Source: Mesorhizobium sp. (GTDB taxonomy: Bacteria > Pseudomonadota > Alphaproteobacteria > Rhizobiales > Rhizobiaceae). From it: a stretch of DNA of 64,000 nt. The notes under the pieces are model-generated. The model made no database searches. It worked only from the letters and a program-made list of their open reading frames with translations, and was not told the DNA's origin. Shown piece after piece: positions 1 through 64,000 of the stretch. The stretch is taken from the NCBI GenBank assembly GCA_004017535.1, contig SAJS01000008.1, forward strand, positions 62,001 through 126,000. The letters are read 5' to 3'. Positions within the stretch are counted from its first letter, which is position 1; every line of letters starts with the position of its first letter. The position numbers were made by a program, and so were the translations under genes.

Positions 1-820
1 CGGCGGCGACTTCATCCGGCCGTTCGTCCGCGACATAGTGGCTGCACCGGGCGATCGAGCCGCCCGTCACATTGCTGGCGAACTCATTGAGCATCGGCAC
101 CATCTGCGCGCCGAAGCGCTGTTCTCCACCCAGGCCAAGCACCGGCATCTCGAGCGGCTGCTTCTTGTACTCGAGCGCGGCCGCATGATCGGCCGCGAGG
201 GTGCGATACCATTCCATGCCGCCACGCGTGCGGCCAGGAAGCGCCATCGCCTTGGCGTAGATCTCGATGTCAGCCGGATTGAAGGTGCTGTGATCGTAGA
301 ACCGCTCTGCCATGAAGGTCGAAACATAGTCATATTCAAGGCCATGGATCAGGCGCTCGGGTAGATCCCGGTTCATATGGAAGCTGAAGTGCCAGAGCCT
401 GGCGGTTGTCGCCTCCCATCCGGTCCAGCCGGGAAGCGGAACATCAAGGACGGCCAGGTGGGTAACAGCCTCCCGATAGATGGCGGCCTGCGGCAACGCC
501 ACCATTCCGCCAATGTCATGGCCGCACACGGCGTAGCGTTCATGCCCAAGGGCAACCATGACCTTGTGCGCGTCGCGCGCCATCGTGGCCTTGTCATAGC
601 CGTCAAGCGGGCAGTCGGAAAAGCCCGCGCCGCGCAGATCCATGGCCACCACGCTGAAATGCTCGGCGAGCAGCGGCATCACATGGTGCCATTCCCACCA
701 TGTTTCCGGCCAACCGTGAAGCAGAAGGATCGGCGGGCCCGAGCCCCCCGTGACGGCGTTGATCTTGATGCCGTTCACCGGCACCAGCTGCTGGGTAAAC
801 CCCTTCAAAGTTGCGATCAT
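1..820 (-). CDS. alpha/beta hydrolase, epoxide hydrolase / haloacid dehalogenase-like (3' end outside window)
   Basis: Reading the minus strand from an ATG at 820 gives an open frame of about 273 codons that runs off the left edge. Motifs fit the epoxide hydrolase/fluoroacetate dehalogenase branch of alpha/beta hydrolases: HGWPETW near residues 35-41 (oxyanion-hole loop), the nucleophile elbow GHDIGG with Asp at about 102 in place of Ser, and a late SHYVADERP that should carry the catalytic His. A GGAAAG ribosome site lies 5 bases before the ATG. There is no signal peptide, so it should be cytosolic. It points the same way as the SDR and hydrolase upstream of it. The substrate is unknown; a C-C hydrolase is a less likely alternative. 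The C-terminal end cannot be judged. Confidence 0.85.
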   Translation of the reverse strand, partial: MIATLKGFTQQLVPVNGIKINAVTGGSGPPILLLHGWPETWWEWHHVMPLLAEHFSVVAMDLRGAGFSDCPLDGYDKATMARDAHKVMVALGHERYAVCGHDIGGMVALPQAAIYREAVTHLAVLDVPLPGWTGWEATTARLWHFSFHMNRDLPERLIHGLEYDYVSTFMAERFYDHSTFNPADIEIYAKAMALPGRTRGGMEWYRTLAADHAAALEYKKQPLEMPVLGLGGEQRFGAQMVPMLNEFASNVTGGSIARCSHYVADERPDEVAA

Positions 821-870
821 GATCGCTTTCCAGTCGATGTTGACGTTCAAACGGAGCTCGCGGCCAGCGC

Positions 871-1695
871 TCAGAGCTGGTCGAAATCGGTGGCGATCGT
901 GATGTCGCGCCAGGCGTCGATATCGCTGCGGAAGGAAGCCAGCTTTCGCTCGGCGATCGAATGGGCGATCGGGCCGAGCGGCAGATGAAGCGGGGCATCA
1001 TCGGCATCGACTGCCTGCAGGATGATCGCGATCGCCTTGTCGGGATCGCCGGCCTGATTGCCGTTGTTGGTTTCGCGATAGTGCCTGCGCGAGCTCGCGG
1101 CGTATTCCGGCATCTCGCTGGCCGCCATCGTGATCGAACGGCCAAGGAAATCCGTGCGAAACGGCCCAGGCTCGACGATCAGCACCCGGATGCCGAACGG
1201 CTTCAGCTCGCCGGCGAGCGCCTCGGATATCCCTTCCACGGCGAATTTGGCGGCGTGGTAATAGCCTCCGCCGCCACGGCCCTCGATGCCCGCGCCGGAC
1301 GACATGTTGACGATCGTTCCGCCCGAACGTCGTAGGACAGGCAAGGCGGCTCTGGTGGTTTCGATCAGACCGAAGACGTTTACCTCGAACATCGGCCGAT
1401 ATTCCTCGGGCGTGCCTTCCTCGATCGCGCCGAACAGCGCGTAGCCGGCATTGTTCACGAGCACGTCAAACCCGCCAAAGGTCTCGACCGCCTTTGCGAC
1501 CGCTGCCTTGGCTGCCGCCGCATCAGTCACGTCGAGTGGCAAGGTGATCATGCGGCCGCTGAAAGGCTCGGCCATTTCCTTGATCGTCTTGACATTGCGG
1601 GCCGTCGCGATGACCCGGTCGCCGCGCTGTGCTGCGGCGAGCGCGAGCCGCCGGCCAAAGCCGCTTGAGCAGCCTGTGATGAGCCAAGTTTTCAT
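871..1695 (-). CDS. short-chain dehydrogenase/reductase (SDR)
   Basis: A classical SDR of 274 residues, NAD(P)-dependent and cytosolic. The cofactor loop GCSSGFG lies near residue 8, NNAG near 83, and the catalytic pair is in YYHAAK near residue 153. The sequence resembles the 'oxidoreductase, SDR family' group acting on small ketones and alcohols; the substrate is not predictable. The open frame extends upstream to 1899, but the start at 1695 is preferred: it has GGAGAAAAAG just before it, and the extra N-terminal part is low-complexity and not SDR-like. It ends 51 bases before the epoxide-hydrolase-like gene on the same strand, so the two are probably cotranscribed. Confidence 0.9.
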   Translation of the reverse strand: MKTWLITGCSSGFGRRLALAAAQRGDRVIATARNVKTIKEMAEPFSGRMITLPLDVTDAAAAKAAVAKAVETFGGFDVLVNNAGYALFGAIEEGTPEEYRPMFEVNVFGLIETTRAALPVLRRSGGTIVNMSSGAGIEGRGGGGYYHAAKFAVEGISEALAGELKPFGIRVLIVEPGPFRTDFLGRSITMAASEMPEYAASSRRHYRETNNGNQAGDPDKAIAIILQAVDADDAPLHLPLGPIAHSIAERKLASFRSDIDAWRDITIATDFDQL

Positions 1696-1948
1696 TACTT
1701 TTTCTCCGAGTTGTTTTTCAGACGACGCCACGCTGTCGCCGCCGCGACCCGTCATGTCGGCCATGGCGTCCGTTCCTTCTCCCCGAGGCCCGCCGAGACG
1801 GCTTTGCTGAGCTCTCGCGGACGCTTCAAGCATCGGGAGACCCGCGCCGATGAGTTGGGCGGTCGCGATGCCGAAGCCACAGTGGCGGCTTCGGCGCATG
1901 GGTCACGAAACTTCCGCAGCCCTGAGCCTGAACATCAGGGCGTCGGCT

Positions 1949-2701
1949 TCATTTGCTCGCCGCTTCGGCGATGACATCGGCGACTTCGTGCGGATGCGAG
2001 ATATAAACCGCATGGCTGGCACCGGGCACCTCGGTGACCTTCGCACTTGCTCGCTTGTACATAGACCGCTCCGCCTCGGCGCCGACAGCCATGTCCAGCC
2101 CGGCCACGATGCCGTAGCTCGGCTTGGTCTTCCAGGCTGCGTGCTGCGTCTTGGTACCAAGGATCTTCGCTGAAACCGGCACCTGCGAGTTAGTCATGAA
2201 ATCCGTCTCGGCCTTGGACAGGTCAGCGGCGAATCCCGCCCGGAACTTCGCGGGATCGAACAGCAGGAAGCCGTCAGAAGTCGGCTTGAACGCGTCCGCA
2301 GTCGGACTCGGCCACTTCTCAAACACATCGCCCACGCCCTCGCCGACATCCGGGACGATGGCCGCGACATAGACAAGTGCCGAGACCTTCGGATCGACGC
2401 CGGCTTCGGTGATGATCTGACCACCATAGCTGTGGCCGACGAGGACGACCGGCCCATTTTGCTGCTCGATAGCGCGGTGCACCGCCTGAACGTCATCCGC
2501 CAGCGAAGTGTTCGGTTCCTGAACGACCGTGACTTTCAAGCCCTTGGCGATCAGGCGCTCATAAACGCCCCTCCAGCCGCTGCCATCGACCAGCGCGCCA
2601 TAGACCAAGATCACATTTTGGGCCGGCTGCGCGAAAGCGGAGGGCGCGCCGAACACCACTGCAAGAGCCGCAGCACCGAGATAGAGAGATTTGAGAGACA
2701 T
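1949..2701 (-). CDS. secreted alpha/beta hydrolase
   Basis: A 250-residue alpha/beta hydrolase with a clear Sec signal peptide (basic start, hydrophobic stretch, probable cleavage after AFA near residue 24). The nucleophile elbow GHSYGG carries Ser, and the His is in a late GASHAVYISHPHEVA segment. It belongs to the group of small periplasmic esterase-like hydrolases often found beside LysR regulators in Proteobacteria. It is divergent from the LysR gene across a 138-base AT-richer gap, so that regulator may control it. The 253 bases between this gene and the SDR hold no convincing gene. Esterase activity is an inference; the real substrate is unknown. Confidence 0.9.
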   Translation of the reverse strand: MSLKSLYLGAAALAVVFGAPSAFAQPAQNVILVYGALVDGSGWRGVYERLIAKGLKVTVVQEPNTSLADDVQAVHRAIEQQNGPVVLVGHSYGGQIITEAGVDPKVSALVYVAAIVPDVGEGVGDVFEKWPSPTADAFKPTSDGFLLFDPAKFRAGFAADLSKAETDFMTNSQVPVSAKILGTKTQHAAWKTKPSYGIVAGLDMAVGAEAERSMYKRASAKVTEVPGASHAVYISHPHEVADVIAEAASK

Positions 2702-2839
2702 TTGCCGTCCTTCCGAATGACATGGGGTGATACGCGAGAGACGGTCCGGATGGGCCGATGGTGGGAATCTAGGTGCTTAGATTTGTTCTTTAACTGACAT
2801 AAATGTATTCCCGGCGTTCAGTTTTGTGTGGGCGGTCTC

Positions 2840-3700
2840 ATGGAATGGAGTGACGTCAGAGTCTTTCTTGCTATTGCGCGATCCGGCACGCTCGGCGGCG
2901 CCGCGCGTTCTCTTCAGACAAGCCATCCGACCGTCGGCAGGCGCCTTCGTGCACTTGAGCAGGCGATCGGTCACACGCTTTTCCAGCGGACTGCGGACGG
3001 TCTTGTTCTGACCGACGAGGGCCACGGGATCATCGCGCTGGCGGAGCAGATGGAAGAAGGCGCGCTGGCCATGGAGCGCCGGCTTGCGGGGCAGGAGCAG
3101 AATCTCAAAGGCAGTCTGCGCATTTCGTCAGCGGACTGGTTCGGGGCCTATGTCCTGCCTCCTATCCTGGCGGATTTCTCCAAAGCCTATCCCAATGTGG
3201 ACGTCGAAATCCTGACCGGCACACGCCTGTTCAACCTCGCCCAGCGGGAGGCCGACGTCGCTTTTCGTATCGTTCCGTTCGACACTGCCGATGTCGTTCA
3301 GCGGCGGCTCTTCAGGCTCGAATATGGCGTCTACATCGCCGAGGAGGCGCCTGATCCCAAATATGGCGATGGGACCGGTTTCCGGCTGATCACCCATGAC
3401 ACATCCACGGGCCATTTCCCTGACATCGCGTGGCTCATCGAGAGTTTCCCCAACGCGAGACCGGTCCTGCGGTCGAACAACCGCAACGTCCAGGGGCGTA
3501 TGTGCAGGCAAGGCGTCGGCATCGCTGTCCTGCCCCGCGTGGTCGGCAATCAGATCCCGGGCATCCGCGGCCTGGAACTGCCGACGCCGCCGCCAGCGCG
3601 AGACATTTGGATGGGATACCACCGGGACCTACGGCGTCTTCAGCGTCTTCGCGCGTTCATCTCGACGGTATCGGACCATCTCGTGAACGCGACCGCATGA
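2840..3700 (+). CDS. LysR-family transcriptional regulator
   Basis: About 286 residues, the usual LysR length. The N-terminal winged helix-turn-helix covers roughly residues 1-60 (WSDVRVFLAIARSGTLGGAA, then SHPTVGRRLRALE), followed by a type 2 periplasmic-binding-like effector domain. The start is taken as the ATG at 2840 (MEWSDV); a GTG at 2828 would add four residues, and neither has a strong ribosome site. It is divergent from the secreted hydrolase at 1949-2701, the usual layout of a LysR protein and its target. The intergenic gap (2702-2839) is AT-rich, but I could not assign a clean T-N11-A operator. Confidence 0.9.
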   Translation: MEWSDVRVFLAIARSGTLGGAARSLQTSHPTVGRRLRALEQAIGHTLFQRTADGLVLTDEGHGIIALAEQMEEGALAMERRLAGQEQNLKGSLRISSADWFGAYVLPPILADFSKAYPNVDVEILTGTRLFNLAQREADVAFRIVPFDTADVVQRRLFRLEYGVYIAEEAPDPKYGDGTGFRLITHDTSTGHFPDIAWLIESFPNARPVLRSNNRNVQGRMCRQGVGIAVLPRVVGNQIPGIRGLELPTPPPARDIWMGYHRDLRRLQRLRAFISTVSDHLVNATA

Positions 3701-3813
3701 TGTGCGTGCCGCAAATGACTCAAGATTTCCAGAGAAACACCAAGATAGCTGCAGTCGTCTCGGTCGGTCGCTCCTCAGTCAGGATGCTACCTTCCTTCGT
3801 CGGCTTGGCTCCG

Positions 3814-4548
3814 CTAACGCCTCGTTTTGCGCCACGCCTCATATTCTCCGCGGGCATCATCGTGCAGCGGATAATAGCGCTGCAAGGGCGCGCCCTGCAT
3901 GAGCTTCTCTCGAGAAAACTCTTCCCAATCATGATGCTTCTGCGCCTCCTCGATCACCATGGGCGCCATCGAGACGGGAACCACCACGGCCCCGTCATCG
4001 TCGGCGACGATGATGTCGCCGGGGATCACCGTGACGCCACCGCAGGCGATCGGCACGTTGACGGCATTGGGATAGATGCTGGTCTGCACATGATAGTTGG
4101 GCGTCCAGCCGCGAAGCCACAGCGGCAGGTCGAGCTTCTCGACATTGGGCCGGTCGCGCATGCACCCGTCGATGACGATGCCCGCGCCGCCCCGGCCCTT
4201 GAAATAGGTCGACATCATATCGCCGAAGACACCGGACTTCATGTCGCCGCGCGCGTCGACCACGACCACGTCGCCCTCCTGCGCGTGGTAGAGCACATGC
4301 CGGTGCAGCTGCGTCTCCGGATCGGCATATTCGCCTTCGTTGAAGAGGTCCGGCCGCTGCGGCAGGAACTGCAGCGTGAGCGCCGGCCCGACGATCGATT
4401 TGCCGTGGTTCTGCGCCACCGGGCCGACCATATGCGGGCTGCGGAAGCCCATATGGCCTAGCGTGCCGGCAACCGTCGCGGCGCCGATCTCCTTCAGCGC
4501 TTCGATCAGATCCTTGGACGGTCGCTTGATGTCGGTTGTATGCGTCAT
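3814..4548 (-). CDS. RraA-like protein, probable 4-hydroxy-2-oxoacid-type aldolase
   Basis: A 244-residue RraA/HMG-aldolase fold protein. The conserved core is present: a GD-MMSTYFKGRG block followed by IDGCMRD, whose Arg-Asp pair matches the substrate and metal ligands of 4-hydroxy-4-methyl-2-oxoglutarate aldolases, then PGDIIVADDDG. A C-terminal tail of about 40 residues (WEEFSRE ... YYPLHDDARGEYEAW) goes beyond the minimal RraA fold. RraA itself inhibits RNase E, but genes inside sugar-acid clusters usually belong to the aldolase/decarboxylase side of the family. It lies 24 bases downstream of the enolase-superfamily dehydratase, so it may cleave the 2-keto-3-deoxy acid that enzyme makes. 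It is a close paralogue of the protein at 23300-24055. Confidence 0.85.
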   Translation of the reverse strand: MTHTTDIKRPSKDLIEALKEIGAATVAGTLGHMGFRSPHMVGPVAQNHGKSIVGPALTLQFLPQRPDLFNEGEYADPETQLHRHVLYHAQEGDVVVVDARGDMKSGVFGDMMSTYFKGRGGAGIVIDGCMRDRPNVEKLDLPLWLRGWTPNYHVQTSIYPNAVNVPIACGGVTVIPGDIIVADDDGAVVVPVSMAPMVIEEAQKHHDWEEFSREKLMQGAPLQRYYPLHDDARGEYEAWRKTRR

Positions 4549-4572
4549 TGTCGGACTCCGGGTGAGATGGAA

Positions 4573-5736
4573 CTACCAGTTGGTGACGGAACCGTCGCGG
4601 CGCTTGAGATGCGGCGCTTCCCAGAAGCGAAAGCTCTGCGCCTGGATTGCCGCCTCGTTGACCTCGACGCCCAGCCCCGGCAGATCGCCGACCGGATAAT
4701 CGGTGCCGTCCAGCCGCGGTTGCACGGGGAAGAACTTGGAATTGTCGAAGCCCAGCTTCCTTTCGGGCACCCTGGTTTCGAGCCAGGCGAAGTTGGGCAC
4801 CGCGGCACCCAGATGGATGGTCGCGGCCGTGCACACCGGGCCAAGCGGATTATGCGGCATCAGGTCGACATAATGCGCTTCGCTCCAGCCGGCGACCTTC
4901 ATCGCCTCGGTCAGCCCGCCGACATTGCAGACATCGAGCCGGTTGAACTGATGGATGCCGCGTTCGATGTAGGGCAGGAACTGCCACTTGCTGGCAAATT
5001 CCTCGCCGATGGCGAAGGGGATGTCGGTCATCCTGCGCAGGCTCTCATAGGCCTCCGGCGCTTCGTCGCGAATCGGCTCCTCGAGGAAATCGAGCACGCC
5101 GCGGCCAAGCTTGCCGCAGAAGCTCGCAGCCTCGGCCACCGACAGCCGATGATGATAGTCGATGCCGAGCACCACGTCCTCGCCCAGCGCCTCGCGCGCC
5201 TTGTTCAGCATGCTAGCGGTGGGACCTATCGATTCGCGCGGCTCGAAAATGTCCCTGCTGCTCTGCCCGGCGGGGAAGAAACGGATCGCCTGCCATCCTT
5301 CGGCATGGAGTTCGCGCGCCCGTTCAATGGCGGCGTTGCCCTCGGCCTCGTCTCCGGTCGAGGCGAAGGTCGGAATGCGGTCGCGCTGCTTGCCGCCGAG
5401 CAGATCGTAGACCGGCACGCCCAGCGCCTTGCCCTTGATGTCGTGAAGGGCGATGTCGATGGCGGAGATCGCCGCCTGCAGAACCCGCCCGCCTTCGAAA
5501 TACTGGCTGCGATAGAGTTCTTGCCAGATGCGGCCGATCTGCATGGCATCGCGGCCGATGAGAAACGCGCGATAATGCTCGACCGCTCCGGCCACGGCCT
5601 TCTCGCGACCGCTAAGGCCGCTCTCGCCCCAGCCGAAGATGCCCTGATCGGTCTCGACCTTGACGAGCATCTGGTTACGGGTCCCGACCCACACCGGGTA
5701 GGGCTTGATCGCGGTGATCTTCATCTTCGTCGTCAT
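4573..5736 (-). CDS. enolase-superfamily sugar-acid dehydratase (galactonate dehydratase-like)
   Basis: A 387-residue mandelate racemase/muconate lactonizing enzyme family protein. The N-terminal capping domain covers about residues 1-130 and the TIM barrel follows. The likely Mg2+ ligands are the Asp of GIDYHH, the Glu of FLEEP and the Glu of IGEE; the Asp-X-His after strand 3 and the His of PHNPLGP are the acid/base pattern of the D-galactonate and mannonate dehydratase groups. It probably dehydrates an aldonic or uronic acid to a 2-keto-3-deoxy acid. An in-frame ATG at 5724 is an alternative start. It lies 29 bases after the ABC ATPase gene and 24 before the RraA gene, so it belongs to the transporter operon. 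The exact substrate cannot be read from sequence. Confidence 0.88.
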   Translation of the reverse strand: MTTKMKITAIKPYPVWVGTRNQMLVKVETDQGIFGWGESGLSGREKAVAGAVEHYRAFLIGRDAMQIGRIWQELYRSQYFEGGRVLQAAISAIDIALHDIKGKALGVPVYDLLGGKQRDRIPTFASTGDEAEGNAAIERARELHAEGWQAIRFFPAGQSSRDIFEPRESIGPTASMLNKAREALGEDVVLGIDYHHRLSVAEAASFCGKLGRGVLDFLEEPIRDEAPEAYESLRRMTDIPFAIGEEFASKWQFLPYIERGIHQFNRLDVCNVGGLTEAMKVAGWSEAHYVDLMPHNPLGPVCTAATIHLGAAVPNFAWLETRVPERKLGFDNSKFFPVQPRLDGTDYPVGDLPGLGVEVNEAAIQAQSFRFWEAPHLKRRDGSVTNW

Positions 5737-5765
5737 TCCCCCTCATGTCGCATGCGTTCGCCGTC

Positions 5766-6863
5766 TCAACTGGCCTCGAGCGCCATTTCCGTTTCGCTGT
5801 CGAACAGGTGCATGCGCTCCTGGTCGAACTCGAGCCAGATCTGTTCGTCGGGCGCGACGGCGACGTTGGGGGACACGCTGATATTGACGATGGCGCCGGA
5901 GAGGAACGCCTGAACGAAGGTGACGTCTCCGGTCGGCTCTACCGTATAGGCCTTGGCCGGAATGGCGCCCGGGACCGCGCTCTTGTGCAGCTTGATCGTC
6001 GAATGCCTGGCGCCGAGCACGACCTTCTTGGTCGTTGCTCGCGCGACTTTCTGGGCGTTGCGCGGCGAGAGCGCGAGGCTCCAGCCTTCCGCGCTCGTCA
6101 GAACGCCGCCGCCGTCTGCCGTCGATGCCTCCAGCGGAATGAGGCTCATCGCCGGGCTGCCGACGAAGCTTGCGACGAACATGTTGGCGGGATGGGCGAA
6201 AACCTGCGCCGGTGAATCATATTGCTGCAGGTAGCCGCCATTCATCACCGCCATTCTGTCAGCCATGGTCACGGCCTCGAGCTGGTCGTGCGTCACATAG
6301 ATTATTGTCGCCTTGAGGTCCTGGTGGAATCGCTTGATCTCGGATCGCATCTGCACGCGCAGCTTGGCGTCGAGATTAGAGAGCGGCTCGTCCATCAGGA
6401 ACACCGCCGGATCGCGCACGAGGGCGCGACCGAGCGCCACGCGCTGCTGTTGCCCGCCCGAAAGCTCGCGTGGCTTGCGTTCGAGCAACTGCGTCATGTC
6501 GAGCACGCGCGCTGCTTCCCTGACCTTCCTGTCGATCTCGTCCTTGGGCAGCTTGCGCATCTGCAGCGGGAAGGCGAGGTTCATATAGACCGACTTCTGC
6601 GGATAGAGCGCGTAGTTCTGGAACACCATCGCAATGTCCCGATCCTTGGGATCGAGGTCGTTGACCACCCGATCGCCGATGACGATGTCGCCGGATGTGA
6701 CCGAGATCAGGCCCGCGACGAGATTGAGCGTGGTCGTCTTGCCGCAGCCGGAGGGGCCGACCAGCGCAACGAACTCGCCGTCATTGATTGTCAGCGAAAC
6801 GTCGTTGACGGCTTTGAAGCTGCCATAGGTCTTGACGAGATCTTTGAGGACCACATGGGCCAT
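5766..6863 (-). CDS. CUT1 sugar ABC transporter ATP-binding protein (UgpC/MsmK type)
   Basis: A 365-residue ATPase. Walker A is [10 protein letters not shown] near residue 37, the ABC signature is LSGGQQQR, and Walker B with the catalytic Glu is [17 protein letters not shown]-terminal regulatory (TOBE/OB) domain of about 120 residues completes the length usual for CUT1 carbohydrate importers. It energises the permeases at 6990-8836 with the binding protein at 8914-10395. A composite palindromic repeat (6878-6992) separates it from the permeases, so its mRNA level may differ from theirs. The final residues (EMALEAS) end just before the dehydratase start. Confidence 0.95.
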
Positions 6864-6877
6864 GCAAGCAGCTCCTT

Positions 6878-6992
6878 AGAGCATGATGCCGAAAAGTGTG
6901 AAGCGGTTTTCGGACGACATCATGCTCTATCTCTTTGATTTAGAGCCGGATTCAGATTTCAGGTCGGTTCGACCTGAAATCATCCGGCTCTA
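6878..6992. repeat. RIME-like composite of two intergenic palindromes
   Basis: There are two adjacent palindromes. The first (6878-6928) has 11-base outer arms, AGAGCATGATG and its complement, with an inner CCGAAAA/TTTTCGG stem. The second (6941-6992) has 11-base outer arms, TAGAGCCGGAT and its complement. The TAG stop codon of the permease gene lies inside the second arm. This arrangement is typical of rhizobial intergenic mosaic elements. Being strong hairpins, they may act as processing or partial termination signals between permease and ATPase. Confidence 0.85.
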
Positions 6993-7880
6993 GTGCTTGA
7001 CCGCGCCTTCCGTGAGGGCGCGCACGAAGTATCGTTGCAGGAGGAGGAACAGCACCACGACGGGCACGCTCATCATGAAGCTGGCCGCCATCAGGCCGGG
7101 AAAGTCCGTCGTGTTCTCCGAGAAGAAGCGCTGGATGCCGACAGGCAGCGTCAGCTGTTCGTTCTTGGAGAGGAAGGTGTAGGCGTAGATGTACTCGTTC
7201 CACGCGCCGATGAAGGAATAGATCGCGGTGGCGATGATGCCCGGCGTCGAGAGCGGCATCACGATCAGCATGAAGGCCTGGAACCGCGTTGCGCCGTCGA
7301 TGCGCGCCGCCTGCTCGAGTTGCACGGGGATGTTGTCGTAGAAGCCCTTCAACAGCCAGATCGCTAGCGGCAGGCCGAAGGTGAGGTAGGTCAGCACAAG
7401 CGAACCATGCGTATTCACCAGTCCGATCGCGCGCATCAGGATGAAGAGCGGTACGAGGAAGATCACCGCCGGGAACATGTTCCGCAGCAGGACGGCGAAG
7501 AACAGGAAGTTCCGGCCCGGAAAGGTGAAGCGCGAGAACGCGTAGGCCGCTGGGACCGCCACGATCACCGAAAGGATGGTCGTGGCGGTCGAGACGATGA
7601 GACTGTTCCAGAAGAAGCGCAGGAAATCCTGGCCGACGCTGTTCTGCGGATCGAGCAGTTTCTGATAGCTGTCGAGTGTAGGTTGGTCAGGCCACCATTG
7701 CGGCGGAAACTGCATCGCCGCGAAGCCGGACTTGATCGAGGTGAGCAGCATCCAGATCATCGGCAGCGCGGTGTAAAGCAGCATGAACACCAGAAAGGCG
7801 CGCCCGCCCCACCGCCATCCGTCGATGCGCAGGCGGCGAGCGGAGTGGCCTCGTGAGTTTGTCTCGGAAACCGTGCTCAT
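6990..7880 (-). CDS. CUT1 sugar ABC transporter permease (MalG-like)
   Basis: A 296-residue inner-membrane permease with about six transmembrane segments. The MalG-family EAA loop is EQAARIDGATRFQAFMLIVMP in the second half, which contacts the ATPase. The open frame extends to 7988, but the start at 7880 (MSTVSETN) is preferred because its ATGA overlaps the stop of the upstream permease and the extension is not permease-like. It pairs with the permease at 7877-8836 as the heterodimeric channel of a carbohydrate importer. Confidence 0.93.
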   Translation of the reverse strand: MSTVSETNSRGHSARRLRIDGWRWGGRAFLVFMLLYTALPMIWMLLTSIKSGFAAMQFPPQWWPDQPTLDSYQKLLDPQNSVGQDFLRFFWNSLIVSTATTILSVIVAVPAAYAFSRFTFPGRNFLFFAVLLRNMFPAVIFLVPLFILMRAIGLVNTHGSLVLTYLTFGLPLAIWLLKGFYDNIPVQLEQAARIDGATRFQAFMLIVMPLSTPGIIATAIYSFIGAWNEYIYAYTFLSKNEQLTLPVGIQRFFSENTTDFPGLMAASFMMSVPVVVLFLLLQRYFVRALTEGAVKH

Positions 7881-8836
7881 GCGCTGTCGTCCTTCCGCTC
7901 GTTGCCGCTCAGCGCGCGGACATAGAAGTAGCCGAGCGTCATCAGGATGATGAACAGAAGCACCGAATAGGCCGATGCCACGCCCCACCGTTGGCGGCCG
8001 AAGGCGAGCTCATAGATGTGGGTGATCCAGATATGCGACGCGTTGGATGGGCCGCCGCCGGTCATGATCCAGGGGATGATGAAGGAGTTGAAGTTGGCGA
8101 CCGCGAGCAGCAGGATCGTCACCGTCGACACATTGCGCAAATGCGGGAAGGTGACGTGCCAGAAGCGTTGCCACGCATTCGCCCCATCGACTTTCGCGGC
8201 GCGCAGCAACTGCTCAGGAACGGTCTGCAGGCCCGCCGTCATCATGATCATGGCGAAAGGGAACTCGCGCCAGATGTTGACGACGATAAGCGAGGGCAGC
8301 ACCGTTGAGACGCTGTCGATGAAATTCGGCGGCCGCTCGGCCCATCCGAGCTCGACCAGTATCGCGCCGATGATGCCGAAATCCGAATGGTAGATCCACT
8401 TCCAGATATAGGAGGCGGCGACGGCGCTGATGACCCAGGGAATGATGAGAATGGCGCGCAGGACGCCGCGGCCGACAAAGTCGCGATGCAGCGCCAGCGC
8501 GGCGGCAAAGCCGAGCACGAAGGAAAAGAAAGTGGATGCGACTGTCCAGATCAGGGTGTTGAAGGTGACTTGCCAGAACACCCCGCTGGTCAGGATGGCC
8601 GTGTAGTTGTTGAAACCGACGAAGATCTTGTCGCGAAGCTGCAGGCCGGGCGGCGTGTTGAAGAAGGACAGCTCGATTGTGTAGTAGATCGGATAGGCGA
8701 TGACGATGAGCATCACGGCAATCGCCGGAAGCACATAGGCATAATCGGCGCGATGCTCCCACATCTTGCGAAGCACATCGGACCTGGCGGATTGCAATGT
8801 TCGGCGAGCCTCGGCCTTGCCGCTCACGGTCGTCAC
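7877..8836 (-). CDS. CUT1 sugar ABC transporter permease (MalF/UgpA-like)
   Basis: A 319-residue permease with six predicted membrane segments (the first near residues 35-58, YVLPAIAVMLIVIAYPIYY) and an EAA loop RAAKVDGANAWQRFWHVTFP that docks onto the ATPase. It starts at a GTG (8836) with AAGGG upstream. Its stop overlaps the next permease start by four bases, which suggests translational coupling. The binding-protein gene lies upstream across a 77-base gap holding a stem-loop (8867-8889). It forms the importer with the neighbouring permease, binding protein and ATPase. Confidence 0.93.
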   Translation of the reverse strand: MTTVSGKAEARRTLQSARSDVLRKMWEHRADYAYVLPAIAVMLIVIAYPIYYTIELSFFNTPPGLQLRDKIFVGFNNYTAILTSGVFWQVTFNTLIWTVASTFFSFVLGFAAALALHRDFVGRGVLRAILIIPWVISAVAASYIWKWIYHSDFGIIGAILVELGWAERPPNFIDSVSTVLPSLIVVNIWREFPFAMIMMTAGLQTVPEQLLRAAKVDGANAWQRFWHVTFPHLRNVSTVTILLLAVANFNSFIIPWIMTGGGPSNASHIWITHIYELAFGRQRWGVASAYSVLLFIILMTLGYFYVRALSGNERKDDSA

Positions 8837-8866
8837 TTTGGCGTGCCCTTGTTCATCGGAACGAAC

Positions 8867-8889
8867 CGGCTGCGTTGTCGGCGCAGCCG
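8867..8889. terminator. intercistronic stem-loop after the binding-protein gene
   Basis: A perfect 8-base stem (CGGCTGCG and its complement) with a 7-base loop lies between the binding-protein stop and the first permease start. There is no U-run, so it is more likely an mRNA 3'-stabilising hairpin or attenuator that keeps binding-protein levels above permease levels than a full terminator. Confidence 0.5.
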
Positions 8890-8913
8890 ATGAGATCGCA
8901 GGTCAGGCTGGTG

Positions 8914-10395
8914 CTAGAGTCCGCCGCCCATCAGGTCTTTCACCTTCTTGGCCGCGTCGTCCGCCGCCTGGTCGACGGTCATCGCTCCGGTCAGGGCATT
9001 CTGCAGCATGTCCGGGACGATGATGTTCATGATCTCGGGCGATTGCGGCAGGGCCGGAAACGGAATGCCGTATGGCAGCATTGACGTCGTGACATCGAGG
9101 AACTTGATGCTGTCCAGACGTTCCTTCATCCATTTGGTCTTGAAGCCGTTGAGGTTGCCGGGGTTCGAGCCGGCATAGGCCATCTTCAGCGACCATTCGG
9201 GGCTCGTCCACATGCAGATGATGGCCTTCGCCGCCGGCTCGTCCACCTTGCCGCCCTCGACATATTCGGGCTTCAGTATGTGGATGTTCGAGCCGCCGAA
9301 GACGACGGCGCGCTTGCCGTCGGGACCGGTCGGAATGAGGCCGTAGCGCATGTTGTCGATGACGGTCTGCGCCTTGTCCTTGTCGGTGCCCGTCGCCTTC
9401 TTCTGCAGGTCGAGCATGACGTTGTAGTCGGACGGGTGCGAGATCATCATGCCGAGCTGGCCGGCGAGGAACAGCGGCTGGTTGTCGGCCTGCTGGTTGG
9501 TGAGCGCCGAAACCGGAACCGACTTGTCACGGACATACATGTCGTATGAAGCCTGCAACGCCGCCTTGCTCTGTGGGCTGTTGAGCTCAATGTCCTTGTA
9601 GGTCGGGTTCGCAGTAGCTTCGTCAAAAACGCCGCCGCCATAGGCCCATAGCTGCGGCATGAAGCGGTAAGGGGTGTTGCCGGCATTCTTGCGCGCCACG
9701 AGGCCGTAGCCGGCAATGCCGAGCTTGTCGTGGATCTGCTTGGAATATTTGACGACGTCGTCCCAGGTTGCCGGAGGCTTGTTCGGATCGAGACCGGCGC
9801 GCTTGAAGATGTCGGCATTCCAGATGAAGGCCATCGTCTCGTTGTTGGTCGGAATGCCGTAGGTCACGCCGTCCCAGGTCACGGCCTTCATGGCGCCGGG
9901 CCAGAAATCCTCGGTCGAATAGCCGACGTCCTCGGGTTTCAGCGGCTGCAGATAGCCCTTCGAGGCGAACTCGGTTCCACCCAGGATTTGCAGGCGGACC
10001 GCCATCGGCGCCGCGTTGCCGAGGAGCGCGGTGCGGAACTTGTCGAGCAGGTCGTTATAGGTGAGGGCCTGTTCCTCGAGCTGGATGTTCGGGTAGGTCT
10101 TGCGGAAGGTTGCGAAGAAATCCTTGTAGTATTGGCGCAGGAGGTCGGGGTCGCCCTCGAACACGCCCTGATACCAGAATGTCAGTCGCCCCTTGTAGTC
10201 GAGCGGGGTGACCTTGGCGCAATCGCCTGCCGTGTCAAAATCCTGCGTGCCGGCAATCGAGCGCACATATTCCGGCGACCACTTGCTCAGGTCGACCGGC
10301 GGCGCAGCTAGCGCCGAAGCGGACATCAGCGATATCGTCAAAGCAGTGGAAACAGCGCCGCGCAGAACGGCACCGCCGACTGTGATCCTCCTCAT
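8914..10395 (-). CDS. CUT1 ABC transporter substrate-binding protein
   Basis: A 493-residue extracellular solute-binding protein, long for the MalE-like family. The N-terminus is a Sec signal peptide (MRRITVGGAVLRGAV..., cleavage after ALA near residue 30), so it acts in the periplasm. The mature protein shows the family pattern GRLTFWYQGVFEG, then a middle GIPTNNETMAFIWN segment typical of cluster 1 binding proteins. It is the first gene of the minus-strand operon with two permeases, ATPase, dehydratase and RraA-like protein, so its ligand should be the acid or oligomer those enzymes degrade. The divergent GntR regulator shares its 217-base upstream region. Confidence 0.93.
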   Translation of the reverse strand: MRRITVGGAVLRGAVSTALTISLMSASALAAPPVDLSKWSPEYVRSIAGTQDFDTAGDCAKVTPLDYKGRLTFWYQGVFEGDPDLLRQYYKDFFATFRKTYPNIQLEEQALTYNDLLDKFRTALLGNAAPMAVRLQILGGTEFASKGYLQPLKPEDVGYSTEDFWPGAMKAVTWDGVTYGIPTNNETMAFIWNADIFKRAGLDPNKPPATWDDVVKYSKQIHDKLGIAGYGLVARKNAGNTPYRFMPQLWAYGGGVFDEATANPTYKDIELNSPQSKAALQASYDMYVRDKSVPVSALTNQQADNQPLFLAGQLGMMISHPSDYNVMLDLQKKATGTDKDKAQTVIDNMRYGLIPTGPDGKRAVVFGGSNIHILKPEYVEGGKVDEPAAKAIICMWTSPEWSLKMAYAGSNPGNLNGFKTKWMKERLDSIKFLDVTTSMLPYGIPFPALPQSPEIMNIIVPDMLQNALTGAMTVDQAADDAAKKVKDLMGGGL

Positions 10396-10540
10396 GGGTC
10401 TCCTCCCAGGTTCTCCTCTGCCGCTCTGCGCCTAGGCAAAGCGGTCCTTGGTCGTCTCGATCGCGGGGATATTTCTCCGCCCTAATGTATCCCTTCGATC
10501 ACTTCATACGTTTTCAGATCGCAGAATAGCTGTCAACGCA

Positions 10541-10560
10541 ACAAATCGTACATTGTTTGT
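10541..10560. promoter_or_regulatory. weak inverted repeat in the divergent GntR/ABC promoter region
   Basis: ACAAA-N10-TTTGT lies in the AT-rich part of the gap between the binding-protein gene and the GntR gene. It could be the operator of the adjacent FCD-type regulator. Only the 5-base outer arms match, and no second copy was found, so this is tentative. Confidence 0.25.
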
Positions 10561-10612
10561 CGAAGATGTGCGTGATATCGGTCAGATCGTGTATTGGACC
10601 AGGGGGACGGCG

Positions 10613-11323
10613 ATGGCGGAAACGAGCGATTTCAAAGCAGAGCCACCCGAGGGGATTGACGCTCTCGGGGCATCGAGCGAGGGCGCCTCGCTTTACGAGC
10701 AGATAAGGGAGGACATCATCGAGGGACGGCTGGCTGCCAACGAGCGGCTCGTGGTCACCGATCTCGCCCGCCGCCACGGCACCTCGACCAATCCCGTGCG
10801 CGAGGCGCTGCAATTGTTGCGCGGCGAGGGCTTCGTCACCTTCGTTCCCAACCGGGGCGCGCGTGTCCGGCCCATAGATCAGGATTTCGTGCGCGATATC
10901 TACGAGATCGGCGTTCTCATCGAGCCCGCCCTGACGCGCTGGTTTGTGGGAATGGCAACCGAGGAGGACATCGCCGAGCTAGAACGCCTCCAGGGTCTGA
11001 TCGAAGAGAACAACTTCGCCGACACGTTCAGGCACAGCGAACTGGATACCGCCTTCCACACCGTGATGTACCAGCGGCACTACAATCGCCATGCCGCCGA
11101 GCTCTGGTGGAAGCACCGCGAGGTGCTGCGTGCGGTGAGCCGGCGTTTCAATTTCACGCTTGCCCGCCGCGCCGCGATCATCCGCGAGCATCGCGAGCTC
11201 ATCGCGTTCGTAAAATCGGGAGAGGCCGACAAGGCGGCCGAACTCATCGCTCGCCATGTCGAGGGCTCCGGCCGGCATGTCCTCGAACACATGCGCGCGC
11301 GCAGCGCCGCCCGGGCAGGGTAG
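10613..11323 (+). CDS. GntR-family regulator (FadR subfamily, FCD domain)
   Basis: About 236 residues. The winged helix-turn-helix covers roughly residues 22-90 (LYEQIREDIIEGRL ... NPVREALQLLRGEGFV), followed by an all-helical FCD effector domain in which Asp and His residues (ELDTAFH, EHRELIAF, ARHVEGSGRHV) would bind a metal and an organic acid. The start at 10613 has AGGGGGA upstream; the longer frame from 10448 has no family match. FadR-type regulators of sugar-acid operons usually act as repressors relieved by the substrate or a 2-keto intermediate. It is divergent from the CUT1 operon and followed 47 bases later by the enolase-superfamily genes, so it probably controls both arms. Confidence 0.92.
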   Translation: MAETSDFKAEPPEGIDALGASSEGASLYEQIREDIIEGRLAANERLVVTDLARRHGTSTNPVREALQLLRGEGFVTFVPNRGARVRPIDQDFVRDIYEIGVLIEPALTRWFVGMATEEDIAELERLQGLIEENNFADTFRHSELDTAFHTVMYQRHYNRHAAELWWKHREVLRAVSRRFNFTLARRAAIIREHRELIAFVKSGEADKAAELIARHVEGSGRHVLEHMRARSAARAG

Positions 11324-11370
11324 CGGATCCGCAACATCGTCAGCCTGGCCATTCAGGGAGGATAGTCCAG

Positions 11371-12537
11371 ATGAAAATCACGAGCATTCGGCCATGGCTG
11401 GTCAAGTCCGACGCTTCCTATTGGGGAGAGTATTTGTTCGTCGAAGTGACGACCGACGAGGGGATCAGCGGCTGGGGCGAGATCACCACCACGACGAAGC
11501 TCGCCAACCGCGCGCTCTGCACGATCCTGCGCCAGATCGGGCTTGCCGTGGCAGGCGAGGATCCGGCGCGCATCGAGCATCTGTGGCACAAGGTCTTCCG
11601 CAGCTTCACCTATATGGGCAGCCGCGGCGCCGCCGTGGAATGCGTGAGCGCCATCGACATCGCGCTCTGGGATATCCGCGGCAAAGTCCTCGGCAAGCCG
11701 ATCTATGAGCTGCTGGGCGGGCCGGTGCGCGATGAAATCGCGCTTTACACCCATCCGAACCAGGCCAAATTCACCAGCAAGGAAGCCGTGGTCCGCGAAA
11801 TTCGCGACATCGTGGAGTCCGGCCACACCGGGCTCAAATTCGATCCGTTTCCCCACCAGGGTCCCAGCGTCGATGGCGTGGCCCGCGAAAGGCGGGACGG
11901 CTATCTCGATGGTGCCATGACCCGCAAGGACGAGCGTGAAGCCGCCGAGCTCACGGCTCTCATCCGCGAGACGGCGGGGCCCGATGTCGACATCCTCATC
12001 GATGCGCATGGCCGCTTTGACGTTCCCACCGCCATCCGCCTCTGCCGCAGCCTCGAGGAGGCCGGCCAGATCGACTGGTTCGAGGAGCCATGCCCGCCGG
12101 AAAGCCTCAACGCGCTCAAGCAGGTGCGCGACAAGGTCAGTGCCCCCATCTCCTGGGGCGAGCGCGGCCACACGAAATGGGATTTCGTGCCGGTGCTCGA
12201 AAACAAGCTCGCCGACTACATCATGCCCGACGTCACCTGGACCGGCGGCATCACCGAGCTGAAGAAGATCTCCGCCCTGTGCGAGGCCTATTACGTCCCG
12301 GTCTCGCCGCACGACGCCGCGGGTCCGATCAACGTGGTCGCGGGAGCGCAGGTGATGATGACCGTTCCCAACTTCTACAAGCTCGAAACGTCGGAGTGGG
12401 ACCTCTCCAAATACGATCACCTCATCGACAAGCCGCTCGACGTGTCGAACGGCAATCTCAAGCTGACGTCGAAGCCGGGTCTCGGTGTCGAGATGAACCG
12501 CGACTACCTGCAGGCCCACGAGATCGAGCTGGGCTAG
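11371..12537 (+). CDS. enolase-superfamily dehydratase, second in the cluster
   Basis: A 388-residue mandelate racemase/muconate lactonizing protein. GGGAGGA precedes the ATG at 11371; the longer frame from 11107 runs over the GntR gene and is rejected. Likely active-site residues are LKFD on strand 2, IDAHGRFD (metal Asp plus His), WFEEP, SWGER and SPHDAAGP. The Asp-X-His plus late His pattern resembles galactonate/mannonate-type dehydratases. It is the first of four plus-strand genes after the GntR gene and probably acts on a sugar acid brought in by the neighbouring CUT1 importer. Substrate specificity is not assignable. Confidence 0.9.
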   Translation: MKITSIRPWLVKSDASYWGEYLFVEVTTDEGISGWGEITTTTKLANRALCTILRQIGLAVAGEDPARIEHLWHKVFRSFTYMGSRGAAVECVSAIDIALWDIRGKVLGKPIYELLGGPVRDEIALYTHPNQAKFTSKEAVVREIRDIVESGHTGLKFDPFPHQGPSVDGVARERRDGYLDGAMTRKDEREAAELTALIRETAGPDVDILIDAHGRFDVPTAIRLCRSLEEAGQIDWFEEPCPPESLNALKQVRDKVSAPISWGERGHTKWDFVPVLENKLADYIMPDVTWTGGITELKKISALCEAYYVPVSPHDAAGPINVVAGAQVMMTVPNFYKLETSEWDLSKYDHLIDKPLDVSNGNLKLTSKPGLGVEMNRDYLQAHEIELG

Positions 12538-12594
12538 CACTGCTTAAAGCAGGCCCGGCGGGCGGGGCCACTCCCAGCGGAACGAGGACAAATC

Positions 12595-13953
12595 ATGCCA
12601 AAGACGGATGGAGCCGACGAGGCTCTCAATCGCATCAACACGAATTCCAGGCCATCCGAGCTGCGCATCACCGACATGCGGGTGGCCGAGATCGTCGGCG
12701 CGCCCTTCACCTCGGCGCTGCTCAAGATTTACACCAACCAGGGCATTGTCGGGCTCGGCGAGGTGCGCGACGGCGCCAGCGCCACCTTTGCGCTGACGCT
12801 GAAGAGCCGGCTGCTCGGCGAGAACCCCTGCGATGTCGACCGCCTGTTCCGCCGCATCAAGCAGTTCGGCGGCCACGGGCGGCAGGGCGGCGGCGTCTCG
12901 GCGGTCGAGATTGCGCTTTGGGATCTCGCCGGCAAGGCCTATGGCGTGCCGATCTACCAGATGCTCGGCGGCAAGTTTCGCGACCAGGTGCGCGTCTATT
13001 GCGACACGGACGCCGAGAAGCCGAGCGGCACCGAGACCGGCAAGCGCCTCAAGGCGCGCATGGAGCGCGGCTTCACCTTCCTCAAGATGGATCTGGGCCT
13101 GATGCAGATCGCCCACATTCCGGGCGCCGTGACGGCGCCCGCCGGCGCGCTCGAAGGGTTCCGCGCCAATCCTCGCGGCCGCGGCGGCACGCTCGAGGAG
13201 CGCAAGGCCCGCAATCTCGCCTATGATGCGCAGAATGTGCAGCACCCGTTCACGGGCCTGCATTTCACCGAAAAGGGCATAGACCTGCTGGAGCAATATA
13301 TCCACGAGGTCCGCGAGGTCATCGGCTACGAGATTCCGCTAGCCATCGATCATGTCGGCCACATCTCGCTGCAGGACGGCATCCGCCTGTCGCGCCGTAT
13401 CGAGAAATATGTGCCGGCCTGGCTAGAAGACGTGATCCCCTGGCAGTACACCGAACAGTACCGGCAATTGCAGCAGGCGACGTCGGTGCCGATCTGCACC
13501 GGGGAGGATATTTATCTCAAGGAGGGCTTCGAGCCGCTGCTGAGGAGCGGCGGTGTCTCCATCATCCATCCGGACCTGCTCACCAGCGGCGGCATCCTCG
13601 AGACCAAGAAGATCGGCGACATGGCGCAGGACCACGGCGTCGCCATGGCGATCCACATGGCCGAAAGCCCGATCGCCGCGATGGCCGCGGCACATGTCGC
13701 GACCGCGACCGAAAACTTCATGGCGCTCGAATACCATTCCGCCGATGTCGACTGGTGGGACGACATCGTCACGGGCCTCCCCAAGCCGCTCGTCAAGGAC
13801 GGCTTCATCACCGTGCCCGACAGACCGGGGCTGGGCATAGACGATGTGGTCGACGAGGTGATCAGCCAGCATCTGCAGCCCGGTGTCACCGGCATATGGC
13901 AATCCACCGAGCATTGGGACAATGAGTATAGCTGGGACCGGAGCTGGAGTTAG
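12595..13953 (+). CDS. enolase-superfamily protein with long insertion, third in the cluster
   Basis: 452 residues, about 60 longer than the usual 380-400 for this superfamily. The extra length is mainly a segment after strand 2 (after [15 protein letters not shown], through an Arg/Gly-rich stretch to [15 protein letters not shown]) plus a Trp-rich tail ([13 protein letters not shown]). Probable metal ligands are the Asp of AIDHVGH, the Glu of WLED and the Glu of [13 protein letters not shown] holds the late His. GEVRD in the cap domain and the cap-barrel join look normal. It starts 57 bases after the previous dehydratase. It may be a dehydratase or epimerase acting on a different stereoisomer; I do not recognise the exact subgroup. 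Confidence 0.88.
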
Positions 13954-14014
13954 CCCAGACGCTCTTGCCTTCATCCCTCAGGCTCACAGGCCAATGACCG
14001 ACCATTCGTGTCGA

Positions 14015-14032
14015 CCTCTCCCAAGGGAGAGG
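14015..14032. repeat. short perfect inverted repeat upstream of the NIPSNAP gene
   Basis: CCTCTCCC-AA-GGGAGAGG is an 8-base perfect inverted repeat 23 bases before the NIPSNAP start. The spacer is too short for a stable loop without opening inner pairs. The sequence resembles a short repeat common in Mesorhizobium intergenic DNA. Function unknown. Confidence 0.5.
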
Positions 14033-14055
14033 CGAAGAAAGAAACGGACGAGACC

Positions 14056-14382
14056 ATGATCTACGAAATGCGTATCTATGACTGCCTGCCGGGCCGGCTG
14101 CCGGCTTTGCTCAAGCGCTTTTCCGAGCAAACGCTGGCCATCTGGGAAAGGCATGGCATCCGCCAGGCCGGGTTTTTCACCACGGTGATCGGCGAAAACA
14201 ACAATCGCCTTACCTATTTCCTCGCCTGGGAATCGATGGCCGAGCGTGAGGCGAAATGGACGGCTTTCGTCACCGATCCGGCATGGCACAGGGCCAGGGA
14301 CGAGTCTGAGCGCGAGGGGCAGATCGTTGCCAATATCAGCAGCCAGCTGCTCACGCCGACAGCTTTCTCGTCTGTGAAATAG
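14056..14382 (+). CDS. NIPSNAP-family protein
   Basis: A 108-residue protein of the NIPSNAP family (dimeric alpha/beta-barrel fold). The family hallmarks are the opening MIYEMRIYDCLPGRLPALL, a middle FLAWESMAEREAKWTAF block and a short C-terminal strand. The start at 14056 gives the normal family length; a frame from 14008 would add 16 unrelated residues. It ends 9 bases before the next enolase-superfamily gene, so it is cotranscribed. NIPSNAP proteins recur in bacterial catabolic operons with no agreed biochemical role; small-molecule binding or monooxygenase-like chemistry is possible. Confidence 0.88.
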   Translation: MIYEMRIYDCLPGRLPALLKRFSEQTLAIWERHGIRQAGFFTTVIGENNNRLTYFLAWESMAEREAKWTAFVTDPAWHRARDESEREGQIVANISSQLLTPTAFSSVK

Positions 14383-14391
14383 GACTGCGCC

Positions 14392-15591
14392 ATGAAGATC
14401 ACCGACCTGCGCTGCGCCATTATCGGCAAGCACCCCATCGTCCGCGTCGTCACCGACGAAGGCCTCTACGGCCTGGGCGAGGTCGAATACACAAAGACCT
14501 ATCTGAAACCCTTCGTGCTGCATTTCCGCGAGGCGCTGCTCGGCGAGAATCCGACCGACGTCGAGCGCGTGATGCTGAAGATCCGCCAGCGCGGCTCCTT
14601 CAAGCCGTATGGCGCGGCGGTGAGCGCGATCGAGCACGCGCTGTGGGACATTGCCGGCAAGGCCGCGGGCGTGCCGGTCTACAAGCTGCTCGGCGGCAAG
14701 GTGCGCGACAAGGTGCGCGTCTACAACGGCTCGATCCGCCGCAAGCGCACGGGCGACCGGCCGGAGGATTATGCCGCCGACGTCAAATGGATGATGGAGC
14801 AGCCGCAGAACTTCTTCATGGTCAAGCAGGGCATCTCGTTCCACTCCAACATGAAGGACTCCATCGACGGCTTCCATTACGGTGTGACGCAGAAGAAGGC
14901 CGGCTATCACGGCGCCATGGATCAGGGTGTGATCAGCGAGCGGGGTTTCAATCACATGCTCGACTGCGTCATCGCGATGAAGGAAGTGCTGGGCGACAAG
15001 GTCAGCCTGGCGCTCGACTGCGGCCCGGGTTGGATGCTGCCCGATGCGATCAAATTCGCCCGCGCCGTCGAGAAGTACAACTTGATGTGGCTCGAGGATA
15101 TGCTCACCGGCGACTATGTGCCCTGGGTCAATCCACAGGCCTATCGCGAGCTGACGACATCCACCTCGACGCCGATCCATACCGGCGAGCAGATCTATCT
15201 GCGGCACAATTTCAAGGAGCTGATCGAGACGCAGGCGGTGCGGGTCATCGGTCCCGATCCGGCCGACATCGGCGGCATCGCCGAGCTCAAATGGGTCGCC
15301 GAGCACGCCTATATGCATTCGATCCTGATGGCGCCGCACGGTACCGCCAACGGCCTGCTCGGCCTTGGTGCGCTGATCAATGTCTGCGCCACCTTGCCAG
15401 CCAACTACATCGCCTTCGAATATCCGAGCGCCTCCGACCCTTGGTGGGAGGACCTGGTGATCGGCCTGCCGAAGCAAATCGTGAAGGACAGCATGGTGGA
15501 CCTCTTGGAGGCGCCGGGGCTCGGCCTCGATATCGATGCCGAGGCGGCGAGAAAATATCTCAAGGAAGAGGATGCGGGCTTCTTCGACTGA
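14392..15591 (+). CDS. enolase-superfamily protein, fourth in the cluster
   Basis: A 399-residue mandelate racemase/muconate lactonizing family protein. The candidate metal ligands are the Asp of LALDCGPGW, the Glu of WLED and the Glu of HTGEQ; the late His is in MAPHGTANG. The residue two after the first metal Asp is Gly rather than His, unlike the proteins at 11371 and 16587, so the acid/base set and the reaction may differ. An insertion around VKQGISFHSNMKDSIDGFHYG follows strand 2. It closes the plus-strand operon; a small hairpin (15627-15650) separates it from the convergent epimerase gene. Confidence 0.88.
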   Translation: MKITDLRCAIIGKHPIVRVVTDEGLYGLGEVEYTKTYLKPFVLHFREALLGENPTDVERVMLKIRQRGSFKPYGAAVSAIEHALWDIAGKAAGVPVYKLLGGKVRDKVRVYNGSIRRKRTGDRPEDYAADVKWMMEQPQNFFMVKQGISFHSNMKDSIDGFHYGVTQKKAGYHGAMDQGVISERGFNHMLDCVIAMKEVLGDKVSLALDCGPGWMLPDAIKFARAVEKYNLMWLEDMLTGDYVPWVNPQAYRELTTSTSTPIHTGEQIYLRHNFKELIETQAVRVIGPDPADIGGIAELKWVAEHAYMHSILMAPHGTANGLLGLGALINVCATLPANYIAFEYPSASDPWWEDLVIGLPKQIVKDSMVDLLEAPGLGLDIDAEAARKYLKEEDAGFFD

Positions 15592-15626
15592 GCTTTGTCG
15601 CCGCTCGCATTTGAACGAAAGGCATA

Positions 15627-15650
15627 GAGCTGACCGGTAAGGATCAGCTC
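15627..15650. terminator. possible bidirectional terminator hairpin
   Basis: A perfect 7-base stem (GAGCTGA and its complement) with a 10-base loop lies between the convergent enolase-family and epimerase genes. It touches the stop codon of the minus-strand gene. There is no U-run, so termination is tentative. Confidence 0.4.
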
Positions 15651-16533
15651 ACTGTGTCCGCCAGTCGTGCTCTTGTCGGAATCCGAGCACGTCGCGCAGC
15701 TTCTTGTTTGAGATCGGTCCCTCGAATGCGTCCATGGCCCGAGTGACCGGTATGTCGGGCGCATGCTTCCTGAGAAACTCCGCCGTCGGCAATTCAGACA
15801 CGATGTTGTCGTTGACGGCGTTGAATATCTGGAACCCCAAACCGTCCTTCTCGACGCACAAATCGACGATCTGACCGAGATCGCGCGCGTCCATATAGGT
15901 CCAGGCGTCGCGCCTCCGCTTCGAGGGATCGGCCAGGAATTCCGGAAAGCGGGCATAGTCATTCGGTTCCACGACGCCGCCGATCCGCAGCGCATAGATG
16001 TCGGCTCCTGTGCGGGAGGCGAAAGAGCGCGCGATCTTCTCGCCCAGCAATTTGGAAAGGCCGTAGCTGTCGGTTGGATCGACGTCGTACTCCTCGTCCA
16101 CCGGGAAGGATGAGAAGTCGCGTTTGCCCTCGGCAAAACAGATGCCGTAGACCGTCTCGCTGGAGGCCGTGACGATCTTGCGGATGCCGAGCTTGGTGGC
16201 GGCTTCGATCACATTGTAGGTCGACTGCACATTGGCAGTGAACATGGCATTGTCCGGCCGCAGGAATATCCGCGGAAGCGCCGCGAAATGGACGACGGCG
16301 TCGACCGGGGCGCGGCCCTTGCCGCCGAAATACTCGCTGAAGCCGAAATGCAGCGTCAGCGCATTGTAAGCTTCGCCCGCGTCCGCAAGGTTGGTGATGA
16401 CAGTATCGACCCCAGGCACATCCAGCGGCGTCAGGTCGAGGTTCAGAACCTGATGTCCGCGTTTGAGCAGATAAGGTATGACGTGCCGGCCGATCTTGCC
16501 GCTGCCGCCGGTAAAGACGATCCGCTTGCCCAT
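15649..16533 (-). CDS. NAD-dependent epimerase/dehydratase-type oxidoreductase (extended SDR)
   Basis: 294 residues with an N-terminal Rossmann motif TGGSGKIGRHV and the catalytic Tyr-X3-Lys in SYGLSK near residue 155; TASSETVYG supplies the Ser/Thr. The size and motifs fit the extended SDR group that includes uronate dehydrogenases and nucleotide-sugar epimerases. In a sugar-acid cluster, oxidation of a uronic acid or aldose to a lactone is the likelier role, but this is inferred. It lies 53 bases downstream of the enolase-family gene at 16587-17744 on the same strand, so the two should be cotranscribed. Confidence 0.87.
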   Translation of the reverse strand: MGKRIVFTGGSGKIGRHVIPYLLKRGHQVLNLDLTPLDVPGVDTVITNLADAGEAYNALTLHFGFSEYFGGKGRAPVDAVVHFAALPRIFLRPDNAMFTANVQSTYNVIEAATKLGIRKIVTASSETVYGICFAEGKRDFSSFPVDEEYDVDPTDSYGLSKLLGEKIARSFASRTGADIYALRIGGVVEPNDYARFPEFLADPSKRRRDAWTYMDARDLGQIVDLCVEKDGLGFQIFNAVNDNIVSELPTAEFLRKHAPDIPVTRAMDAFEGPISNKKLRDVLGFRQEHDWRTQ

Positions 16534-16586
16534 GGCTTCCTCCGAGCGAATTTGTTTGATCGAGCAGCGAACCGGCCGGTCGTCCG

Positions 16587-17744
16587 CTATTCAAATATGC
16601 CGAAGCCGGGCACGGCGTGTTTGTGGACACCGTCCATGTTGAGCTCGACGCCGATGCCGGGCACATCAGGCACCGCGATGTGGCCGTCTTCGACGATGGA
16701 CTTGGCGCCGTTCGGCAAGCGGACATAGCTGTCCCAGGCGTCGCGTTCCTCCAGCGCGTGCCATTCCAGCACCAGGAAGTTCGGGACGCTGGCGCAGACA
16801 TGACAGGTCGCCATCGTGCCCAGCGGCGTCGACACCAGATGCGGCGCGAAGGGCACGTAATACATCTCGGCGAGGTTCGCGATCTTGCGGCTTTCGGCAA
16901 GGCCACCGCATTTCGGCACGTCGGGCATGACGACGTCGGCGCCGTAGTTCTGGAACAGCTCCCGAAAACCCCAGCGCAGGTAGAGATTTTCACCGACGCA
17001 GATCGGCGTCTTGGTCCGCATGCGTATCTGCTTCAGAGCCTCGACATTTTCCGCGGGGATCGGCTCCTCGAGCCACAGAAGATTGAAGCGCTCCATCTCG
17101 GCGGCGATACGGCTGGCGCTGAGCACGTCATAGCGCGCATGCAGGTCGATGCAGAGATCGATGTCGGGGCCGGCCGCTTCGCGCACCGCCGCGACGCGCT
17201 CGATCATGGAGCGGAGTTCCGCGCCGTTTATGGTGTGGTTCACCGCGTCGAACTTGCCCGGGTGGTGCAGATTATCGATGTCGAATTTCAGCGCCGTGAA
17301 ACCTTCCGCAATCATGCGGCGGGCGCGTGCCGCGCATCCTTGCGGCGATCCCGATTCGTCATCGCCGTCGCCGCAATCGGCATAGATCCTAATGCGGTCG
17401 CGGAACTTGCCGCCGAACATACGGTAAAGCGGCTGGCCGGCGGCTTTTGCCGCCACGTCCCACAGCGCCATTTCGAGCCCGGTGAGGGCGATGAGAAAGA
17501 TGCCGGCCTGTGCGCCGGAGAAGACATGATCGCGACGGATCTTGTCCCAGCAATATTCGACATTGCGCGGGTCCTGGCCGATCAGTTCCGACTTCAGCTC
17601 CGAAATCAGACCGACGATCGCGGCCGCGCCTGCGTCGGGATTGGCCTCGCCATAGCCGGAGATGCCGGCGTCCGTATCGATCCGGATCAGGGTCGCCTTG
17701 CCGTGATAGGCGACGACCGCCGTTTTGATGTCCACGATCTTCAT
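16587..17744 (-). CDS. enolase-superfamily dehydratase, fifth in the window
   Basis: A 385-residue mandelate racemase/muconate lactonizing family protein. Active-site pattern: ALKFD on strand 2, CIDLHARYD (metal Asp and Asp-X-His), LLWLEEP, CVGEN and APHLVSTPLG (late His). This matches acid-sugar dehydratases of the galactonate/gluconate type. An operator-like site (17797-17817) lies 53 bases before the start, matching sites near the AKR and FCD-GntR genes. It begins the minus-strand pair with the extended SDR. It is distant enough from the four other enolase-family proteins here to be a separate function, not a recent copy. Confidence 0.9.
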   Translation of the reverse strand: MKIVDIKTAVVAYHGKATLIRIDTDAGISGYGEANPDAGAAAIVGLISELKSELIGQDPRNVEYCWDKIRRDHVFSGAQAGIFLIALTGLEMALWDVAAKAAGQPLYRMFGGKFRDRIRIYADCGDGDDESGSPQGCAARARRMIAEGFTALKFDIDNLHHPGKFDAVNHTINGAELRSMIERVAAVREAAGPDIDLCIDLHARYDVLSASRIAAEMERFNLLWLEEPIPAENVEALKQIRMRTKTPICVGENLYLRWGFRELFQNYGADVVMPDVPKCGGLAESRKIANLAEMYYVPFAPHLVSTPLGTMATCHVCASVPNFLVLEWHALEERDAWDSYVRLPNGAKSIVEDGHIAVPDVPGIGVELNMDGVHKHAVPGFGIFE

Positions 17745-17796
17745 CGGATCCCTCTCCCAGTGATGACGAGTGCAGAATTCTGCCCCATGGGCTGAA

Positions 17797-17817
17797 CTTG
17801 TCTAATAAGCATACAAG
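17797..17817. promoter_or_regulatory. operator-like site A of the FCD-GntR block
   Basis: The site begins CTTGTCTAATAAG and ends ACAAG, giving inverted CTTGT-N11-ACAAG arms. Closely related sequences occur at 17948 and 19804. It lies 53 bases upstream of the enolase-family gene on the minus strand and is probably bound by the GntR protein encoded at 19096-19800. Confidence 0.55.
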
Positions 17818-17947
17818 AATGACCAATGTGCCGTAAACCCCCTTCTGTGGATTTTGCCGCGGCGGACATTTCGAGGTGCTGCTGATCGTTGTTTTGTTTG
17901 GGAAATTCAGAGGCGTCGGCCAAGAATCCCGAAACTCAAACTTCACA

Positions 17948-17976
17948 CTTGTTAGACGAGTATATAAGCGTATAAA
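17948..17976 (+). promoter_or_regulatory. promoter with operator-like site B for the aldo/keto reductase
   Basis: A sigma-70-like promoter can be read: -35 TTGTTA (17949-17954), a 16-base spacer and -10 TATAAA (17971-17976), 53 bases before the ATG. The operator-like site (17948-17968, CTTGTTAGAC...ATAAG) covers the -35 and spacer, so a repressor bound there would block RNA polymerase. Confidence 0.5.
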
Positions 17977-18029
17977 TTGGGCGACCACGGAGTTATGGCT
18001 CATGCGTGGCGTCAATCGGGAGGAACAGG

Positions 18030-19016
18030 ATGCAACAGCGACAGCTCGGATCGTCGCCGGTGAAGGTATCGGAAATCGGCCTCGGGACTTGGGGCATGTC
18101 CGGCGCGTTTTGGGGCGCGGCTGACGACGAAGAGTCGATCCGGGTGATCAGACGCGCGCTTGATCTCGGCATCACGCTGATCGACACGGCCGAAGCCTAT
18201 GGACACGGCCATGCCGAGGAGGTCGTCGGACAGGCGCTGGCCGGCCGCCGCGACAAGGCCGTGATCGCGACCAAGGTCGCGCCCAATCATCTCGAACCCG
18301 CCGCGATCGAGGCGGCGCTCGACGGTTCGCTGAAGCGCATGCGGACGGACCATGTCGACGTCTATTTCGTCCACTGGCCGAACTCGGATTTTCCGATCGG
18401 TCCGACCATGGAGATGATGGAGCGGCTGCGCGCGTCAGGGCGGATCAAGGCGGTCGGCGTCTCGAATTTCAGCATCGCCGACATGGACAGCGCCCGTCAG
18501 CACGGCGTCATCGACGTGCTGCAGCCGCCCTACAACATGCTGTGGCGCGAGGTTGAAGCCGAGACGCTGCCCTATTGCCGCAAGCACAATATTGGCGTCA
18601 TGCCTTACAGCGGTCTCGCCCAAGGACTGCTCACCGGCACGCTGTCAACGGACACCAAGTTCGTCGAGGGCGATGAGCGGCGCACGACGGTGCTGTTCCA
18701 GCCGGGCACCTATGAGCGGGCGGTGAACGCCGTCGACATGCTCAAGCCGATCGCGGCGCGCTACGGCAAGACGGTTCCGCAGCTTGCGATACAGTGGCTC
18801 ACCAGCCGGCCAGGCGTCAGTTCGCCGCTGGTCGGCGCCCGCACCGTCAAGGAGCTGGAGGAGAACGTCGAGAGCGCCGGCTGGACGATTTCCGACGCGG
18901 ACATCGCCGCCATCGACAGGATCACCGCCCCGGTCTGGGCGGAAATCAAGGACAAGGGCGACATGTTCGGTTTCCGTGCACGCCAGCGCCAAGAACAACA
19001 AGCGAAGAGAGCTTAG
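18030..19016 (+). CDS. aldo/keto reductase
   Basis: A 328-residue AKR-fold NADP(H)-dependent oxidoreductase. The catalytic tetrad can be placed: Asp and Tyr in LIDTAEAYGHGHAEE, Lys in VIATKV, His in YFVHWPN. The late SSPLVGARTVKELEEN block is the cofactor-binding region. The start at 18030 has GGGAGGAACAGG upstream; a GTG at 18006 would add eight residues. It is divergent from the enolase-family gene across a 285-base region with two operator-like sites. A likely role is oxidation or reduction of the sugar that feeds the dehydratase; the closest named relatives are generic sugar AKRs. Confidence 0.92.
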   Translation: MQQRQLGSSPVKVSEIGLGTWGMSGAFWGAADDEESIRVIRRALDLGITLIDTAEAYGHGHAEEVVGQALAGRRDKAVIATKVAPNHLEPAAIEAALDGSLKRMRTDHVDVYFVHWPNSDFPIGPTMEMMERLRASGRIKAVGVSNFSIADMDSARQHGVIDVLQPPYNMLWREVEAETLPYCRKHNIGVMPYSGLAQGLLTGTLSTDTKFVEGDERRTTVLFQPGTYERAVNAVDMLKPIAARYGKTVPQLAIQWLTSRPGVSSPLVGARTVKELEENVESAGWTISDADIAAIDRITAPVWAEIKDKGDMFGFRARQRQEQQAKRA

Positions 19017-19057
19017 TTCACTTCTGCGGGATTGCTCACGTGTCCTCCCGGCACGCT

Positions 19058-19091
19058 GCGGCGCGGCCAGCGCAAATGCTGGCTGCGCCGC
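19058..19091. terminator. bidirectional terminator hairpin between convergent genes
   Basis: A 14-base stem with one mismatch (left arm GCGGCGCGGCCAGC) and a 6-base loop GCAAAT lies between the AKR and the convergent GntR gene. It is followed by TTCTTC on the plus strand. Position and strength fit a rho-independent-type terminator serving both genes. Confidence 0.7.
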
Positions 19092-19095
19092 TTCT

Positions 19096-19800
19096 TCAGC
19101 GCGGCAGGCCGACCGCAGTGGTTTTCTTGAGGTGCCGGCGCATCGCTTCCTCGGCCCGCTTTTCGTCGCGCGCCATGAGTGCCTCGTAGATCGCCCTGTG
19201 CATTTCGGTCGCGGAGGGCAGCGCATGGGGCATCTGGTTGCTGATGCGCCTGCTCGCCATCTGCCACCACCGGGACGAATACATGAAACGGTCGAGGATC
19301 CTGTTCTGCGCCGCCCGGCAAATCTCCATGTGGAAATCCAGGTCGAGCTTCAGATAGGTGTCGGGATTGTCCTCGCTGGCCGACATCGCCGCCAGCAAGG
19401 TGCCAAGGCGTTCGAGATTTTCCTTGGTCATGTGCTTGGCCGCGATGGCGGCGATGGCCGGTTCGATGATGATCCGCGTGGCGTGCGCTTCGGCCAGGAT
19501 CTCGCGCATCTGCTCGTGCGGCAGCCAGTCGATGAGCAATGGGCTGAGATAGTCCCACTCCTCGGCCGGACGCAGCACCACGCGCCGCCCTTGAGCGATC
19601 TCGATCATATCCAGCGACGCCAGGATCTTCAGCGCCTCCCGCGCGACTGCGCGCGAGACTCCGAATTCCTGCAGGATCTGCTGTTCCGACGGCCCCTGGG
19701 CGCCCGCGACACCGCTGCCGGCGATGCGCCGCGCCAGCACGCCCGCCACCTGCTTGGGCAAAGTTTGAAGCTTGACCTCGACGGTATCCATCACTAACAT
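19096..19800 (-). CDS. GntR-family regulator (FadR subfamily, FCD domain)
   Basis: 234 residues. The N-terminal winged helix covers about residues 10-80 (SEQQILQEFGVSRAVAREALKIL), then an FCD helical domain with likely metal ligands in LDLDFHMEICRAA and ATEMHRAIYEAL. An ATG at 19791 (MDTVEV) is an equally possible start. Its own promoter region carries operator-like site C, which overlaps the -10, so it is probably autoregulated. Matching sites before the enolase-family and AKR genes suggest it is the local repressor of this block, probably released by a sugar acid or keto-deoxy intermediate. Confidence 0.92.
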   Translation of the reverse strand: MLVMDTVEVKLQTLPKQVAGVLARRIAGSGVAGAQGPSEQQILQEFGVSRAVAREALKILASLDMIEIAQGRRVVLRPAEEWDYLSPLLIDWLPHEQMREILAEAHATRIIIEPAIAAIAAKHMTKENLERLGTLLAAMSASEDNPDTYLKLDLDFHMEICRAAQNRILDRFMYSSRWWQMASRRISNQMPHALPSATEMHRAIYEALMARDEKRAEEAMRRHLKKTTAVGLPR

Positions 19801-19803
19801 CCA

Positions 19804-19847
19804 CTTGTCTGATAAGCTTATAGGCTGATAGCTAGATATGCAGTCAA
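19804..19847 (-). promoter_or_regulatory. promoter and operator-like site C of the GntR gene
   Basis: On the minus strand, -35 TTGACT (19842-19847) and -10 CTATAA (19818-19823) are 18 bases apart. Operator-like site C (19804-19824), beginning CTTGTCTGATAAG on the plus strand, covers the -10 and predicted start of transcription. This is a classical layout for autorepression. Confidence 0.5.
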
Positions 19848-20140
19848 CTTATCTCATAAAAACGCTCACTAGCCTATAACACGGCCGGCGGGAAGGGAGC
19901 ATCGAGCGGTGTCCAGCCGCCATTCCCCGTTGCCGCCGTCCGAGATCACGATCGATACGCCTGCGCAACCGAGCGAGGCGTGTTGGAGCGCAAGTGCCGA
20001 TCACCCGGAGGCTCGCAAGCGTCGTTCGGGAACCAATCCACGCAGTCTGGCGGCGGGAGGAGCACGCCGCTGGCTGCCGAGGCTGAAAGTCGTCGGCCGT
20101 CCCTGGATGGACCGACCAGTCAAACCAGGAGGAGATTGTG
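19825..20140. other. intergenic region before the second CUT1 operon
   Basis: No gene is supported here. The left 50 bases are AT-rich and hold a weaker operator-like copy (CTTATCTCATAA from 19848). The remaining 250 bases are GC-rich and translate only into an Arg/Pro/Ser-rich frame with no family features. AGGAGG at 20128-20133 is the ribosome site of the binding-protein gene. The promoter of the ABC operon should be in the AT-rich part. Confidence 0.5.
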
Positions 20141-21421
20141 ATGTCCGGAACCTTATCGAGACGTAAATTCCTTGCCGCGAGCGCGGCAGTGACGGCCGGC
20201 TCGCTTGCCGCGCCGTGGGTTGCCAGGGCAGACGCCAAAGAGATCACCGCATTGCTGATCACGGGCGGCCCGCTCTATCCCAAATACTGGGAGAAAATCG
20301 TTCAGGATTTCACCGCCAAGACCGGCATCAAGGTTCGCTACGACCTCCTGGAATTCACGCCCTTGACGGCGAAGGTGGTCACGCTGAGCGCGGCGCGATC
20401 AAGCCAGTACGACGTCTACAGCACCCACACGGCGCAGATCGATTCCTACTTCAACCATTTCGCGCCGCTGAACAGCTATTTTAGCGACTCCGAGCTGGCG
20501 GACTTCTATCCGGTCGCGGTCAAATACCTGCGCGATCCCAAGACCGGAAATCTGGCGGCGATTCCGCGCAACATGGATGCGCGCGTTCAGTATTACCGCA
20601 GCGACATCTATCAGGAAAAAGGCCTCAAGCCGGCCGAAACCTGGGAAGAACTCGTCGATGTCGGCCTGAAACTCACCGGCAATGGTCACTATGGCCTTGT
20701 CGTGCCGGGGCAGGGCGATCCGGCGCAACGCACCTTCAGTGATCTTCTCTGGCAGGCAGGCGGCGACTGGGTCGACCAGGCCAACAAGCCGGCCTTCAAT
20801 TCAGAAGCCGGCATCAAGGCGCTCACCTTCTATCGCGATCTGATCCAGAAGCACAAAATCGTGCCGCCCGACGCCGTTGGCTATCAATGGAACGAGAACT
20901 CGACCGAATTCTCGTCCGGCACGGTCTATGCCACTTTCGATTGGCCGGGTGCCTTCGCCACTCTGTCCAATCCGGAAACCTCGCGCGTCGTCGGCAAATG
21001 GTCGACAGCGCCCTATGTGCGGGACAAGGCGGCGATCTCATGCGCCATCTCGCATGCCATGGCACTGAACGGCCAGTCCGGACGCAAGGAACCCGCCGTC
21101 GAGTTCATCAAATACACGGTCAGTAAGGACGCCCAGCGGCTGCAGTTCGACCAGTTCACCAACTTCCCGAGCAGCCATAGCCTGGCCAAGGAAGTGATTG
21201 CCGCGGCGAAGGGCCCGCAGGCCACATGGCTCCAGCAGCTCGAGACGACGATCGCCAACGGCAAGGAATGGCCCAAGCTTGCCGGCTTCTCGAAGGTCTG
21301 CACCTTGATGTTCTCGGCCATCGAGCAAGCCCTGTCCGATCAGGCTTCGCCCGCCGACTCGCTTAACCAGGCTGCGACCGAGGCGGAGGACATCATGCGC
21401 CGGGCCGGGGCCTACGATTGA
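20141..21421 (+). CDS. CUT1 ABC transporter substrate-binding protein, Tat-type signal
   Basis: A 426-residue extracellular solute-binding protein of the sugar (MalE-like) family. The N-terminus SRRKFLAASAAVTAG is a twin-arginine signal, with likely cleavage after ARA near residue 30. AGGAGG lies 7 bases before the ATG at 20141. Family features include ITALLITGGPLYPKYWEKIV at the mature start and EFSSGTVYATFDWPGAF in the second half. It heads an operon with two permeases, an RraA-like protein and an ATPase. The Tat signal implies export after folding in the cytoplasm. Ligand unknown. Confidence 0.93.
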   Translation: MSGTLSRRKFLAASAAVTAGSLAAPWVARADAKEITALLITGGPLYPKYWEKIVQDFTAKTGIKVRYDLLEFTPLTAKVVTLSAARSSQYDVYSTHTAQIDSYFNHFAPLNSYFSDSELADFYPVAVKYLRDPKTGNLAAIPRNMDARVQYYRSDIYQEKGLKPAETWEELVDVGLKLTGNGHYGLVVPGQGDPAQRTFSDLLWQAGGDWVDQANKPAFNSEAGIKALTFYRDLIQKHKIVPPDAVGYQWNENSTEFSSGTVYATFDWPGAFATLSNPETSRVVGKWSTAPYVRDKAAISCAISHAMALNGQSGRKEPAVEFIKYTVSKDAQRLQFDQFTNFPSSHSLAKEVIAAAKGPQATWLQQLETTIANGKEWPKLAGFSKVCTLMFSAIEQALSDQASPADSLNQAATEAEDIMRRAGAYD

Positions 21422-21423
21422 GC

Positions 21424-22347
21424 ATGGCGCCCGTTGCGCAGACGCGGGTGTCAGGGCGCCGGCGACGTTCGCCGCTGCCCTACACCTGGCAGAGAGGATA
21501 CCTGCTGGCCAGCCCGGCGCTTCTCGTCATGCTGGCCATCCTCATCTATCCGCTCGGATACTCCTTCATCATGAGCTTCTTCCGCTGGGACCTGAGCGGC
21601 TCGGCGCCATTCATCGGAACGGGAAACTACACCGACGAGCTTTTCGGCCGCCAGTTCAACCAGGCGCTGCGGAACCAGGCCATTTTCAGCGTCGTTTCCA
21701 TCACGATCGAAGTGGTGGCCGGCATGGCGATCGCGGTGCTCGTCAACGGCAAACTGCGCGGCATGCGCCTTGCACGCACCTTGCTTCTGGTCCCGCCGAT
21801 GATAGCGCCCGCCGTCGTGGGGCTCAACTTCCGCTGGCTGTTCAACACCCAGTACGGGCTGGTCGATGCCCTGCTGCGCATGTTCAACCTGCCTGACATT
21901 CCCTGGCTCACCCATCCGGCCTGGGCGCTCGTCTCCGTGATCGTCGCCGATGTCTGGCAGAACACGCCGCTGATGGTGCTCCTGTTCCTTGCCGGCCTGC
22001 AATCCCTGCCGCAGGAGCCTCTCGAGGCGGCCACAGTGGACGGCGCCACGCCATGGCAGCGCTTCTGGCACATCGTGCTGCCGCTGATGCGTCCGGTCAT
22101 CATGATCGCGCTGATGCTGCGCATCATCGACACGTTCCGCACCTTCGACGTTGTCTGGCTCATGACGCAAGGAGGACCGGGCGGCGCCACCAACCTGCTC
22201 ACGGTCTATTCCTACCTGCTGGCGTTTCAGGCGGTGGATTTCGGACACGCGGCGGCGGTCTCCTACATCGCGCTGGGCATGTCACTGTTCGTGCTCGGTC
22301 TGCTCTACGGAGTGCCGTGGCTCATTGCGAAACGGAGGGCGATATGA
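21424..22347 (+). CDS. CUT1 sugar ABC transporter permease (MalF/UgpA-like)
   Basis: About 307 residues with six membrane segments (first near residues 25-48, LLASPALLVMLAILIYPLGYSF) and the EAA loop LEAATVDGATPWQRFWHIVLP that contacts the ATPase. The start at ATG 21424 lies just after the binding-protein stop; a TTG at 21418 is an alternative. Its stop overlaps the next permease start (ATGA). It is the first subunit of the second CUT1 channel in this window. Confidence 0.93.
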   Translation: MAPVAQTRVSGRRRRSPLPYTWQRGYLLASPALLVMLAILIYPLGYSFIMSFFRWDLSGSAPFIGTGNYTDELFGRQFNQALRNQAIFSVVSITIEVVAGMAIAVLVNGKLRGMRLARTLLLVPPMIAPAVVGLNFRWLFNTQYGLVDALLRMFNLPDIPWLTHPAWALVSVIVADVWQNTPLMVLLFLAGLQSLPQEPLEAATVDGATPWQRFWHIVLPLMRPVIMIALMLRIIDTFRTFDVVWLMTQGGPGGATNLLTVYSYLLAFQAVDFGHAAAVSYIALGMSLFVLGLLYGVPWLIAKRRAI

Positions 22348-23222
22348 CCGAAGCCGTCATCGTCGGCGCACGTTCCATGCCAAAGCGCCGGCGCCGCCGG
22401 TTCACGGCGGCGATCGCAGGTCAGTATGTGGCGCTGGTCCTGACAGTCGCGCTCACCGTCTTTCCGCTGGTGTGGCTGTTCCTGACCTCGATCCGCAGCT
22501 CGGCCGACATCTTCTCGGTTCCGGTGCACATCATCCCCGAGACCGCGACGCTGACGCAGTATGTCGCGGTCTTCGCCCAGTACGACACGATGGGCTATGT
22601 CTGGAACACCGTCATCGTCTCGGTGGCGACGGTCGTCCTCGTCCATCTGCTGGCCATACCCTGCGCCTATGCGCTGTCGCGCTTCAGGATGCCGGGCGCC
22701 ATGCTGATCTTCGGGCTGCTTTTGATCATGCGCATGATCCCGGTCATCGCGCTTGCCATCCCGCTCTTCGCCGTGTTCGCCGCCATGGGGCTGCTTGACA
22801 CCGTCTGGGCGCTGATTCTCAGCCATACCGCGGCCAAGCTGCCCGTCGCCATCTGGCTGCTTCTGGGCTTCATCCAGGATGTGCCGAAGGAGATCGAGGA
22901 GGCCGCCCAGTCGGACGGCGCCGGCACCGTGCGCACGCTGGTCCAGATCGTGGCGCCGCTGATTGCGCCGGGCATCGGCGCCAGCGCCGTGATCACCTTC
23001 CTCTTCACATGGAACGACCTCTTGCTCGCCTTGACCCTGACTTCGAGCAAGGCGGCGCAGACGCTGCCCGTCGGGCTCACCAATTTCGTCTCGCAGTACG
23101 GCATCGACTGGGGCGCCATGTCGGCCGCCGGCGTGCTCATGGTCATCCCGACCTTGGTGTTCGTCTGGTTCGCCCAGGGGCTGCTGGTCAAAGGCCTGAC
23201 GACTGGTGCGGTTCGCGGTTGA
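22344..23222 (+). CDS. CUT1 sugar ABC transporter permease (MalG-like)
   Basis: 292 residues, six membrane segments and the EAA loop EEAAQSDGAGTVRTLVQIVAP. The start at 22344 overlaps the upstream stop by four bases and follows GGAGGG; the much longer frame from 22053 runs through the upstream permease and is rejected. The N-terminus has a basic patch (PKRRRRRF) before the first membrane segment, consistent with the positive-inside rule. It forms the channel with the permease at 21424-22347. Confidence 0.93.
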   Translation: MTEAVIVGARSMPKRRRRRFTAAIAGQYVALVLTVALTVFPLVWLFLTSIRSSADIFSVPVHIIPETATLTQYVAVFAQYDTMGYVWNTVIVSVATVVLVHLLAIPCAYALSRFRMPGAMLIFGLLLIMRMIPVIALAIPLFAVFAAMGLLDTVWALILSHTAAKLPVAIWLLLGFIQDVPKEIEEAAQSDGAGTVRTLVQIVAPLIAPGIGASAVITFLFTWNDLLLALTLTSSKAAQTLPVGLTNFVSQYGIDWGAMSAAGVLMVIPTLVFVWFAQGLLVKGLTTGAVRG

Positions 23223-23299
23223 ACGGCTGGAACGATGGTTGAACGCAACTGAGTGACGATTGGCGAGGTTCGCACCTCGCCGCGCATTGGAGGAACGGA

Positions 23300-24055
23300 A
23301 TGCAAGCTGACCAGATACCGGCGATACAGGACATTTCTCGGCCGCCACGAGAATTGGTCGACGCGCTGGCGGCGATCGGTTCGGCGACGCTGGCCAGCGA
23401 ACTCTACCACAAGATGGGCATTCGCGACCCGCAGATCCGCGGGCCGCGTCCCTTGCGTTCCGGCAGCGCGGCGGCAGGGCCAGCCCTCACGCTCCAGTGC
23501 ATGCCGAAGCGCGAGGATCTTTACAACGAGACGGAGTATGAGGAGCCGGAGCGGCAACTGCACCGTCACGTGCTTTATCCCACCCAGCCCGGCGACATGG
23601 TGGTGGTCGACGCCCGCGGCGATCTGGGCAGCGGCATCTTCGGCGAGATGATGCTGACCTATTTCGCCGGGCGTGGCGGCGCCGGCGTCGTCGTCGACGG
23701 CTGCATTCGCGATTCCGCCCAGGCGGCAGCGCTCGATATCGGCATCTGGGTGAGGGGCGTCACCCCGAATTTCCACGCCCAGACCAACATCGTCCCCTTT
23801 GCCGTCAACATTCCGATCGCCTGCTCGAACGTGCTGGTAATCCCCGGCGACATCATCGTCGCCGACGACGATGGCGTGGTCGTCGTGCCGGTCGCCCTTG
23901 CCCCCAAATTGGTCGAGCTCGCCGGCGCGCATATCGAGTGGGAGGAGTTTTCGCGCGCGCGGCTCGCGCAAGGAGGAGACCTGCGGAAATATTATCCGTT
24001 GAGCCCCGAGGGCGAGGCCGAATACCGCGCATGGCGGCAGGCCCAAGGAAAATGA
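23300..24055 (+). CDS. RraA-like protein, probable 4-hydroxy-2-oxoacid-type aldolase (second copy)
   Basis: 251 residues of the RraA/HMG-aldolase fold. GEMMLTYFAGRG followed by VDGCIRD gives the Arg-Asp pair expected for substrate and Mg2+ binding, then PGDIIVADDDG. It aligns nearly throughout with the protein at 3814-4548, including LHRHVLY, GDMVVVDARGD and the tail WEEFSR...YYPL. It sits between permease and ATPase genes of the second CUT1 operon, so its expression is tied to uptake. I infer retro-aldol cleavage of a 2-keto-3-deoxy acid or related 4-hydroxy-2-oxoacid; decarboxylation of an oxoacid is the alternative. Confidence 0.85.
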   Translation: MQADQIPAIQDISRPPRELVDALAAIGSATLASELYHKMGIRDPQIRGPRPLRSGSAAAGPALTLQCMPKREDLYNETEYEEPERQLHRHVLYPTQPGDMVVVDARGDLGSGIFGEMMLTYFAGRGGAGVVVDGCIRDSAQAAALDIGIWVRGVTPNFHAQTNIVPFAVNIPIACSNVLVIPGDIIVADDDGVVVVPVALAPKLVELAGAHIEWEEFSRARLAQGGDLRKYYPLSPEGEAEYRAWRQAQGK

Positions 24056-24081
24056 GCCGCGCCGGTACGGGAGAAGAATAG

Positions 24082-25158
24082 GTGTCCGCAATCGAGATAG
24101 AACAGCTCGGCAAGAGCTTCGGCGTGGTGGAAGTTCTGCGCGACGTCAACATCGAAATCGCCAGCGGCGAGTTCGTGGTCCTTGTCGGTCCGTCGGGCTG
24201 CGGCAAGTCAACGCTCCTGCGCATCATCGCGGGGCTCGAAGAGCATACGACTGGTGAGATCCGCATCGGCGGGCGCGTCGTCGACGAGATGCCCGCCAAG
24301 TCGCGCGACATAGCGATGGTCTTCCAGAGCTACGCCCTCTATCCGCATATGAGCGTGGCCGACAATATGAGCTTCGCGCTTCGGCTGGCCAAAGTTCCCA
24401 GGGAGGAGATCGTCTCCAGGGTGAAGGCGGCTGCCGAAATCCTCGGTCTGCAGGACCTGCTTGGCCGCATGCCGCGTCAGCTGTCCGGCGGCCAGCGCCA
24501 GCGTGTCGCCATGGGGCGCGCGATTGTGCGCGCGCCCTCGGCCTTCCTGTTCGACGAGCCGCTCAGCAATCTCGACGCCAAGCTGCGCGTGAAGATGCGT
24601 GCCGAGATCAAGAAGCTGCACCAGCGGCTCGGCCGCACCAGCATCTACGTCACGCATGACCAGACCGAGGCGATGACGCTCGCCGACCGCATCGTGGTCC
24701 TGAACAAGGGCCGAATCGAACAGATCGGCACCCCTTCCGAACTCTACGAGAAACCGGCCAATCTGTTCGTCGCGGGCTTTATCGGCTCCCCGGAAATGAA
24801 TCTCATCGAAGGTCGCATCGACAACGGCGCGTTCGAAGCCGGTTCAGGCCTTCGCCTGCCATTGCCCAAAGGTCTGGAGTTCCACGGCGCACAAGAGGTG
24901 ATTTACGGGATACGTCCCCAGCACATCATCGTCGGGGGCGATCACGCGAGGGCAAACGTCCAGGTGGTGGAGCCGACAGGAGAGGCTCAGGAACTGACGT
25001 TGAGGACAAGCGGGGTCGAGTTCGTGGCCGAAGTTCGGGATCAGCCGCCGTTCAAGCGCGATCAAGAGGTTGGGTTGGAGGTGATGGTTTCGAAGGTCCA
25101 TCTATTCGACGCGCGAAGCGGCATGAGGATAAATCGGGACGAACTCGTCAGAGGGTAG
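24082..25158 (+). CDS. CUT1 sugar ABC transporter ATP-binding protein (UgpC/MsmK type)
   Basis: A 358-residue ATPase starting at GTG 24082 after GGGAGAAGAA. Walker A is GPSGCGKSTLLRIIAG, the signature is LSGGQRQRVAMGRA, and Walker B is [15 protein letters not shown] with its catalytic Glu; the switch His is in YVTHDQTEA. The C-terminal TOBE-type domain is present and the length is normal. It is the last gene of the second CUT1 operon. A degraded MaoC-like pseudogene abuts its 3' end on the opposite strand. Confidence 0.95.
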   Translation: MSAIEIEQLGKSFGVVEVLRDVNIEIASGEFVVLVGPSGCGKSTLLRIIAGLEEHTTGEIRIGGRVVDEMPAKSRDIAMVFQSYALYPHMSVADNMSFALRLAKVPREEIVSRVKAAAEILGLQDLLGRMPRQLSGGQRQRVAMGRAIVRAPSAFLFDEPLSNLDAKLRVKMRAEIKKLHQRLGRTSIYVTHDQTEAMTLADRIVVLNKGRIEQIGTPSELYEKPANLFVAGFIGSPEMNLIEGRIDNGAFEAGSGLRLPLPKGLEFHGAQEVIYGIRPQHIIVGGDHARANVQVVEPTGEAQELTLRTSGVEFVAEVRDQPPFKRDQEVGLEVMVSKVHLFDARSGMRINRDELVRG

Positions 25159-25164
25159 GTGGAA

Positions 25165-25443
25165 CTGCTCGCCCCGCCCGGAATCGGGCGACGCCATTGT
25201 TCTTCAGACCATCGACAAGAGACAGCACAAGCAGGCCATGCGCCACGCGCGCCGCCGAAGCCGTGCCGAAGCGCGGCCTCGTCGCTCATGTGGATTTCGA
25301 ACCGGTCACGGGTCTTTCCGCGAACGCCTCTATGACGGCCGCCGTCACGTCCCTGGAGGGCGTTTCGAAATGATCGCCGACCTCGACTCTTCGTAGCTTA
25401 GCTCGAAGTCGGTGAGCGGTTTCCCTGGCGCGTCGGCGCTCAT
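25165..25443 (-). pseudogene. frameshifted, 3'-truncated MaoC-like dehydratase remnant
   Basis: Reading the minus strand from an ATG at 25443, the first frame gives MSADAPGKPLTDFELSYEE, then loses the family. Shifting frame restores VEVGDHFETPSRDVTAAVIEAFAE, a second shift gives FEIHMSDEAALRHGFGG, and a third gives RVAHGLLVLSLVDGLKN. Placed end to end these are the N-terminal half of a MaoC/hot-dog dehydratase; the second half is missing at the ATPase gene end. At least three frameshifts and a truncation mean it is dead. Its ATG overlaps the AKR stop (ATGA), so it was once translationally coupled to that gene and likely supplied a hydratase step to the TetR-linked pathway. Confidence 0.75.
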
Positions 25444-26456
25444 GCCGGCACCGGAGCATCCTCTCGCAACAGCCCGTTCTTCTTGAGGTCTCGCCAGAAC
25501 TCGCCAGGGATCGGGTAACTGAACCAGGCCAGGTTCTGTTCGAGTTGCTGGACGGTACGGGTGCCGGCGCAGAAGGAGGGGATAGCAGGGTGCGCCACCA
25601 CGAACTGCAAGGCGGCGGCCGGCAGCGGCACGCCATGCGCGCGGCAGACCTCCTCGATCCTTGCCACTTTCTCCATGACGGGCTTTGGCGCCGGTGAATA
25701 ATTGTACTTCGCGCCGGGAACGGCGCCCGTGGCCAGGATGCCGGAATTGAAGCCTCCGCCGACCAGCACCGCCGCGCCGCGCTCGACGCAAAGCGGCAGG
25801 AACTCGTCGAGGGCTTCCTGTTCGAGCAGCGTATAGCGGCCCGCCAGCAGGAAGCAGTCGAAGTCGCGCTGCTTCAGCGCCTCGTGGCAAACCTGCCATT
25901 CGTTGACCCCAACGCCGATCGCCTTCACGACGCCTTCCGAACGCAGCTGCTCCAACGCCCGCCAGCAGCCATCCATCGCCTGCCGGAAGACCTCCGGCTG
26001 CTCGTCGCCACGGGTGAACCGATCGATGTCATGGATGAACAGCATGTCGATGTGTTCAAGCGCCAGTCGCTGCAGCGAATCCTCGAACGACCGCATTGTG
26101 CCGTCGTAGGAGTAATCGAAATTCATGGTGTTCGGCGCGGCATTCGACCACGGCGCGAAGTCGATCTCGGAGCGTTTCGCGGGCTTCAGCAGCCGGCCCA
26201 CCTTGCTGGCGAGGACGAACTCGTCGCGCTTCTTCCAGCGCAGCGAATGCCCGGCCCGCAGTTCGGAAAGGCCGTGGCCGTACATCGGCGCCGTGTCGTA
26301 GAAACGTATGCCCGCGTCCCATGCGGTCTGAATCATGGCATCCGCGGTCTGCTCGTCTATGGGCTGAAGGAAATTGCCGATAGGAGCGGTTCCGAACGCG
26401 AAGGCCGTAACGTTGAGGCCGGACCGGCCGAATACGCGCTTGTCAGATGGCTTCAT
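25440..26456 (-). CDS. aldo/keto reductase (D-threo-aldose 1-dehydrogenase-like)
   Basis: 338 residues, AKR fold. The tetrad is Asp/Tyr in FYDTAPMYGHGLSE, Lys in VLASKV and His in LFIHDID. The order of features and the SNAAPNTMNFDYSYDGTMRSFE segment fit the subgroup containing D-threo-aldose (L-fucose) dehydrogenases and pyridoxal 4-dehydrogenases, which oxidise a sugar or aldehyde to a lactone with NAD. A 7-2-7 operator-like repeat lies 15 bases before its start (26471-26486), divergent from the acyl-CoA dehydrogenase, so it belongs to the TetR-linked cluster. Substrate not assignable. Confidence 0.9.
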   Translation of the reverse strand: MKPSDKRVFGRSGLNVTAFAFGTAPIGNFLQPIDEQTADAMIQTAWDAGIRFYDTAPMYGHGLSELRAGHSLRWKKRDEFVLASKVGRLLKPAKRSEIDFAPWSNAAPNTMNFDYSYDGTMRSFEDSLQRLALEHIDMLFIHDIDRFTRGDEQPEVFRQAMDGCWRALEQLRSEGVVKAIGVGVNEWQVCHEALKQRDFDCFLLAGRYTLLEQEALDEFLPLCVERGAAVLVGGGFNSGILATGAVPGAKYNYSPAPKPVMEKVARIEEVCRAHGVPLPAAALQFVVAHPAIPSFCAGTRTVQQLEQNLAWFSYPIPGEFWRDLKKNGLLREDAPVPA

Positions 26457-26470
26457 GATATCCTCCCTTA

Positions 26471-26486
26471 GTAACCATCTAGTTAT
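26471..26486. promoter_or_regulatory. TetR-type operator-like repeat, copy 1
   Basis: GTAACCA-TC-TAGTTAT is an imperfect copy of the 7-2-7 inverted repeat, 15 bases upstream of the AKR start. A partial TAGTTA repeat follows directly. See the perfect copy at 26585. Confidence 0.6.
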
Positions 26487-26584
26487 TTCTAGTTAAGTTC
26501 GACCGAGGCCGCAAGCACTTGTAACGGCAACGCATGGCGATGCGAAGTCCGCCGCTTGACGCCGCCGACGATTCCAGCGTAGGA

Positions 26585-26600
26585 GTAACTAGATAGTTAC
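26585..26600. promoter_or_regulatory. TetR-type operator-like repeat, copy 2 (perfect)
   Basis: GTAACTA-GA-TAGTTAC is a perfect 7-base inverted repeat with a 2-base spacer, 15 bases upstream of the acyl-CoA dehydrogenase start. Together with copy 1 it brackets the divergent promoter region of the AKR and acyl-CoA dehydrogenase operons. Size and symmetry are typical of a TetR dimer site. Confidence 0.7.
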
Positions 26601-26615
26601 ATAGGGAGGTCGGCC

Positions 26616-27761
26616 GTGCCGCTGAGCGAAACGCAGCAGCAGGTGCGCGAGATGGCGCGCCAGTTTGCCGAGGATGTCATTCGTCCGGTTGCCGAGGCGC
26701 TTGATCGGGATGAGCGCTTTCCTGGCGAGATATATGAGCAGATGGGCGAGCTCGGTCTCTTCGGTATCGGCGTTCCGGAAGCCATGGGCGGTCCCGGCTT
26801 CGACACGCTTACCTATGCGCTGGTCATGGAAGAGCTGTCGCGCGGCTATGCGTCGGTCGCCGATCAATGCGGCCTCGTCGAGCTGATCAGCACCTTGCTT
26901 GTCCAGCATGGCAGCGAGGCGCAGCGGCAGCAATGGCTGGGTCCGGCCATGCGCGCCGAGAAGAAGGCTGCCTACTGCATCACCGAGCCGGAAGCCGGGA
27001 CCGATGTTTCCGGGATACGCACCACCGCGAGGCGCGACGGGCACGGATGGCGGCTGAACGGCGGCAAGATCTGGATCCACAACGCGCCGGTCGCCGACGT
27101 CGGTTTCGTGCTGGCGCGCACCGACAAGGACGCGGGCCATCGCGGCATGTCGATCTTCATCGTCGACCTGCACGCCAAGGGAATAGAGCGCGGTCCGAAG
27201 GAACATAAGATGGGTCAGCGGGCCAGCCAGGTCGGCGCGCTTAATTTCAACGATGTCGTCCTGGGTCCCGAAGCGCTGCTGGGCGAAGAAGGTCGCGGTT
27301 TCCACATGATGATGAGCGTGCTCGACAAGGGGCGTGTCGGCATCGCTTCGCTCGCTGTCGGCATAGCGCAGGCCGGGCTTGAGGCGGCGGTCGACTATGC
27401 CCAGCAGCGGCGTCAGTTCGGAAAGCCGATTGCCGATTTCCAGGGCGTGCAGTGGCTGCTTGCCGACATGGCGAAGGACATCGAGGCGGCCCGTCTGCTC
27501 GTGCGCAGCGCCGCCGAGAAGATCGATGCGGGGGAGAATGCAACCAAGGCCTGCTCGATCGCCAAATGTTTCGCGGGAGACATAGCCGTGGCGCGCACCG
27601 CCGATGCCGTGCAGGTCTTCGGCGGCTCCGGCTACATACGCGGCTTCGAGGTCGAGCGCCTCTATCGGGATGCCAAGATCACCCAGATCTATGAAGGCAC
27701 CAACCAGATCCAGCGCATGATCATCGCCCGCGAGCTCCTCAAGCATGGAGCCCGGGCGTGA
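26616..27761 (+). CDS. acyl-CoA dehydrogenase
   Basis: A 381-residue FAD-dependent acyl-CoA dehydrogenase of normal length. It shows the FAD/substrate motif YCITEPEAGTDVSG, the flavin segment LNGGKIWIHNAPVADV, the second signature QVFGGSGYIRGFEVERLYRDAKI, and the catalytic Glu in IYEGTNQIQ. It inserts a 2,3-double bond into an acyl-CoA and passes electrons to ETF. It starts at GTG 26616 after GGGAGG. Its stop overlaps the following SDR start. Together with the CoA-transferase and enoyl-CoA hydratase it supplies a beta-oxidation-like segment in a cluster otherwise typical of carbohydrate catabolism. Confidence 0.94.
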   Translation: MPLSETQQQVREMARQFAEDVIRPVAEALDRDERFPGEIYEQMGELGLFGIGVPEAMGGPGFDTLTYALVMEELSRGYASVADQCGLVELISTLLVQHGSEAQRQQWLGPAMRAEKKAAYCITEPEAGTDVSGIRTTARRDGHGWRLNGGKIWIHNAPVADVGFVLARTDKDAGHRGMSIFIVDLHAKGIERGPKEHKMGQRASQVGALNFNDVVLGPEALLGEEGRGFHMMMSVLDKGRVGIASLAVGIAQAGLEAAVDYAQQRRQFGKPIADFQGVQWLLADMAKDIEAARLLVRSAAEKIDAGENATKACSIAKCFAGDIAVARTADAVQVFGGSGYIRGFEVERLYRDAKITQIYEGTNQIQRMIIARELLKHGARA

Positions 27762-28540
27762 GTGCCGGATCGCGTCATGCAGCCTTCGTCACGGGATCGA
27801 GCCGCGGCATCGGGCTTGCGGCGGCATTGGAGCTCGCCCGGCGCGGGTTCGGCGTGGCGCTCAACGGCCCGTCCGATGACGAGGAATTGAAAGCCGCCGA
27901 AGCCGCCGTCGCTGCGCTCGGCGGCCCGGTCGCGCGTGTCGCGGGCGACGTTGCCGATCTGGGCGGCCACGAAAGCATGCTCGAAGCCGCCGAGGCCGCC
28001 ATCGGTCCCCTGTCGACGCTGATCAACAATGCCGGCGTGTCGGTAATCTCGCGCGGCGACCCGCTCGACGTCACGGAGGAGAGCTACGACCGCTGCCAGG
28101 CAATCAACACCAAGGCGCAGTTCTTCCTGTCGCAGCGTTGGGCCAGGCGGCTGCTTGCCCGCGAGCGCGATGACGGCCGCTTCTACAGCCTGATCAACGT
28201 CTCTTCCTCCAATGCCACGGCGGTGGCGGAGCCGCGCGCCGAATATTGCGTGTCCAAGGCCGGGTCCGCGATGGTCAGCCAGGTCTTCGCCGTCCGCCTC
28301 GGCCGCGAGAACATCGCCGTCTACGACATCAGGCCTGGCCTGATCGAAACGGCCATGACCAAGGCGGTCAGCGAGACTTACCAGCGCCGCATCGACGAGG
28401 AGGGGCTGACATTGATCCGCCGCCTCGGCAAGCCGGAAGATGTCGGTCGCGTCATGGCGACGCTCGCCACGGGCGAGCTGCCCTATACGACCGGCCACGT
28501 CATTGCCGTCGACGCGGGCATGCTGGTGCCGCGGTTCTGA
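27758..28540 (+). CDS. short-chain dehydrogenase/reductase (SDR)
   Basis: A 260-residue classical SDR. The cofactor loop is GSSRGIGLAAALELARRG, then NNAG; the catalytic set is the Ser in INVSSSNA and Tyr-X3-Lys in EYCVSK. It starts at a GTG whose GTGA overlaps the acyl-CoA dehydrogenase stop, so the pair is translationally coupled. The end GHVIAVDAGM is the usual SDR C-terminal loop. In this operon it may act on a hydroxyacyl or polyol intermediate. It carries the annotation-style signature of 3-ketoacyl reductase (FabG-like) proteins, which is not a substrate assignment. Confidence 0.92.
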   Translation: MSAGSRHAAFVTGSSRGIGLAAALELARRGFGVALNGPSDDEELKAAEAAVAALGGPVARVAGDVADLGGHESMLEAAEAAIGPLSTLINNAGVSVISRGDPLDVTEESYDRCQAINTKAQFFLSQRWARRLLARERDDGRFYSLINVSSSNATAVAEPRAEYCVSKAGSAMVSQVFAVRLGRENIAVYDIRPGLIETAMTKAVSETYQRRIDEEGLTLIRRLGKPEDVGRVMATLATGELPYTTGHVIAVDAGMLVPRF

Positions 28541-28567
28541 CTGCGGCATATCGTCAGGGAGAACGCC

Positions 28568-29716
28568 ATGATCATCCAACTGCCGGATAACACGGGCAGA
28601 CTTTCCGACTACCGGCTTCAGGGCAAGACGATTCCGGCCGCGCGATTGCCCTCCGATGCGCCACGTAGCGTGCTGTCGGCGGCCCATGTTGTGGCGGATC
28701 CTTTCAGCTTCAGCGATCCTGGCGGCCCCGCCGCCATCGACTGGAAGGCCACGATGGCATTCAGGCGCCATCTTCACGGCCTCGGCCTCGGCATTGCCGA
28801 GGCGATGGACACCGCGCAGCGTGGCATGGGCCTCGACTGGCCTTCGGCCTTGGAACTCATCCGCAGGACCAGGAGCGAGCTGCCCGACGCGCTCGTCTTC
28901 AACGGCGCCGGCACCGATCAGCTCGGACCGGCCGATGCACGCACGCTCGACGATGTTCGCCGAGCCTATTTCGAGCAGCTAGAGGCCATCCAGAAGGTCG
29001 ACGGCAGATTGATCGTCATGGCCAGCCGGGCATTGGCGGCCGTGGCGCGTTCGCCCGAGGATTATGTTTCGATCTATGGCGATGTGCTCGCGCGCTGCGA
29101 CAGGCCGGTGATCCTGCACTGGCTGGGAGAGATGTTCGATCCGGCCCTCAAGGGTTATTGGGGGGCCGGCCGCTTCGAGGATGCGCTCGAGACGGTCTTG
29201 GCGATCATCGGAAACAACACCGCTAGCGTCGACGGCATCAAGATTTCCCTCCTCGACAAGGAGAAGGAAATCGCGATGCGCCGCCGTCTGCCCGCCGGCG
29301 TGAAGATGTATACCGGCGACGACTTCAATTATCCGGAGCTGATCGCGGGTGACGAACAGGGGTTCTCGCACGCTCTGCTTGGTATCTTCGATCCCTTGGC
29401 GCCGGCCGCCGCCTACGCCATCGATCGGCTCGGCCGGGGCGATGGCCAGGGGTTCCACGCCGCGCTGGATCCTACCGTGCCGCTCGCGCGCCTGATCTTT
29501 CGAGCGCCCACCCAATACTACAAGACGGGGGTGGTGTTCCTCGCCTGGCTGAACGGGTTCCAGGATCATTTCATCATGCTGGGGGGCGCCCAGTCGATGC
29601 GGCCGCTGCCCTATTTCGTGGAAGTGTTCAAGCTGGCCGACGGCTGCGGCCTCCTGGCGGATCCTGAACTGGCTGCCGCACGGATGCGCAAGCTGCTTGC
29701 CCTTTACGGTCTCTGA
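28568..29716 (+). CDS. DUF993-family protein (DapA-like TIM barrel)
   Basis: 382 residues. The pattern RRHLHGLGLGIAEAMDTAQRGMGLDW near residue 65, VILHWLGEMFDPALKGYWG in the middle and GIKISLLDKEKEIAMR with a Lys in a KISLLD context fit the DUF993 family, which is distantly related to dihydrodipicolinate synthase/pyruvate aldolases. That Lys could form a Schiff base, but I cannot prove it from sequence. It lies 27 bases after the SDR and 8 bases before the TIM-barrel isomerase. This pairing recurs in rhizobial carbohydrate loci of unknown substrate. Function is best called unknown aldolase-like. Confidence 0.85.
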   Translation: MIIQLPDNTGRLSDYRLQGKTIPAARLPSDAPRSVLSAAHVVADPFSFSDPGGPAAIDWKATMAFRRHLHGLGLGIAEAMDTAQRGMGLDWPSALELIRRTRSELPDALVFNGAGTDQLGPADARTLDDVRRAYFEQLEAIQKVDGRLIVMASRALAAVARSPEDYVSIYGDVLARCDRPVILHWLGEMFDPALKGYWGAGRFEDALETVLAIIGNNTASVDGIKISLLDKEKEIAMRRRLPAGVKMYTGDDFNYPELIAGDEQGFSHALLGIFDPLAPAAAYAIDRLGRGDGQGFHAALDPTVPLARLIFRAPTQYYKTGVVFLAWLNGFQDHFIMLGGAQSMRPLPYFVEVFKLADGCGLLADPELAAARMRKLLALYGL

Positions 29717-29724
29717 ACAGCACT

Positions 29725-30585
29725 ATGCGCGATTTTGCGAACGAACATTCCGCACTGGCGCTGAACACAGCGACGCTCGGCCATAATCTGGACGGGCACG
29801 GGGCGGGCTGGCCGATCGAGCGAGTCGTCGATGCATGCGCCGAGCGCGGTATACGCGGGATTGTCTTCTGGCGTCGCGAAATCGGCGGCCGTGCTGTCGA
29901 GATCGGCGAGCGGGTCCGCGCGGCCGGCCTGAGTGTCGTCGGCCTGTGCCGCGCGCCTTACCTCACCGGCCCGCTGGCGCTGCCCGACCGCGCGGCGATC
30001 ATGGACGATTTCCGCGCCGCGATCGACATGGCCGCCGGTCTCGGCGCGCCTGTTCTGACCATCGTTTGCGGTGGGGTCGAGCCAGGAACGAAAGGCATCG
30101 GCGAGAGCCTCAAGCTGGTCGCGGATCGTGTCGCCGAAGCCGCGGCCTACGCGGCGGCCAGCAACGTTCGCCTGGCGCTGGAGCCGCTGCATCCGGTTTA
30201 TGGTGGCGACCGCTCCTGCCTGGTGACGATGCGCGACGCGGTCGATCTTTGCCTTGCCATCGATGCGCCCAACGTTGGCGTCGCGGCCGACGTGTACCAT
30301 GTCTGGTGGGATCGCACGCTAGCCGGCGAATTGCTGCGGGCTGGGCCGGGACGCATTTTCGGCTACCACCTTTGCGATTGGCTGGCGCAAACACGCGATG
30401 TGCTGCTCGACCGCGGCATGATGGGAGACGGCGTGGCCGACCTGAAGGCGATCCGCGCGGCGGTGGAAGCGGCCGGCTATGACGGACCATGCGAAGTGGA
30501 GGTGTTCTCGGCGCAGAACTGGTGGAAGCGTGACCCTGGGTACGTGCTGGACGCCTGCCTGGAGCGCTTCCGCTCCGTTTGTTGA
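29725..30585 (+). CDS. sugar phosphate isomerase/epimerase-like TIM barrel protein
   Basis: A 286-residue xylose isomerase-like (AP endonuclease 2 superfamily) TIM barrel. Candidate metal ligands are the Glu of RLALEPLHP, the Asp and His of GVAADVYHVWWD, the His of FGYHLCDW and the Glu of CEVEVFS. Relatives include tagatose/fructose 3-epimerases, inosose dehydratases (IolE) and hydroxypyruvate isomerases. It follows the DUF993 gene by 8 bases, ending the operon that begins with the acyl-CoA dehydrogenase. It probably isomerises or dehydrates a ketose-like or cyclitol intermediate. Confidence 0.88.
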   Translation: MRDFANEHSALALNTATLGHNLDGHGAGWPIERVVDACAERGIRGIVFWRREIGGRAVEIGERVRAAGLSVVGLCRAPYLTGPLALPDRAAIMDDFRAAIDMAAGLGAPVLTIVCGGVEPGTKGIGESLKLVADRVAEAAAYAAASNVRLALEPLHPVYGGDRSCLVTMRDAVDLCLAIDAPNVGVAADVYHVWWDRTLAGELLRAGPGRIFGYHLCDWLAQTRDVLLDRGMMGDGVADLKAIRAAVEAAGYDGPCEVEVFSAQNWWKRDPGYVLDACLERFRSVC

Positions 30586-30699
30586 AGACAGAGGCTGGAT
30601 AGCCGGGCAGCGTCCGGTAATATCTGGTTCAAGGGACTGTTGAGCGGTCAGCCGCCACCTCGCGAACAGACTTCTACCGCGTTCAGATCGGTCCCGGGG

Positions 30700-31470
30700 T
30701 CAGTCTCTCGACCGGCGGCCCTTTTCCCGGAAGGCAGCCAGGCCCGCCCGAAGGTCGTCGCTGCCGGCGGCGATACGTCCGGCAAACGCATCCAGGACAC
30801 GCTCCCGTTCCTCGCCTTCGGCAGCGTTGATGAGCATTTTGGCAAGCTCCGTGGCGGTAGCTGACCTGCCTGCGACGATAGCGGCAAGCTGTTCGGCCGC
30901 CGCGAGGCCATCACCCTTGCCGACGACCTTGTCGACAAGCGACAATCTCAAGGCCTCGTCGGCGGAATAGACCTCGCCGAAGAGCGCCATGCGCCGGATC
31001 AACTGGGTGCCAAAACGGCGAGCCGTGCGCTGGGTGCCCGACCAGCCCGGTGTGATCCCAAGGCCGGTTTCAGGCAGACCGATGCGGGCGTGGCTCTCGG
31101 CGATCCGATAGTCGGCGCAGGCCGCAAGTTCCAGGCCTCCGCCAAGGCAATGGCCGTTGAGGACGGCAATGACCGGTTGCGAAAGCCTGGCGAGCGCGTC
31201 GAAGCCGGCATGGCCGTCGCGGATCCAGTGGCGCGCGAACTCCGCCGGGTCGAGCGCGCTCCAGGCGGCGACGTCGCCGCCCGCGGAGAACGACTTCTCG
31301 CCGTCGCCGGTCAGGATCAGCACCTTCGCCGCGGAACGCTCCACCGCCCTGCACAGCGGCACGAGCGCATCGACCATCGCGGCATCGAGCGCATTGAGCT
31401 TCTCAGGCCGGCGGATGGTCATACGCGCGACCGCTCCGTCGAAGCTGAGGTAGAGACGGGGATCGCTCAC
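30700..31470 (-). CDS. enoyl-CoA hydratase/isomerase (crotonase family)
   Basis: 256 residues. The oxyanion-hole segments are SFSAGGDVAAW and NGHCLGGGLELA; both catalytic glutamates of crotonase can be placed, one in GGGLELAACAD and one in IGLPETGLGITPG. It should hydrate a trans-2-enoyl-CoA or isomerise its double bond. It starts at GTG 31470, whose GTGA overlaps the CoA-transferase stop; the longer frame from 31638 lies inside that gene. It is convergent with the TIM-barrel gene across 114 bases with no clear terminator. With the acyl-CoA dehydrogenase and CoA-transferase it completes an activation-oxidation-hydration series. Confidence 0.92.
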   Translation of the reverse strand: MSDPRLYLSFDGAVARMTIRRPEKLNALDAAMVDALVPLCRAVERSAAKVLILTGDGEKSFSAGGDVAAWSALDPAEFARHWIRDGHAGFDALARLSQPVIAVLNGHCLGGGLELAACADYRIAESHARIGLPETGLGITPGWSGTQRTARRFGTQLIRRMALFGEVYSADEALRLSLVDKVVGKGDGLAAAEQLAAIVAGRSATATELAKMLINAAEGEERERVLDAFAGRIAAGSDDLRAGLAAFREKGRRSRD

Positions 31471-33038
31471 AGCCGCAACCCCATCGGCTGGTCGAGGAAC
31501 AGCGCCGCGTCCATCAGCTTCAGTGCCGGCGAGACCAGGAGAGGAGCCGCCGCCTGCCGCAGGACGTCGCGTTCCAGGTCGAGCCCGGGGGCTATCTCGG
31601 CGACGACCAGGCCATCCGTCGTCAGGCGGATGACGCATCTTTCCGTCACATAGGTGACGTCCTGGCCCTGGCTGACGGCGCGCGCGCCTGAGAAGCTGAC
31701 CTGGTCCACCTTCGGTACGATCTTTGCGACCTTGCCTTCGTTGTCGATGATCAGCTCGCCGTTCTCCAGCCGCATCTTCGCGCCGGCGTTGAAGTTGCCG
31801 GAGAACACGATCTTGCGCGCCCGCGAGGTGATGTCCACGAAGCCGCCGGCGCCGGCGGTGCGATGCGGGGTCGAGGAAAGCCGCGAGACGTTGACCGATC
31901 CATCGGAGCCGATTTCGAGGAACGACAGCAAGGAGCAGTCGAAGCCTCCGGCCTGGAAATAGGTGAAAAGGTGCGGGGAGGCGACGAAGGCCTCCGCGTT
32001 CGAGGCGCAGCCGAACTTGAAGTCGAGCAACGGCACGCCGCCCACCGGCCCTTGCTCGATCACCCAGGTGACGGCGCCGTGCAGGCCCTCTTCGATCAGG
32101 ATGCGAGGCACGTTGGCGGAGATTCCGAATCCGATATTGACCGCCCAGCCCGCTCGAAGCTCCTGCGCGACGCGGCGCGCGATGACCTTGGAGACATTGT
32201 ATTCCGGCGTGCGGAATGTGTGCAGCGGCCGGAACAGTTCTCCTGATATCGCCGGGTCGTAAGCCGTCGCCGTGGTCTGCAGCTGGTCCGGCGCCTCGAC
32301 GATGAAATCCACCAGGATACCGGGCACATGTACATCATGCGGCCGCAGCGTGCCCTGAGCCGCGACGCGCTTGACCTGGGCAATGACGATGCCGCCGCAG
32401 TTGCGCGCCGCAAGCGCCATTTCCATGGCGCCGAGCGTCGCGCCTTCCTGCTCGAAGGTGAGGTTTCCCTTCTCGTCGGCGGTAGTCGCGCGGATGATCG
32501 CCACATCCGGCCGGAGGGGAGGGAAGTGAAGCCAGGTCTCGCCGTTGAATTCGACGCGCCGCACGATTGGCGCCTTCCGGGCCGAAGCGTTCATGGCTCC
32601 GCCCTCGAGCATCGGATCGACAAATGTCTCCATGCCGACCTTGGTCAACACACCCGGACGCTGCGCCGCGCCGTCGCGCAGCATGTCGAACACGATCCCG
32701 GAGGGGAAGTTCCAGGCCGCCACATCCTCGGCAAGGATACGCTGCCAGATCAGCGGGGGCTCGGCGTTGGTCGGTCCTGAGGGATATGAGCCGCCGATGA
32801 TGCGGCTGATCAAGCCCGGCAGGGCGATGTGATCGACCCCCTTGGTGCCGAACATGTCGCCAGCGGCAATCGGATGGATGGTGGTGATGTTGCGCGGTGC
32901 CCCTTCGGCCAGGAAACGTTTGCCAAGGGCTTCCAGAACGGCATCCGGGCAAAGCAGACCGGACGACGAATTGACCGCTACCACCGCTCCGTCGCCTATC
33001 GCGGCGACAGCCTCCGCTGCGGACCTGACCTTGCTCAC
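31467..33038 (-). CDS. acyl-CoA:acid CoA-transferase (fused alpha-beta, propionate/acetoacetate type)
   Basis: 523 residues, in which the two CoA-transferase halves are fused as in propionate CoA-transferase (Pct) and YdiF. The N-terminal domain includes DGAVVAVNSSSGLL; the C-terminal half has GWAVNIGFGISANVPRIL and then TWVIEQGPVGGVP, whose Glu should form the thioester with CoA. It activates an organic acid using a CoA donor such as acetyl-CoA. GGAGAGG precedes the GTG at 33038; the frame to 33164 is an unsupported extension across the operator. An operator-like repeat lies 29 bases upstream, shared with the divergent AKR at 33154. Confidence 0.92.
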   Translation of the reverse strand: MSKVRSAAEAVAAIGDGAVVAVNSSSGLLCPDAVLEALGKRFLAEGAPRNITTIHPIAAGDMFGTKGVDHIALPGLISRIIGGSYPSGPTNAEPPLIWQRILAEDVAAWNFPSGIVFDMLRDGAAQRPGVLTKVGMETFVDPMLEGGAMNASARKAPIVRRVEFNGETWLHFPPLRPDVAIIRATTADEKGNLTFEQEGATLGAMEMALAARNCGGIVIAQVKRVAAQGTLRPHDVHVPGILVDFIVEAPDQLQTTATAYDPAISGELFRPLHTFRTPEYNVSKVIARRVAQELRAGWAVNIGFGISANVPRILIEEGLHGAVTWVIEQGPVGGVPLLDFKFGCASNAEAFVASPHLFTYFQAGGFDCSLLSFLEIGSDGSVNVSRLSSTPHRTAGAGGFVDITSRARKIVFSGNFNAGAKMRLENGELIIDNEGKVAKIVPKVDQVSFSGARAVSQGQDVTYVTERCVIRLTTDGLVVAEIAPGLDLERDVLRQAAAPLLVSPALKLMDAALFLDQPMGLRL

Positions 33039-33066
33039 GCTACCTCTCCATAAGGCTTGGCAATAA

Positions 33067-33082
33067 GTAACTAGATAGTTAT
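33067..33082. promoter_or_regulatory. TetR-type operator-like repeat, copy 3
   Basis: GTAACTA-GA-TAGTTAT differs from the perfect copy at 26585 by one base. It lies in the 115-base gap between the divergent CoA-transferase and AKR genes, placed to control both. Confidence 0.7.
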
Positions 33083-33153
33083 AAACGTGATATAGCCGCC
33101 TGCGGCTTGCAAGGCAAGCTCCGCGCCGACGGCAACCAGGTGGGAGGATTTCG

Positions 33154-33975
33154 ATGAACATCATGTTTCAGAAGACGAACCAGCGGATGTTTGGAACTTT
33201 CCCCCTTAAGGGGGATACGCTGCGCGCTGCGATCGCGGCTGCGATCGATGCAGGTTACCGCGCGTTCGACACGGCTCAGGCCTATGGCAATGAAGCCGAC
33301 ACTGGCCTGGCCTTGGCCGAGAGCGGCATAGCCAGGGACGAGCTCTGCATCACGACAAAGGTCACGGTAGAGAACTTCTCGCGGGAACGGTTCATGCCGT
33401 CCGTCGAACAGTCCTTGCGGGATCTGAGGTTGGATCGCGTCGACATCCTTTTGCTTCACTGGCCGGCGCCTGGAGGCAATATCGAGCTTTCCCTGGAACT
33501 GCTTCAGGAAGCTCAGGAGCGGGGTTTCGCCGGCACCATCGGCGTTTCGAATTACACAGCGGCGATGATGCGAGAGGCGAGGCAGATTACCGGCGTGCCG
33601 CTCGTGACCAATCAGGTGGAATTCCATCCGCTTCTTGACCAGCGCAAGCTGCTGGCGGCCGCGAGTGAAACGGGTATCCCTTTGTCGTCCTACTGCTCGG
33701 TCGCGCGCGGCGAGGTCTTCAAGCATCCGCTTTTCGCCGATATCGGCGCCGCATACGGCAAGTCGGCCGCCCAGGTCGTGCTGCGCTGGATCCTGCAGAA
33801 GGGTTTGCCGATCAACACGATGTCCACCAAGCCGGACAACATCCGCTCCAATTTCGAGGTGATGGACTTCACCTTGTCGAGTATCGACATGGACCGCATC
33901 GACGCCATGAATGCCGTCGGTTATCGCGTTGTCGGCAAGCGGCTGATCCCCTATGCGCCGGATTTCGACGCCTAA
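33154..33975 (+). CDS. aldo/keto reductase (2,5-diketo-D-gluconate reductase-like)
   Basis: A 273-residue AKR of the 2,5-diketo-D-gluconate reductase (Dkg) size class. The tetrad is Asp/Tyr in AFDTAQAYGNEADTG, Lys in CITTKV and His in LLLHWP; GVSNYTAAMMREA and VTNQVEFHP are family signatures. GGGAGGA lies before the ATG. It is divergent from the CoA-transferase behind a shared operator-like site and is followed by a RIME-like repeat (33975-34076). It probably reduces a keto acid or oxidises an alcohol with NADP(H). It is clearly different from the AKRs at 18030 and 25440. Confidence 0.92.
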   Translation: MNIMFQKTNQRMFGTFPLKGDTLRAAIAAAIDAGYRAFDTAQAYGNEADTGLALAESGIARDELCITTKVTVENFSRERFMPSVEQSLRDLRLDRVDILLLHWPAPGGNIELSLELLQEAQERGFAGTIGVSNYTAAMMREARQITGVPLVTNQVEFHPLLDQRKLLAAASETGIPLSSYCSVARGEVFKHPLFADIGAAYGKSAAQVVLRWILQKGLPINTMSTKPDNIRSNFEVMDFTLSSIDMDRIDAMNAVGYRVVGKRLIPYAPDFDA

Positions 33976-34076
33976 TGCATGTCGCCCAGAAGTGCGCAGC
34001 GGTTCTGGGATAACGACATGCATCAAAGCAAAGACTTAAAGCGCGTCGCCTGAATCCGGTCAGCGCGACGCGCTTT
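33975..34076. repeat. RIME-like composite of two intergenic palindromes
   Basis: The first palindrome (33975-34023) has 10-base outer arms, ATGCATGTCG and its complement, with inner CCCAGAA/TTCTGGG arms. The second (34038-34076) has perfect 12-base arms, AAAGCGCGTCGC and its complement. It lies between the convergent AKR and GMC oxidoreductase genes and may also end transcription of both. The arrangement parallels the element at 6878-6992. Confidence 0.85.
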
Positions 34077-34119
34077 AGGCGCGCGATCGCCAAGAGCGAT
34101 CCGAAGTGACCGGCAAATG

Positions 34120-35724
34120 CTAGCGGTTGCCTCGGATCAGGTCCGACGCATGCTCGCCGATCATGATAGTCGCCGCATTGGTGTTTGAGCCGACCAGGGA
34201 CGGCATCGCCGAGCTGTCGCAGATGCGGATGCCGTCCAACCCGTGCACGCGCAGTTGAGGGTCGACCACGGACATCGCATCCTTCCCCATCTTGCAGGTG
34301 CAGGTCGGGTGATACGAGGTGCGGCCGTAACGTCGCGCATAGGCTTCATAGTCTGATTGCGAGCGCACATTTGTGTCAGGGAAACGGAGTTCCTTGATGA
34401 ATTTTCGCAGCGAAGGCTGATTGAATATCTCCCGGCTGATCTTGATGCCTTCGACCGACACTCTGAGGTCGTCCGGGTCCGCGAGGAAATTGGGATCGAC
34501 GACCGGATTGTCGCGCGGATCCGGCGAACGGAGCGTCACGCTCCCACGCGATTTCGGGCGCAGCGTGTAGCTGTTCAACGTGATGCCGGACGATCCCTTC
34601 GGGACCGACGGCACGCCCGCTTCCGCGCCGGCTCCGGCCAGGAAATGGAACTGCAGATCGGGAATCGCTCCGGCATGGTTCCCCGAGGAATGCCAGAAGG
34701 CGCCGCCCTCGACCACGTTCGACGTTATCGGGCCGGTCTTGAACAGCATGTATTGGATGCCGGCCCACAGCATCCAATGCATCTTGTTGTACTTGTCGAG
34801 TGAATCATGGCCTTTCAGCTCGGCCACGATGTCGATGCCGAAATGATCCTGCAGGTTCTGCCCGACGCCCGGGAGGTCCTGGATCGTCTCGATACCTTGT
34901 TGGCGCAGGTGCTCGGCAGGGCCGATGCCGGACAGCATCATCAGCTTCGGCGTTCCTATCGCTCCCGATGTGACCAGCACTTCGCTGTCGGCATTTATGA
35001 CCTTCAGCGAGCCGCCGACCGAGCATTCGACGCCAACGGCCCGGCGGCCCTTGAAGACGACGCGGTGGACCAGCGCCCCCGTGATCAGCGTGAGGTTCGG
35101 GCGCGCCAGGGCAGGCTTGAGGTAGCCCACGGCGGCCGAGCAGCGGCGGGCGTTGCGCGTCGTGGTCTGGTAGATGCCGGCGCCTTCCTGCTTCGCGCCG
35201 TTGAAGTCCGGATTGTAGGGCAGCCCGTATTCCTGGCAGCTCTGGACGAAGGCGCGCGAGACGACGTTCGGATCTGGTATGTTCGACACGCCGAGCGGTC
35301 CGTCGGTGCCGTGGAGCCTGCCGGAGAACATGCTGTTGCCCTCGGAACGGAGGAAATACTTCCGCACGTCCTTGAACGCCCAGCCATCCGCGCCTTCCTC
35401 GTTCGCCCACCGGTCGTAGTCGGTCTCGTGGCCTCGTGTATAGACCTCGGCATTGATCGACGAGCCGCCGCCCAGCACCTTTGCCTGCGCGTAGAGGATC
35501 TCGCGATTGTCCGCGTGCTTCTGCGGAGCCGTCACCAGGCCCCAGGTGAGCGGTCCGGTGGTCATTTTGGCGAAGCCGACCGGCATGTGGATGTAGGGAT
35601 GGCTGTCCTTGCCTCCGGCCTCGATTATGCAGACGCGGACTGCCGGATTCTCGGACAGGCGCGCGGCGAGCACGCAGCCCGAAGAGCCAGCGCCGACAAT
35701 CACATAGTCGAAACCTGTCGTCAT
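34120..35724 (-). CDS. GMC-family FAD oxidoreductase (choline/alcohol dehydrogenase-like)
   Basis: A 534-residue glucose-methanol-choline oxidoreductase. The FAD motif is DYVIVGAGSSGCVLAARLSE at the N-terminus, followed by the ADP-binding Glu (IIEAGG), GGGSSINAEVYTRG, and the C-terminal catalytic His in YHPTCTCKMG and Asn in GSNTNAATIMIGE. It oxidises a primary or secondary alcohol to an aldehyde or ketone. The true start (35724) overlaps the aldehyde dehydrogenase stop by four bases; a longer frame to 36483 lies inside that gene. Coupling to the aldehyde dehydrogenase suggests alcohol to aldehyde to acid oxidation. Confidence 0.94.
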   Translation of the reverse strand: MTTGFDYVIVGAGSSGCVLAARLSENPAVRVCIIEAGGKDSHPYIHMPVGFAKMTTGPLTWGLVTAPQKHADNREILYAQAKVLGGGSSINAEVYTRGHETDYDRWANEEGADGWAFKDVRKYFLRSEGNSMFSGRLHGTDGPLGVSNIPDPNVVSRAFVQSCQEYGLPYNPDFNGAKQEGAGIYQTTTRNARRCSAAVGYLKPALARPNLTLITGALVHRVVFKGRRAVGVECSVGGSLKVINADSEVLVTSGAIGTPKLMMLSGIGPAEHLRQQGIETIQDLPGVGQNLQDHFGIDIVAELKGHDSLDKYNKMHWMLWAGIQYMLFKTGPITSNVVEGGAFWHSSGNHAGAIPDLQFHFLAGAGAEAGVPSVPKGSSGITLNSYTLRPKSRGSVTLRSPDPRDNPVVDPNFLADPDDLRVSVEGIKISREIFNQPSLRKFIKELRFPDTNVRSQSDYEAYARRYGRTSYHPTCTCKMGKDAMSVVDPQLRVHGLDGIRICDSSAMPSLVGSNTNAATIMIGEHASDLIRGNR

Positions 35725-37220
35725 CACTTGATCCAATGCGCACGTTTGCCGATCTCGACGTGGACGGACTTCACCTGTGTGTATTCCTCTACGCCGTACA
35801 TTCCGGCCTCTCTTCCCCAGCCGGACTGCTTGAACCCGCCGAGCGGCATTTCCGGCCCTCCGGCCATGATCGTGTTCACCCAGAACCGGCCGGCGCGCAC
35901 GCGCCGCGTCACCACCAGCGCCTTGTCGATGTTCTTTGTCCACACGCTGGCAGCCAGGCCATACACCGTGTCGTTGGCGAGGCCGATGGCCTCCTCGACT
36001 GTGTCGAAATGGAAGGACGACAGGACGGGCCCGAAGATTTCGTCGCGGGCAATCGACATTCCGGGCGTGACCCCGGAAAACAGTGTCGGCGCGATATACT
36101 GACCGCCGCCGATATCCAGCGCCTGCCCGCCGGCGACAAGCGTTGCCCCTTCGGCCTTGCCCTTGTCGATATAGCTCAGGATGGTTGAATTCTGCGCATC
36201 GGTGGTGATGGCTCCCACCTGCGTCTTCGTCTGCAGCGGATCGCCGACGACGATCCTGGTCATCTTGGCCGCGAGGATTTCCTCGAACTCGCGAGCGACC
36301 GAGCGCTCCACGATGACGCGGCTCGACGACACGCAGCACTGGCCCGTGTTGAAGCTTATGCCGAAGGCCGCGCCGTCCGCCGCGTCCTCGAGGTCGCTGT
36401 CCGCGAAGACGATGATCGGATTCTTGCCGCCCAGTTCCAGGCCGAGTTTCTTGAAGTTCGAGTCGGCCGCCGCATGGACGCATGAGCGTCCGATGGATGT
36501 CGAACCGGTAAAGGACAGCATGTCGACATCGGGATGCTCACTCAGGGCTTGGCCAATCGTCCGGCCCGATCCGGTGACGACGTTGTAGACGCCGTCCGGC
36601 GCGCCGGCTTCGGAAAGAATCTCGCCGAGCAGCAGCGTGGTCGCCGACGTGACCTCCGAAGGCTTGACGACCACGGTGCATCCGCTGGCCAGGATGAAGG
36701 GAATGCGTTCGCACAGGATCAGGAACGGGAAATTCCATGGCGTGATCAGCCCGACCACGCCAACCGGCTCGCGCAGCACCATGCCGAAAAGGCCATCGCC
36801 GAGATTGTTGAAGCTGTCGCCATGCAACAGCCTTGCGGCGCCCGCCCCGACCTCGAAGCAGGCAATGCAGTGATCGATCTCGCCGCGCGCCTGGGAGATC
36901 GGCTTGCCGTTCTCGAGGACTTCCCAATAGGCGATTTCGTCGCGGCGGCGGCGCAGGATCTCAGCTGCCCTCAGAAGCACTGCCGCGCGGTCGGCGCCTG
37001 AGAGTCCGGCCCACCGGCGATCCTCGAATGCGCGGCGCGCCGCCGCGACGGCGGCATTGAGGTCGTCCACCGTGCATCTGGGCGTGAGCGTCACCGGCAC
37101 GCCGTGGCCCGGCGACCGGCGCTCGAACAAAGCGCCGCCCTTGCGCCAGGTTCCGTCCGACCAGAACCCGAATTCGCGTGGTGCATCCGGCAGGGTTGCG
37201 CGGTCGGTGAAATCGAGCAT
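35724..37220 (-). CDS. NAD(P)-dependent aldehyde dehydrogenase
   Basis: A 498-residue aldehyde dehydrogenase of standard length. PWNFPFLILCERI is the cofactor-site segment, FTGSTSIG the nucleotide loop, LELGGKNP holds the general-base Glu, and NTGQCCVSSSR the nucleophilic Cys (first Cys of the pair by family alignment). EIFGPV, then the C-terminal PLGGFKQSGWGRE, complete the pattern. It likely oxidises the aldehyde made by the GMC enzyme to the acid that the CoA-transferase can then activate. A zinc alcohol dehydrogenase is encoded 65 bases upstream on the same strand. Confidence 0.95.
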   Translation of the reverse strand: MLDFTDRATLPDAPREFGFWSDGTWRKGGALFERRSPGHGVPVTLTPRCTVDDLNAAVAAARRAFEDRRWAGLSGADRAAVLLRAAEILRRRRDEIAYWEVLENGKPISQARGEIDHCIACFEVGAGAARLLHGDSFNNLGDGLFGMVLREPVGVVGLITPWNFPFLILCERIPFILASGCTVVVKPSEVTSATTLLLGEILSEAGAPDGVYNVVTGSGRTIGQALSEHPDVDMLSFTGSTSIGRSCVHAAADSNFKKLGLELGGKNPIIVFADSDLEDAADGAAFGISFNTGQCCVSSSRVIVERSVAREFEEILAAKMTRIVVGDPLQTKTQVGAITTDAQNSTILSYIDKGKAEGATLVAGGQALDIGGGQYIAPTLFSGVTPGMSIARDEIFGPVLSSFHFDTVEEAIGLANDTVYGLAASVWTKNIDKALVVTRRVRAGRFWVNTIMAGGPEMPLGGFKQSGWGREAGMYGVEEYTQVKSVHVEIGKRAHWIK

Positions 37221-37285
37221 GGAATGCCTCCGTTCTGGCGGTGCGCCGGCCGCCCGCCACCGTGGCAGGCGGGTCGCGCCGGCGC

Positions 37286-38317
37286 CTAGTTCAAAATGAT
37301 TTGCGTCTTGAGATCTCGAGGCCGCTCGGCCAGGGTCTCGAAGGCGCGCTGGATGTCGTCGAGCGGGAAGGTCGCGCGTGTGAACGCCTCGGTCCGGAAC
37401 CGGCCATGCGACAAGAGCGCCAGCGCATCGTGCATGTCTTCGCCCATGCCGGCGACCGAGCCCTTGAGACTGTTCTCCTCGAGGATGGTGCGCAGGATGT
37501 GGACCGGCACTGTGTCGTTGGGTCCGGTGAGGCCGAAGAAGGCGACATGGCCGCCCTTGCGGATGAGCTCGAAAGCGAGCGTGTAAAGCCGCGGCGAACC
37601 GACGCTCTCGATCACGAGATCCGCGCCGCGCCCGCCGGTCCTTTTCAGGACCTCCGCCTTGAGTTGGGCAGGATCGGCGACAGCTGCATCCGCACCGGCT
37701 TCAAGGGCAAGGCGGCAACGGTCTTCCGACAGGTCGGCGACGATGATTGGCGCGGCGCCGCACAGGCGCATCATCTGGACATGCAGATTGCCGATTGGTC
37801 CCGCGCCGAGGATCACGACGGACTGGCCGAAACTCGCATGCGCCTTGCGCGCGGCCCGCACCACGCAGGACACCGGCTCCGTCAGGGCAAGCACCTCGAC
37901 CGGCACATCGTCCGGAGCCGGTATGACAAGCCTGGCCGGCACGCACACATATTCGGCGAAGGCGCCGTCGCGCCCGATGCCCACCTGCGTCATGGTCGGG
38001 CAGTTCAGGATCTCGTTGCGGCGACACCAATAGCACTGGCCACAGCCGACATTGATGTCCGCGACGCAGGTCGTGCCTGGCTTGATATGCTTCACACGCT
38101 CGCCTGTCGCGGCGACCGTCCCGGCGAACTCGTGGCCCGGCACCAACGGCAGCCGATCGGCCGCATAGTGACCGTTGAACATATGAATATCGGTGCCGCA
38201 TATGCCGGTCCGCTGGACACGGATCAAGGCGTCGTCGGATCCCACTTCCGGAACGGCGACCTCGCGCAGGTCGAAACGGTGCGGAGCGGTCAGGACGGCG
38301 GCGCGCATTGTTGCCAT
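37286..38317 (-). CDS. zinc-dependent alcohol/polyol dehydrogenase (MDR family)
   Basis: A 343-residue medium-chain dehydrogenase. Catalytic zinc ligands lie in GICGTDIHMFNGHY and PLVPGHEFAG; the structural zinc Cys cluster CGQCYWCRRNEILNC is intact; the Rossmann motif is ILGAGPIGNLHVQMM. It is closest to sorbitol, L-idonate 5- or galactitol dehydrogenases rather than simple ethanol dehydrogenases. The stop abuts the ABC permease gene (next stop codon region at 38319) on the same strand, so uptake and oxidation are in one operon. A polyol or sugar acid oxidised at a secondary hydroxyl is the likeliest substrate. Confidence 0.92.
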   Translation of the reverse strand: MATMRAAVLTAPHRFDLREVAVPEVGSDDALIRVQRTGICGTDIHMFNGHYAADRLPLVPGHEFAGTVAATGERVKHIKPGTTCVADINVGCGQCYWCRRNEILNCPTMTQVGIGRDGAFAEYVCVPARLVIPAPDDVPVEVLALTEPVSCVVRAARKAHASFGQSVVILGAGPIGNLHVQMMRLCGAAPIIVADLSEDRCRLALEAGADAAVADPAQLKAEVLKRTGGRGADLVIESVGSPRLYTLAFELIRKGGHVAFFGLTGPNDTVPVHILRTILEENSLKGSVAGMGEDMHDALALLSHGRFRTEAFTRATFPLDDIQRAFETLAERPRDLKTQIILN

Positions 38318-38318
38318 C

Positions 38319-39260
38319 TCACTTCACCGTGCGAAGCTTGGAGCGGTCGATGGTCAAGGCGATGGCTGCGATCAGCACCAGGCCGAACACCATCTGTTGC
38401 TGCGTCGCCGCGATGCCGAAATAGAGCATCGAGGCGCGGATGACCGCCACGATCAGTGTGCCGATCGCGGTATTGAGCACACCGCCGACGCCGCCCGTCA
38501 GCGGCGTTCCGCCGACAAGCACCGCGACGATGGCCGGCAGCAGGAAGCCGTTGGCGATCGTCGGCGCGCCGCCCGACAGCTTGACGGAGAACAGCAGCCC
38601 GGCCACCGCGGCCAGCCCTCCGGATATCGCAAAGGCGAGGATTTTGTAACGGGCGACGTTGAGACCGGACGCGGCCGCGGCCAGTTCGCCGGCGCCCACG
38701 GCCTTCAGCGCGCGTCCGAGGACCGTTCGCCGTTCTATGAGCAGGCAGATCGCCAGCAGGCCGATGGCGATGAAGAGCTCGTGCGGCACGACGCCGGTTC
38801 GACCGATCATCCAGCCGAACGTCTCGTTGCGCTGGGTGGCGTCCATGTTCAGGGCGCGGTTGCCGGAAAGCCATTGCGCCACCGAGAAGCAGATGCCGCC
38901 GACGGCCAGCGTGGAGATGAAGGATGGGACATACATGCGGGTTGTCAGGTAGCCGGAGAGTGTTCCCAGCGTGAATCCGGCAAGGATGCAGAGTCCCGCG
39001 ACCCAGATCCCCAGCGGCGCCAGGTAGACCGAGGCGACGACGGTGATCATGTTCGCCATCGACTGTGCCGACAGGTCGATGCCGCCGATGTAGATGGCGA
39101 AGGTCAGTCCCAGCGCCATGATGAACAGCGGCACGATATCGCCTGCAAGGCTCAGCAGATTGGCCGGCTTGAGGAAGCTCGGATCAGCGATGCCGACGAT
39201 CGTGACCAGGACCAGAAGAGTGATCCAGGGGAAGTGCGGCTTGAGGCGTTGGATGTCCAT
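38319..39260 (-). CDS. CUT2 sugar ABC transporter permease (RbsC-like)
   Basis: A 313-residue permease of the ribose/branched-chain type (BPD_transp_2), with about 8-10 membrane segments. Family signatures include TFAIYIGGIDLSAQSMANM, FISTLAVGGICFSVAQWLSG and VLVGGTPLTGGVGGVLNT near the end. It is one of two permeases in this CUT2 operon, which probably pair as a heterodimer. It lies 9 bases downstream of the ATPase gene. Confidence 0.93.
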   Translation of the reverse strand: MDIQRLKPHFPWITLLVLVTIVGIADPSFLKPANLLSLAGDIVPLFIMALGLTFAIYIGGIDLSAQSMANMITVVASVYLAPLGIWVAGLCILAGFTLGTLSGYLTTRMYVPSFISTLAVGGICFSVAQWLSGNRALNMDATQRNETFGWMIGRTGVVPHELFIAIGLLAICLLIERRTVLGRALKAVGAGELAAAASGLNVARYKILAFAISGGLAAVAGLLFSVKLSGGAPTIANGFLLPAIVAVLVGGTPLTGGVGGVLNTAIGTLIVAVIRASMLYFGIAATQQQMVFGLVLIAAIALTIDRSKLRTVK

Positions 39261-39269
39261 GGAGGCCTC

Positions 39270-40775
39270 TCAGATCATGTAGTGCAGAAGGTCGTAGAGC
39301 GTCGGCTTGGAACCGGGCACGCAGTCGAAGCGCTTCTGGATCTCGCCGTCCTTGATGACGACGATGGTGTGGGAGAGGCCGATCGCCTCTTCGAGCGTGT
39401 CGGCGACCAGGACAACGCCGACCCCGTCGTCGCACATCTCCCTGATCATGTCGTACACATCCTCCTTGGCGCCGATGTCCAGGCCTCGGGTCGGATGATC
39501 GAGCAGCATGATGTCGGAGCCGCCCGACCGCCATTTGGCGAGCACGACCTTCTGCTGGTTGCCGCCGGAAAGGTTGCCGCAGTCGGCATATTCGGAGCTT
39601 GCCTTGATGGCGAGCTTGCCGATCCATTTCCTGGCCAGGGCCCGCTCGTCGGCCACGTCGAGCCAGCCCATCCGCGCGTAGTGCGGCATTTGCGAGAGCG
39701 TCATGTTCTCGTAGACATTCATGCCGGCCACGATGCCCTCGATCTTGCGCTCGCGCGGCACATAGCCGACGCCGCGCTCCACCGCTCCGCGGGCGGTCAG
39801 CCTGGAGACGGTCTCGCCCTTGATCTTCAGCGTGCCCTTGGTGGGCGTGCGCATGCCGTAGATTGTTCGAAGGATCGCTTCGCGGCCGGAGCCCTCGGTG
39901 CCGACCAGGCACAGGACCTCGCCGGCATGCAGCGTCAGCGAGATATCGTGAACCCGTCCCGGCAGGTCCACGCCCGACAGCTCCACCAGCGGCCTCGTCG
40001 CGTCGTAGGGCTTTTGCCGCTGCTCACGGTAATATTCCTTGTCGACATGGCGGCCGACCATCTTGTGCTGGATCGCCTCCGGCGTCGCCGCGCCGCGCGA
40101 GACGACATCGACCACCTGGCCGTCCTTCATCACGTAGATGCGGTCCGAGAGCTCCATTACCTCGTCCATGCGATGGGATACGAAGATGAACGAAGCGCGC
40201 GTCGTCAGTTCCCGCACGAGCTTGAACAACAGCTTCACCTCTTCCTCGGCCAGCACCGAGGTCGGCTCGTCGAGCAGGACGACCAGATGGCCCTGCACCC
40301 GCTCCTCCAGCGTCAGCACCTTCGCCAGTTCCACAAGCTGGCGCTGCGCGAAGGAAAGGCTTGAGGTGATGGTGCGCGGATCGATATCGAGCTTGACCTT
40401 TGCAAGCTGCTTCCTGGCGGCTTTGGCCATCGCCTTCCAGTTGACCACGCCGAAGCGTGAGAACTGGTCTTCATAGCCCAGGAAGATGTTTTCCATCACG
40501 GACAGGTTGGTGATCAGCGATTGCTCCTGAAACACCATGCCGATGCCTCGCTCCATGGCGTCGCGCGGGCCGCCGAAGCGGACAGGCTTGCCATCGATGA
40601 GCATCTCGCCGCCGTCGGGCTGGTAGGCGCCGTAGATCACCTTCATGAGCGTGGATTTGCCAGCGCCATTCTCGCCTACCAGCCCGACGATCTCGCCCCG
40701 GCTGATGGAAAAGTCGACCGATTTCAGCGCATGGACGCCCGGAAACTTCTTTTCGACGGCTTTCAATTCATACAT
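39270..40775 (-). CDS. CUT2 sugar ABC transporter ATP-binding protein (RbsA-like, altered second site)
   Basis: A 501-residue protein with two nucleotide-binding domains. NBD1 has Walker A GENGAGKSTLMKV and Walker B LLDEPTSVL. In NBD2 the Walker A is degenerate (GTEGSGREA), as is usual for this family, but the Walker B region reads LLDHPTRGLD: the expected catalytic Glu is His (codon read as GAT CAT CCG on the coding strand). The signature LSGGNQQK is intact. NBD1 can still hydrolyse ATP, so the transporter may work, with altered asymmetry. It lies between two permeases of the same operon. Confidence 0.92.
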   Translation of the reverse strand: MYELKAVEKKFPGVHALKSVDFSISRGEIVGLVGENGAGKSTLMKVIYGAYQPDGGEMLIDGKPVRFGGPRDAMERGIGMVFQEQSLITNLSVMENIFLGYEDQFSRFGVVNWKAMAKAARKQLAKVKLDIDPRTITSSLSFAQRQLVELAKVLTLEERVQGHLVVLLDEPTSVLAEEEVKLLFKLVRELTTRASFIFVSHRMDEVMELSDRIYVMKDGQVVDVVSRGAATPEAIQHKMVGRHVDKEYYREQRQKPYDATRPLVELSGVDLPGRVHDISLTLHAGEVLCLVGTEGSGREAILRTIYGMRTPTKGTLKIKGETVSRLTARGAVERGVGYVPRERKIEGIVAGMNVYENMTLSQMPHYARMGWLDVADERALARKWIGKLAIKASSEYADCGNLSGGNQQKVVLAKWRSGGSDIMLLDHPTRGLDIGAKEDVYDMIREMCDDGVGVVLVADTLEEAIGLSHTIVVIKDGEIQKRFDCVPGSKPTLYDLLHYMI

Positions 40776-40782
40776 TGCGGCC

Positions 40783-41766
40783 TCACTTGACGAACGCGAC
40801 CGCGCGCCGGTCCGTCGACAGGATGACCGCGATGATGACCAGCAGCCCGAGAACGGCGGCCTGCAGGAAATCGGGCAGGCCGATGACCACCATGCCGTTG
40901 TTGATGACGGCGACGATCAGGACGCCGACGAGCGTGTTCCACACGCCGCCGATGCCACCCCATAGCGCCACCCCGCCGACCACCACCGAAGTGATGGACA
41001 TGAACATGAAGTTCGATCCGGTGACGGATTCGGCCTGGCCGAGCTTCGCCACCTGCAGGATCGCCGCGATCGCGTAAAAGAAGCCGGCAAGCGAGAAGCC
41101 GGCCATCCTCACATGCTGCACCCGCACGCCCGAGGCATGGGCGAGTTCCTCGCCGCCGCCGACCGCATAAAAGTAACGCCCAAGGCGGGTTTGGGACTGG
41201 ATGAACCAGGCGAGGACGAGGCAGAGGCCCGCGACATAGACCATCAGCGGAAAGCCGAGGATGCGCCAGGTCAGCAGGGCGCGGAACGTCGGATCGTCAA
41301 ATTTGACGATGTCGCCGCCGGTCAGCAGGATCGCGGCGCCCGTGCCGACGAATCCGAGCGCGAGGCTCGCCATGAAGGATGGTATCTTCAGCTTGACGTG
41401 GATGAAACCGTTCACCAGGCCGGTCGCGGCCCCGACGGCAAGAATGACCGGGATTGCGATCCAGCCGCCCGACGCGAGCGTTCCGCCGAGCGCCAGCATC
41501 AGGAAGCAAAAAAGGACGGCCGTCAGGGAAACGACGCCCTCCATGGAAAGGTCGATGGAACCCATCACGATGATGAAAGTCACCCCGATCGCCACCATGA
41601 GCGCGGGCGCCGCCGCGATCGCGATGCGCGCGAAGTTGCGTTGCGACAGGAATGAGGGGTTTATCGCCGTGAACAGCACTATGAGCGCGAGAAGCACCAT
41701 GAAGGGCGCCCAGCGGATCGCGTTCTCCCGCGTGAGGATGCGTGGCAACTCCGGCCTCCCGTCCAA
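40783..41766 (-). CDS. CUT2 sugar ABC transporter permease (RbsC-like)
   Basis: A 327-residue permease of the RbsC family with 8-10 membrane segments. Signatures: FIIVMGSIDLSMEGVVSLTAV near residue 63, FMASLALGFVGTGAAILL, and the C-terminal VVGGVALWGGIGGVWNTLVG. It is the second permease of the operon and lies 7 bases upstream of the ATPase gene. A stem-loop (41783-41806) separates it from the upstream binding-protein gene. Confidence 0.93.
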   Translation of the reverse strand: MDGRPELPRILTRENAIRWAPFMVLLALIVLFTAINPSFLSQRNFARIAIAAAPALMVAIGVTFIIVMGSIDLSMEGVVSLTAVLFCFLMLALGGTLASGGWIAIPVILAVGAATGLVNGFIHVKLKIPSFMASLALGFVGTGAAILLTGGDIVKFDDPTFRALLTWRILGFPLMVYVAGLCLVLAWFIQSQTRLGRYFYAVGGGEELAHASGVRVQHVRMAGFSLAGFFYAIAAILQVAKLGQAESVTGSNFMFMSITSVVVGGVALWGGIGGVWNTLVGVLIVAVINNGMVVIGLPDFLQAAVLGLLVIIAVILSTDRRAVAFVK

Positions 41767-41782
41767 GTGTGCCGTGTAGGGG

Positions 41783-41806
41783 GAGCGGCCCGTTTCAGGG
41801 CCGCTC
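41783..41806. terminator. intercistronic stem-loop after the binding-protein gene
   Basis: A perfect 9-base stem (GAGCGGCCC and its complement) with a 6-base loop GTTTCA lies between the binding-protein stop (41821) and the first permease start (41766). Like the hairpin at 8867, it lacks a U-run and may set the binding protein to permease ratio. Confidence 0.5.
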
Positions 41807-41820
41807 GATCGAGCTTCGTA

Positions 41821-42933
41821 TCACTTGTACTTGATCTGGCCGTTGCTCGGTCCCCAGAAATCCTTCCAATTGTAGGAAGGAACGGCGTCCAGATATTTGG
41901 CCTTGAAGTCCGCGGCGTCCTTCTTGGTGACGAGGACCGTCGGGCCGTAGAATTCGCGGTGCTCCTTCGGTTCCTCCGAAGGCTTGAAGGCGCCGGTCGC
42001 GGCGTAATAGGCGAGCGCCGCCGTGATGCCGCCGCCCCAGTGCGGATTGGTGAAGACGGTCGCCAGGAGCTTGCCGTCCATCACCAGCTTCACGGCTTCC
42101 GGATTTCCGTCATAGGCGACGATCGGCATATTCTCGATCCCCTCGGCGCGCAGCGCCTCGATCACGCCATAGGCGATGTTGTCGTTGGCGCAGTGCACTC
42201 CGGTGATCTTGTCGCCGAAGCGCGTCAGGAAAGACGCCATCAGCTCCGTGCCCTTGGTCGTGTCCCAGTCGGCGGGCTGGGCATCGAGAAGCTCGATATC
42301 GGGAAAGTCCTTCAAGGCGTTCTTCAAGCCGTTCAGACGCTCGATTGCCGGGTTGTTGGCGGCAATGCCACCCAGATGCACGACGCCACCCTTGCCGCCC
42401 ATGGCGTCGAACAGGATCCGCGCCGTCTGCTCGGCCGGCTTCTCGTCCGACCAGGTCATGTGCGAGACGTAATTGTCGCTGATGTCCCACGGGTGCAGGT
42501 CGTCGGTCTTGTTCCAGATCGTGGAAATGTAGGCGCCGGCGTCGCGCACAGCCTCGACCACCGGACGGGCGTTCGGGCTGTCATTGGCGTCGCAAGCGAT
42601 AGCGCACTTGCCGCCGGTCTTGGCCAGGAAGGCCTTGATGTCGGCCAGCGACTTTTCGGATGACCCTTCGTTGATCAGCGAGACGAGGGAATCCTTGGGC
42701 TTGCCGAGGGACTCCACGAATGCCTCGCCGCCCGACACGATCGAGTTCCAGTAAGCCGAGGCGCGGTCGCGGTACGACCAGGCGATCGCCGGGTCGCTGA
42801 TCGCCGCCCGGGCAGCGCCGCCGCCGAAGGCGAATGGCACGGCCATCGCCCCCATGCCGGCAGCCGTGGCAAGCAGGAAATTGCGCCGATTGACGATCTC
42901 GCGCTCGATGAAATCCTTGATGAAAGTCGACAT
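41821..42933 (-). CDS. CUT2 sugar ABC transporter substrate-binding protein, Tat-type signal
   Basis: A 370-residue periplasmic binding protein of the RbsB-like family, somewhat long. The N-terminus carries a twin-arginine motif (NRRNFLLAT near residue 16) with likely cleavage after ARA near residue 42. Ligand-binding family features: ISTIWNKTDDLHPWDIS and GVHCANDNIAYGVIEAL. The start at 42933 has GGGAGGT upstream; the frame to 42984 is an extension with no match. It heads the CUT2 operon next to the TetR gene, with an operator-like site 96 bases upstream of its start. Ligand: an unidentified sugar or polyol. Confidence 0.93.
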   Translation of the reverse strand: MSTFIKDFIEREIVNRRNFLLATAAGMGAMAVPFAFGGGAARAAISDPAIAWSYRDRASAYWNSIVSGGEAFVESLGKPKDSLVSLINEGSSEKSLADIKAFLAKTGGKCAIACDANDSPNARPVVEAVRDAGAYISTIWNKTDDLHPWDISDNYVSHMTWSDEKPAEQTARILFDAMGGKGGVVHLGGIAANNPAIERLNGLKNALKDFPDIELLDAQPADWDTTKGTELMASFLTRFGDKITGVHCANDNIAYGVIEALRAEGIENMPIVAYDGNPEAVKLVMDGKLLATVFTNPHWGGGITAALAYYAATGAFKPSEEPKEHREFYGPTVLVTKKDAADFKAKYLDAVPSYNWKDFWGPSNGQIKYK

Positions 42934-43028
42934 GTTACCTCCCATTTGGCGACAGCCCGCAAGGGCGGGCCGTCTATTGAGCAACCTCGAGAAGCCAGGC
43001 CGTCCAAACCGCTCTCTTGGTCGCTGAA

Positions 43029-43044
43029 TGCACCATCTAGTTAC
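43029..43044. promoter_or_regulatory. TetR-type operator-like repeat, copy 4 (half-conserved)
   Basis: TGCACCA-TC-TAGTTAC keeps one perfect half-site (TAGTTAC) and a weaker other half. It lies in the gap between the divergent CUT2 binding-protein and TetR genes, fitting control of transport and autoregulation. Confidence 0.5.
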
Positions 43045-43124
43045 TTCCTGAATGTGCGAGAGTCAAGCGGTGGCACGGTGCGCGGCCTGTTGACTTCTTG
43101 GACAATTGAAATGACTTTCAGCGC

Positions 43125-43835
43125 ATGACCGATCGCCGACAGCACGCTGGAACTGGAACCAAGGGAGCGGCCAAAGTGGACGCAACGTCCGGAAAATCAG
43201 GCAATGTCGCCAAGAAGAAGCGGCTTCGGGATGCCGAAGCGACCAAGCTTCGTATTCTGGAAGCGGCGAAGAGCGATTTCGCCAAGAACGGCCTCGGCGG
43301 CGCGCGTGTCGATGTTATCGCGGCCAAGGCCAACGCCAACAAGCGTATGATTTATCATTACTTCGGCAGCAAGGACGGTCTTTTCCAGACTGTGGTGGAA
43401 AATGCCTATCTGGACATCCGCACGGCTGAGCAGAAACTTCATCTCGACGACCTGGAACCGAGGGATGCCCTTGAACGCCTCGTGCGGTTTACATGGCAGT
43501 ATTATCTGAAGAATCCGGAGTTCATTACCCTGGTCAACAGCGAGAACCTTCACCGCGGCAAGCATGTGAAGAAGTCCGAGCTGATCAAGACCGCCAGTCG
43601 CAAATTCGTCGCCATGGTGTCGGGCATACTTGAGCGGGGCGTCAGCAGCGGCGACTTCCGCGCCGGTATCGACCCTGTGCAGCTCAACATCACGATCGCC
43701 GCGATCGGATACTACTATCTGACCAACAGGTTCACAGGCTCGATTATTTTCGAGCGCGACCTCATGGAGAAAAACGCTCTAAATGAGCGTCTGGAATTCA
43801 ATATCGACACCATCATGCGGCTTGTGAGCGCCTGA
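43125..43835 (+). CDS. TetR-family transcriptional regulator
   Basis: A 236-residue TetR/AcrR regulator. The helix-turn-helix covers roughly residues 38-85 (ILEAAKSDFAKNGLGGARVDVIAAKANANKRMIYHYFGSKDGLF split across the motif), and a helical ligand domain follows. An N-terminal extension of about 35 residues, Gly/Lys/Arg rich, precedes the DNA-binding domain. It is divergent from the CUT2 operon. Four related 7-2-7 repeats in promoters from 26.5 to 43.0 kb are the natural candidates for its binding sites, which would make it the repressor of the whole cluster. The inducer is unknown. Confidence 0.93.
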   Translation: MTDRRQHAGTGTKGAAKVDATSGKSGNVAKKKRLRDAEATKLRILEAAKSDFAKNGLGGARVDVIAAKANANKRMIYHYFGSKDGLFQTVVENAYLDIRTAEQKLHLDDLEPRDALERLVRFTWQYYLKNPEFITLVNSENLHRGKHVKKSELIKTASRKFVAMVSGILERGVSSGDFRAGIDPVQLNITIAAIGYYYLTNRFTGSIIFERDLMEKNALNERLEFNIDTIMRLVSA

Positions 43836-44005
43836 CGTTTGGATCGTCGGGATGAAAGCTACGGCATCTATCGCGGTTTGATTGAACAGGGCATCTGCCA
43901 GGGTGCCTGGTCCTGGATCGTCGCGATCCCGGCGAACCCCGGTGGAGATCAGGCGCGCCTGGTCCTGCGCCAAACCTCTGTTGAGCGCAACGGATGGCGG
44001 CCGCA

Positions 44006-44034
44006 GAGCTCAGCCGACCGGGCCGGCTGAGCTC
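44006..44034. terminator. bidirectional terminator hairpin between tetR and adhP genes
   Basis: A perfect 11-base stem (GAGCTCAGCCG and its complement) with a 7-base loop lies between the convergent TetR and alcohol dehydrogenase genes. It is the strongest structure in the 227-base gap, which holds no convincing gene. Confidence 0.65.
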
Positions 44035-44062
44035 GCGTTCCGAGGATTACAGCCGCGGCGCC

Positions 44063-45097
44063 TCAGGCCTGCTTCTCATAATCAATGACGATGCGGCCCT
44101 GGATGTCGCCCTTGTGCATGCGGGAGAAGATGTCGTTGATGTTCTCGAGCCGTTCGGTCTCGATTGTGGCCTTGACCTTGCCGTCCCCCGCAAAGTCCAG
44201 CGCTTCCTGCAGGTCGAGCCGTGTCCCGACGATCGAACCGCGGACGGTCACGCCGTTGAGCACGGTATCGAAAATCGACAGCGGGAAATCGCCAGGCGGC
44301 AAACCGTTGAGCGATACCGTTCCTCCGCGGCCAACCATTCCGAGCGCCTGCTCAAAGGCTTTCGGCGACACGGCGGTGACAAGAACCCCCTGGGCGCCGC
44401 CGACCTCCTTCTTGACGAAGGCGGCGGGATCGGCCTGGCGGGCGTTGACGGCCAGCGCGGCGCCGAGGCGTTTGGCGAGGTCGAGCTTCGCATCGTCGAT
44501 GTCGACGGCAATGACGTTCAGCCCCATCGCCTTCGCGTATTGAACCGCCAGGTGGCCGAGCCCGCCGATACCCGAGATCACCACCCAGTCGCCAGGCTTG
44601 GTGTCCGTGACCTTGAGGCCCTTGTAGACGGTGACGCCCGCGCACAGGATCGGCGCGATCTCCGTGAATGATATGTTGCCCGGCAGATGGCCGACATAAT
44701 CGGGATCGGCAAGGACGTATTCGGCAAAGCTGCCGTTCACCGAATAACCGGTGTTCTGCTGCTCCTCGCAAAGCGTCTCCCATCCGCCGAGGCAATGTCT
44801 GCAGTGGCCGCAGGCGGTATAGAGCCAGGGCACGCCGACGCGATCGCCTTCCTTGACGTGCTTGACGCCCGATCCAACCGCCACGACGTGCCCGACACCC
44901 TCATGGCCGGGAATGAAGGGCGGCTTGGGCTTCACCGGCCAATCGCCTTCGGCGGCGTGCAGATCGGTGTGGCACACGCCGGTGGCCGCGATCTTGACGA
45001 GGATCTGGCCGGCTCCGGGCGTTGGCACCTGAACCTCTTCGATCACGAGCGGCTTGCCGAACTGGCGAACGACGGCGGCTTTCATAGTCTTGGGCAT
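44063..45097 (-). CDS. adhP: zinc-dependent alcohol dehydrogenase AdhP
   Basis: A 344-residue medium-chain alcohol dehydrogenase of the propanol-preferring AdhP type. The catalytic zinc ligands are in [15 protein letters not shown] and [10 protein letters not shown]; the structural zinc cluster is [15 protein letters not shown]; the NAD motif is [17 protein letters not shown]. It matches E. coli AdhP in length and in the ELD-free, short-loop pattern. It lies 28 bases downstream of the yhhJ-like permease gene on the same strand and could be read from that operon, although the functional link is not obvious. Confidence 0.92.
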
Positions 45098-45125
45098 GGA
45101 ATACTCCTGGGTTGTGAGTGGGTTC

Positions 45126-46238
45126 CTATTTCAGGAACTGTCGGAAGCGCCGCAGCGAGAACGCAAACAGGAGCGTGCTGATGACCAGCAGCGCCGCGAG
45201 CTGCGGCCACACGACATCGAGGCCCGCGCCGCGGAACAGCACCGCCTGTGCCAGCATGACGAAATGAGTGTTGGGCGCGGTGAACATGATGGCCTGGATG
45301 GCCATGGGCATGCTCTCGCGCGGCGTGACGCCGCCGGACAGCACCTGCAGGGGCAGCAGCACCATCATCAGCAGCAGGCCGAATTGCGGCATGGACCCGG
45401 CGACCGTGGCAAGAAAGATCCCGAGGCAGGTCATGGCGACGATATCGAGCGCCGCGCCCACCATGAACAGCGTGATCGATCCGTTGATCGGGACCGCCAG
45501 CAGTCCCTGGATGACGACGACGAGCGCAAGGCCGGACGCGACGAGCACGACAATGCCCATCGACCAGATCTTGCTCGTCATGATCTCGAACGGGGTGACC
45601 GGCATCACCAGAAGATGCTCGATCGTCCCGTGCTCGCGCTCGCGGATCAGCGCTGCGCCGGTGAGCACGATAGACAGCATCGTGATCGAGGAGATGGCGT
45701 TGGTGATGGCGCCGAACCAGCCCTTGTTGAGTTCGGGGTTGAAGCGCGCCCGCAGGTCGAGATCGACCGGCAGGGAGGCCTTGGAACGATAGCGGTCGAG
45801 GAATTCGTTCACTTCTCCCGAAACGATCGACTGGATGTAGCCTCCGCCGGTAAAGGCCTGCGACATCCGGGTGGCGTCGATGTTGAGCTGGACCGCCGGC
45901 GAGCGGCCGGCCAGCAGATCGCGCTGGAAGTTGGGCGGAATATCCAGCGCGAAAGTATCCATGCCTGAATCCATGCGGCTGTCCATTTCGGGCTGGGAAA
46001 TAAGCAACGGCGCGGTGAAGTAAGGCGGATAAAATGCCGTGACGACGCGCGACGAGACCGGCGACTGATCCTCATCGACGATGGCGATCGGAGCGTGATT
46101 GAGCGTCTCGGGCATTGCCTTCGAGGCGGTGTAGATGGCGGCGGTGAAGGCATAGACGATCAGCACGAGCATCATCGGATCCCGCATGAGACCGCGCAGT
46201 TCCTTCATGCCGAGGTTGTATATGTTGGCGATGCGCAT
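45126..46238 (-). CDS. yhhJ: ABC-2 type exporter permease (YhhJ-like)
   Basis: 370 residues with an N-terminal membrane anchor, a periplasmic domain of about 130 residues and five C-terminal membrane segments ([28 protein letters not shown], then VVIQGLLAV). The order fits ABC-2 membrane proteins such as E. coli YhhJ. Its ATG shares the last A of the rbbA stop codon (TGATG), so translation is coupled. It should form the membrane part of a drug- or solute-exporting complex with RbbA and YhiI. Confidence 0.9.
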
Positions 46239-49018
46239 CAGCGGGCCTGTTTTTTCAAGAATGCCGCTCCAAGGCCGAGCAGCACCGGAATGGCGACGAG
46301 CATCGGCACGAACGCGCCGGACAGGTCGGCAAAGCTGAGCGCCTTGGAAAAGACGCCGCGCGAGATCGTCACGAAATAGGTGGTCGGATAGATCCGGCCG
46401 ACGAATGCGCCCACGCCCTGGAGCGACGACACTGGGTCGATCATGCCCGAATATTGGGTGGCGGGGATCATGGTGATCAGCGCGGTTCCGAAGATCGCCG
46501 CGATCTGGCTGCTCATGAAGGTCGACAGGAAAAGCCCCATGGCCGTTGTGGCCGTGACATAGACAAGGGCGGCGGCGGCGAAAGCCGGAAGGCTGCCGGT
46601 CAGCGGCACGCCGAAGAGGAAGACGGCGAAGCCCGTCAGCAGCACGAAGTTGAGCATCGCGAGGGCGACATAGGGAATCTGCTTGCCGATCAGGAATTCC
46701 AGCCGGGTGACGGGCGTGACGTAGAAATTGATGATGGAGCCGAGCTCCTTCTCCCGCACCACGCTGAGCACGGCCAGCATCGCCGGGATCAGCAGCAGAA
46801 GCATCGGGATAACCGCCGGAACGATGGCATCGAGACTGCGGACGTCGGGATTGTAGCGGTAGCGGATGTCGAGCTGGAAGGCGCTGGCGGTGGCGGCGTC
46901 GCCATAGAGCTCACGCGCCTTCTGCGTCAGCCAGCCGGCATGCATTCCCGAAACATAGCCTTGCACGGTTTCGGCCCGTGTCGGCATGGCGCCGTCGATC
47001 CAGGCGCCGATCGTGACGTTGCGGCCGCGCGCGAGGTCGCGCCCGAAGCCGGGCGGGATTTCGACCGCGAGGCTGAGTTCCCCGTCCTCCATGCGCCGGT
47101 CGAGATCGGCATAGTCGATGATCGGCGCCTTCTCGGTGAAATAGCGCGAGCCGGCGATCTGCAGCACATAGTCCCGGCTGATCGTCGTGTCGTCGTGATC
47201 GAGGACGGCGAAAGAGAGGTTTTCGACGTCCATGTTGATGCCGTAGCCGACGACGAACATCAGGATGAGGCTGCCGACGGTCGCCAGCGTGGCCCGGATC
47301 GGATCGCGCAAGAGTTCAAGCGCCTCGCGCCGCGTGTAGGCGAACATGCGGCGCAAATCGAAGGAACGGTTTGTGCCGCTCCTGCCGGGGCGACTGGCCG
47401 GCGCTTCCGGGACCTGCATCGTCCCGGCCGTCGCGCTCGGCATTTCGGCCTGCGTGCCTGTCGCCTCCTCGAGATATCCGACGAAGGCTTCCTCCAGCGT
47501 TGCCGCCGACCGACTTTTGACGATCGCGGCAGGCGTGTCGCTGACCAGGACCCTGCCGGCATGCATGAGCGAGATGCGGTCGCAGCGTTCCGCCTCGTTC
47601 ATGAAGTGCGTGGATACGAAGATCGTCACGTTCCGCTTGCGTGAGAGGTCGGCAAGAATCCGCCAGAACCCGTCGCGGGCAACCGGGTCGACGCCGGAGG
47701 TCGGCTCGTCGAGGATCAGTATCTCCGGAGAATGGATCATCGCCACGGCCAGCGACAGCCGCTGGCGGATGCCGAGCGGGAGCGCTTCGGGCAGCGTGTC
47801 CACATTGTCGGCGAGGCCGAATTGCTGCGCGACCTCCTCGACCCGGGGCGGGATCGCCGCATCGGCCATGCCGAAGAGGCGGGCATGGAGCTCGAGATTC
47901 TGCCGGACCGTCAGCTCGGAGTAGAGCGAGAATCCTTGCGACATGTAGCCGACGCGCCGACGCACCTCGATGTCGCGGGGGTCGATCTCGCGCCCGAACA
48001 GCCGTGCCTTGCCCTCGGACGGCTCGAGCAGCCCGGTCAGCATCTTCATCGTGGTCGTCTTGCCGCAGCCGTTCGATCCGAGGAAGCCAAAGATCTCGCC
48101 GCGGCCGATGCGGAAGCTCACGTCGTCGACGGCGGTGAAATCGCCGAAGTCCATGGTGAGGTGTTCGGCCTCGATGGCAGGTTCGCTATCTGCGCCGGCG
48201 GCCCGCGGAGGGATCACCACAGCCTCGTGGCTGTCCCGCTTCTCCGGCGGGAGAAGGGCTATGAAGGCGGCGTCCAGGTCGGGCGCGCCGGTTCTTTCGA
48301 GCAGGTCGGCCGGGGTTCCGGAGGCGAGCACGCGGCCCGCGTCCATGGCCACCAGCCAGTCGAAGCGTGCGGCCTCTTCCATATAGGCCGTGGCGATGAT
48401 GACGCTCATGCCCTCGCGACCCTTGCGGATCTCGCCGATCAGTTCCCAGAACTGGCGGCGCGACAACGGATCGACGCCGGTGGTCGGCTCGTCCAGGATC
48501 AGGAGGTCCGGATCGTGGATGAGGGCGCAGCACAGGCCGAGCTTCTGCTTCATGCCGCCCGAAAGCTTGCCGGCCTGCCGCTCGGCGAAAGGCGCCAGCC
48601 CCGTTCGCTTCAGAAGCTCGCCGATGCGGCGCTCGCGCTCGCGCCGATCATGCCCGAACAGGCGGCCGAAGAAATCGATGTTGTCGAAGACCGACAGCGT
48701 GGGATAGAGGTTCTTGCCCAGGCCTTGCGGCATATAGGCGATCCTGGGGTAGGCGCTCTGCCGGTGGCCGAGATCGGCCATGTCGCCGCCCAGCACCTCG
48801 ACATGCCCCTGCTGGATCGTCCGCGCTCCGGCGATCAGGGAAAGCAGGCTGGATTTGCCGACGCCGTCCGGCCCGATCAGGCCGACCGTGCGGCCGGCCG
48901 GGAAATCGAGCGTTATGGCATCGAGGGCCCTGACCTTTCCGTAAGCGTGGCCGACATTCTCCAGCCGTGCCACGTAGCTTGACGGAAGGGCCGCGCCGGC
49001 GTCCGGCCGCGCATTCAT
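46238..49018 (-). CDS. rbbA: RbbA-like fused ABC ATPase/permease
   Basis: 926 residues from the ATG at 49018; a start at 49051 would add 11. NBD1: Walker [12 protein letters not shown], signature LSGGMKQK, Walker [20 protein letters not shown]2: [13 protein letters not shown], signature degenerate (PLGIRQRLS), [18 protein letters not shown]-terminal ABC-2 membrane domain of about 370 residues follows. This NBD-NBD-membrane layout and length match E. coli RbbA (YhiH), reported as a ribosome-associated ATPase but in an exporter operon. The start overlaps the YhiI stop by four bases. An exporter role is the safer reading. Confidence 0.92.
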
Positions 49019-50082
49019 TGCACGAGCTTTCCCTTGAGACTCGCCGGCCATTCGGCCTGAGGATCGAGCCGCACATAGGCCACGCCGGGCAGGCCGGTCT
49101 TCACCTGCTGGATATATTTGCGGAGCAGCTCCGGTGCGATGTGCGCCTTGATCCGGAACATGAGTTTCAGGCGCTCCTCCTCCGTTTCGACCGTCTTGGG
49201 CGTGAACTGCGCGACGTCCGCGACGAAGGTCACCTTGGCGGGGATGATGTATTGCGGCGCCGCGTCGAGCACGAGACGCACATCGGAGCCGATCGCGACG
49301 CGCCCGGCCTGCGCGGTCGACAGGAAGAAGGTCATATAGACATCGCCGAGGTCGACGAGGTTGAGCACGCGCCCGCCGCCCGCCAGCACCTCTCCGGGCT
49401 CCGCCACGCGGAACTGGATGCGCCCATCGCGCGGCGACGCCAGCGTGGCGTCGCCGATATCGGCGTCGATGCTTTCGATCGCGGCCTGCGCCGCATCGAC
49501 CGCGGACTTGGCATCGACCACTTGCGCCCGCGCGGCGTTGATGGCTGCTTCGCTGGCGGCGAGCTGGGCCTGCGCGGCGGCGACGGCGGCTTTCGCGCTC
49601 TGCTCGGCCGCGCGGTCGTTGTCCAGGACCTGCTGGGAGACGGTGTTGTTGACCGCAAGCTGCTGCGAGCGCGCCAGGGTCCGATCGGCGGCGTCGAGCT
49701 CGGCTTCGCGCTGCGCGACGACAGCGCCGGCCGCCGTCTTTTCAGCCTCGCGCTGCGTCACCAGGCTGCCAGCGGTCTCGACCCCGATGGTGGCGCGCTG
49801 AAACTGCGCCTCGGCCTGACGGCGCTGCGCCTCGAGCTGCGCTGTGTCCATGCGGGCAAGCACCTGGCCGGCCTTGACGAAATCGCCTTCGCCGACAAGG
49901 ATTTCCTTGATCCGCCCCGCCGCCTTCGTCGAGACGTCGATTTCGACCGCCTCGATGCGGCCGTTGCCGCTGGCGATGCCTTCCGGCAGCTGCCCGTCCT
50001 TGGAACGCTGCCACGCATAGTAGCCGGCTGCTCCGATGGCGACCAGGGCGCCGAGGATCAGCCACCGCGGGGAAACCTTCAT
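49015..50082 (-). CDS. yhiI: HlyD-family membrane fusion protein (YhiI/YbhG-like)
   Basis: 355 residues. One N-terminal membrane anchor (residues 7-24), a barrel-lipoyl half ([23 protein letters not shown]), a long Ala/Gln-rich coiled-coil hairpin (about residues 85-190, heptad-like), then the second lipoyl half ([20 protein letters not shown]) and a beta-barrel. It bridges the inner-membrane exporter to an outer-membrane channel not seen in this window. Its start overlaps the stop of a 59-residue upstream ORF (ATGA), and its stop overlaps rbbA. Confidence 0.93.
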
Positions 50083-50258
50083 GGCCGGCCCCCGGTGTTG
50101 CGCGATACGTCAGGTTCGGCTGGCGTCAGGGACGACCCTTCGGCATAAACCAATGCCGGAGACAGCGGCCCCGAAGTGGAGAAGGGAAGAAACCTTGCCG
50201 AGGCAATCTCCCGCCGCCAGGCGCCGATCTGTTCGGCGCTTAAGGTAATGCCGTCCAT
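50079..50258 (-). CDS. small ORF leading the yhiI-rbbA-yhhJ operon
   Basis: An ORF of 59 residues (MDGITLSAEQIGAWRREIAS ... NTGGRP) on the minus strand whose TGA overlaps the HlyD ATG. It begins at an ATG (50258) with GGAG 11 bases before it, a long spacing. The composition is moderately polar, with no membrane segment, no signal peptide and no recognised domain. Four-base overlap with the next gene favours real translation, as throughout this operon. It may be a short leader or an adaptor peptide; no homologue is recalled. Confidence 0.55.
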   Translation of the reverse strand: MDGITLSAEQIGAWRREIASARFLPFSTSGPLSPALVYAEGSSLTPAEPDVSRNTGGRP

Positions 50259-50435
50259 GTCAGGGGGAACTCCGTTCAGGTTGCCAAGTTGGCGCGACCA
50301 AAACAGAGACCGGCGGCAGCGACCTTGATCGACATCAATTGTTGGAGAAGGGCCCGCTGTGAGTGTCGGGACTAATGATGAACACGAGGTCGGAGAGCAG
50401 CATTTAGCGGCCCCGGCCGCGATGATTGCCCGGAC

Positions 50436-51611
50436 TTACCGCTCCAGGCAGATCGCGACACCCTGGCCGCCGCCGATGCAGAGCGAGGCCAGACCCTTCT
50501 TGGCGTCGCGTCGGACCATCTCGTGCAGCAGCGTGACCACGATGCGGCAGCCGGAGCCGGCCAGCGGATGGCCAAGCGCGATGGCGCCGCCGCTCATATT
50601 GATGATGTCCTCGTTCCAGCCTATCTCGCGGTTGACCGCGATGGCCTGCGCGGCGAAGGCTTCGTTGATCTCCATCACGTCGAGATCGGTATGGCGCCAG
50701 CCGGCCTTGTCGAGCGCTCGCCGCGAGGCCGCGACGGGACCGAGGCCCATGTCCATCGGCTCGACGCCGGCAGAGGCATAAGACGCGATGCGGGCGAGGG
50801 GCGTCAGGCCGAGTTCCTTCATCCGCGCCTCCGACATCACAAGCACCGCCGCGGCGCCGTCGTTGAGGCCGGAGGAGTTGCCGGCCGTGATCGTTCCAGC
50901 CGCATCGAAAACCGGCTTGAGCCGGCCGAGGCCTTCCATGGTGGTGGAAGGATTGGGATGCTCGTCACGCTCGACGACGACGTCGCCTTGCCTGGCCTTG
51001 ATCGACACAGGCGCAATCTCGTCATCGAACCTGCCGGCCTGCATGGCGGCGTCCGCCTTCTCCTGCGAGCGAAGTGCGAACCTGTCCTGTTCCTCGCGGG
51101 TGATCTGGTAGCGCTGCGCCAGCGCTTCGGCGGTGACGCCCATATGCACTTGATGGAAGGCGTCCCACAGCCCATCGGTGATCATGGAATCCTTGACGGT
51201 GCGGTCGCCCGTGCGGATGCCGCCACGGACGCCGGAAATGAAATGCGGCGCCGAAGTCATCGAATCCTGCCCGCCGGCGATCACGCAATCGGCGTCGCCG
51301 CAGCGAATGGCCTGGGCGGCGAGATGGATCGACTTCTGGCCGGCACCGCAGACCTTGTTGACGGTCATGGCGGGCACGCTGACCGGCAGGCCGGCCTTCA
51401 GCGATGCCTGCCGCGCCGGATTCTGCCCGGCGCCGCCGGTCAGCACCTGGCCCATGATCACCTCGCCGACGGCATCGGGCGCGAGATCAGCGTCGGCGAG
51501 CATCGCCTGGATAAGCTGGGCGCCCAGCTCCGCCGCCGACAGGGTAGCGTACGCGCCGTTCAACTTGCCGATGGGCGTCCGCTTGGCGGCAACGATGTAA
51601 ACGGCGTCCAT
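50436..51611 (-). CDS. acetyl-CoA acetyltransferase (thiolase)
   Basis: 391 residues, the length of biosynthetic and degradative thiolases (PhaA/AtoB). Cys88 in NKVCGAGQKS is the acyl-accepting nucleophile; the His is in GGAIALGHPLAGSG and the second Cys in LCIGGGQG. It catalyses reversible condensation of two acetyl-CoA or thiolysis of acetoacetyl-CoA. GGAGGAACAG precedes the ATG at 51611; a frame to 51677 is unsupported. It is divergent from acetoacetyl-CoA synthetase, and TGGTTATAACCA lies between them, so acetoacetate activation and cleavage to acetyl-CoA appear coordinated. Confidence 0.94.
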   Translation of the reverse strand: MDAVYIVAAKRTPIGKLNGAYATLSAAELGAQLIQAMLADADLAPDAVGEVIMGQVLTGGAGQNPARQASLKAGLPVSVPAMTVNKVCGAGQKSIHLAAQAIRCGDADCVIAGGQDSMTSAPHFISGVRGGIRTGDRTVKDSMITDGLWDAFHQVHMGVTAEALAQRYQITREEQDRFALRSQEKADAAMQAGRFDDEIAPVSIKARQGDVVVERDEHPNPSTTMEGLGRLKPVFDAAGTITAGNSSGLNDGAAAVLVMSEARMKELGLTPLARIASYASAGVEPMDMGLGPVAASRRALDKAGWRHTDLDVMEINEAFAAQAIAVNREIGWNEDIINMSGGAIALGHPLAGSGCRIVVTLLHEMVRRDAKKGLASLCIGGGQGVAICLER

Positions 51612-51655
51612 GCCTGTTCCTCCGGCAGCGCGGTCCGCTTGGGTGTGACGGCCGC

Positions 51656-51684
51656 TTGACATTCTGGTTATAACCAATAATCAT
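51656..51684 (+). promoter_or_regulatory. HutC-type operator and promoter of the acetoacetyl-CoA synthetase operon
   Basis: TTGACA (51656-51661) is a good -35; a weak -10 (AATCAT, 51679-51684) follows after 17 bases. The perfect 12-base palindrome TGGTTATAACCA (51665-51676) fills the spacer. The palindrome recurs within the 16-base TCTGGTTATAACCAGA at 57909. It probably binds the GntR/HutC protein encoded at 57025 and could also act on the divergent thiolase gene. Confidence 0.6.
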
Positions 51685-51745
51685 GAAATGCATCGGCAGG
51701 CAAGGTCGCGGCAAAGAGCCCGGCCTGCATTGCGGGAGGAAATCT

Positions 51746-53692
51746 ATGTCATCCGTGCTTTGGACGCCGGCGCCGGCCGCGTTCCAATCGTCCAACCTTG
51801 CGCGCTTTTCCTTGGCCAACGGCTTCGATCCGCGCGACTACGAGACACTGCATCGCTGGTCGATCGCGGACCCCGGCGCCTTCTGGCGGGCGCTGTGGGA
51901 TTTCGCCGAGGTCATCGGCGATCCTGGCGCGATCGCCTTCCTGCGCGACGACAATGCGCCGATGACCGGGAGCCGTTTCCTGCCGGAAGCGACACTCAAT
52001 CTCGCGGAAAACCTGCTGCGCGGCGATGAGGAGAGGGTTGCTCTCATCGAGGCCGACGAGAGCGGCCATTTTCAGACCATCACACTGGGCGAATTGCGCC
52101 GGCTCGTCGCCAGGACGTCGCATGGCCTGCGCGCGGCCGGCGTCGGCAAGGGCGACTGCGTCGGCGGTATCCTGCCAAATAGGGTCGAAGGGCTCGTGGC
52201 GCTTTTGGCGACGCTTTCCGTCGGCGCCATCTGGTCGTCCTGCTCGCCGGATTTCGGCGCCGCCGCGATCGTCGATCGCCTCGGCCAGATCGGCGTCAAG
52301 GTGCTGTTCGCCGCGCCGCGCTACCGCTATGCGGGCAAGGAACATGACATCTCGGACCGGCTGGCCGAAATCGTCGCTGCGATGCCGACGGTGACGACGC
52401 TGGTGCTGACCGGTGAGCCGGGCGCCAAGCCGGATTGCGCGGCGGATTGCATTTCGTTCGAGGATTTCGGCAGCGACGCTCCACTCTCCTTCAACCGCGT
52501 GCCCTTCGACCATCCGGCCTATGTGCTCTACACCTCCGGCACGACAGGCGCGCCGAAGGCGATCGTCCATCGCACCGGCGGCGTGCTGCTCCAGCATCTG
52601 AAGGAACATCTGCTCCATGGCGACGTCCGCCCGGGCGACGTCATGAGCTGGTACACCAACACCGCCTGGATGATGTATCACTGGCTGATCTCCGGTCTGG
52701 CCTGCGGCGCGAGCGTGGTGCTCTATGACGGCGCGCCGATCCTGAAATCGGCCTATGGCCTCGACCCCAGTCCGCTCTGGACGATGGCGGAGCGCGCCAA
52801 GGTCACGCATTTCGGCACCAGTCCCAAATATCTGGCCACGCTCGCCGCCGAAGGTTACGCGCCGGGGCGCCTGCATGATCTCTCGTCGCTGCGTTCGCTG
52901 CTGTCGGCCGGCGCGCCGGTCTCGCCCGGGCAGTTCGACTGGGTCTACGAGCATGTGAAGCGCGACATGATCTTCGCTTCGATCTCCGGCGGCACCGAGA
53001 TCATCGGCTGCTTCCTGCTCGGATCGCCGATCCATCCCGTACGGCGCGGCGAGCTGACCGTGAAAGGGCTCGGCCTCGCCGTCGGCGTCATGGACGAGCG
53101 CAACGCGCCGGTCATCGGCCGCCAGGGCGATCTCGTCTGCACCGAGCCATTCCCGTCCATGCCGCTGACCTTCTGGGGCAAGGACGGCGACGCGCGTTAC
53201 CACGCCACCTATTTCGGCGCGCGCCGCGAGATCTGGACGCATGGCGATGTCGCGGAGATGACGGCTTACGGCTCGGGCATCATCCACGGCCGCTCCGACA
53301 CGACGCTGAAGCCCGGCGGCGTGCGGATCGGCACGGCGGAAATCTACGCCGCCTGCGAGAATTTTGCCGAGATCGAGGATTGCCTGGTTTTTGGCGCGCC
53401 CATCGAAGGCGACGAGGAGATCGTGCTCTGTATCAAGCTCAATGACGGTTATGCGCTGAACGCCGAGCTTGCCGCCCGAATTCGCAAAGCGATCCGCGAG
53501 GGCGCTTCGCCGCGCCACGTGCCGCATCGCATCCACGCGGTGCAGGCCGTGCCCTATACGCTGAACGGCAAGCGCGTCGAGGGTGCCGCCCGCACCACGC
53601 TCGAAGGCAAGCCGGTCAAGAACATGGCTTCGCTCGCCAATCCCACATGCTTGGATCAATACCGCGTGCTCGACCGGAGCAAAGCGGCATGA
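51746..53692 (+). CDS. aacS: acetoacetate-CoA ligase
   Basis: A 648-residue ATP-dependent acyl-CoA synthetase. The adenylate motif YTSGTTGAPKAIVH lies near residue 270; the N-terminal block FDPRDYETLHRWSIADPGAFW and SGGTEIIGCFLLG fit the acetoacetyl-CoA synthetase group, as does the total length. Late motifs GRSDTTLKPGGVRIG and NGKRVEG (catalytic Lys) are intact. GGGAGGA precedes the ATG. It is the first gene of an overlapping five-gene operon; the product would be thiolysed by the divergent thiolase. Confidence 0.94.
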   Translation: MSSVLWTPAPAAFQSSNLARFSLANGFDPRDYETLHRWSIADPGAFWRALWDFAEVIGDPGAIAFLRDDNAPMTGSRFLPEATLNLAENLLRGDEERVALIEADESGHFQTITLGELRRLVARTSHGLRAAGVGKGDCVGGILPNRVEGLVALLATLSVGAIWSSCSPDFGAAAIVDRLGQIGVKVLFAAPRYRYAGKEHDISDRLAEIVAAMPTVTTLVLTGEPGAKPDCAADCISFEDFGSDAPLSFNRVPFDHPAYVLYTSGTTGAPKAIVHRTGGVLLQHLKEHLLHGDVRPGDVMSWYTNTAWMMYHWLISGLACGASVVLYDGAPILKSAYGLDPSPLWTMAERAKVTHFGTSPKYLATLAAEGYAPGRLHDLSSLRSLLSAGAPVSPGQFDWVYEHVKRDMIFASISGGTEIIGCFLLGSPIHPVRRGELTVKGLGLAVGVMDERNAPVIGRQGDLVCTEPFPSMPLTFWGKDGDARYHATYFGARREIWTHGDVAEMTAYGSGIIHGRSDTTLKPGGVRIGTAEIYAACENFAEIEDCLVFGAPIEGDEEIVLCIKLNDGYALNAELAARIRKAIREGASPRHVPHRIHAVQAVPYTLNGKRVEGAARTTLEGKPVKNMASLANPTCLDQYRVLDRSKAA

Positions 53693-54840
53693 GCCGGGCA
53701 AAGGGATCAATCGTCGGCATAGGCGAGTTGAAGCCGCAGCGCCTGACGCAAGGCGTGACGACGCTGGAAATGATCGCCGAGGTCTCGCGCCTGGCGGTGC
53801 TCGACGCCGGGCTGGAAAGGGCTGCGATCGACGGGCTGCTGGTCGGGCCGCAGGTCGGCGAGACGCCGCAGCATGTCCCGGCGACCATTGCCGAATATCT
53901 GGGACTCGCGCCGACCATGGCCAATGTCGTCGACCTCGGCGGCGCGTCAGGCGCCGGCATGGTCTGGCGCGCGGCGGCCGCGATCGAGGCCGGCATGTGC
54001 GAGGCGGTGTTGTGCGTGCTCGCCAACAACCGCGAGGAGACAGCACCCCGCTCGCCCAACCGTAATCCGATCCGCGAGTTCGACGTGCCCTTCGGCGCCT
54101 CGGGCGCGAACATTTCCTACGCGCTGTTGATGCAGGCGCATATGGCGGAATACGGCTCGACCGCGCGAGATTTCGCGCTGATCGCCGCGGCGGCGCGCGC
54201 CAACGCGCAGCTCAACCCCGACGCCATCTTCTATGGCAAGCCGGCCGATGCCGAAGCGGTGCTTGCCTCGCCGATGATCGCCTCGCCGCTGCATCTCCTC
54301 GAAATCGTCATGCCGGTCGCCGGCGGTGAAGCGGTGGTCGTCACCTCGGCCGAACGCGCGCGGTCGCTAGGCAAGCCGCCCGTCCATCTGCTCGGCGCCG
54401 GCGAGAAGGTCACGCACCGCGCGGTCAGCCAGGCCCCACACCTGACCTCCGGTCCGCTGAAGAACGCCATGGCGCGCGCTTTCCAACAGTCCGGCACGCG
54501 GGCCGATGAGATGGATCTTCTATCGCTCTACGATTGCTACACGATCATGGTTGCGACCACGATCGAGGATGCCGGCCTCTGCGCGCCGGGCGCCTTCGGC
54601 GCGTGGCTCAACGAGCATGATCTTTCGCACAAGGGCGACAAGCCGCTCAACACCCATGGCGGCCAGCTCGGCTTCGGCCAGCCCGACCTTGCCGGCGGCA
54701 TGACTCATGTCGTCGAGGCGGTGCGCCAGCTTCGTGGCGAGGCCGGCGAGCGCCAGATCGGCAACGCCGGGCTCGCGCTGGTCAGCGGCAATGGCGCGAC
54801 GATGAGCGAAGCGACCGCGCTGGTGCTGGGAGCCGCCTGA
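53689..54840 (+). CDS. thiolase-like protein lacking the catalytic Cys (possible retro-aldolase of the Ltp2 type)
   Basis: 383 residues in the SCP2-type thiolase fold. The canonical Cys position reads GGASG (about residue 84-88) with no Cys, the GHP motif His is Gln (LGFGQP, residues 328-332), and the late CXG motif reads SGNGAT. It keeps an NTHGG (321-325) and a LSLYDCYTI block (near 279). Lipid-transfer/thiolase proteins paired with DUF35 proteins and MaoC hydratases, such as Ltp2 with ChsH2 in steroid degradation, work as retro-aldolases. The next gene is a DUF35 protein (1-base overlap) and then a MaoC protein, so the same role is likely here. Confidence 0.85.
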   Translation: MSRAKGSIVGIGELKPQRLTQGVTTLEMIAEVSRLAVLDAGLERAAIDGLLVGPQVGETPQHVPATIAEYLGLAPTMANVVDLGGASGAGMVWRAAAAIEAGMCEAVLCVLANNREETAPRSPNRNPIREFDVPFGASGANISYALLMQAHMAEYGSTARDFALIAAAARANAQLNPDAIFYGKPADAEAVLASPMIASPLHLLEIVMPVAGGEAVVVTSAERARSLGKPPVHLLGAGEKVTHRAVSQAPHLTSGPLKNAMARAFQQSGTRADEMDLLSLYDCYTIMVATTIEDAGLCAPGAFGAWLNEHDLSHKGDKPLNTHGGQLGFGQPDLAGGMTHVVEAVRQLRGEAGERQIGNAGLALVSGNGATMSEATALVLGAA

Positions 54841-55280
54841 TGTCCGTCGATCTCAACACGCTGAAAACCCCTGGCCCGACGATCACCGCGCTGACCAGGC
54901 CATTCTGGGATGCCGCCGCCGAGGGCCGGTTGATGATCCAGCACTGCGAGGATTGCGGCAAGGCCGTTTTCTATCCGCGCCCGATCTGCCCGCATTGCTG
55001 GGGCAAGCGCCTGCTCTGGAAGGATGCGTCGGGCAGGGGACGGCTGAAATCCTTTTCCGAGGTGCATAAGCCAGGCCATCCCGGCTGGCTGCCGGCGGCA
55101 CCCTATGTGGTCGGCCTGGTCGAATTGGCCGAAGGCCCGACGATGCTGAGCTTCATCCTGCCCGGCACACGGCCGCAACAGATCGGCGACATGCTGTTGC
55201 TTGCGCCGACCGCCATCGGCGGCCGTGTCCTGCCGGCCTTCAGACAAATCGAACTCGCAACAGAGGAGGAGCCGCGATGA
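54840..55280 (+). CDS. Zn-ribbon/OB-fold protein (DUF35 family)
   Basis: A 146-residue DUF35 protein. The zinc ribbon has two CXXC pairs (HCEDCG and ICPHC near residues 36-51), followed by an OB-fold (SFSEVHKPGHPGW, then YVVGLVELAEGP). DUF35 proteins act as partners of thiolase-fold enzymes and often bind acyl-CoA. It overlaps the preceding thiolase-like gene by one base and the following MaoC gene by four, so a complex of the three products is likely. The substrate chain is unknown. Confidence 0.92.
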   Translation: MSVDLNTLKTPGPTITALTRPFWDAAAEGRLMIQHCEDCGKAVFYPRPICPHCWGKRLLWKDASGRGRLKSFSEVHKPGHPGWLPAAPYVVGLVELAEGPTMLSFILPGTRPQQIGDMLLLAPTAIGGRVLPAFRQIELATEEEPR

Positions 55281-55729
55281 GCACCGAAACGAAAGACGGT
55301 TGGTTGGGTGTCGTGAAAGGCCGTCCGCAGGTCGGCGCCTTCGCCGAGCGCACGCGCCGCACGAGGATGAGCGACATCGAGGCCTTCACCGACATCACCG
55401 GCGATCGCAATCCGCTGCATTACGACCGCGCGCTGGCCGAGAAGTCGGTGTTCGGCAAGGTGATCGTGCAGGGCGGCGTGACCTCCGGCATCCTCAACGC
55501 CCTGGTCGCGGAGGATCTGCCCGGCCCCGGAACCGTGTTCCTCGAAGTGGCGTGGAAGTTCGTCAAGGCCGTCGGCGTTGACGAGGAGATCACCGGCCGC
55601 GTGGAGGTCAAGGAAGTGCGCCCCGACAAGCCGATCTGCAAGATCGAGACCAGCGTGCGCAACGGCCAGGGCGAGCTTTGTCTCACCGGCACGGCCACGG
55701 TGTTCACCGTGCCGCTGCAAGGCGCATGA
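55277..55729 (+). CDS. MaoC-family hydratase/dehydratase
   Basis: A 150-residue hot-dog fold protein. The hydratase-2 signature FTDITGDRNPLHYDRALAEKS gives Asp43 and His48 as catalytic residues, followed by the VQGGVTSGI core helix. It likely hydrates an enoyl-CoA before aldol-type cleavage by the thiolase-like/DUF35 pair. Its start overlaps the DUF35 stop and its end overlaps the MFS gene start (ATGA in both cases). An intact counterpart of the degraded MaoC at 25165-25443, although the two do not look like recent duplicates. Confidence 0.92.
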   Translation: MSTETKDGWLGVVKGRPQVGAFAERTRRTRMSDIEAFTDITGDRNPLHYDRALAEKSVFGKVIVQGGVTSGILNALVAEDLPGPGTVFLEVAWKFVKAVGVDEEITGRVEVKEVRPDKPICKIETSVRNGQGELCLTGTATVFTVPLQGA

Positions 55730-56970
55730 GCACGGTCGGCGACGGCCGGCTTGGCATGGCGGCCGACAGCGAGTGCTGGCGCGTGCTGTCGCTGCTTTGC
55801 CTGGCGGTCGTCCTGTCGCTGACCACCTGGTTCTCGGCCACCGCCATACTTCCCGAGCTGAAGCAGGAGCTGGCGCTGGGCGCGAGCGCCGAGGCCTGGC
55901 TGACCAATGGCGTCCAGGTCGGCTTCGTCATCGGCGCGCTGACGGCGAGCCTGGTCAATCTGCCGGACCTTGTACGGCTGAGCCGCCTGATGGCGGCGGC
56001 GGCCCTTGTCGCCGCTTTAGCCAACGCGACGCTGCTCTTCCATTCCGGGCCGGGCGGGGTGATCGCCGCGCGCATCGTTACCGGCGCCGCGCTTGCCGGC
56101 GTCTATCCGCCGGCGCTCAAGCTGGTCGCCACCTGGTTCACCCGCGACCGGGGGCTGGCGCTCGGCGCGGTCATCGGCGCGCTGACTGTCGGTTCGGCGC
56201 TGCCGCATCTCTTCCGCGCCGTCTCGACCGTGCTCGACTGGCGGCCGGTGGTGGCCGCGGCAAGCGTGGCCACCGCCGCGGGGGCGCTGCTCTTCCTGCT
56301 GTTCGCCAAGGAAGGACCCTATCCCTTCGGCAAAGCAGTGTTCGAGCCTTCGCGCATCGGCCAGGTGTTTCGAGAAAAGCCGCTGCTGCTCGCCAATCTC
56401 GGGTACCTCGGCCATATGTGGGAGCTCTATGCCATGTGGGCCTGGCTGCTCGCCTACACGCGCGCCTCATTCGAGGCGCAGGCGATCGGAACCGCCGCCA
56501 TCGCCTCGCTATCGACCTTCCTTGTCGTGGCTTCCGGCATCCTCGGTTGTCTGCTCGGCGGCTATCTGTCGGACCGCATCGGCCGCACCGCCACCACCGC
56601 CGGCATGATGATGGTCTCGGGAAGCTGCGCGCTGCTGATGGGCTTTCTGTTCACCGGACCGCTTTGGCTGTTCATGCTGGTGGCGATCGTCTGGGGCGTT
56701 TCGGTGATCGGTGATTCGGCGCAGTTCTCCGCCGCAGTCACCGAGCTTGCCGACCGCCGCTTTGTCGGCACCGCTCTGTCGGTGCAGCTCGGCGCCGGAT
56801 TCGCGCTGACGGTGCTTGCCATTTGGCTGACGCCGCGCTTCGCTGACTTCATCGGCGGCTGGCGCTGGGCCTTCCTGCTCCTGGTTCCCGGACCGCTTCT
56901 GGGGGCCGCCGCCATGCTATGGTTGCGAAACTTGCCGGAGAGCGTGAAAATGGCGAGCGGTCTCCGCTAG
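55726..56970 (+). CDS. MFS transporter
   Basis: A 414-residue major facilitator superfamily protein with about 12 membrane segments, the loop LSDRIGR between segments 8 and 9 (a GXXSDRXGR-like motif) and YPPALKLVATWFTRDRGLALG in the 4-5 loop. The length is normal. It ends the operon after acetoacetyl-CoA synthetase, thiolase-like, DUF35 and MaoC genes, with its ATG overlapping the MaoC stop. It probably imports the acid that this operon degrades. Direction is inferred from catabolic context. Confidence 0.92.
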   Translation: MSTVGDGRLGMAADSECWRVLSLLCLAVVLSLTTWFSATAILPELKQELALGASAEAWLTNGVQVGFVIGALTASLVNLPDLVRLSRLMAAAALVAALANATLLFHSGPGGVIAARIVTGAALAGVYPPALKLVATWFTRDRGLALGAVIGALTVGSALPHLFRAVSTVLDWRPVVAAASVATAAGALLFLLFAKEGPYPFGKAVFEPSRIGQVFREKPLLLANLGYLGHMWELYAMWAWLLAYTRASFEAQAIGTAAIASLSTFLVVASGILGCLLGGYLSDRIGRTATTAGMMMVSGSCALLMGFLFTGPLWLFMLVAIVWGVSVIGDSAQFSAAVTELADRRFVGTALSVQLGAGFALTVLAIWLTPRFADFIGGWRWAFLLLVPGPLLGAAAMLWLRNLPESVKMASGLR

Positions 56971-56978
56971 GGAGACGC

Positions 56979-57001
56979 TGCCGCTTTTTTGAGTCGCGGC
57001 A
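56979..57001. terminator. weak hairpin after the MFS gene
   Basis: A 6-base stem (TGCCGC and its complement) with a T-rich loop lies between the MFS stop and the GntR start. The loop contains the TTTTTT run, which is not the usual rho-independent layout. Partial termination at best. Confidence 0.3.
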
Positions 57002-57024
57002 AATGATTTTGCGGCGGGACCCGA

Positions 57025-57879
57025 ATGGAACAGGCAACCAGAACGCGCGGGCGTCCTCGTTACGATCAGGAAGATGCCGAGGCGGCAGAGGCCTTCCGCT
57101 CGATCGGCTCGAAAGTCCAGCTCAACCGCGACGAGGCGGCCCCGCTCTGGGTGCAACTGCGCAACCAGGTAGAGGAGGCGATCAACACCGGCCTGCTGGC
57201 AGCCAATTCGCGCATTCCCTCGGAACAGGCGCTTTGCGATTTCTTCGGCGTCTCTCGTCCCGTCGTGCGCGCCGCGATCGGATCGCTCTCCAATGAAGGC
57301 CGCATCATCAAGATGCCGCGCAAGGGCATGTTCGTCGCCGCTCCTCGCGAGCATGTCGACTTCATGACCGCCAATCTCGGCGTGTTCGACGATTTGACCG
57401 CCAAGGGCCACAAGGTCTCGACCCGCACGCTGGAAATCTACCGCTGCCCGCCGAGCGAGAAGGAGTCCAAGGTCTTCGGCATTCCCGCCAATGGCAGCGT
57501 GGTCCGCATCAGCCGCGTCTACATGACCGACGGCACGCCGATCACCATGACGCGCATCAGCCTGCCGGGGCATCGGGTGCCGGGGCTGGAGAACATCCTG
57601 TCGGAAAACCAGTCGATCTTCGGCACCATCCGCGCCGTCTTCGGCCTCACTGTAAAGCGTGCCGACCGCTGGCTGCGTGCCGCGCTTCCCACCAAGGAAG
57701 AGGCCGATCAGATGGGTGTCGCCGCCAACACGCCGCTGATCGAGATCGAGTCCATCGCCTATGATTCCGACGGCGCCGCGCTCGAATATTACGAGGCCTT
57801 CTACAACTCCTCCGTCGCCCGCATCCACATGGCGGTCGAGCAGCCGTCGGCGACGGTGAACGGTGTCGATCGCACCTGA
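57025..57879 (+). CDS. GntR-family regulator (HutC subfamily, UTRA domain)
   Basis: 284 residues. The winged helix covers about residues 40-105 (LWVQLRNQVEEAINTGLL ... RPVVRAAIGSLSNEGRI), preceded by a basic N-terminal arm, and a UTRA effector domain follows. The late EIESIAYDSDGAALEYYEAFY is typical of HutC-type proteins. It is transcribed from 54 bases after the MFS gene. Palindromes containing TGGTTATAACCA occur upstream of the acetoacetyl-CoA synthetase operon and of the SDR at 58081, so it is likely the local repressor. Confidence 0.92.
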   Translation: MEQATRTRGRPRYDQEDAEAAEAFRSIGSKVQLNRDEAAPLWVQLRNQVEEAINTGLLAANSRIPSEQALCDFFGVSRPVVRAAIGSLSNEGRIIKMPRKGMFVAAPREHVDFMTANLGVFDDLTAKGHKVSTRTLEIYRCPPSEKESKVFGIPANGSVVRISRVYMTDGTPITMTRISLPGHRVPGLENILSENQSIFGTIRAVFGLTVKRADRWLRAALPTKEEADQMGVAANTPLIEIESIAYDSDGAALEYYEAFYNSSVARIHMAVEQPSATVNGVDRT

Positions 57880-57908
57880 ATTGCACTCATCCAAAAAAGA
57901 TTCCGTTT

Positions 57909-57945
57909 TCTGGTTATAACCAGATTGACTGACCCAGGAAGCTTC
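57909..57945 (+). promoter_or_regulatory. HutC-type operator upstream of the SDR/class II aldolase genes
   Basis: TCTGGTTATAACCAGA (57909-57924) is a perfect 16-base palindrome containing the same 12-base core as the site at 51665. TTGACT (57925-57930) directly follows as a possible -35, with TAACGT as a weak -10 after 17 bases. The arrangement puts the operator against the promoter of the SDR gene, whose ATG is 156 bases downstream of the site. Confidence 0.6.
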
Positions 57946-58080
57946 TGTAACGTCCTTGTCATGGGGTCGGGAGGAGCCTGATCCCGGAGGCATTATCAGG
58001 ACTGGTCGGCTTGCGGCGCTGCTTCGGCGGCGAGGGCGAAGTTTTGCCCGCGCTCAAGTCCGTCCTGATGGAGGACGTGC

Positions 58081-58857
58081 ATGGATTACCGGTCGCAATT
58101 CGACCTGACGGGCGAGGTTGCCGTCGTCACCGGCGGCGCCAGCGGGATCGGACTTGAGGCCGCCAAGGCGCTGGGGACTTGCGGCGCGAGGATCGTCCTG
58201 CTCGACATGAATGCGGATGGGCTGAAAGCCGCAGCCGAAGCGCTCAAGGCCGCTGGCGTCGCGAGCGTCGATGGCCGCGAGTTGAACGTTACCGATCCGC
58301 AAGCCGTCGAGGCGATGGCAACCGCAGTCATCGCGGATTTCGGCCAGGTCGATATCCTGGTGAACAGCGCCGGCATCGCGCGCCTCAACACCGCGCTCGA
58401 CACCCCGGACGAGGAATGGCGCCTGGTGATGGATGTCAACGTCAACGGCGTCTACTGGGCCTCGCGCGCCTTCGGCCGCTCGATGGTGGCCCGCAAGAAA
58501 GGCTCTATCGTCAATCTAGGTTCCATGTCGGGCCTGATTATCAACCGTCCGCAGACGGCGCCCTCCTACATGGTGAGCAAGGGCGCCGTGCACATGATGA
58601 CCAAGGCGCTTGCGGTCGAGTGGGCGAAATCGGGCGTGCGCGTCAACGCGTTGGCGCCGGGCTATGTCGGCACCGAGATGACCCTGAAGATGCGTGAGCG
58701 TCCCGAGCTCTTCAACACCTGGATCGACATGACGCCGATGGGCCGGCTGGGCACGCCGCAGGAGATCGCCTCGGCGATCCTGTTCCTGGCGTCGCCGGCC
58801 TCGAGCTACGTGACGGGCGCGATCCTGTCGATCGATGGCGGCTACACGGCCTGGTGA
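58081..58857 (+). CDS. SDR oxidoreductase (polyol/sugar dehydrogenase-like)
   Basis: 258 residues, classical SDR. The cofactor loop is GGASGIGLEAAKAL; a basic-free acidic residue after strand 2 (LLDMN) suggests NAD over NADP; the catalytic set includes Ser in LGSMSG and Tyr-X3-Lys in SYMVSK; the C-terminal loop is ILSIDGGYTAW. It resembles galactitol/sorbitol-type dehydrogenases. It follows a HutC-type operator and precedes a class II aldolase by 27 bases; the pair fits oxidation of a polyol followed by aldol cleavage of a ketose. Confidence 0.92.
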   Translation: MDYRSQFDLTGEVAVVTGGASGIGLEAAKALGTCGARIVLLDMNADGLKAAAEALKAAGVASVDGRELNVTDPQAVEAMATAVIADFGQVDILVNSAGIARLNTALDTPDEEWRLVMDVNVNGVYWASRAFGRSMVARKKGSIVNLGSMSGLIINRPQTAPSYMVSKGAVHMMTKALAVEWAKSGVRVNALAPGYVGTEMTLKMRERPELFNTWIDMTPMGRLGTPQEIASAILFLASPASSYVTGAILSIDGGYTAW

Positions 58858-58884
58858 CGGACTAAGCAAGGATTGGGATATCGC

Positions 58885-59544
58885 ATGACCGTTTCGGACC
58901 GAGATGTGCGCCAGGCCATTATCGACGCCTGTATCCAGATGAACGCACTCGGCATCAACCAGGGCACATCAGGCAACATCAGCTGCCGCCATGGCGAGGG
59001 CATGCTGATCTCGCCGACGAGCACGCCCTATGACACGCTGGTGCCCGAGGACATCGTCTTCATGGGCTGGGACGGCGAGGTCGACGGACGCCTGCCGCCG
59101 TCCAGCGAATGGCGCTTCCATCTCGACATCATGAAGGCGCGGCCCGAGGTCAACGCGGTCGTCCACGCGCATCCGACCTACTGCACCACGATCGCCATCA
59201 TGGGCCGGAAGATACCGGCGATCCACTACATGGTCGCGGTCGCCGGCGGCAGCGACATTCGTTGCGCGCCCTACGCCACCTTCGGCACGGCGGAGCTTTC
59301 GGCGCATGCGGTGGAGGCGCTGCGCGGCCGCAAGGCCTGCCTGCTTGCCCAGCACGGCATGATCGCCGTCGGGTCGAGCCTCGCCCAGGCGATGTGGCTG
59401 GCCGTCGAGGTCGAGACGCTGGCGCGCCAGTATCACGGCGCCCTGCAGATCGGCGAGCCGCCGATCCTGTCCGACGAGGAGATCGAAAACGTCATCAAGC
59501 GCATGGCGAGCTACGGCCTGCGCGACAATGACGCCGCTGCCTGA
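58885..59544 (+). CDS. class II aldolase/adducin family protein (L-fuculose-phosphate aldolase-like)
   Basis: 219 residues from the ATG at 58885; a TTG at 58873 is a possible alternative. Motifs: GTSGNISCR (phosphate loop), SSEWRFHLDIMKARPEVNAVVHAHPTY with the Glu and two zinc His, and LLAQHGMIAVG with the third His. It cleaves a ketose phosphate or aldose-related substrate by zinc-dependent retro-aldol chemistry. It lies between the SDR and the CUT2 binding protein, with 105 bases to the latter, so it may handle the sugar imported by that transporter. Confidence 0.92.
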   Translation: MTVSDRDVRQAIIDACIQMNALGINQGTSGNISCRHGEGMLISPTSTPYDTLVPEDIVFMGWDGEVDGRLPPSSEWRFHLDIMKARPEVNAVVHAHPTYCTTIAIMGRKIPAIHYMVAVAGGSDIRCAPYATFGTAELSAHAVEALRGRKACLLAQHGMIAVGSSLAQAMWLAVEVETLARQYHGALQIGEPPILSDEEIENVIKRMASYGLRDNDAAA

Positions 59545-59558
59545 GCGGAGGGCTCTGC

Positions 59559-59640
59559 CCGAAGCGACCAACAAGGGGCTGGAGCAGCAACTGACTGTTT
59601 CGCATATCCTCCGGGACGGCCCGGAGCGATCAACAAGGGA
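59559..59640 (+). repeat. 20-base imperfect direct repeat in the binding-protein leader
   Basis: Two copies begin at 59559 (CCGAAGCGACCAACAAGGGG) and 59621, matching at 17 of 20 positions and 62 bases apart. The second copy ends in the ribosome site GGGAGGA of the binding-protein gene. It may be a duplicated translational leader or a small regulatory element. Confidence 0.45.
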
Positions 59641-59649
59641 GGAAATGAA

Positions 59650-60651
59650 ATGACCAGATACATGAAAGGCCTCGTCAAGGCGCTCGCTTTGGGGTTGGCG
59701 GCGGCCTGCAGCCTTGCCGCGATCTCCGGCGCGACGGCCGAGGAATTGTCGCTCAAGGGCAAGCGCATCGGCGTCTCGGCAATAGGCACCGACCATTATT
59801 GGGACCTGATGGCATTCAAGGGCATCCAGGACCGCGTCAAGGAGCTCGGCGGTGAAGTCATCGCGCTCGACGCCGGCCGCAAGGACCAGCAGCAGATCGC
59901 GCAGCTGCAGACGCTTATCGCGCAGAAGCCGGACGCAATCATCGAACAGCTCGGCAATCTCGAAGTGCTGAATCCGTGGCTGCAGAAGATCCGCGACGCC
60001 GGCATCCCGTTGTTCACGGTCGATACCGCGACGCCGCACGCCATCAACAACACCACCTCCAACAACTACAATATCGGCGCCGAGATCGCGCTGCAGATGG
60101 TCGCCGACATGGGCGGCAAGGGCAATGTGCTGGTCTTCAACGGCTTCTACAGCGTCCCGGTCTGCAAGATCCGCTACGACCAGCTGAAATATGTGCTGAC
60201 CTCGTTCCCGGATGTGAAGATCGTCGAGCCCGAGCTGCGCGACGTCATCCCGAACACGGTGCAGAGCGCCTATTCCAACGTCACCGACATGCTGACCAAG
60301 TCGCCCGAGAAGGGGTCGATCGGCGCGGTCTGGGCCTGCTGGGACGTGCCGCAGATCGGCGCCACGCAGGCGGTCGAAGCCGCCGGCCGCAACGAGGTCA
60401 AGACCTACGGCATCGACGGCAGCCCGGAAGTCATCAAGATGGTGATGGACCCCAAGTCGTCGGCCGGCGCGGTCGCGGCGCAGCAGCCCTATGAGATCGG
60501 CAAGACCTCGGTCGACAACGCCGCCAAATATCTGGCCGGCCAGAAGGTGCCGCCCTTCACTTTCGTGCCTTCGGTGCTGATCAACAAGGAAAATGCCGCC
60601 GAAAAAGGAAAGCCGTTCCTCGACGCCGCCGAGAAGGCTGGCGTTAAATAG
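59650..60651 (+). CDS. CUT2 sugar ABC transporter substrate-binding protein
   Basis: A 333-residue periplasmic binding protein of the RbsB/XylF type. Sec signal peptide with cleavage probably after ATA near residue 30. GVSAIGTDHYWDLMAFKGIQDRV opens the sugar-binding domain and KTYGIDGSPEVIKMVMDPKSS is the second-lobe signature. GGGAGGA lies before the ATG. It is followed, across a stem-loop, by the ATPase and two permeases. Ligand: an unidentified sugar, plausibly one metabolised by the SDR and class II aldolase upstream. Confidence 0.94.
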   Translation: MTRYMKGLVKALALGLAAACSLAAISGATAEELSLKGKRIGVSAIGTDHYWDLMAFKGIQDRVKELGGEVIALDAGRKDQQQIAQLQTLIAQKPDAIIEQLGNLEVLNPWLQKIRDAGIPLFTVDTATPHAINNTTSNNYNIGAEIALQMVADMGGKGNVLVFNGFYSVPVCKIRYDQLKYVLTSFPDVKIVEPELRDVIPNTVQSAYSNVTDMLTKSPEKGSIGAVWACWDVPQIGATQAVEAAGRNEVKTYGIDGSPEVIKMVMDPKSSAGAVAAQQPYEIGKTSVDNAAKYLAGQKVPPFTFVPSVLINKENAAEKGKPFLDAAEKAGVK

Positions 60652-60666
60652 CACGGAACGAAACGG

Positions 60667-60694
60667 CGGGCAGCCGCGCCTATGTGGCTGCCCG
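60667..60694. terminator. intercistronic stem-loop after the binding-protein gene
   Basis: A perfect 9-base stem (CGGGCAGCC and its complement) with a 10-base loop lies between the binding-protein stop and the ATPase start. It is the third ABC operon in this window with a hairpin at exactly this position. Confidence 0.55.
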
Positions 60695-60719
60695 TCACAT
60701 CCAACCAGGATTGACGGCC

Positions 60720-62246
60720 ATGCAGACAGCAAAGCGTGACATTGCTGTATCGATGACAGGCATTTCGAAACGGTTCGGTCCGGTGCGCGCCTTGGAAAAC
60801 GCGAACCTCGAGATCGCGCGCGGCTCGATCCTCGGCCTTGTCGGTCAGAACGGCGCCGGCAAGTCGACCATCATCAAGGTGCTGGCCGGCATCATCAAGC
60901 CGGACAGCGGCTCGATCGTCATCAACGGCGAGACCGTCAGCACGTTGACGCCGGCTTCGGTCGAAAAGCTCGGCGTGCACTTCATCCACCAGGACCGGTT
61001 GCTGGTACCGACCGCGACGGTCGGAGAAGCCGTGTTCCTCGGCCACGAAATCGGCCTCGGCCCGTTCGTCAGCCGCCGCGCGATGCAGCGCAAGGCCGCC
61101 GACCTGCTGAAGCGGTTCTTCGGCATGGAGCTGCCGGCGGGAACGCTTGTGAAAGACCTGACTACGGCGCAGCAGAAGGTCGTGCAGATCACCCGCGCAT
61201 TGGCGCAGAAAGCCTCGGTGCTGGTGCTCGACGAACCGACAGCAGCGCTTGTCAAACGCGAGGTCGACAGCCTGTTCGACGTGCTGCGCCGGCTGCGCGA
61301 CGACGGCATCGCCGTGGTCTTCATCTCCCACTACATGCAGGAGATCGAAAAGCTCTGCGACCGCGTCACCGTGATGCGCAACGGCACGGATGTCGGCACG
61401 GTCGATCCGCGCCAGACGCCGATCGACGAGATCATCGCGATGATGATTGCCCGCGATGTCGGCGAGATGTTCCCGAAGCGCTCGGTTGCTTTAGGCGCGC
61501 CGGTGCTGGAGGTTTCCAACCTTCGCCTCGGCGGCAGCTTCGAGAATATCGGCTTCAACGTCCGCGCCGGCGAGATCGTCGGCCTGACTGGCCTGCTCGG
61601 CTCCGGCGCCAAGGAGATCGTCCAGTGCCTGTTCGGCCTCAAGACCGCCGATGGCGGCCAGGTCAAGGTCGAGGGCAGGGAGCTGTTGCTGTCGACGCCG
61701 GTGAGGGCGGTGCGCGACGGCATCGCCATGCTGCCGGAGGACCGCCGCGCGCATGGCGTCGCGCTCGGCCTTTCGGTGCGCGAGAACATTTCCCTGGCCA
61801 GCCTGCGCCGCTATTCCAAGAGCGGGTTGGTCAGCCGCGGCAGCGAGAACCAGGCGGTGGACGGCTTGATCAAGGAGCTGTCGATCAAGACACCGCATCG
61901 CGACGCGCTGGTGCGCGAGCTCTCCGGCGGCAACCAGCAGAAGGTGGCGATCGCCAAATGGCTGAGCTGCCAGTCGCGCGTGTACGTGCTGGACGAGCCG
62001 ACGGTGGCCGTCGATGTCGGCGCCAAGGTCGAGATCTACAATCTGTTGAACCGTCTGGCGGGCGAGGGCGCGGCGATCCTGCTTCTGTCCTCCGACCTGC
62101 TCGAATTGGTCGGCGTCTGCGACCGTGTGCTGGTCGTCTATCGCGGCCGGCTTGCCGGCAGCTTCTCCGGTCCCGCGATGAACAGCGATGCGCTGCTCGC
62201 GGCTTCGTCGGGCGCACGTTCGAACATCGATGGAGTGGCCGCATGA
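60720..62246 (+). CDS. CUT2 sugar ABC transporter ATP-binding protein (RbsA-like)
   Basis: 508 residues from the ATG at 60720 (a frame from 60684 adds twelve). NBD1: Walker A GQNGAGKSTIIKVL, signature-like LTTAQQKVVQ, Walker B LVLDEPTAALV. NBD2: degenerate Walker A GLLGSGAKEI, typical of the family, signature LSGGNQQK, Walker B YVLDEPTVAVD with its Glu intact, unlike the homologue at 39270. It powers the importer with two permeases that follow. Four-base overlap with the first permease. Confidence 0.94.
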   Translation: MQTAKRDIAVSMTGISKRFGPVRALENANLEIARGSILGLVGQNGAGKSTIIKVLAGIIKPDSGSIVINGETVSTLTPASVEKLGVHFIHQDRLLVPTATVGEAVFLGHEIGLGPFVSRRAMQRKAADLLKRFFGMELPAGTLVKDLTTAQQKVVQITRALAQKASVLVLDEPTAALVKREVDSLFDVLRRLRDDGIAVVFISHYMQEIEKLCDRVTVMRNGTDVGTVDPRQTPIDEIIAMMIARDVGEMFPKRSVALGAPVLEVSNLRLGGSFENIGFNVRAGEIVGLTGLLGSGAKEIVQCLFGLKTADGGQVKVEGRELLLSTPVRAVRDGIAMLPEDRRAHGVALGLSVRENISLASLRRYSKSGLVSRGSENQAVDGLIKELSIKTPHRDALVRELSGGNQQKVAIAKWLSCQSRVYVLDEPTVAVDVGAKVEIYNLLNRLAGEGAAILLLSSDLLELVGVCDRVLVVYRGRLAGSFSGPAMNSDALLAASSGARSNIDGVAA

Positions 62247-63274
62247 GCGCGAGCGTTCTCCACTCGGAAGTCGCCGTGTCCGACGAAAAGCAGGCCGCCG
62301 CCAAGAGCGCCGGCCGCCGCTTCGGCGCGCTCGTCGTGCGGCTTGGCGCAATCGCCGCCTTCGCCGCGATCATGGCCTATTTCGTCGTCTTCGCGCCGGG
62401 CTTTACCTCGACCTTCAACCTGATCAATGTCGTCGAGCAGTCGGCGATCTTGGGCGTGCTCGCCTATGGCATGACTTCCGTGATCATCGGCGGCGGCTCC
62501 GACGTCACCGAAGGCGGCATCGATCTCTCCATCGCCGCCAATATGGGGCTCTGCGCCGCCGTCTATGCAACGCTGCTGTCGATGGGCTACGGAGACTTCC
62601 TCTCGGTGCTCGCGGCGATTGCCGTCGGCATGGCGGTCGGCGCGCTGAACGCCCTTGCCGTGGTCGGCCTCGGCATTCTGCCGCTGCTCGCAACGCTTGC
62701 CGTGCTCAATGTCGCGGCTGGCATGGAACTCACCCTCACCCAGAACACGGTCGTCGGCGCATCCTCCCCGCTGCTCGGCGTGCTGGTATCGGGGAGCTTC
62801 CTCGGCATCTCCGCGCTCGCCTGGGCGCTGATCGTCTTCTCCGCGATCATGATCGTGGTTGTTCACGGCACCTCCTTCGGTCTCAGGCTCTACTCGGTCG
62901 GCGGCCATCCCGAGTCGGCGCGCGCGGCGGGCATCAGCGTGCCCTTCTACGTGTCATTCACCTATGTGCTGAGCGGCTTCTGCGCGGCAGTGGCGAGCAT
63001 CCTGACCGTCTCGCGCCTGTCGGCCAGCACGCCCGGCTCCGGCGAGCTGCTTCTGTCGGTGCTGGCCGCGGCGCTGCTCGGCACTGTGTTTTCGCGCCGC
63101 TTCGTGCCGACCATGGGCGGCACGCTGCTCAGCGTGTTGTTCATCGGCCTGCTCGCGAACGGCTTCCAGCTGCTCAACGTCTCCAGCTACTGGGTCAACG
63201 GCGTGCAGGGCGCGCTGATCCTGCTGGTGGTGGCGATCACATCCTTTGCCCGCGGTTCGGAGGGTTCGCGATGA
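62243..63274 (+). CDS. CUT2 sugar ABC transporter permease (RbsC-like)
   Basis: 343 residues, with a 25-residue cytoplasmic N-terminus then 8-10 membrane segments. Family signatures: IIGGGSDVTEGGIDLSIAAN, LGILPLLATLAVLNVAAGME and STPGSGELLLSVLAAALLGTV. The start at 62243 overlaps the ATPase stop by four bases; the very long frame from 61625 runs over the ATPase gene. It pairs with the next permease as a heterodimer, a layout shared with the 38-43 kb CUT2 transporter. Confidence 0.93.
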   Translation: MSASVLHSEVAVSDEKQAAAKSAGRRFGALVVRLGAIAAFAAIMAYFVVFAPGFTSTFNLINVVEQSAILGVLAYGMTSVIIGGGSDVTEGGIDLSIAANMGLCAAVYATLLSMGYGDFLSVLAAIAVGMAVGALNALAVVGLGILPLLATLAVLNVAAGMELTLTQNTVVGASSPLLGVLVSGSFLGISALAWALIVFSAIMIVVVHGTSFGLRLYSVGGHPESARAAGISVPFYVSFTYVLSGFCAAVASILTVSRLSASTPGSGELLLSVLAAALLGTVFSRRFVPTMGGTLLSVLFIGLLANGFQLLNVSSYWVNGVQGALILLVVAITSFARGSEGSR

Positions 63275-64000
63275 GCGTCTCGGCCAATGACACCACCGCC
63301 AAGGTAAGCCTGCGCGGCTTCCTCGCCAAATACAGCGTGCTCATCGCCTTCGCGGCCATCGTCATCTTCTTTTCGGTGGCGAGTCCGACTTTTCTCACGC
63401 CGGCCAACCTCTTCAACGTGCTGGTCAACAATGTCGTCATGCTGGCGATCGTGGCGCTGGGTCTCACCATCGTCATCTCGTCGGGCGGAATCGATCTCTC
63501 GGTCGGCGTCTCGGTCGACATGGCAAGCATGATCTTCGTCATGCTTTTGGCCGCCGGCTATAGCGGCATCGTCGGCGTCGCTGGCGGACTCGGCGCCGCT
63601 TTGATCGTCGGCATCCTCAACGCGATCCTGATCACCAGGCTCAACATCAGTCCGTTCCTGGCCACGCTCGGCGTGCTCTTCATCGGCCAGAGCACGCAGC
63701 AGCTCGCCACCAGCGGCGGCCAGCCGATCTATCTCACGAGCGGCTATGCCGCAGACCAGTTCAACGCGGTCGCCCGCACCGCTCTGTTCGGCGTACCGAC
63801 GCCGGTCATCGTGCTGATCGTCCTTGTCGTCGCGGTTCATGTCCTGCTGCATCGCTCGGTGTTCGGCCGCTATGTCCAGGCGATGGGCGCGCAGCCGGGC
63901 GTGGCCTGGTATTCCGGCATCCGCGTGCCGCGCGAATTATCGACGGTGCATGTGCTTTGCGCGCTGCTTGCCGGCGTCACCGGCATCCTCTTGTCGGCGA
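63271..64000 (+). CDS. CUT2 sugar ABC transporter permease (RbsC-like), cut by window edge
   Basis: An open frame of 243 codons from the ATG at 63271, whose ATGA overlaps the preceding permease stop. It runs to the window edge with no stop. The N-terminal MSVSANDTTAKVSLRGFLAK is cytoplasmic, then RbsC-family segments follow: TIVISSGGIDLSVGVSVDMAS, NAILITRLNISPFLATLGVLF and FGRYVQAMGAQPGVAWYSGI. About 75-90 residues should remain outside the window. It is the second permease subunit of the 59-64 kb transporter. Confidence 0.92.
   Translation, partial: MSVSANDTTAKVSLRGFLAKYSVLIAFAAIVIFFSVASPTFLTPANLFNVLVNNVVMLAIVALGLTIVISSGGIDLSVGVSVDMASMIFVMLLAAGYSGIVGVAGGLGAALIVGILNAILITRLNISPFLATLGVLFIGQSTQQLATSGGQPIYLTSGYAADQFNAVARTALFGVPTPVIVLIVLVVAVHVLLHRSVFGRYVQAMGAQPGVAWYSGIRVPRELSTVHVLCALLAGVTGILLSA

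Follow-up and report, generated by a model that had tools for sequence, protein, structure and literature searches.

A putative TetR regulon in Mesorhizobium joining a sugar importer and an L-sorbosone-dehydrogenase relative to CoA enzymes and a DUF993 protein

Closest described systems and the dehydrogenase gene pair

The closest described enzymes are the L-sorbose and L-sorbosone dehydrogenases of Gluconobacter oxydans, a pair known from the route to the vitamin C precursor. For the L-sorbosone dehydrogenase, the available text of PMC10602560 reports a stronger substrate specificity for L-sorbosone and contacts of Glu171 and Arg445 with this substrate in docking. A known fate of 2-keto-L-gulonate in this organism is the L-idonate pathway, according to the accessible part of PMC13209538. 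In Klebsiella michiganensis, deoxyribonate oxidation proceeds with the sugar acid as a CoA thioester, a CoA-transferase and an exit via glycerate kinase, as far as the available text describes it (PMC6365646). A third system is the Gfo/Idh-DUF993-TIM cluster of the SMc04130-SMc04133 type, in which SMc04132 (structure 4dnh) and SMc04130 (3ju2) are homologues of the DUF993 protein and the TIM-barrel protein described here. In the accessible text of open-access papers, SMc04132 and SMc04133 are named in the protein table of an AniA/PhaR paper (PMC12542648), and no mention was found outside it. Searches of open-access papers found no mention of the name DUF993 and no relevant literature on Sinorhizobium meliloti pSymA genes, with locus tags estimated from map position, and the accessible text on sorbose and sorbosone dehydrogenases, also in combination with rhizobium, held no description of the present regulon.

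The window analysed here is a 64,000-nucleotide stretch of a Mesorhizobium sp. contig, and profile scans bore out the gene families that a first-pass annotation had named in it. ALDH (35724–37220, minus strand) is identical at 380 of 490 residues to the crystallised G. oxydans L-sorbosone dehydrogenase (7w5l). It equals 11 of the 12 positions listed in the available text of PMC10602560 (N163, F164, E171, R172, E262, G293, C295, C296, V297, R445 and E471), with M167 replaced by leucine, so that the likeness includes the Cys295/Cys296 redox pair, Glu171 and Arg445. From its sequence, ALDH can be named as a relative of L-sorbosone dehydrogenase (ALDH-SNDH subfamily), and part of the pathway is therefore already known. 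The ALDH of Gluconobacter P1C6_b, 98.8% identical to the crystallised enzyme, lies within the same kind of cluster, in the order TetR-ALDH-GMC-CoA-transferase-glycerate kinase-ACAD-SDR-DUF993-TIM-ETF-ETF-QO.

The GMC oxidoreductase gene (34120–35724, minus strand) overlaps the ALDH stop codon, forming a putative counterpart of the G. oxydans dehydrogenase pair. The best PDB match of GMC was choline dehydrogenase (378 bits), and the PDB search gave no close characterised match; the gene pair suggests GMC as a candidate FAD-dependent L-sorbose dehydrogenase. Unlike the G. oxydans pair as described, the two Mesorhizobium genes stand together with those for a sugar importer, CoA enzymes and a DUF993 protein and with a set of putative TetR operators. 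The SMc04130-SMc04133 type clusters, which have a related TetR in 27 of 36 loci, differ in another way: none of the 36 contains a CoA-transferase, an ECH, or an ACAD, GMC or ALDH gene that reaches the identity cut-offs applied.

Three further oxidoreductase genes belong to the cluster. AKR1 (25440–26456, minus strand; PF00248) is an aldo-keto reductase with a distant likeness to L-galactose dehydrogenase in the PDB (111 bits), AKR2 (33154–33975, plus strand) resembles 2,5-diketogluconate reductase (DkgB, 240 bits, below the cut-off of 327), and a zinc-dependent dehydrogenase (37286–38317, minus strand) was assigned by profile scans. Similarity searches with AKR1, the zinc dehydrogenase and the importer's sugar-binding protein (SBP) indicated no substrate. 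Probable starts shorter than the longest open reading frames were placed at 33038 for the CoA-transferase, 31470 for ECH, 35724 for GMC and 42933 for SBP.

Putative operators and the TetR regulator

The first-pass annotation had proposed four inverted-repeat promoter sites. We scored the motif GTAACTA-NN-TAGTTAC (a 7-2-7 inverted repeat) by mismatches, and the window scan returned 26471 (two mismatches), 26585 (none) and 33067 (one), where 0.05 matches were expected in the shuffled window and none of 100 shuffles reached three. In the strain's own 6.86-Mb genome, the scan that had been suggested with these sites found four places at up to two mismatches, three of them inside the cluster. At up to three mismatches the motif had 12 places, against 82 for the motif read backwards; because this control pattern is commoner than the motif, it is the location of the sites, not their number, that is distinctive.

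Operator 1 (26471–26486, GTAACCATCTAGTTAT) lies 14 nt upstream of the AKR1 start codon, and its counterparts in Mesorhizobium orthologues have two to three mismatches. Operator 2 (26585–26600), which precedes the ACAD start codon by 15 nt, is perfectly palindromic (GTAACTAGATAGTTAC), and operator 3 (33067–33082, GTAACTAGATAGTTAT) lies between the divergent genes for the CoA-transferase and AKR2, 28 and 71 nt from their respective start codons. The asymmetric operator 4 (43029–43044, TGCACCATCTAGTTAC) has four mismatches and so escapes the scan at up to three that the annotation had proposed. It lies 95 nt upstream of the SBP start codon and 80 nt upstream of that of TetR, with TTGACT 17 nt from TAACTA on the minus strand, and footprinting found it kept in all 13 TetR-SBP intergenic regions examined, eight of them from Mesorhizobium. 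This conservation upholds the fourth proposed site as the window scan does the other three. A promoter scan detected nothing at the operator sites.

In relatives, sites were counted in 80 loci chosen by DUF993 and not by the motif, with 200 permuted half-sites as control. There were 43 matches at up to two mismatches, against a mean of 1.23 and a maximum of 12 for the permuted half-sites, and 14 at up to one mismatch, against 0.06 (maximum 2). Chance palindromes are ruled out by these permutations, the shuffles and the placing in the genome. A site at up to two mismatches was present in 20 of 26 ACAD-type loci; the six without one include Gluconobacter sp. Gdi, although TetR is present there. 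Among 99 Mesorhizobium genomes, a site at up to one mismatch occurred in 13/13 with a TetR orthologue and in 2/86 of the others (Fisher p 1.7e-14), with both exceptions accounted for. At this threshold, 22 of the 23 sites fall within such clusters, the motif having 23 places in 15 genomes versus 24 places in 22 genomes for the reversed control. Cluster and sites are also found again in Rhizobiaceae, Rhodobacterales and Acetobacteraceae. No palindrome, of this motif or another, was common to the Bradyrhizobium-type loci upstream of their Gfo/Idh genes.

The regulator itself (43125–43835, plus strand) has the domains TetR_N (PF00440) and TetR_C_29 (PF17938) and the recognition helix NKRMIYHYF. 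Sites were found in 22 of 26 loci with the YHYF helix and in 4 of 32 without it, an association noticed and then tested on the same loci. The palindrome might serve another regulator with the TetR gene a mere bystander, as the four loci with a different helix and a site, and the four with the YHYF helix and none, would allow. We regard this as highly improbable and reject it on the genome co-occurrence and the helix covariation: all 13 genomes with a TetR orthologue have the site, and the operator is conserved at the promoter of TetR. With the domains, palindromes specific to the regulated genes and a site at the regulator's own promoter, a single TetR regulon over the cluster, acting through putative operators, is well supported by comparative sequence analysis. 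The earlier proposal that one TetR regulon joins a CUT2 importer, oxidoreductases and CoA enzymes thus agrees with genome placing, co-occurrence, footprinting and recognition-helix covariation.

CoA enzymes and the DUF993 protein

The plus-strand genes behind operator 2 begin with ACAD, a short-chain type acyl-CoA dehydrogenase (26616–27761) with a YEGT motif, and an SDR oxidoreductase (27758–28540; NF009386/PRK12745, 321 bits, cut-off 250). On the minus strand, ECH, of the enoyl-CoA hydratase/isomerase family (30700–31470), has a GTG start that overlaps the stop codon of a YdiF/FadX type CoA-transferase (31467–33038, likely start GTG 33038). Judged by eye, ECH, the CoA-transferase and SDR retain their presumed catalytic residues. 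Pfam scans of 20 window open reading frames found no thiolase, and ECH was not seen in any of six Acetobacter/Gluconobacter stretches of 21 kb that keep ACAD and SDR, one of which (L131) ends at the CoA-transferase. Since no thiolase was found and ECH is not seen in every version, plain beta-oxidation of the fatty-acid type, in which a thiolase is present and ECH accompanies ACAD, is doubtful and was rejected. Of the chemistry proposed in the first-pass annotation, the steps from alcohol to aldehyde to acid fit, with ALDH now named, and the enoyl-CoA to hydroxyacyl-CoA order is not supported, in view of these absences.

The same regulon might instead serve another ketose, a polyol or a branched sugar, with the enzymes acting nearly in the order acid, acyl-CoA, enoyl-CoA, hydroxyacyl-CoA. 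The YEGT motif, the retained residues, the ETF and ETF-QO genes in relatives' clusters and the breadth of the GMC family would suit it, but the lack of a thiolase among the frames scanned, the lack of ECH in the six stretches and the match of ALDH to L-sorbosone dehydrogenase at all listed positions except M167 speak against it, and we hold it to be the less probable, if respectable, choice. A relative of the K. michiganensis pathway, running through acyl-CoA intermediates to glyceryl-CoA, glycerate and glycerate kinase, would have in common the activation with CoA, a dehydrogenase of the hydroxyacyl-CoA type, a CoA-transferase and also glycerate kinase (PMC6365646). However, the Klebsiella cluster as given in the available text has a CoA-synthetase, a thiolase and a lactonase, none of which was found among the window frames scanned, and the Mesorhizobium cluster adds ACAD, DUF993 and the TIM isomerase; the available passages mention neither an acyl-CoA dehydrogenase nor DUF993, and "duf" and "enoyl" occur 0 times in the main text. 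We consider such a relationship unlikely, and the mismatch with the gene set in that text rules out direct membership.

The DUF993 protein (28568–29716, plus strand; PF06187, 586 bits) has a DUF993-family relative of solved structure in 4dnh, and DUF993 is present in 92 of the 99 Mesorhizobium genomes searched. Its model matched DHDPS and N-acetylneuraminate lyase (NAL) in Foldseek with probability 1.00, at a target TM of 0.67–0.84 among the 50 matches listed and 12–17% identity. According to this model it is a DHDPS-fold protein, a (beta/alpha)8 barrel. K225, invariant in alignments of 10 and of 21 sequences, lies on strand 6 of the model (residues 221–227), which we take to be the Schiff-base lysine position of the DHDPS/NAL family. 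The hhalign comparison with the DHDPS profile was not significant (probability 1.1%), and in the alignment it gave, K225 falls opposite the lysine conserved in that family. A further difference from DHDPS and NAL, besides the low identity, is His184, which presumably stands at the place of DHDPS Tyr133. The next gene encodes a TIM-barrel protein like sugar isomerases and epimerases (29725–30585, plus strand; AP_endonuc_2), for which all NCBIfam isomerase matches were below cut-off.

A proposed route for an L-sorbose-type sugar

We slightly favour a repressor regulon for the import and degradation of an L-sorbose-type sugar that leaves as glycerate; ALDH makes such a hexulose the likely substrate. 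TetR would repress six transcription units through the four operators until an intermediate, at a guess an acyl-CoA or keto-acid, releases it. The CUT2 importer would bring in the L-sorbose-like sugar, GMC would oxidise its C1 alcohol to the osone, and ALDH would convert the osone to a 2-keto-L-gulonate-type acid. The CoA-transferase, ACAD (passing electrons to ETF) and SDR may then handle this acid or C3 fragments as CoA thioesters, DUF993 may split the carbon chain with its lysine at the Schiff-base position, and the TIM-barrel isomerase may interconvert a hydroxypyruvate-like C3 product. The carbon would exit at the level of glycerate, which glycerate kinase would convert to 2-phosphoglycerate. 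The Mesorhizobium cluster itself contains no glycerate kinase; glycerate kinase and ETF genes are present elsewhere in its genome and, in several relatives, inside the cluster, where ETF-QO genes also occur.

Our tentative reading of these later steps is that ACAD acts on a sugar acid, with the 2-keto-L-gulonate-type acid or C3 pieces derived from it carried as CoA thioesters, and that DUF993 is a class I aldolase of a new kind whose product enters glycerate metabolism. It is made less probable by the L-idonate pathway as a known fate of 2-keto-L-gulonate (PMC13209538, available part). If true, it would be unusual chemistry for an acyl-CoA dehydrogenase, in sugar catabolism, and DUF993 would gain a testable function. 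Two observations run against the sorbose reading: the L-idonate pathway needs none of the CoA genes, and the SDR adjoining DUF993 is hard to place if the acid is already 2-keto-L-gulonate. In our judgement, L-sorbose is also not a sugar that a symbiont of legumes would usually be expected to use.

Because the cluster ALDH is closely related to L-sorbosone dehydrogenase, the locus suggests that the industrial vitamin C precursor enzymes are part of a wider catabolic route that has yet to be described. The industrial enzyme pair would thereby gain a physiological context, a candidate operator and a candidate regulator, and the pathway might be a drain on 2-keto-L-gulonate beyond the known L-idonate pathway.

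The importer has the composition of a CUT2 sugar ABC system, with two permeases of the BPD_transp_2 family (PF02653; 38319–39260 and 40783–41766), an ATPase with two ABC domains (39270–40775; PF00005 in two stretches) and the Peripla_BP_4 protein SBP (41821–42933; PF13407, likely start ATG 42933, PDB match 2rjo at E 3e-79), all on the minus strand. The SBP leader is, judged by eye, of the twin-arginine type. Carbohydrate-type transport recurs in several cluster versions as CUT2, CUT1 or Sugar_tr MFS genes, and in Acetobacter malorum an OprB porin and an MFS_1 gene adjoin the cluster.

Operator sites and transcription units

Scanning the window with the motif GTAACTANNTAGTTAC recovered three of the four operator sites proposed in the first-pass annotation, at positions 26471 (operator 1, two mismatches), 26585 (operator 2, perfect) and 33067 (operator 3, one mismatch). 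Such a set is unexpected by chance: 0.05 motif places are expected in a shuffled window, and three were reached in 0 of 100 shuffles. A scan of the host's own 6.86-Mb genome with up to three mismatches, suggested earlier as a check, gave 12 places (24 rows, the palindrome being scored on both strands). Four had at most two mismatches, and three of these fall inside the cluster. The reversed pattern was commoner than the motif (82 versus 12 places at up to three mismatches), so the case rests on the location of the sites and not on their number. The sole other place with at most two mismatches, the palindrome GTAACGAGATCGTTAC at C2:199000-199015 (locus L003), lies about 100 nt upstream of an ORF that by eye is aldo-keto-reductase-like.

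The operators precede six units. Operator 1 is found 14 nt upstream of AKR1 and operator 2 is 15 nt upstream of ACAD in the unit ACAD-SDR-DUF993-TIM, while operator 3 is shared by CoA-transferase-ECH (28 nt) and AKR2 (71 nt), and operator 4 by SBP-permease-ATPase-permease-ZnDH-ALDH-GMC (95 nt before SBP) and TetR (80 nt). Overlapping starts and stops of GMC/ALDH and ECH/CoA-transferase support the operon arrangement. Inspection by eye showed the residues that we take to be catalytic, i.e., YEGT in ACAD, two glutamates in ECH, a glutamate in CoA-transferase and S-Y-K in SDR.

The fourth proposed site, at 43029, is a poor copy of the motif with four mismatches, but its core, (C/T)GCAC(C/T)A..T(A/G)GTTACTT, is kept in all 13 TetR/SBP intergenic regions examined (eight from Mesorhizobium, and those of Sinorhizobium sp. 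K101, Sagittula, two Boseongicola MAGs and a Rhizobiales MAG), as is GTCAAG beyond it. In one intergenic region (L124), two registers of operator 4 score equally. On the minus strand the region reads TTGACT, 17 nt, TAACTA, a spacing that places operator 4 at the expected −10 element position of the importer promoter; the −10 match is weak and the promoter was not called by a promoter scan.

Two neighboring regions carried no motif site at up to three mismatches in the window scan. One is a CUT1-type sugar ABC importer on the plus strand directly upstream of the cluster (20138-25158), and the other, downstream of TetR (44063-49051), encodes a second zinc dehydrogenase, an ABC-2 permease and an RbbA-type ABC protein (1559 bits).

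Co-occurrence of site and regulator

Among 99 Mesorhizobium genomes, the motif with at most one mismatch was found at 23 places in 15 genomes, and the reversed control at 24 places in 22 genomes. Clusters of this kind contain 22 of the 23 motif places; the remaining one, G107:C34:399, precedes a CUT1 transporter close to the end of its contig. A TetR orthologue (E ≤ 1e-70) is encoded by 13 of the 99 genomes, all of them among the 15 site-bearing ones (Fisher p 1.7e-14). In G092, one of the two exceptions, the orthologue was not found in an assembly that is 79% complete, and both sites are within a cluster copy. The other, G088, has its site ahead of a Gfo/Idh-DUF993 cluster whose TetR is 44% identical.

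In 80 loci chosen by DUF993 sequence (1,489,082 bases), 43 matches with at most two mismatches were found versus a mean of 1.23 and a maximum of 12 for 200 permuted half-sites, counts to be read with the kinship, and hence phylogenetic non-independence, of these loci in mind. Broken down by type, the ACAD-type loci had a site in 20 of 26 cases, those containing Gfo/Idh in 3 of 38, and the remainder in 2 of 16.

Site presence also followed the recognition helix of TetR. Where the helix was readable (58 loci, leaving out L177), a site accompanied 22 of 26 YHYF sequences versus 4 of 32 others. In a 43-locus subset the counts were 11 of 14 versus 4 of 29 (Fisher p 6e-5), an optimistic value since the pattern was noticed and tested on the same loci. 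TetR relatives with a YYHV helix, mostly from Bradyrhizobium, had a site in 0 of 17 cases. In Bradyrhizobium loci such as L150, YYHV replaces YHYF and the motif is absent; a first look ahead of Gfo/Idh in these loci gave no alternative palindrome common to all.

Substrate and proposed chemistry

The ALDH is closest to L-sorbosone dehydrogenase of G. oxydans WSH-004 (7w5l), with 892 bits as compared to 527 for the next different PDB protein, and 380 of 490 residues identical in a gapless alignment. It shares 11 of the 12 positions discussed in PMC10602560, M167 being replaced by L. That text describes a stronger substrate specificity for L-sorbosone. Because the ALDH of Gluconobacter sp. P1C6_b is 98.8% identical to the crystallised enzyme and is set in the cluster TetR-ALDH-GMC-CoAT-GK-ACAD-SDR-DUF993-TIM-ETF-ETFQO, with a 2-mismatch site ahead of CoAT, the WSH-004 enzyme most likely comes from a cluster of this type.

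The best solved relative of the GMC protein is choline dehydrogenase; its pairing with the ALDH gene suggests an L-sorbose dehydrogenase-like enzyme. For membrane-bound L-sorbose dehydrogenase, a review gives L-sorbose as the only substrate oxidised (PMC9171043). Several cluster versions include carbohydrate-type transporters (CUT2, CUT1, Sugar_tr), and that of Acetobacter malorum is adjoined by an OprB porin and an MFS_1 transporter. According to PMC13209538, one route known to consume 2-keto-L-gulonate in G. oxydans is the L-idonate pathway. AKR2, which is distantly like 2,5-diketogluconate reductases, could be used in such a pathway.

The AlphaFold model of DUF993 (mean pLDDT 90.6) matched 4dnh (SMc04132) first and then DHDPS structures, at probability 1.00. 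K225 is invariant and lies in strand 221-227, within VDGIKIS; hhalign aligned this residue to the conserved lysine of a protein from the DHDPS family, at only 1.1% probability. DUF993 may thus be a class I aldolase, which would cleave a 2-keto-hexonate to hydroxypyruvate and glyceraldehyde, with the TIM protein and glycerate kinase possibly acting next on the products. The best NCBIfam matches of TIM, all far below cut-off, are 2-oxo-tetronate, 5-keto-gluconate and hydroxypyruvate isomerases or epimerases. ACAD is closest to short-chain enzymes, and CoA-transferase, ACAD with ETF, and SDR might convert L-glycerate from the distal half, as CoA ester, to usable D-glycerate or tartronate semialdehyde.

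GMC/ALDH-type enzymes, the front pair, are already known. For the regulator, the operator set, the full gene set and the role of DUF993, no description was found in the accessible parts of the open-licence literature searched.

Distribution and variants of the cluster

The cluster core is present on plasmids of Sinorhizobium, Ensifer, Rhizobium, Paracoccus and Sagittula, including pSymA of S. meliloti 1021 (L102, at about 767-787 kb; sites with one and two mismatches), and in Acetobacter, Gluconobacter, Pseudomonas and Caballeronia genomes. Additional genes in the clusters of relatives encode glycerate kinase, ETF alpha/beta, ETF-QO or Dabb proteins; the host encodes glycerate kinase (65%) and ETF alpha (81%) outside its cluster.

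When the 1.8 kb upstream of DUF993 was searched for SDR and Gfo/Idh, 32 of the 80 loci proved to have the former and 36 the latter; 12 had neither, and no locus had both. This exclusion is not absolute, since L162 has SDR plus a Gfo/Idh-domain gene after TIM. ACAD (26), ALDH (15) and GMC (23 of 24) accompany SDR-type loci and occur in 0 of the Gfo/Idh type (identity thresholds 65%, 50% and 45%, respectively). CoA-transferase was seen in 25 loci of the SDR type, in none of the Gfo/Idh type and in 5 of the remaining 12, and all of these counts are lower bounds because flanks end at 10 kb. In six stretches from acetic acid bacteria, one of them incomplete (L131, which contains AKR1 and ends at CoA-transferase), ECH and the AKRs were either scattered or not seen, which makes them look accessory.

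Four loci have an inserted second GMC (50-52% identity to the window GMC) and CUT1 ABC importer: L213 (5181-10819), L096 (3308-8942), L119 (13311-19001) and L107 (10159-15885). Three of the four modules have their own motif site with at most two mismatches, and we read them as alternative front ends under one TetR. The Gfo/Idh-DUF993-TIM clusters L039 and L047 combine a related TetR and the motif with a tripartite tricarboxylate transporter (TctA/TctC), which suggests an acid substrate. An actinobacterium-labelled contig (L134, Enemella evansiae TN21-6) carries an alphaproteobacterial-type core with sites, through either recent transfer or contamination.

Some DUF993 protein is encoded in 92 of the 99 Mesorhizobium genomes. 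The host has a second one at C44:207000-226999 (L101), near a LacI regulator, ECH, an SBP_bac_1 gene, a 69%-identical CoA-transferase and a 48% SNDH-like ALDH; this set probably represents a related pathway with a different regulator.
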